Source of the DNA: Funneliformis mosseae
Taxonomy: Eukaryota > Glomeromycota > Glomeromycetes > Glomerales > Glomeraceae
Assembly: GCA_910592005.1 (NCBI GenBank)
Contig: CAJVPP010001155.1
Coordinates: forward strand, 1 to 22,296
Length of the DNA: 22,296 nucleotides
Reading direction: 5' to 3'
Below, piece by piece: positions 1 through 22,296 of this stretch. A program made the translations under genes and the position numbers. The notes under the pieces were generated by a model. That model was not told the origin of the DNA, did no database searches, and saw only the letters and a program-made list of their open reading frames with translations. Position 1 is the stretch's first letter. Each line of letters starts with the position of its first letter.

Positions 1-79
1 GATCACAACACAACACAAAATTGATTTACATCACACACAAAATTTACTTTATATCACCACAACAAAACATCGTCCCTAG

Positions 80-295
80 TTCGGGTCTGCCTTTATGTAA
101 CGTTAAGGGTTAGGGTTCAGATCTGCCTTTGTATAATGTTAAGGGTTAGGGTTCAGACCTACCTTAGTGTAACGTTAAGGGTAAGAGTTTAGGCTTGCCT
201 TAGTGTAATGTTAAGGGTTAGGGTTTGGGCCTGCCTTTGTGTAACATTAAGGATTAGGGTTCGGGCCTGCCTTTGTGTAACGTTAAGGGTTAGGG
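80..295. repeat. 36-bp telomere-like minisatellite, six units
   Basis: Six consecutive units of exactly 36 bp with no indels (80-115, 116-151, 152-187, 188-223, 224-259, 260-295). Each runs from TTCGGGYCTGCCTTTGTGTA through a GTTAAGGGTTAGGG end, so every unit carries one or two TTAGGG-like telomere words inside a longer non-telomeric unit. Units differ by scattered substitutions, mostly transitions. The same unit returns in the same orientation at 3953-4203. This is an interstitial minisatellite, not a chromosome end. Confidence 0.95.
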
Positions 296-391
296 TTGGA
301 TTTTCTAATTTATCCTAATCTTTCTGATAAATCAATATTATTTCTTGTTTCTGATTGGCTGATTTTCTTTGTACATACGTCATATGAAAAA

Positions 392-570
392 TATTGATTT
401 AATGATTTTTTGCCAAATTTTCTTGTTAGAATATATTGATTTAACAGACTTTTCGCTAAATTTCTTATTGAAATTTTTAATTTAACAGATTTTCACAAAT
501 TTTCACAAATTTTCTCATTGGAATTTATTGATTTAACAGACTTTTCGTCAAATTTTCCTTATTATTCTTA
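392..570. repeat. About 42-bp degenerate tandem repeat, four units
   Basis: Four copies of a unit beginning TATTGATTTAACAGACTTTT, followed by a CNAAATTTTCTTATTG-like stretch. They start near 392, 434, 476 and 526. The third unit is longer because a 10-bp TTTCACAAAT block is itself duplicated (about 490-510). No coding potential is seen. The array lies between the 36-bp minisatellite and the first coding remnant. Confidence 0.75.
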
Positions 571-628
571 CATGATAAATATAAGAAATAAAATTTAGAA
601 GCTTTTCATACACTCCTATTTTATCATA

Positions 629-778
629 TTAATACCACCAGATATTAATTCTATTTTTGATATAAATGAAGAAGCTGAGGAAGCTAGTAAGAAAATTGAT
701 ATAGATATAAGTGACAATGAAATTAATCTTATTCTTGATACTATAGATGGTATTGAATATATAGTAGGCGGTCAATAG
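629..778 (+). pseudogene. Short acidic coding remnant, unidentified
   Basis: An open stretch of 49 codons without a credible start ends in TAG at 776-778. The translation is rich in Asp, Glu and Ile (for example EEAEEASKKIDIDISDNEIN), and codon use looks protein-like rather than random AT-rich sequence. A weaker coding-like stretch continues to about 1070 with stops and frame changes. It lies upstream of, and in the same direction as, the transposase remnant at 1200-2390, so it could be that element's N-terminal part. I do not recognise the family. Confidence 0.4.
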
Positions 779-1199
779 AAAAGGAGAAAATCTACAAATT
801 TTGAGTAATTTTAGTTATTAAGCTAATTTTATTCATATGACCATAATCAGCAGAGTGAACTAATAAAAAAATTTTTTACTAAAAAGTGGATTTCCCACTT
901 TTCTACTGACTACTTTCCATATGTGAGAAGGTATTAAAGATGATAATACAATACCAGAAGAATCTAAAGAAGCAAATAAAATGAAAACTTATCATTTTTT
1001 AGTTGAAGTATATGAGAAATGGATAAAAAACCTTAGAAGTGTAGGACTTAGCTATGTTTAACACAATCATTAAGGCAAATTAGGTGATAATAAAAACTGT
1101 ACTGATGAAAAGAATGATAATATTATCATTGATATAGTACATATAAGAATGTTGCTGATAAAAATCCAAATAAAAAACCTTGATTGACATAAAAGAAAA

Positions 1200-2390
1200 C
1201 AAAGAAATATGGTTGAAAGAGTTACATACAAGTCAAACTTCCTTTAAATTCATCTGCAATAATCTTGCATCATTATTATAAATATAATAATCATTATCCT
1301 GATCATTTATCAAATTTGTGTATATTATCACTTTCTAAAAATATTCAATGGTTTATTTAGTAACGTGTACTTAAAGGTCTTAATTGTCTTAGTATACAAA
1401 GACTTTTGCAATTTAAAACAGTTGAACTTCAGAATCAAGTATTAAAAAATGTAACAGTTTCTATGTAAATACAAATAACATTCAGATGTTAAGAGATGCT
1501 TTAATTACAAAAGATGATATTTATATAATTGTACATAAGATGATGAAAAGATTTGTTTATATTGATGAAAATATATTGATATCTTTGAAAAAATAGTATA
1601 AAAATAATCATTAAAAGTAGAAATTGTTTTTTAAATGGTATAATGGACCAGATAAAATAGGCTTTCTTTTTACTTTTCAAACAAAAAGTAAAATAAACTA
1701 ACAAATTCTTCAAGAATATTATGTTTAGATAGTACGTATAATATGAATGATCATAGTTATCATCTTTTTATCCTTGTAATATGACATTCAGTAATAGGAT
1801 GTGAATATCTGATTGCTTTTTTGATAAGTCAATTTAAACGAACGATAACTTTGAAAAAATGGTTAGATTTTTTAAAACAAAAACATATTGAATAGTTTTC
1901 AGACATATTTATGGTCAATGATGCAGGAGAGAAAATAAATGCAATTAAGGAATGTTTTTAGATAGTTCAGTCTTTTTGTATCATTTTCATGTATTATGAT
2001 CTTGATATAAAAAATTGGATCATAAACGTGTTTAAATATTAATTCATATAAAGAAATTATTTAGAATGATCTTTGAAGATTATTAAAAACAAAAGGATGG
2101 TCAAATGCTGAAGCTCAAGAACAAATAATTATTACAATTAATAAGTGGTGTGAGATAGGCATTAAAGCAATAGAAAAATTTGCTACTTACTTTGAATGAT
2201 GTTAGAAGTTACAATACGAACTGTGAATAATATATGCTAGAAATATAGCAAGAGACAATATGGATACAAAAATATTTAATTGAAGCATTTTATCATAAGT
2301 TAAAATATAATATATGAAAGAATGTTGTTGGCTTGGTATCTGTAAACTTAAACGATAAACTTTTAATTCAATCTGTTGAATTAAATACAA
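1200..2390 (+). pseudogene. Decayed MULE-type transposase (FAR1-like)
   Basis: Relict of a Mutator-like DDE transposase, the enzyme that cuts and inserts MULE DNA transposons. The best block lies at about 1695-1960: RILCLDSTYNMND, with the presumed first catalytic Asp at 1728-1730, then HSYHLFILVI, GCEYLIAFLISQF and a VNDAGEKINAIKECF segment. After a one-base frame change a YHFHVL segment (1979-1996) sits where the family has a Cys-x-x-His (CHFHV-like) motif, so the Cys codon has become TAT. An upstream block at about 1236-1360 (LHHYYKYNNHYPDHL) and a downstream one at 2101-2200 (WSNAEAQEQIIITINKWCE) also fit. In-frame stops include TGA where Arg is expected (about 1777) and TAG where Trp is expected (about 1894). 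It cannot encode a working enzyme. The family call is from remembered motif similarity. Confidence 0.7.
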
Positions 2391-2558
2391 GACACAATAT
2401 CACAATCACGCCTATATGAAGACACAACAAAAGGCAATAGTAAATGAATTTAACGATTCCTTTATTGAACTCTTGGTTTATCCTAAAACCTCAACTTGAG
2501 TTACTTTTCAACCCAAGGGAAAATACAAGATATTTATATAAAATAAAATAATACAAAA
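2391..2558. other. AT-rich tail of the transposase region
   Basis: Short open stretches here may be the end of the MULE remnant, but no motif can be assigned. A CTTGGTTTATCC-like stretch near 2472 and CCCAAGGG near 2513 give weak dyad symmetry. No clear element end or target-site duplication is seen. Confidence 0.3.
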
Positions 2559-2684
2559 TCAACTATGACAAATATAACAGATATGTTAAATATGATAAAT
2601 ATGTTAAATTGATCATCGTTGACAACTTTAACAACTCTATCAACTTTGTCAACTTTGTCAACTATGTCGATCATTCTGATCATA
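2559..2684. repeat. 9-bp-period minisatellite, 14 units
   Basis: The sequence can be cut into 14 consecutive 9-mers without indels. They run from TCAACTATG (2559) through TTAAATATG-type units and then TCAACTTTG-type units (2622-2667) to CTGATCATA (2684). The period is three codons. The minus strand stays open across the block and reads as a degenerate tripeptide repeat (DKVDKVDRVVKVV), while the plus strand is broken by TGA. No gene is assigned. It lies just downstream of the transposase remnant. Confidence 0.8.
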
Positions 2685-2848
2685 TGACTTATCCATAGCG
2701 TAGTCACAGATCACGGTTTCAATGTTTAAATTGTTGACTTGATGGTGAAGTTTATCTTCTTGTAGAAGTTATATTATGAGATATAAATTTTTTAAATTTT
2801 TTAAGGTAATTGAGAATAGGTAAAATGAATCTAAAATAATGTTAATAA

Positions 2849-3356
2849 TGTATTTGGGAAATTCTAGGAGCTAAACATATAAATAAAAAGGATATATATA
2901 AATTAAATCAAAATTTATGAATTGTACATTTTATGATGAATAATGATATTAAATATTCAATCTGAAGACAAAATTTTAATAATAATGAATTAGATATTAC
3001 TTTATATGTTTTTATTTGTCGTGATTTTAAAATACGACAATTGCAATGCAAATATATATTTGCTATATTGAATCAAATTCATACTTATAATAATAATGAT
3101 AATAATGTAGAAATGTAAACTTCTTCAAATATAGAATATTCTAATATTCATAATACTTATTATGATAAAAACAGTAAAAACTTAAAATTACAAGATATTT
3201 TTTTTAATTCTTGTAGAATGGAAAGATAAAAGTGCAGAAGATATTTATAGTTTACGAACAACATTTATGCAAATTATTCAAATAGAAAGAACAAGAATTG
3301 CAAGAATTGATATTGTATCAAGAACTATTGATAATAATGAAATAAGAAATTCTTAA
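2849..3356 (+). pseudogene. Decayed coding region, family unknown
   Basis: Two frames together look protein-coding. Positions 2849-3118 read as one frame interrupted by TGA at about 2912 and at 2963-2965, both where Trp would fit (for example NDIKYSI-stop-RQNFNNNELD). It continues into VFICRDFKIRQLQCKYIF and ends at TAA 3116-3118. A second frame, 3213-3356, reads VEWKDKSAEDIYSLRTTFMQ and then RTRIARIDIVSRTIDNNEIR up to TAA 3354-3356. I do not recognise the family. Its position between the 36-bp arrays and beside a MULE remnant suggests transposon or accessory origin, which is inference. Confidence 0.5.
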
Positions 3357-3608
3357 GTTGCACCAAATATAAAATTTAGAAAATAAAGCATATTTTAATT
3401 ATTTTAGTCTAGTCTTATTAGATAATTTTATTATTTATCTTAGAATTTTATAATTGTTTAATTAATGTATATGCTAAATCGCTAAATTTAAAATGACTTA
3501 TTATAATATATTTCAATAAATTATTTTAATTATATGATTTTAAATATTATTTATATTATTTGTATTTTGCGTTAAATCTTTTTTTGTGTAAAATGCGAGT
3601 TATTTAAA

Positions 3609-3774
3609 GTTAGTATTAGAGTCAATTTAGAATTAGTTTAGAGTTAGAATTAGGATCAGTTTAGAGTCAGTTAGGGTTAGTTAAAGATTAATTTAAGGTT
3701 AAATTTAGGGTTAATTTAGGATTATTTTAGGGTTAATTTAAGGTTAATTTAAGGTTAGGGTTAGTAAGATGCTA
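3609..3774. repeat. Degenerate telomere-like TTAGGGTTAATTTA tract
   Basis: About 165 bp made of loosely repeated 10-13-bp words of the types TTTAGAGTTAG, TTTAGGGTTAA and TTTAAGGTTAA. It becomes more regular toward its right end (TTTAAGGTTAATTTAAGGTT). It shares the GGGTTA core with the 36-bp arrays but not their CTGCCTTTGTGTAA half. Confidence 0.75.
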
Positions 3775-3844
3775 AAATAAATGAAAAATTTTATTTGTTA
3801 AAAAATGTAAAGTCTAGAACTGACATTGGGTGATAGATATATTT

Positions 3845-3883
3845 AGACCATAGGTGATATTGATCATATTGATCATATGGTCT
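3845..3883. repeat. Small palindrome with internal 9-bp repeat
   Basis: Perfect 8-bp arms, AGACCATA (3845-3852) and TATGGTCT (3876-3883), flank a loop containing ATATTGATC repeated in tandem. It is followed by a CCAAT box (GCCAATCA near 3898). It could be a hairpin or a protein-binding site; no function is assigned. Confidence 0.5.
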
Positions 3884-3952
3884 GATTTTAGCCAATCATA
3901 ATTGTAGAAATGTTGACTAATCAGAAATATGAAAATAAATTCGTAAAATTGT

Positions 3953-4203
3953 TTCAGATTTACCTTTATATGATGTTAAGGATTAGAATTTAGGTTTGCT
4001 TTTGTGTAATGTTAGGGGTTAGAGTTTAGGTTTGCCTTTGTATAATATTAAGGGTTAGGATTCAGGTTTACTTTTATGTTATATTAAGGTTAGGGTTCAA
4101 GTTTACTTTTGTATTATATTAAGAGTTAGGGTTCAGGTTTGCTTTTATATAACGTTAAGGGTTAGGGTTCAGGTTTACTTTTGTGTAATGTTAAGGGTTA
4201 GAG
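3953..4203. repeat. Second copy of the 36-bp telomere-like minisatellite, seven units
   Basis: Seven units (3953, 3989, 4025, 4061, 4096, 4132, 4168). All are 36 bp except the fourth, which lost one base. They are homologous to the units at 80-295, with the CTGCC of that array appearing mostly as TTTRC here. Orientation is the same as the first array, so the pair flank the 296-3952 interval as direct, not inverted, repeats. Confidence 0.95.
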
Positions 4204-4213
4204 TTCTTATATA

Positions 4214-4305
4214 TTATTACAATATAGTAATATTTCTATAAATGCATTCTTAAAGACTGAACATAAATGTGCATTTATAAAGGATATATATTTATAGAAT
4301 AGTAT
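4214..4305. mobile_element. Relict of the pogo-like MITE family (partial)
   Basis: The stretch TTCTATAAATGCATTCTTAA, then GTGCATTTATAAAGGATATA and TTTATAGAATAG, follows the same order of blocks as the MITEs at 12561-12849 and 18799-18994 (CTCTATAAATGCA, GTGCATTTAAAGAGG). The CAGTC terminus is no longer recognisable and the right half appears lost or replaced. Similarity is by eye only. Confidence 0.4.
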
Positions 4306-4318
4306 TTAATCTAAATAC

Positions 4319-4437
4319 TACGTTATTAAGATAATAAAGCTTATTTGCTAATAGGGAGTTTAAGTTGTAGTAATCATTAGTGATATTAATTGATACAGTC
4401 ATTTATTGATGCAAATGGATTATCACTAACAACGTAG
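4319..4437. repeat. Inverted-repeat element, about 119 bp
   Basis: An outer left arm (CTACGTTATTAAGATA, from 4319) is an imperfect inverted match to the right end (TATCACTAACAACGTAG, 4421-4437). A perfect inner pair TTAGTGATA (4377-4385) and TATCACTAA (4421-4429) is also present. It resembles a tiny MITE. No target-site duplication can be fixed because both flanks are AT-rich. Confidence 0.4.
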
Positions 4438-5699
4438 CTAAATATAACTGATCATTATTATAAATTAAACAATAATTTTAATATTAGTTATTACAAAGTA
4501 TAATAACTTATAATTATTATTAAATTTTCAAATATTTTACCTTTTTTGATCATTATATTAATTGATCATAAAGAATAATATAATATATTAAATAAATATA
4601 AAATTCTTTTCAAATAATTATAATGAAAGAAAAATAAAAAATATTATTTTAATTTAAATTATTATTTAATTAATAATTAATATTTATAAATAATATTTAA
4701 AAGTATATTAAATATTAAAATTATAGTTTTTAATAATTTTGTTTTAATATTTTATATAATACTCTTTCTTAACTTCTTATTATTATATTAAATTTTTATT
4801 TATGTAAAAATATACTGTAAAAAATTGATTAATTATAATTTATTATTAAATGTATATAAATTTAAATTTAAGTTATTTATTAATAAATTTTATTAATTAT
4901 ATAAGATCTTTACAATAAAAAATTAAAAATTAAAAATGAGTTAATACTAATTTTAAATATATTTTAACCTAAAAATGATATTTAGCATATAAATGTAAAA
5001 TTGATTATTATTGGTAATTTTTTTTCTTTCTATTGCAAAAATTTCATATATTCTAAAATAAATTTATTATAAAAAAAAATCATTCTTTTTTTTATAATAT
5101 AAAAATTCAAATTTTTTTTAAATAATATTAATTTATTAATTAAATTAAAAAAAATTAAATTATATTTGGTTAATTTTTATTTTTTAGATTATAAAAGTTT
5201 GTAAGTAAATTTGTTTACTTATTTACCATAAATTCCTTTTTGATTTATTAATATGAAAAAATTAAAATTTTTTATAATAATTTTATTTTTTAATTATATA
5301 ATAAATAATCTAAAATTATTTATAAGCTAAAAATTTATAATTAATTTTATTAATATTTATCTTTAATTATATTAATAATAATAAAATATTATAAATTTAT
5401 CATGAAGAATAACTTTAATTATTATAATTATTATTAATAATAATAAAGTAATTTAATTTATTTGTAAATATATAAATTTTAAAGAAATTTTTAAAAAATT
5501 ATTATAATGAATTTAATAAAACTTAATTTTAAAAATTGAATTATTAAAATTTTTTTAATAAAGTTAATAAAATATATATTAAACTATATTTTTTATATAA
5601 TTACTACATTTCTAAAATTAATATTTAATATTTTAATTTTTTTTTTTTTAAGTTTATAAACAAATTTACCTACTAGATAATTTAAAGGATAAATATAAA
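4438..5699. other. Extremely AT-rich gene-less block
   Basis: About 1.26 kb consisting almost wholly of A and T, with runs such as AATAATTAATATTTATAAAT. No open frame of credible composition, RNA gene or clear tandem repeat is seen. A weak dyad is formed by GTAAGTAAATTTGTTTACTTA near 5201. Similar AT blocks occur at 10.6-13 kb. Confidence 0.7.
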
Positions 5700-6662
5700 A
5701 TGGATACAAAATTAGGTATTATCTGTTTTTACCTATTTGTTATTCTATAATATAAATACTTATATTTATTTAAATATACTTATATTATATCTAAGTAAAT
5801 AAGTAATAAATTACAATTCTAATTTTTATAGATGAAAATATAATTAATATCTTTGATCATTTTAAATTATTAAATAAAATATTAGATATATTACTTAAAA
5901 GAGTATTTTATAGGTAAGGTATAATATGAATATAAAGAAAAGATTTTAGTATATATTATAGTTAATATTTTAATAATAAGATAATAGAGATTTAATATTA
6001 TTATAATTTATAAAATTTATAATAAAACTCATCAAAAAGATTCTTACCATTAAATAAATTCTAATCAATCACTTATATATTTATTTTTTTTTAGATGAAT
6101 TTAAAAGATATAAAGCATATGATAATATTAAATAATATTCAAATTTATAACAAAAAAAAATTATATTTTCATCATATTAACAAAAATTCTGAAGGTAATA
6201 TTTTTTTTTATTAAAAAACAATCAATATAGGTAACTTTTAACTTTAATAATATATTTTAGATATTAAGTAAGTAAACTAGTATTTTATAAAACATATGAT
6301 TGAAACAATTTATCTGAAAATTAAAAGAAATTTGTATTTTAATTGTATAAATAGGTGAGTTGTAAATTATTCCTTATGAAAACATACTGCTCAAAAAGGA
6401 TTAGGCTATTATGAACATGATATTACACGATATTTAGCAGGTTTAAATTTTTAATTTTTTTTAATAGCTGAACTTTTTTATTTATTTTAATTATCTTAGA
6501 TATTATTACAGAATGAAACTTAAAATTAAAAAATGCAAAATATATTCAAGGTATTTTTTTTTTTTAATAAATACAAATTTAATAATTAAATTTATTATAT
6601 TATTTTATTTATTGGATATACAAAAAGAAAATATTGATGATAATAGTGAAAAGCAAGATTAA
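5700..6662 (+). pseudogene. Multi-exon gene broken by stop codons, family unknown
   Basis: Exons can be chained with conserved phase. Exon 1 is 5700-5715 (ATG, donor GTATTA) and exon 2 is 5832-5913 (DENIINIFDHFKLLNK..., donor GTAAGG). A third exon from about 5990 ends unclearly near 6050. Exon 4 is 6095-6194 (behind CTAAT, a pyrimidine run and TTTTAG; donor GTAATA). Exon 5 is 6261-6440 (contains HTAQKGLGYYEHDITRYLA), exon 6 is 6500-6550, and exon 7 is 6628-6662, ending in ENIDDNSEKQD and TAA. The 1-2, 2-3, 4-5, 5-6 and 6-7 junctions keep frame. Introns are 60-116 bp. The coding frame is interrupted by TAA 6269, TAG 6278, TGA 6356, TGA 6377 and TGA 6514, all explicable as former CAA, CAG, TGG or CGA. 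The donor after exon 3 is missing. I do not recognise the product. Confidence 0.6.
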
Positions 6663-7701
6663 CATAATTCAAATTTTGAATTTTACTCATAAAAAAGCTT
6701 TTTCTGAAATTCAAAATACTACGAAAATATCAAAAATGTTAAATTATTTTGATAATTTTTGTATAATAAAATATACAGTAATTGTATCGATCATGCGCAG
6801 TATGTAAGTTATTTTTGGATTTTTAACGTGTATTTTAGGATCCGGTTAAATTTGTACCGGAACAACCGGAACAAAAAAAAATCTTTACTAAACAAAGTAT
6901 TGTTACCATTCATTTCTATTCCTAGTATTTTAATAGACCCAAATATGTACATACATATACTCCTTAATTTATCACTTGTGTACATGTACAAACAAAAGAA
7001 AAAAAGAAACTTGGAATCCAACGCCCAAATAATAATTGAAAAGGTCTAGATTACAAGCTTTTCCTTTTTTGAAACTTCATTAAGGATTAGAAGTAACAGG
7101 GAACCCGTTTATTTTTATGAAATTTTTTTATGCAAATTGTTGGTGTTACACATGATTAAATAATTTTTGTTAAACAGTTGGTAAATCTTAATTTGAGAAG
7201 ATAAATTTTTTTTAATTTATCCTAACCTTATTCAAATACTTTTTCTTTTGTTTCCATAAAAGTTAATTGATATCAGATATAGTTAAAATATTTTTTATTA
7301 TATTGTCTAAAAATATATTTAATGGAATAAAACATATGCGAGTTGTTTGTAACAGTACACTGAATATATGCAAAATTAACCTGTATTCATTCGAGATTTT
7401 GCGGATAAGAAATGAAACAGCTGTAAAAAGACACTATACTCAATAAGTTTATCTTTTAAAAATTTTAAAGGTTTTACAAAGAACAGTATTTAAGCAAGCA
7501 TTTTTTTTAAAAAAATGGCGACTTCAAATATGGGTACAAATTTTTATAAATTTTCCAATTGGTGGACGTGAAATTCTTACCAATTTGGTAAAAATAAAAA
7601 TAAATCTATATATATGATGAACATTGCCAGGTAAATATATTATTTTTTTTTAAATACATACCTTGCTCTTGAAAATTACAAGGATAGTAAAGATTTAAAA
7701 G
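6663..7701. other. Intergenic and upstream region of the chromodomain gene
   Basis: AT content drops from about 6780 onward. A 96-codon plus-strand open frame at 6759-7049 has low complexity (Asn, Lys, Ile, Tyr), and a minus-strand frame overlaps it, so I do not call either a gene. A CCGGAACAA word is repeated in tandem near 6857. A short perfect hairpin, GATAAATT and AATTTATC, lies at 7200-7221. Just upstream of the gene, ATG ATG AAC ATT GCC AG followed by GTAAAT near 7632 resembles a small exon with donor, but it does not join in frame to the downstream ATG. Confidence 0.5.
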
Positions 7702-8458
7702 ATGCGTGTTGCAAATCAATATTACGAAGCCGAACGAATCATAGATGAGAAAGTCACGGACGAAACGACATTCTATTTAGTGAAATGGAAAGGAATGGAC
7801 AAGAATAAAAGGCCTTGGAAACCTACTTGGGTATTTATGTTATTCATCTTTTATATTTGGAGTTGTGCTGAGAAAAGGGACCAAATTGTAAAAAAATTAC
7901 TTTTTTGAACAAGAAGTGTTCTGAATCAGATGATAAGTTACATCTATTTCACTTAGGAAAAAATGTTCAATTTGGTCCCTTTTTCCACCCACCCCATTTA
8001 TCTTATTTTTAATTTGAAAACAGGTTTTTAATTAATTATATATACGTTACGTTTCATAAAAGGAGCCTGCAAGTCATTGTAATCAATTACTTATTGCTTC
8101 ATGGAATCATCCGAGAAAAAGAAAATTAAGTTCTCCGACACTTCCTAGAATTCAACCCGATGAATTACAAACAAAACGCATGATATCATTACTTGAAGTC
8201 CAATGTATTGAATTGGATATCGAATTAACACGATTAAAATCAGTCGTATATAATAATGAACAAGAAATTCACAAGTTGAGAGAAGAAACAGAAGCATTGA
8301 AAGTAACGTTAGAATCATTAAACAAACAAATAGAACAAAGTAAATCAGAACTAGAAAATTTGTCATTACTGATACAATTTGAACTATACGAAAAACTATT
8401 AAAACTTGTTGATGAAGCTAAGTACATTTTAAATGTGTTAAATTATAGAGAATCGTAA
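7702..8458 (+). CDS. Chromodomain plus coiled-coil protein, two exons
   Basis: The only complete-looking gene in the window. Exon 1 is 7702-7830, the intron 7831-8062 (donor GTATTT, acceptor AAAAG) and exon 2 8063-8458 (TAA). The join is phase 0 and restores the chromodomain core TWEPASHCNQLLIASW across the junction, which is why I chose these splice sites. The predicted protein has 174 residues. Residues 7-57 form the chromodomain (YEAERIIDE, YLVKWKG at 25-31, TWEP at 42-45). RKRK at 61-64 is a basic, nuclear-localisation-like patch. Residues about 88-150 are a Glu/Lys/Leu-rich coiled coil, likely for dimerisation. Chromodomains bind methylated histone H3 tails. Here the first two cage aromatics are plausible (Y7 or Y8, W29), but Met32 stands where HP1 has an aromatic, and the loop before TWEP is about four residues longer. 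An in-frame TAA at 7696-7698 supports the start. It could be a heterochromatin factor or a domesticated transposon chromodomain. Confidence 0.8.
7873..7983. mobile_element. Small inverted-repeat element inside the chromodomain intron
   Basis: Perfect 16-bp inverted repeats, AAAAGGGACCAAATTG (7873-7888) and CAATTTGGTCCCTTTT (7968-7983), enclose about 80 bp with no coding potential. It occupies half of the 232-bp intron, and removing it would leave an intron of about 120 bp. Structure fits a MITE. No target-site duplication could be fixed, so it could instead be an intronic RNA hairpin. Confidence 0.55.
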
Positions 8459-8479
8459 AGCCCTTAAAAGGTTCAAGCG

Positions 8480-8512
8480 GTTTTCTTTTTGTTTTCTTTT
8501 TGTTTTCTTTTT
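8480..8512. repeat. Triple 11-bp pyrimidine repeat downstream of the chromodomain gene
   Basis: GTTTTCTTTTT is repeated three times exactly (8480-8490, 8491-8501, 8502-8512), starting 21 bp after the TAA. Such a T-rich tract may lie in the 3' untranslated region; a role in RNA 3'-end formation is only a guess. Confidence 0.7.
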
Positions 8513-9151
8513 GTCTTTATGATAATAATCATGTGATACTACAAATTAGCAAATTTTTTTATTTTTATAATGTATAATTTTTTTTAGATCAAAAATTAAT
8601 AGAGAAAAACAAACATATATATTTTTTATGAAATAATAAATTTTGATTAAAAAAAATATCTAAAAAAAAATTATATAATTTTACAAGAATTATAATTAAT
8701 ATAGTTTATTATTTACAAAATAATTATACTTTATAAAAAAATATATTTCACTGTTTAATTATTAAAATAATACTTTATAGGATTGTCAAAAATGATCACG
8801 AGACAATTATTTTTTGATGGTTACACTCACGTATGACGAATTATTGAATAACAAGGCAATAGAACGAAATTAGGTGGTTTTCTTTACTCACACTTACGTT
8901 GCGCAACTAAATATCATAAAGCTGCCATTACTATTTATTATTAATGCATTTATAAAAAGATGTGATCGTAATAAGGAAGTAATAAACTTTATAAAAGTAT
9001 TCAGATAAAGTTACTCCGAATTCCTACAATTTACAAAGAGCAAATATTGTTGCTTCATAGTTTTTGAAACCAAGTTACTATGTATTTTTAACTAACAAAT
9101 CTAATGGATATTGATTAATCATTACAACGAGCTACACTATAATCGAACTGG
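8513..9151. other. Gene-less stretch between the chromodomain gene and the small minus-strand frame
   Basis: 8513-8780 is AT-rich without open frames. 8780-9150 is less AT-rich, with words such as ACTCACACTTACGTTGCGCA, but both strands are full of stops. Nothing recognisable is seen. Confidence 0.5.
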
Positions 9152-9397
9152 CTACATCATTGAAAACATTTCGACCGTGCAGCATAGCTGGATCCCGCTG
9201 AGATCATATCGTTTGCCGGCATCCTGATTGAAAAAAGTATCCATCTGATCCTGCACTTGTAATTTTTCAACTTTTACCATCTTATAGGTATCTTCTGCAT
9301 TTGACGATATCCATCTTTCTATCGCATTTGGATACTTTGAAGCGTGAGCAAAAAAAAAAAAGCATGTGATCAATACTTTGGAAGGAGAGAAAGCCAT
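9152..9397 (-). CDS. Possible small secreted protein, 81 residues
   Basis: ATG at 9397, stop TAG at 9154-9152. The first residues, MAFSPSKVLITCFFFFAHAS, look like a signal peptide: a lysine, then a hydrophobic core, then a small-residue AHA cleavage site. The remaining 60 or so residues (KYPNAIERWISSNAEDTYKM... to LCCTVEMFS) are balanced and protein-like, and base use is less AT-rich than its surroundings. The core is encoded by a run of twelve T, so a one-base slip would destroy the frame. No homologue or family is recognised. Alternatives are an exon of a larger minus-strand gene or a chance frame. No clear promoter or neighbour partner is seen. Confidence 0.3.
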   Translation of the reverse strand: MAFSPSKVLITCFFFFAHASKYPNAIERWISSNAEDTYKMVKVEKLQVQDQMDTFFNQDAGKRYDLSGIQLCCTVEMFSMM

Positions 9398-9631
9398 ATG
9401 GGAATGTAGGTGAATAAGTTAGATGAAGAACTTGGATATGATCTCGCTACGCTCAGAATGATTGCTCAGTACTTTTGACAAAATTTCACCAATACTTTCC
9501 GAACCGATTAAAAAATATTTGATACCTCCAATATATGGGAGTCTGGTAAGATAATTTTTCAAGATCGTACTTGAGAAAGAATCGAGTATTATTAATATAC
9601 ATTACTTTTTTGAAGTAAAGAAAGTTGCTAA

Positions 9632-9775
9632 CGCAATGAGAAAAGTTTATTAAAGGCGTGGCGTGTAGATTTCTCAATTGGTTTTCTTGAGACTGGTCCA
9701 ACTTCTCTATTATTCAAGCAACGCAATGACCATAGAAAGTTGAGAGTTCTCGAAATTCTACAAAGAAAATTGTAG
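9632..9775 (+). pseudogene. Coding-like fragment, unidentified
   Basis: Forty-seven open codons without a start, ending in TAG. Composition is protein-like, for example SLLKAWRVDFSIGFLETGP and then FKQRNDHRKLRVLEILQRKL. The stop overlaps a TAG|GTATTG sequence that could act as a splice donor, and a TTTTTAG acceptor-like site lies near 9890, but the next frame closes soon. A weaker coding-like stretch in the same direction (EELGYDLATLRMIAQYF) lies upstream near 9425. Family unknown; it could be a degraded exon. Confidence 0.35.
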
Positions 9776-10100
9776 GTATTGTCATAATTTTCAAATTTCA
9801 CGATAATTTTACGATATGCATAAGGAATTGAGCATTTATTGGAACTACGTTAAAGTTATTTATTGTTTTATCCATACACATTTAATTTTTAGGTCTGCCA
9901 TTGAATGCATATGTGTAAAATCTTGATGCGTAAGCGATGATGATTCTGATGATGTAGAGATATTGTCGGTAGCAACATCAAAATAAGTCAATTATATCAC
10001 AAATGTAATTTGGTATCTCTAATAAAACACTTTCTTAATTATATAATCGATCCTACTTGTTTCGCAATGGTGTGTTTGGAATATTTACTGTTGTGTAACA

Positions 10101-10334
10101 ATGATGCTCGCTCTTAAGATCGCACGTCCTAATATTGATCAATTTTGGAACTCTTTCATTCGAGATCAGAAAAGTTGATCAACTATTGGATTTTTGGCGA
10201 AGATTATTCGACTGCAGAAGACTCTAATGAATAAAAACAAGCTTGATCTTGGTTTTGTCAAGATGTCTTCGAGAAGAATCAGCAAAGCCGGCAAGGTATT
10301 ATATCTTACAAATATTCTATCATGTCTAAAATAG
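10101..10334 (+). pseudogene. Coding-like fragment with one internal TGA
   Basis: A 77-codon frame from ATG 10101 to TAG 10332-10334, broken once by TGA at 10176-10178. Segments such as ARPNIDQFWNSFIRDQKS and VKMSSRRISKAGKVLYLTNI look like genuine protein sequence with little low-complexity bias. A possible donor (AAG|GTATTA) near 10296 and the terminal AAATAG as acceptor would define a tiny intron, but that is weak. A competing frame just downstream (IPEIGHNSELITKLFHSSRY) is also coding-like. I do not recognise the family. Confidence 0.35.
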
Positions 10335-12560
10335 ACGAAGTCCCTATTAATAACCTCCAAAATCTCAGATAAGTTATTCCGGAAATAGGGCATAATTCGG
10401 AATTAATAACGAAGTTATTTCATTCTTCACGATATTATTCATGTGGACATGTCTAACATGTACTCTGAATTGATCCTCGAATGTGGAAAATTATTGAGAC
10501 TGAATGAGCGATATTCTCAATCATCTAAGTCAAATGGAACTCTAACATGTTAGGAGATGATCATGGAAAGTGCTCTCATATTCCGATTTTATAATCATGA
10601 ATCTGAATCGTATATTCCTATAATATATAACTTGATAATATCGATAGGTCTAATATATTATAAACCTTATTATAGCATATAATCACAACATTTCATAATC
10701 ACTATTTCTCTAAAGTATTATAGTAAATATTATTGTATTAATGATAGATTGAATTGTTAATATATTTTAGAGAAAATAATCTTTTTGTTATTATGAATTA
10801 TTGCTACAAAATTAATATTGTGTTTTAATAATGGAATTAGTTTTTCATCATGTAAATAACTTTTTATTATTTTTATAATACATTAAAAAAGTAGCTTTAT
10901 AAGAAAATATGATAAGATGAGTATAAAATAAATTTATAATATGAATTTCAAATGATTTTATTATTATTTATATTATATTATTATTATTGATAATATATAT
11001 TAGTAAACTTAAATATGTATTTAAATATATTAAACTAAAAAAAAAAAGTTATAAAATATAATAAATAATATTTTAATAAAAATTAATATAGAATTTATCA
11101 ATTTATAAATTATAATATTTGGTTTAAATTTTAAACTTTAATTTATTTTTTTAAAATTAAAAAAAAATAATTTTATATTTTTAATTTAATAAAAATTTAA
11201 ATAATATATTCAGTAAATTTAGATTCTATAAAATTTTTTTTTTAATATAATTAAATCAAAATAATAATATAAAATACTAATTAATAATTTTATAAATCTT
11301 TAATATATAATTTTTTTTATATTAATTTGATAATCAAAATAATTTTTTTAAATTTTGAATTTTTATTAAATATATCATTTTTATAATTTTAAATTTTTAT
11401 AATTATTTAAAATTTAAATTATTTTATAGATATTTTAAGTCTTTAAAATAATAAAATAAAATATTATATTTATTATTTATTAAATATTTAATATAGCTTA
11501 TTTTTTGATAAAAATTAAAAATTTTTATGATATTTATAATAAGTTTAAGCTAAAATTAAAGTTATAAAAATTGTTTTATAACAATATTAAAATTGTAATT
11601 TTATTTTTTAGTTTATGGTTTTTTAATCAATTAAAATAAATAATATTAAATTTCTTAATAAAATAAGATATATAAAATATAGGTTATATATATATATATT
11701 TATTATATAAAGTTGTGTTGCTAAATAAATTTAATATTAATTTAATATTAGTTATATAGATTAAGTTATTATTTATTATATCATATCAAATACTATTATA
11801 TTTAACTTTATTAATTAATTTAAATTTAGACATTTTTTATTAAATATATTAATTATCATTCTTTTTATATTTCACATTATTTGAATATTTTAAATACAAA
11901 AATTACATAAAATCTGATTATTATATTTAATTTAAACTAAATCTAAATAATATTAATTATATTTAAATTTAAATTTTTGAAATATTTGATTAATTATTTA
12001 AAACTTAATTATTTATATGAAATTTGAATTCCTTTAATAATATTGTAAATAAATTTATCTGTAATTATAAATAAAATTAATAATTATTATAAATAATTTT
12101 TAAAATAATTATTTTAAAAAATAATACTTTTATGATGAATTTTATAATGATTTTTAAGTAAAAATTAAAAAAATATATAATTAACTAATGATTTTTTAAA
12201 GATAAATATATAATAAAGTATTATTAAAAAAATTAAATTTTTAAATTTATATATCTTGCTATCTATTTATTTTAGAAATATAAAAATATTATCATTTAAT
12301 AGAATTTAAAATAATGAATTTAATAAACTAAATTATATATTTTTTGTAATTATTAGATAATAAATTATTTATAAAATAAAAATTGAAAAATTAATATATA
12401 AATATAATTCAATTGTTTTTTAATTCAAATTTTTATAATTTATAATCTTATTATTTTAAAATTAGTTTATTATTAGCTGTAATCCATCATATTATGTTAA
12501 AATAATAAGTTAAGATTTAAATGATTGAATGCATATATAAAGGTATTATATATAAAATTA
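10335..12560. other. Gene-less region grading into an extremely AT-rich block
   Basis: 10335-10600 still has moderate composition and may hold further coding debris. From about 10620 to 12560 the sequence is almost only A and T, with homopolymer runs and a (TA)n tract near 11688. No credible open frame, RNA gene or regular tandem repeat is seen. Confidence 0.6.
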
Positions 12561-12849
12561 CAGTCAATTCTCTATAAATATATACTTCTTAAAACTAGAT
12601 ATAAGGTGTATTTAAAGAGGATATGCATTTATTGAATATATATAAAGTCATTTAATATTAATTTAAAATTAAGATAATACAAAAAATTTATAAGTAAACA
12701 ATATAAAATTTTTTTATAAGAAGTGTATTTACAGAAAATGTATATATAAAAAATATGCATTTAGCATTAAGGTCTAAATTGAGATTAAATAAAATGGTAT
12801 ATATAAAGGATGTATATTTATAGAAAATGCATTTATAGAAAGTTGATTG
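12561..12849. mobile_element. Decayed copy of the pogo-like MITE
   Basis: The left end CAGTCAATTCTCTATAAATA (from 12561) and right end TGCATTTATAGAAAGTTGATTG (to 12849) are imperfect inverted repeats. They match the termini of the element at 18799-18994 and are flanked by TA on both sides (12559-12560, 12850-12851). Internal blocks such as GTGTATTTAAAGAGGATATG and GCATTTAGCATTAAGG are shared with it. Terminal C and G have partly become T and A. It is non-coding and would need a transposase in trans. Confidence 0.75.
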
Positions 12850-13117
12850 TATTATATAAATAAATAAAATTTATTTATATTTAAAAAGATTAATTAATAT
12901 AATAATTATTTATAGATTAGAATTGGAATTTGATATCAATTTTATTAGTAAAATAAAAAATATCAGTTAAAATTTAATTATATTATATTAAAATAATATC
13001 TTTTAAACTGTAAGTATAAAATTATTTTTAAAACATTTTAGAAAACTTAAAATATTTTGATATCTAATAATTATAAAAAAATAAAATAAAAATTTTAAAT
13101 TTATCATATTATAATAT
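12850..13117. other. AT-rich spacer between two MITEs
   Basis: No frame, repeat or RNA gene is discernible. Confidence 0.5.
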
Positions 13118-13271
13118 GGGTTGATTGCTAGAAAAATCAGGTTCTGGGAATTTTTTAACAAAATTGAGATTTTTATTGCATTTTAATTTTTGATGTTATT
13201 AGATTAAAATGTATTAAGCTCTTTATTTAAGTGAAAAATTTCTCGGAGCCTGATTTTCCTAGAAATCCTCC
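13118..13271. mobile_element. MITE-like element, about 154 bp, with 35-38-bp inverted ends
   Basis: The left arm (from 13118; CTAGAAAAATCAGGTTCTGG, then GAATTTTT) and right arm (13234-13271; AAAAATTTCTCGGAGCCTGA, then TTTTCCTAGAAATCCTCC) are inverted repeats with a few mismatches. The mismatches are mainly transitions, with the right arm keeping more G and C. The interior is AT-rich and non-coding. Its GC-richer ends stand out from the surrounding AT desert. Superfamily not assigned. Confidence 0.7.
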
Positions 13272-13739
13272 TATATATCTAATAATAAATATTTTTAAAC
13301 TTTTAAAATTAATAATTATTAATATATATTATTTTTTTAATTTTTGAATTTTTAAAATAATTTTTTATCTAATAATTACAAAAATATAAAATTTTAGTTT
13401 ATTGGATTTGTCATAATAAGATCTATTAAATGATAGTATTTTTATATTTTTAAGATTGATAAATAGCAAAATATATAAGTTTAAAAGTTTATTTTTTTAT
13501 AATAATTTATTATTTATTTATTTATAAAAAATCACTAATTAATTACATTTTTTTTTAATTTATATTTAAAAAATATCATAAAATTTATTATAAAAGTATT
13601 AATTTTAATAATATATTTTAAAATATTTAAAATAATCAATAAATATTAAGATATTTATTATTAAATAAGTACTGTTACTATTATTTAATTACAAGCTTTA
13701 TAAAATAATAAGTTAATTACTAATTCAAAAAACATTTTA
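13272..13739. other. AT-rich spacer
   Basis: No open frame or regular repeat is visible before the satellite that begins near 13740. Confidence 0.5.
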
Positions 13740-14570
13740 TTTTTTAAAAATTTTCAAAAGCTATTTCTACAAAAAAAAGAAAAATGTTAATAATACTCTT
13801 TTTTAAAAAAAAAACTTTATTAAGTTTAAAACCTATCTTTTAAAAGTTGATCTAGAGTTAAATAATTTTAAAAATCTCTTTACAAAAAAGAAAGAAAAAA
13901 GAATGTTAAAAATATTTTTTCTTAAAATAGAATACTCATTTTATTTAAAACTTGTCTTTTAAAAGTTAATATAAGAGAAATTTTATAATTCAAATGATTT
14001 TAAAAGCTATTCTTATAAAAAAAAAGTATATTAGAAATATTTTTTCTTAAAAAATTACTTTAAATTATTTTAAAGAAAAATTTCATGACTCTAGAAACTG
14101 TATTTATAAAAAAAAAAAAAAATATTATAAATATTTTTTTTTAAAGAATTTACTTATTTAAAATTTATCTTTTAAGAGCTAATATAAGAAAATTTTCATA
14201 ATTCAAATAATTTTATAAGCTATTTTTACAAAAAAAAAAAAAAAAAAAAAAAAAATATTTTAAAATATTCTTTCTTAAAAAAGAACTTCATTTCATTTAA
14301 AACCTACCTTTCAAGAACTAATCTAAAAGAAATTCTATGATTCAAATAATTTTGAAAACTATTATTATAAATAAGAAAAAAAAATGTTAAAAATATTCTT
14401 TTTTAAAGAAAAATCCCACAAATTTATAATCTACTTTTAAAGAACTGATCTAAGAGAAATTCTATGATTCAAATAATCTTGAAAGTTTTTTAAAATAGAA
14501 TTTCCATTTTATTCAAAACCTATCTTTTAAAAGCTAATATAAGAGAAATTCTATGATCTAAATAGAAATA
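13740..14570. repeat. Degenerate satellite, unit about 100-140 bp, roughly seven units
   Basis: The blocks TTTAAAACCTATCTTTTAAA, AGCTAATATAAGAGAAATTC, TATGATTCAAATAATTTT, GAAAGCTATTTTTACAAAAA and GTTAAAAATATTCTTTTTTA recur in this order. The AAACCTATCTTTTAAAAG block appears near 13828, 13945, 14157, 14299, 14427 and 14513, and one copy near 14050 is too decayed to place. Unit length varies because the internal A and T runs expand. A pure run of 26 A lies at 14230-14255. Non-coding. Confidence 0.75.
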
Positions 14571-15007
14571 TTATTCTATAATTATATAATATATATAATA
14601 AATATAGTGATATTAATAATAATGAAAATTTTATTATAATTAATAATATAAATTTAGTATTCAAAAAAGATATAAATGCTTTAACAAGTATATAATTTGA
14701 AAATATAAGGTTGTAAAAAATGCTAACAGATTAGGTATAAATAGTAGTTATGATTAACTTTAAATATTATTTTTTATATTTTTATAAATATAAAATAAAA
14801 AATAAAAATCAAGTTTAATTTTTGATCCTTTAAATATTTTTCTATTTGATTTAAAATGATTATTTTTACTTTTAATTTCTTAATAAAATCATATAATTAT
14901 TCTTCTTTGATTATTATATTTATTATATTATTCTTATTCTTTATTTTTGTTACTTTTGGTAATTTAGTAATAAACTTAAGAGACATTTTTTTGATTTAAT
15001 CATTATA
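14571..15007. other. AT-rich sequence upstream of the LINE
   Basis: No recognisable gene. 14620-14760 has a faintly coding-like composition but is too short and broken to call. Confidence 0.4.
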
Positions 15008-15086
15008 AATCACGTGATTACGCTAATTTTCATTGACCAATAGAATTTTAGTAATAATAAAAAATGATCTACAAATATTGACCAAT
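15008..15086. promoter_or_regulatory. E-box palindrome and two CCAAT boxes in front of LINE ORF1
   Basis: The palindrome AATCACGTGATT (15008-15019) contains CACGTG. Two identical TGACCAAT words lie at 15034-15041 and 15079-15086. They sit 50-125 bp upstream of the ORF1 ATG (15134) and are GC-richer than their surroundings. CACGTG and CCAAT are bound by bHLH and HAP/NF-Y factors in fungi, so this may be the element's internal promoter. Function is inferred. Confidence 0.4.
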
Positions 15087-15133
15087 CATAATGCTAAGTA
15101 GTATATATTATGATATAATTTTGTTGATCTAAA

Positions 15134-16898
15134 ATGTTAAACAAAACGGAAAGAAAGAATACTAATTGCAGTCACTCAGCATCGCCTGTTAATAATAAAG
15201 TATCAACAAAAAAGCAAAATATGAACTAAATTTCAATCAAGGAATTCACTTCAAATTTATTTATATCTACTGAACCTATTGTTATAAAAGACACTAATAC
15301 AATAGAAGTTAACCTGTCGAGAAAAGTTCAACCAACAACCTTAATAAAGAAAAAAGTTCTGAGACTCTCACTTTAGAAACTACTATACAGAAAACTCTAT
15401 GAGTATTGATGAGTCTTTTGACATATCAAAAAATATTTTAGACACCTCAATTCTTAGTTTTGAAGTACCTTTAACTCAAATTATCAAATTTTTCACTTTC
15501 GTTCTCTTAGAAAAATTCTTTAAACCTAACTCCTAAATAAAGATCTTGAATATCACAGATTTATACTATGATAAATATAACTTATTTATAAATGTCACAA
15601 GAGAAAAGTATCCTATTAATCAGAACTCATCAATTATTAAAGTTGCCTTTATTAACAAATTTGAACGTAATAAATTCTGTATTCTCAAATATTCTGATAT
15701 AGAAAATACCACATTTCAACTACTAGATATTAAAAAATCTGCATTTTATGTACCTGATCAATTAATCATAATTACAGAATTTCCTCTAAACGCTACTGAA
15801 ACTAGACTTTGTAAATTTTTTTCAAATTTGAAAATATCGTCTATTTTACTATAAAAACAAGAAACCTAAGATAAAAAACAATAATTACTTATAATGACCA
15901 AGCTAACTTTGTAGAATTAAAAAAGGCAATGGTATTTATCTGTTAAATGATATGATTTGTTATTATTCCTATAGCTTTTCTAGCATAGATATTTAAGCCT
16001 AATCATCTCATTCAGCTAAACTAACTAATTTCTCTAGGAATATCACATCACATGATCTTTAAAATATAGAAAATATGATTTTGCTACTGCTTGGATTATT
16101 TCTTAAGTACGCTTGAATTATAACTACTTTCAATATGTTTTTTCTATTTTCTTAAGAAAAAAGATGCACAAGCAGCAATGGACATCAAGAATTTGATTTT
16201 AAATAATAAGAAACTTGAATGGACTGACCCAAAAGTAAAACTTTGTGCTACTTATTCATTAGCATATTACAATACCTCTTCTTATCTAAAATATCGTCAG
16301 ACACCAAAAGATCAAAACATGCAAAATTTGTACTAGAAATTTCAACCTGCCCAATTTTTCAATTATATTGTATCTAAATGAAACCCTATTAGAGGTGCTG
16401 TTTGTGATAATATTACCTTTGCTCATTTGACCAAGTCTTTTCAGCAATCTAATAATTTCTAAGATTTGCCTAAAAAAAGACCTCTACTACCTCCTCCTCT
16501 AAAACTACCTTAAATCTTTCTTTTTTAACTCTTTTAGCATTAAGCTAAAATTGCATTAGACAGATGAACTCATAAATGATTTCTTTGAGAATGAAGTCTA
16601 TCTTATTCCTAAATTAAATAACGGTATATCAAAAGAGAGATTAATTTATGATTCAGATTTTAAAACTTTTGTTACCTTTCAACTCATATTTATTGCCAAT
16701 ACACTCAGTGATCTTTGTATTAAATTCAAATTTTCACAAAACAGATTAGTTGTTGTTGAAAAAGCCTTTTATATTAATGTTGTCACTTTTACTGAAGCAG
16801 ATGATTTTAACAATAACTTGTTAATCTCAGTCACTAAAGTTAATCACAAATCTCCACACATTGACACTTCTCTTTGTACTGCTTATCTGCAGAAATAA
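15134..16898 (+). pseudogene. LINE ORF1 (nucleic-acid-binding protein) remnant
   Basis: ORF1 proteins bind the element's RNA. The frame opens at ATG 15134 (MLNKTERKNTNCSHSASP), meets TAA where Gln is plausible (about 15227), then shifts. An open piece at 15546-15854 (NITDLYYDKYNLFINVTREK) follows. A third segment near 16165-16340 has DAQAAMDIKNLILNNKKLEW and then the zinc-knuckle site. A last open piece, 16560-16898 (112 codons; DELINDFFENEVYLIPKLNN), ends in TAA. In the knuckle, the CX2CX4HX4C spacing is kept from Cys 16244-16246, but the other three ligands read Tyr (16253-16255, 16268-16270, 16283-16285), each one transition from Cys or His. It cannot bind zinc or make a full protein. Confidence 0.65.
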
Positions 16899-17126
16899 AC
16901 AAACAAACAATTGTACTTATCTGTTAAAAGTAATAGTAATGTATCTTAGAGTTTATTCCCTTACTTAACAAATTACTCAAAATTTGTCATAACTTCTAAA
17001 CTATGCTTGTAAACAAAATCTTCTCAGCCAACATGATATATGTATTTTTGAATCCTTAAATAAAGTTTTGACAAAATAATAAAACACTATATTAACAGCT
17101 TCCTACAATAATTTTACTTAACTATC

Positions 17127-18620
17127 ATGATTACTGTCTCTACAAATAATAAAACATATTCTTCTATTTCTCAAACTCCACCCTTTCCTAAACTTAGAAT
17201 TGCCACACATAATGTTCAATCTTTTAATGAATCCTCAAAACAAATTTATTTCTTTTTCTTATATTCAGTCAATCAATTCGAAATTATTAGTTTGCAAGAA
17301 ACTAACTTCAAAGAAAATACTTTCATATTTAATCATAACTTTTCTGACCATACTACTTTTTTAGCAAAAACCAAAACACCCAATCAGTCAAATTTGATAT
17401 CAACCTTTCCTTCAGTCCTAATATTGCAAAACATATATTTTTTCATGACTTCAAATTTGATAGAATCATTTACACTAAACTCCAATTTGCAAACAAACAA
17501 AAACTACTAGTCTTAAATTGTTATCTTTAACTAGCAAAGATTCCAGCTGTCATAACTAAAATAGTAGTTAACTACTTAAAATACTTGTTAGATGATATCA
17601 TAAAACAAGATTATTACATTATTCTCATTAGAAACATTGATATTGATCGTTCTAATAATTTCCTATTAAATTTGAATCTTATTAATTCACTTGATCATTA
17701 CAATTTGTATGATGCATTTAATATTCATTATAAAAAAGACAGATCGTTATATTCATCCTTTGTAAATAAGACTTTATCATCTCAAATTGATTACATTTTA
17801 TGACCCTTGAATTATTACTTAATATTCTTACTGTAATATCACCCAAGTAGATTTTATTATCTCTGACTATTATATTATCTCGACCAAACTTATTAACTTT
17901 TTTAAAGATACTGTATCTACCAAGAAAAGTCCAATAAAATTCTCTTTTAACTATAATTAAATGGATGATTCCAAATAATCCAAATTTTGAGACAGATTTG
18001 ACAATATAATTACCTCTAATTTGCTTAAATTCATCTCAATCAATACAGTTTGATCACAAAATATTTTAAATTCAATCTGAAATCTTTTTCAAGATTCCCT
18101 AATTTTTGTTGCTAATAAATGCATTCTAATTTACAAATCGAAGTCTTTTCATTCTTTAAAAAAACTATTGCTTTATCCAAATTATATAATGACATCAAAC
18201 TACTTCACTATTTTGCTAAAACATCAAATAAGTATATTAAGAATCTTATCCTTTATCCTAAATGGATCAACTTATATTCGCAATTTCTGCAAATTACTTA
18301 TTCTTTTAGTTTAAATACTGTTTCTCTCAATTGCCTTCCTCATTACATATTAATTCATTCTGTTTTTTCAGATATCAAACTTTTACTTATTGGACTCAAA
18401 TAATTGATTCAGTTCTTAATTGATGAAGAACTATCATTGTTTTAGATAGATGTATTGATAATTCATCTCAATCACGTTCTTTACTATTTAATAAAGCTGA
18501 TGACAAAAAAGAAGTCACTAGATATTTTCAACAAAGTTGCAAATACTAGATATAGCACTAAAATGATTTCAGAAGAATGATATTTGCATATGCTCCTTTA
18601 AAGTAAATGTGTTATATAAA
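17127..18620 (+). pseudogene. LINE ORF2 remnant: APE endonuclease and linker, no RT
   Basis: The start at ATG 17127 is followed by the endonuclease motif RIATHNVQSFN and then FEIISLQETNF with its Asn and Glu, which nick target DNA in intact elements. The frame shifts near 17385, continues as AKHIFFHDFKFDRIIYTK and LLVLNCYL, and passes a TAA near 17529. It then runs through 17585-17803 (DYYIILIRNIDIDR, NLYDAFNIHY, SQIDYIL); RNID stands where GDFN is usual. A further shift leads to 17820-18118, with ISDYYIIS at 17859-17882 in place of the catalytic SDH motif (His to Tyr at 17868-17870). Stops there are TAA 17958, TAA 17976, TGA 17988, TGA 18051 and TGA 18078, mostly at likely Trp or Gln. The last piece, 18119-18403, resembles the linker before the polymerase. 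Confidence 0.75.
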
Positions 18621-18798
18621 GATAGAAGGCTTCATTAATTAGTTTATCTGTTAAATTTAAAAGAAAAAATCAATTTTAAGTTTTAATCTTTTGGTTAAAA
18701 TTGTAAAAGATGACCAAATCCCGTATTATTGCTTTAAATTTATCATTCCTACTTAATCTTTTAGAACAGGTGAATTCATTTAAATTTAAATCTATCTA
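18621..18798. other. Short stretch between LINE remnant and MITE
   Basis: It may be residual LINE sequence (a weak coding-like reading on the plus strand), but no motif is identifiable. Confidence 0.3.
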
Positions 18799-18994
18799 CA
18801 GTCAACCCTCTCTAAATGCACCCCTCGGGACTATAGTGAAAATTTTAAAAAATGTGCATTTAAAGAGGGTGTACATTTAAAGAGAAAAATTTTATATGAA
18901 TTCTATATGCTTGGGACTGAACAAGAGTATGCATTTAGAGAGAAAATATATAGTGTGTGTATTTAAAGAGGATGCATTTAGAGAGGGTTGACTG
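18799..18994. mobile_element. Pogo/Tigger-like MITE with perfect terminal inverted repeats
   Basis: The 196-bp element begins CAGTCAACCCTCTCTAAATG and ends with its exact inverse. The arms, 18799-18820 and 18973-18994, match over 22 bp with no mismatch. TA dinucleotides flank both sides (18797-18798, 18995-18996), the target site of Tc1/mariner/pogo transposons, and the CAGT terminus resembles that of pogo/Tigger elements. Subterminal copies of GTGCATTTAAAGAGGGTG-type sequence form further inverted and direct repeats. There is no coding capacity. It is much better preserved than the copies at 12561 and 4214. Confidence 0.9.
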
Positions 18995-18996
18995 TA

Positions 18997-19150
18997 TTAG
19001 ATATTTAATAAATAAATATTTTAATAACATTTTAATAATTAAATATTAATAATAATAATATTAATTATAAGCTATTAAAAGTAATATAAATTTATATTTA
19101 AGTAAATTATGTATTAAAGTCACTATTTCCTTCAAGAATATTTAATTTGA
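18997..19150. other. AT-rich spacer
   Basis: Nothing recognisable. Confidence 0.4.
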
Positions 19151-19428
19151 TTATCTCAGATGAATGATAATATCACTATCTGCTCCAGATTCTAAATTTA
19201 CTTCACCTTGTTTAACTTTAAATAAAATTCTGTATATATGTATAATCTGGCCTTTATTTTTAAATAAATTCATTTAAGACTTATTAAATAACATATCGTG
19301 AGATAGCAATAGTTAGTTTCTTTTGCATTTCATAATATAATCATTTAATAATATTTGACTATCAATACCATTCCCTGAATTTCAAATGATTTTTTTAAGA
19401 AAGAAATGTATATAATATTAATATAAAT
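19151..19428 (-). pseudogene. Minus-strand coding remnant with two internal TAA, unidentified
   Basis: Reading leftward from about 19374, one frame runs for some 74 codons to TAA at 19153-19151, with only two internal stops (TAA at 19315-19313 and 19276-19274), both where Gln fits. Segments include NGIDSQILLNDYIMKCKRN, then MNLFKNKGQIIHIYRILFKV and KQGEVNLESGADSDIIIHLR. Upstream, a TGA where Trp fits leads to HFFLKK near 19415. A CAG acceptor-like site at 19375-19377 may mark an exon start. I do not recognise the family. It may belong with the minus-strand remnant at 19940-20089. Confidence 0.5.
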
Positions 19429-19939
19429 AAAATTCATTTTGTTATAGATAGAGAAAAGTTTAACACCTTTTCTTAAGGCCTAATAAATTACGCTTTGTAT
19501 TTTCTAATTTCTTAATAATTATCATTTGTTAATTGATTTTCTTTATAATATATCACCTTCATCTTTGTTAACCCTAAATTAGGAGTTAGAATTAACAACT
19601 ATTTCTTATGTAAAATAACAATCTCAGAGTCAAGGATGAAGCGTTGAAATTTTCAAAAAATTTTTATTACAATAGAGGAGAGATCTGATATATTACTATG
19701 TATATTTTACAGAAATGAGGACTATTTTTACAATAAACTATTAATTTACTAAGATATATCGTATGATAAATTAATAAGGTTAACTGTACAGATTTTATTA
19801 TATATTTAATAAATAAACTGATCTTTACCCAGAGTATCAATTCCTACTTTGTGGCTAAAACATAAGACTTTTTGTTAAAAAAAATTTAATTAATAATATA
19901 TTAATCATGTCAAAATAAAATTACCTAATAGAGTATGTA
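19429..19939. other. Unresolved region
   Basis: Moderately AT-rich, with scattered coding-like words on the minus strand but no frame that holds. It could be introns or more decayed exons of the flanking minus-strand remnants. No RNA gene or repeat is seen. Confidence 0.3.
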
Positions 19940-20089
19940 TTAAAATAAAGAGTCGCATGAAATATTTATAATACAACCTTTGGATTTCTTCAGATATTAT
20001 AAGTTTCAAGTAAATCTATCTCAAATTCAATACGAAAAGCTCTATAAGAAAGAGTTTTGACTGATGCCAAAAAGTTTCTATCTGAAAAT
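19940..20089 (-). pseudogene. Minus-strand coding remnant rich in TGA and TAG, unidentified
   Basis: One minus-strand frame from 20089 down to TAA at 19942-19940 reads IFR-stop-KLFGISQNSFL-stop-SFSY and then two TGA near DRFT, before NL-stop-YLKKSKGCIINIS. Stops include TAG 20080-20078 and TAG 20044-20042, plus TGA codons near 20031 and 20025. Substituting Trp, Arg or Gln at those codons gives a coherent, non-repetitive peptide, which is unlikely for random AT-rich DNA. It is oriented like the remnant at 19151-19428 and may be an upstream exon of the same dead gene. Family unknown. Confidence 0.4.
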
Positions 20090-20140
20090 TTACCTAGCGT
20101 CGCCTAGAAAAAATGGTAACCAGATAGTTTTGCTAGGTAA
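20090..20140. repeat. Compact inverted repeat TTACCTAGC / GCTAGGTAA
   Basis: Perfect 9-bp arms (20090-20098, 20132-20140) are accompanied by an inner CGCCTAG variant at about 20101. With GGTAACC in between, the 51-bp segment is unusually GC-rich for this neighbourhood. It could be a minimal MITE relict or a hairpin site. Confidence 0.5.
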
Positions 20141-20380
20141 TACATGATTACAGATACTAACCTTTGGGAATTATATTTACAAAAATCACTGATGTAAACA
20201 AATTAATATAATTATTTTTACATTGAATAAAGTTAATTTTTTTTTCTCACTTTTTTTTTCCTCTTTTTCATAATTTTTTTTTTTTTTACAAAAGATTATT
20301 TTTTTTATTAAATACGTAATATAACATTTACTAAATATAATAAAAGATTGCAAAGTTTTCTTATTACATTTTCTTTTACT
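20141..20380. other. T-rich spacer
   Basis: Contains long T runs near 20236-20287 and no frame. Confidence 0.4.
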
Positions 20381-20999
20381 ATGTCACAATATCAAACTAA
20401 CAAAATAAAACTTGTAAAGAATGTCATATTTATCAAAGCTATGAAAATTTTCTGAATGAGAAAGGTGTTACTTTGAAAAAATATTTATACTACTGAGATA
20501 AACTTAAAATTTCTTGCTTGAAAAAAAATCTGACAATAATTAAATATTCAAATATTGCCAAAACTGTTTATAATCATTTAATTTCTTTAAATAATACAAA
20601 TGAATATTATGAAGGGAAAAATGTGATGTTAAATATTGATCTTCATATTGAATTATCATCTTTTCTTAACTTTATTTTAGAAAAAGATGCATTAAATAAG
20701 AAAAATCTTGAAATTGAAGTTAGTAATCATGTAATAACATTAATTTTAGAAGGTAATGGATATTCATGGGTTTATCAGAATAAAAATCAAAAAAAAAGAC
20801 TCTCTTCATATATTATATTATTGCAATTGTCAAATTGAGCTTGAAAATAATAAGTAAAGTATTCTATAGCAGATAAACAAAGAGATATATCTATTCATTT
20901 AGAATGTTATCATTATAATAGAACAATAAATATAGAAATATTAACACAATTGGATTTAATCAAAATTAAATATTCTCATAAATGTTACATTCACGACTA
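20381..20999 (+). pseudogene. Remnant of a dispersed fungal multicopy protein, probably a transposase N-terminal region
   Basis: ATG 20381 opens MSQYQTNKIK. A one-base frame change near 20410 then gives TCKECHIYQSYENFLNEKGV, where the two Cys could be half of a zinc site, followed by TGA 20496-20498. An open 106-codon stretch from 20518 has no ATG of its own and runs through NNTNEYYEGKNVMLNIDLHI and VSNHVITLILEGNGYSWVYQ. A frame change near 20790 leads to YYYCNCQIELENNK, and another to DKQRDISIHLECYHYNRTIN, ending in TAA 20997-20999. This order (Cys pair, EGNGYSW, YYCxQ-like, KQRD) matches what I remember of a family that precedes a MULE-like transposase domain in Rhizophagus-type fungi. The catalytic part is absent here. 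Confidence 0.45.
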
Positions 21000-21000
21000 A

Positions 21001-22110
21001 AGCTTCAAATAGTTCAGAATAATCTGAAAATTTTCAGTTTAGATCAACTTCAGTTCAGTTTTAGATTGCAAAAATTTTAATCTGAAAATTTTTAGCTCAG
21101 TTCAGATTTTTTTCAGATTATAAATCTAATCTGAACTGAAAAAATCTGAACTGAGCTGAAAATTTCAGATTAATCTAAAGTTTCAGATTATTTAGAATGA
21201 TGAAATTATCATTTCAAATGAATGATAAAAGAATCGTTTATTTAAAATGATTGAAGTTATCATTCTAAATGAATGATAAGAAAATCATTTGATTAGAATG
21301 ATGAAATTATCATTTCAAATGAACGATAAAAAAATCGTTCATTTGGAATAATTGAAGTTATCATTCCAAATGAATTATAAAAAAATCATTTAATTAGAAC
21401 GATCAAATTATTATTCCAAATAAACGATAAAAGTATCATTTGATTGGAAAGATTAAATTATCATTTTAAAAGAATGATAAAAAGATCATTTCAAAAGAAT
21501 AATAAAAGAATTGTTCATTTGGAATGATTGAAGTTATCTTTTCAAATGAACGATAAGAAAATCATTCGATTGAAATAATAAAATTATCATTTCAAATGAA
21601 CGATAAAAGAATCATTCATTTGGAATGATTGAAATTATCATTTCAAAAGAATGATAAAAAAATCATTCATTAGAATGATTGAAGTTATTATTCTAAATGA
21701 ATGATAAGAAAATCGTTCAATTGAAACAATTAAATTATCATTCTAAAGAATGATAAAAGGATAATTTCAAAAGAATTATAAAAGAATCGTTCATTTAGAA
21801 TGATTGAAGTTATCATTTCAAATGAATGATAAAAAAATCATTCATTTGGAGCGATTGAAGTTATCATTCTAAAAGAATGATAAAAGAATCGTTCATTGGA
21901 ATAATTGAAGTTATCATTCTAAATGAACGATAAGAAAATCATTCAATTGAAATGATTAAATTATTATTCTAAAGAATGATAAAAGGATCATTTCAAACAA
22001 TCTGAAATTTCAGATTAATCTGAAATTTTCAGTTCAGTTCAGATTTTTACCAGTTTACAGTTCAGTTTGGTTTTAGATTGACCTATAATCTGAACTGAAA
22101 TGAACTGTTC
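21001..22110. mobile_element. Foldback-type element with TTCAG-rich inverted arms
   Basis: Left end region 21001-21190 and right end region 21999-22110 are packed with CAGTTCAGATT and AATCTGAACTG words. Left arm 21140-21190 and right arm 21999-22048 are inverted copies of each other over about 50 bp (AAAAATCTGAACTGARCTGA, then AAATTTCAGATTAATCT). The left region also folds on itself, 21094-21120 with 21127-21157. Between the arms lies the satellite at 21191-21998. There is no coding capacity. Outer boundaries are approximate and no target-site duplication is clear. The structure resembles foldback (FB-like) transposons. Confidence 0.7.
21191..21998. repeat. 50-bp palindromic satellite, 15 units
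   Basis: Units of about 50 bp start near 21199, 21249, 21299, 21349, 21398, 21448, 21523, 21573, 21624, 21673, 21723, 21798, 21850, 21900 and 21950. The sixth and eleventh are about 75 bp. Each unit holds two back-to-back hairpins: TTATCATTC with GAATGATAA around a TAAAT-like loop, and AATCATTC with GAATGATT around ATTTG. A longer pattern of 225-275 bp is visible, as the variants near 21448, 21723 and 21950 (AATTTC or CATTTC after GATAAAAGGAT) are close relatives. Confidence 0.9.
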
Positions 22111-22196
22111 AGAGTATTATCTATGATCAAGATATATTAATACAACATATGAAATTAAAAAATTTATTTAAGATAATCTTATTTGTTCTGTTTTAG

Positions 22197-22287
22197 ATAT
22201 TTGACGCTATTACGTTAGATTTCGTAGCTTCAAATAAAATCTCAAAAGGGGTAAATAAAACTAAGACAATTACTCAAGAAATCACAG
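22197..22287 (+). CDS. Internal exon of a gene running off the right edge (partial)
   Basis: Ninety-one bases flanked by a pyrimidine-rich TTCTGTTTTAG acceptor (to 22196) and a consensus CAG|GTGAGG donor (from 22288). Only one of the three plus frames is open, reading IFDAITLDFVASNKISKGVN and then KTKTITQEIT, with codons (GAC, GCT, ACG, GGG) richer in G and C than the surroundings. There are no stops, unlike the remnants to the left. The upstream exon is not identified: the foldback element ends only about 90 bp away and may lie in the preceding intron or have cut the gene. I do not recognise the protein. Confidence 0.55.
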
Positions 22288-22296
22288 GTGAGGATT

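Follow-up and report, generated by a model that had tools for sequence, protein, structure and literature searches.

The decayed transposon copies and gene fragments in the window, by which we mean the whole analysed stretch of 22,296 nucleotides of the arbuscular mycorrhizal fungus Funneliformis mosseae, are quite probably the product of ordinary transition-biased decay with a probable contribution of CpG methylation, and not of repeat-induced point mutation (RIP). Old copies and fragments would decay here under ordinary mutation that is biased to transitions, with C:G>T:A strongly favoured in the younger families, and stops would therefore arise mainly where one step suffices (CAA, CAG, TGG and CGA), the stop-making changes going at the rate seen for that change at other places in the elements. 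To this would be added a CpG-specific component, most likely the deamination of 5-methylcytosine placed by a DNMT1-type enzyme. The CpGs concerned would be methylated now or would have been so formerly, and the remaining C>T changes would come from spontaneous deamination and replication error, not from an enzyme.

Origin of the stop codons

The sequence-only reading of the window had listed 16 stops in dead genes, each reachable from a Trp, Gln or Arg codon by a single C-to-T or G-to-A change, and had taken this as a sign of RIP-like or deamination decay. All 16 stops are present, 14 of them at exact coordinates; two in the MULE transposon are shifted by 1 and 5 bases (the TAG given as about 1894 lies at 1893 and the TGA given as about 1777 at 1782). 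The one-step relation, however, is empty as a regularity. TAA is one C>T from CAA, TAG is one step from both CAG and TGG, and TGA from CGA and TGG; such stops cannot argue for RIP, because every stop codon qualifies. What can decide is which sense codon the other copies have, how fast equivalent non-stop sites change and which base stands next to the change. When compared with other copies in the genome, four of the listed stops are at Trp codons, one is possibly so and one fits a decayed CGA, while two are transversion-like, two fall outside the gene's frame and six (2963, 6356, 6377, 6514, 19313 and 19274) have no informative relative, the other copies also having a stop or a gap, or none being found. 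Moreover, three in-frame stops absent from that list (1959, 17958 and 17528) look like transversions.

The decayed MULE transposon extends over approximately 385-3949 (+) as one copy, collinear with a copy on contig C2709 (L010/L040) at 84-89% over 385-755, 918-2320 and 2728-3949. What had been described as a MULE remnant and a separate unknown remnant, the latter with TGA 2963, are parts of this copy. Its transposase piece, with X at the stops, matches PF21056 (3.5e-6) and scores 0.0014 against PF10551 MULE, below that profile's cut-off; the piece around 2963 gave no Pfam match, and the inverted repeats are weak. The copy contains a solo LTR-like insertion of 396 bp with TG...CA ends (2326..2721, no strand assigned), which is flanked by ATGT at 2322-2325 and 2722-2725 and is missing from the corresponding place in L010, with boundaries read by eye. 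This insertion belongs to a dispersed family, referred to below as the LTR family. TGA 1782..1784 (+) is CAA in three of five other copies and TGA in two, and would fit a decayed CGA codon. TAG 1893..1895 (+) is TGG in the sister copy L010, one of five, with stops in the other four, and by this alignment it is a former Trp codon changed by G>A. In-frame TAG 1959..1961 (+) looks like a C>A transversion, the other copies reading TCG (3/5), TTG and TCA, and TGA 2963..2965 (+) is matched by a stop in all three other aligned copies. A scan of the frame revealed ten stops from 1641 to 2109, two of which had been listed.

The decayed element at 15987..18608 (+), with an ORF2 frame at about 17096-18400, is LINE-like, a class name resting on resemblance; the short piece tested gave no Pfam match. 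Seven other copies were compared at 69-81% identity, and by column majority the ORF2 frame is open, a few columns excepted. Judged by these copies, the stops at 17976 (TGG in 4/7), 18051 (TGG in 3/7) and 18078 (TGG in 1/6, mixed stops in the rest) are at Trp codons changed by G>A. The stop at 17988, where four of seven copies have AGA or AGG and AAA, TAT and a stop occur once each, is probably an A>T transversion at AGA. TAA 17958..17960 (+), in frame and TTA in five of seven copies, looks like a T>A transversion, and at 17528 three of seven copies have TTA.

The claimed concentration of stops at Trp and Gln codons stood up in the LINE family, where 50 of the 61 traceable stop cells in the eight copies have a CAA, CAG or TGG origin. 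A model of plain rates expects 62%, or 44.5 stops, at CAA, CAG, TGG and CGA; it does not fit fully, because other codons gave rise to 11 stops where approximately 27 were expected. In ORF2, C>T occurred at 30/112 stop-making CpA sites and at 250/930 other CpA sites (p = 1 at threshold 0.5, and again at two other thresholds), and at 4/16 stop-making and 79/301 other CpC sites. The stop-making CpA rate equals that of other CpA, and the stops therefore reflect the general mutation rate. That deamination of 5-methylcytosine at CpG alone makes the stops is hardly credible, although CpG mutates fastest of all contexts in the LTR family, the LINE has few CpG left, and 1782 fits CGA>TGA. CpG decay yields stops only from CGA, a codon now almost gone from the LINE frame (one among the 3308 sense codons counted), and the Trp and Gln stops need CpA or CpC changes; as CAA, CAG and TGG are beyond its reach, CpG deamination does not account for the majority of the listed stops.

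The multi-exon pseudogene (5860..6790, +), whose frame is putative, has a single decayed relative, L047 on contig C1010, and the piece tested gave no Pfam match. Stop 6278 is TGG in this relative, whose own frame is unproven, and is possibly at a Trp codon; stop 6269, GAA in the same relative, looks like a transversion. A protein search of the genome with the remnants 19154-19372 and 6257-6445 returned only self-matches, and neither had a Pfam match. The short-chain dehydrogenase pseudogene is a fragment (19823..20086, -) without a Pfam match of its own, but its relative L060 on contig C204 has an in-frame exon matching PF00106 (3.6e-6). Reading frames had been described as coherent across the stops; this fails for TAG 20078 and 20042, which are in a phase different from that of the dehydrogenase gene there.

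Neighbouring bases of C>T changes and the RIP alternative

RIP is directed at duplicated DNA, detected ahead of meiosis, in which it changes C to T mainly at CpA, in bursts and copy by copy. We consider its action here very unlikely. The LTR family, in which 40 copies (the window's and 39 others, of 205 candidate places) were aligned and counted on a tree, is dominated by C>T: terminal branches contain 334 C>T, 72 T>C and 64 transversions, so that 136 of 470 changes are T>C or transversions. By context, C>T amounted to 92/589 at CpG, 157/1820 at CpA, 25/456 at CpC and 60/1451 at CpT. CpA exceeds CpT 2.1-fold (p = 2e-7), as RIP would have it, yet it remains below CpG, the fastest-mutating context (92/589 against 242/3727 at other C). 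The changes occur on both strands, as had been proposed (136/1426 and 113/983 CpR sites), with no strand clustering (p = 0.38). The LTR copies also vary in CpA load beyond chance (chi-square 82 on 39 df). By the same tree-based counts, however, overdispersion is just as strong for CpC/CpT changes (78.8 on 39 df), and the copies therefore differ in age; the heterogeneity of CpA against CpC/CpT among copies is not significant (p = 0.09). A further point in favour of RIP is that the LTR copies are not uniform in the kinds of change they carry, whether C>T is set against all others (p = 0.0005) or four classes are compared (p = 0.001). With a majority method in 31 copies (CpA 191/1331, CpT 69/1162, CpC 42/386, CpG 163/658), CpA was overdispersed (100 on 30 df) and CpC/CpT was not (p = 0.21). 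This RIP-like look of the family was rejected on the tree-based counts from 40 copies, age explaining most of it.

The branches leading to the window's own copies have no CpA preference (CpA 40/492, 0.081; CpT 42/459, 0.092; CpC 13/117, 0.111; CpG 5/35, 0.143). Polarised C>T counts were 21/281 at CpA and 17/247 at CpT in the dispersed repeat that adjoins the broken dehydrogenase (20087..21003, no strand assigned; copies at 82-88%, with L058 and L061 left out as only partially aligned), and 42/445 and 38/443, respectively, in the MULE family; in the LINE, CpC (77/478) was above CpA (211/1564). The window's MULE branch has 44 T>C against 14 C>T, a surplus that may reflect parallel C>T changes which parsimony polarised wrongly because the sequence is saturated. 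In unpolarised pairs, whose counts take in T>C as well, C/T differences were more frequent when A followed than when C or T did in 17 of 19 (odds above 1), with p < 0.05 in seven, including the window's MULE against L010 (odds 1.9) and its LINE against L002 (1.55). This mild excess favours RIP in sign but falls short of concentration. Alignment to relatives bore out the transition bias that had been anticipated, and showed no concentration at CpA such as RIP would give.

The RIP indices point in the same direction. At the cut-offs recommended in the consulted portion of PMC6714961 (product ≥ 1.1, substrate ≤ 0.75, composite > 0), none of 43 index windows passed, and none of 40 random ones; at the loosest cut-offs two of 43 passed, over telomere-like runs, and one of 40 random windows. 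Mean TpA/ApT and substrate values were 0.96 and 1.20 in the LINE and 0.92 and 1.32 in the MULE, where Neurospora RIP regions average a product of 1.59 and a substrate of 0.44 (same portion of PMC6714961).

Another alternative is that young transposons undergo cytosine methylation and deamination at CpG, and less so at CpA, and so come to look weakly RIP-like although RIP is absent. We regard this as improbable. The order CpG > CpA > CpC > CpT in the 40 LTR copies, the many LTR column pairs with CA or TG turned into TA and the CpA excess in the unpolarised pairs are what it would produce, but the polarised counts from the dispersed repeat, MULE and LINE are weak or mixed, intrinsic CpA mutability explains the same pattern, and CpA methylation is nowhere reported for this group in the sections of the literature examined.

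CpG loss and DNA methylases

The CpG part of the preferred explanation, transition-biased decay with CpG methylation, is seen not only in the LTR rates. Observed/expected CpG averages 0.28 in eight LINE copies, below seven random pieces at GC 0.20-0.30 (p = 0.001); six MULE copies do not differ from seven random pieces at matched GC (p = 0.37). When LINE and MULE copies were pooled (14, with 11 random pieces for comparison), the difference gave p = 7e-5; this comparison was dropped, since three MULE copies were unmatched for GC and, once matched, only the LINE holds. The random pieces may themselves include repeats, and four of five below 20% GC are CpG-poor too; in LINE and MULE, few CpG remain for rate counts. 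The dispersed repeat (mean 0.95) and the LTR family (0.89) are not depleted, and the window copy of the former retains 4 CpG against 24 in copy L057. The host gene for a chromodomain protein, an open two-exon reading at 7702..8457 (+; exons 7702-7830 and 8063 onward), has a ratio of 1.08 across 7700-8460.

A PF00145 search of the genome found five pieces. An exon of L066 matches DNMT1 in PDB (9e-16), and L067 combines a methylase motif with a BAH domain, its BAH exon having no match in PDB; the motif in L068 and L070 is one which we take to be DNMT2-like. Deamination of methylated cytosine, the other process that had been put forward, is supported by the LTR rates and LINE depletion and not by the MULE. 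This indicates, without proving it, that CpG is lost from LINE and LTR copies in the manner of methylated DNA. The stops follow the general mutation rate, although the CpG loss hints at the transposon methylation already known.

Relation to known systems

According to the parts consulted, 5-methylcytosine at CpG is reported on Rhizophagus transposons (PMC8647823) and, in the rust Austropuccinia, decay of CpG (PMC12774611). Austropuccinia psidii and Rhizophagus irregularis resemble the present case in low GC, a CpG-poor old LINE and CpG-richer younger repeats, as well as in DNMT1-type exons and the lack of RIP indices. They differ in that non-CpG C>T here outnumbers CpG C>T, that low-GC random pieces are also CpG-poor and that the present case is known from sequence alone; for Rhizophagus, moreover, the same part of PMC8647823 reports methylation, not mutation. 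With the RIP of Neurospora and other Ascomycota, as described in portions of PMC12543289 and PMC6714961, the window shares a two-strand C>T excess in repeats, Gln and Trp stops and LTR CpA above CpT, but CpG comes before CpA, the context contrast is weak, the indices are negative and no clear copy-specific CpA burst is seen. General AT-biased mutation pressure is matched by the transition bias and by the equilibrium GC, which the LTR rates put at 7% and those of the dispersed repeat at 10%, close to the 7-11% found in the poorest AT-rich tracts; the CpG effect comes on top of it, and equilibrium values of 22-31% result from the LINE and MULE rates, which are affected by saturation. The AT-rich tract 10700-13100 was rejected as a single-copy control, being partly dispersed repeat (40 scored of 2164 candidate places).

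RIP signatures are reported as absent from Gigaspora in the consulted part of PMC8647823 (Venice et al., 2020, as cited there). There is a slim chance that young transposon copies in this glomeromycete undergo C>T at both CpA and CpG through methylation or enzymatic deamination; if true, this would be a weak RIP-like defence in a group in which RIP has been reported absent.

Prior codons of the premature stops

All 16 stops listed by the sequence-only reading are present, two of them displaced by 1 and 5 bases, and each can be derived from a Trp, Gln or Arg codon by a single C-to-T or G-to-A change. This is, however, a property of the genetic code and hence not diagnostic: a single change of this kind turns CAA into TAA, CAG or TGG into TAG, and CGA or TGG into TGA. 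Any stop in any sequence fits the pattern, and a test therefore requires the prior codon at the site. A prior codon could be assigned to eight of the 16 stops, and two more were placed out of frame. By comparison with other copies, four arose from Trp by G>A (17976, 18051, 18078 and 1893; the calls at 18078 and 1893 use one sense copy each, the remainder being mixed stops). Stop 6278 was possibly Trp, judged from a single relative, and 1782 is plausibly a decayed CGA, judged from other copies. Two are probably transversions, 17988 (mostly AGA or AGG) and 6269 (GAA in one relative). The TAGs at 20078 and 20042 fall outside the frame of the short-chain dehydrogenase pseudogene fragment (19823-20086) and are therefore discounted. 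Unlisted stops in the same frames include 1959 (TCG, C>A), 17958 and 17528 (both mostly TTA, T>A).

The description of the decayed units as unrelated dead genes was partly wrong, because the "MULE" and "unknown" remnants are a single MULE copy (about 385-3949), which has a collinear copy on contig C2709 and whose transposase piece matches MULE-type Pfam models. Inside it lies a solo LTR-like element (2326-2721, 396 bases) with TG...CA ends and a 4-base ATGT target duplication, which the C2709 copy lacks at the corresponding place. A dispersed repeat (20087-21003) starts where the dehydrogenase similarity ends, so its insertion may have disrupted that gene. The product of the window's two-exon chromodomain gene has a sole match, a Funneliformis caledonium protein (98% identity over 93% of its length), which points to an arbuscular mycorrhizal fungus of Funneliformis type.

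The LINE-like element has 52 matches in the genome searched (82 Mb, 4154 contigs, the window being contig C1155), and the window copy and seven other fetched copies were analysed. Three of the six in-frame ORF2 stops in the window copy are at Trp and three are probably transversions. Across the eight copies, at about 427 codons each, 63 in-frame stop cells were found in 27 columns; 50 of the 61 traceable cells, a total that includes column 18078, read as Trp from the single copy with a sense codon there, are at CAA (28), TGG (20) or CAG (2), so the codon bias is real. At a threshold of 0.5, C>T at CpA affected 30/112 stop-making and 250/930 non-stop sites (p = 1), and at CpC 4/16 and 79/301, respectively. 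Since stop-making sites mutate like the others, the C>T stops in the LINE reflect the general C>T rate. Plain rates predict 44.5 stops at CAA/CAG/TGG/CGA (50 seen) and about 27 from other codons (11 seen), a shortfall that the plain-rate model does not account for.

Mutation spectrum and neighbouring base

Changes on terminal branches were polarised by parsimony within each family. In the LTR-like family of the 2326-2721 insertion (205 candidate places, 40 copies scored), C>T changes (334) exceeded T>C (72) and transversions (64), in the order CpG (92/589), CpA (157/1820), CpC (25/456) and CpT (60/1451), with CpA two-fold over CpT (p = 2e-7). The balance between C>T and all other changes varied among copies (p = 0.0005); that between CpA and CpC/CpT changes did not differ significantly (p = 0.09), and strand clustering was absent (p = 0.38). 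The eight LINE copies gave 474 C>T and 376 T>C (CpA 211/1564, CpC 77/478, CpG 5/38, CpT 181/1768), six MULE copies 88 and 205 (CpA 42/445, CpC 8/77, CpG 0/8, CpT 38/443), four copies of the MULE 3' part CpA 16/157, CpC 4/20, CpG 1/4 and CpT 9/147, and four copies of the 20087-21003 repeat CpA 21/281, CpC 2/52, CpG 5/41 and CpT 17/247. A CpG effect is thus present where CpGs remain. The context counts proposed as a check of the earlier claim therefore yield this effect and the CpA excess of the LTR-like family, but no CpA preference on the pooled branches to the window's own copies (CpA 40/492, CpC 13/117, CpG 5/35, CpT 42/459). Of 19 unpolarised pairs, whose counts also contain T>C, 17 showed an enrichment of C/T differences at positions followed by A, relative to those followed by C or T (p < 0.05 in seven, including the window MULE, odds 1.9, and LINE, odds 1.55, against their closest copies). 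This suggests a mild, general CpA effect and runs against our own reading.

Base composition and RIP indices

With cut-offs from the RIPper publication (PMC6714961), 0/43 sub-windows and 0/40 random pieces were RIP-positive at the recommended setting, and 2/43 and 1/40 at the loosest. Telomere-like degenerate GGGTTA-like runs occur at 60-300 and 3600-4210, the latter being the source of the sole loose hits. The satellite-like array of ATCATT/AATGAT units at 21050-22060, with related sequence in the fetched piece L049, has an extreme RIP-substrate index (3.48). Mean CpG observed/expected was 0.28 for the LINE copies and 0.27 for the MULE copies; at matched GC, LINE copies were below random pieces (8 vs 7, p = 0.001) and MULE copies were not (6 vs 7, p = 0.37). 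Four of five random pieces with GC under 20% were CpG-poor, and copies of the 20087-21003 repeat kept 4 to 24 CpGs each. The LTR-like rates predict a GC content of about 7%, as low as in the GC-poorest of the window's AT-rich tracts, and the saturated LINE and MULE counts 22-31%. A very AT-rich dispersed repeat occurs twice in opposite orientations (12081-12409 and, reversed, 13281-13642); the 10700-13100 query had 2164 candidate places, 40 of them scored. A short palindromic element (18797-18998) with ends like CAGTCAACCCTCTCTAAATGCA has copies in two fetched pieces, L050 and L053, and resembles a pogo/Tigger-type MITE.

Source of the decay

The sequence-only reading attributed the stops to RIP or deamination acting on both strands. 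RIP as the source is not supported, as no sub-window passes the recommended cut-offs and the window branches lack a CpA preference; in a comparison confined to repeat families, a repeat-directed mutator is unnecessary. The observation is confirmed in part and the interpretation supported in part: the decay is transition-biased and deamination-like, with a probable CpG component. CpG deamination cannot yield Trp and Gln stops because these require a C>T change in a CpA or CpC context; they probably come from the general C:G>T:A transition bias. The PF00145 search of the genome returned five pieces. An exon in L066 finds DNMT1 (9e-16) when compared with the Protein Data Bank, and L067 combines a methylase motif with a BAH domain, the exon of the latter having no match in that database; L068 and L070 carry what we take to be a DNMT2-like motif. 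CpG methylation followed by deamination would account for the CpG effect, a reading that agrees with published work on Rhizophagus (PMC8647823) and on a rust fungus (PMC12774611).
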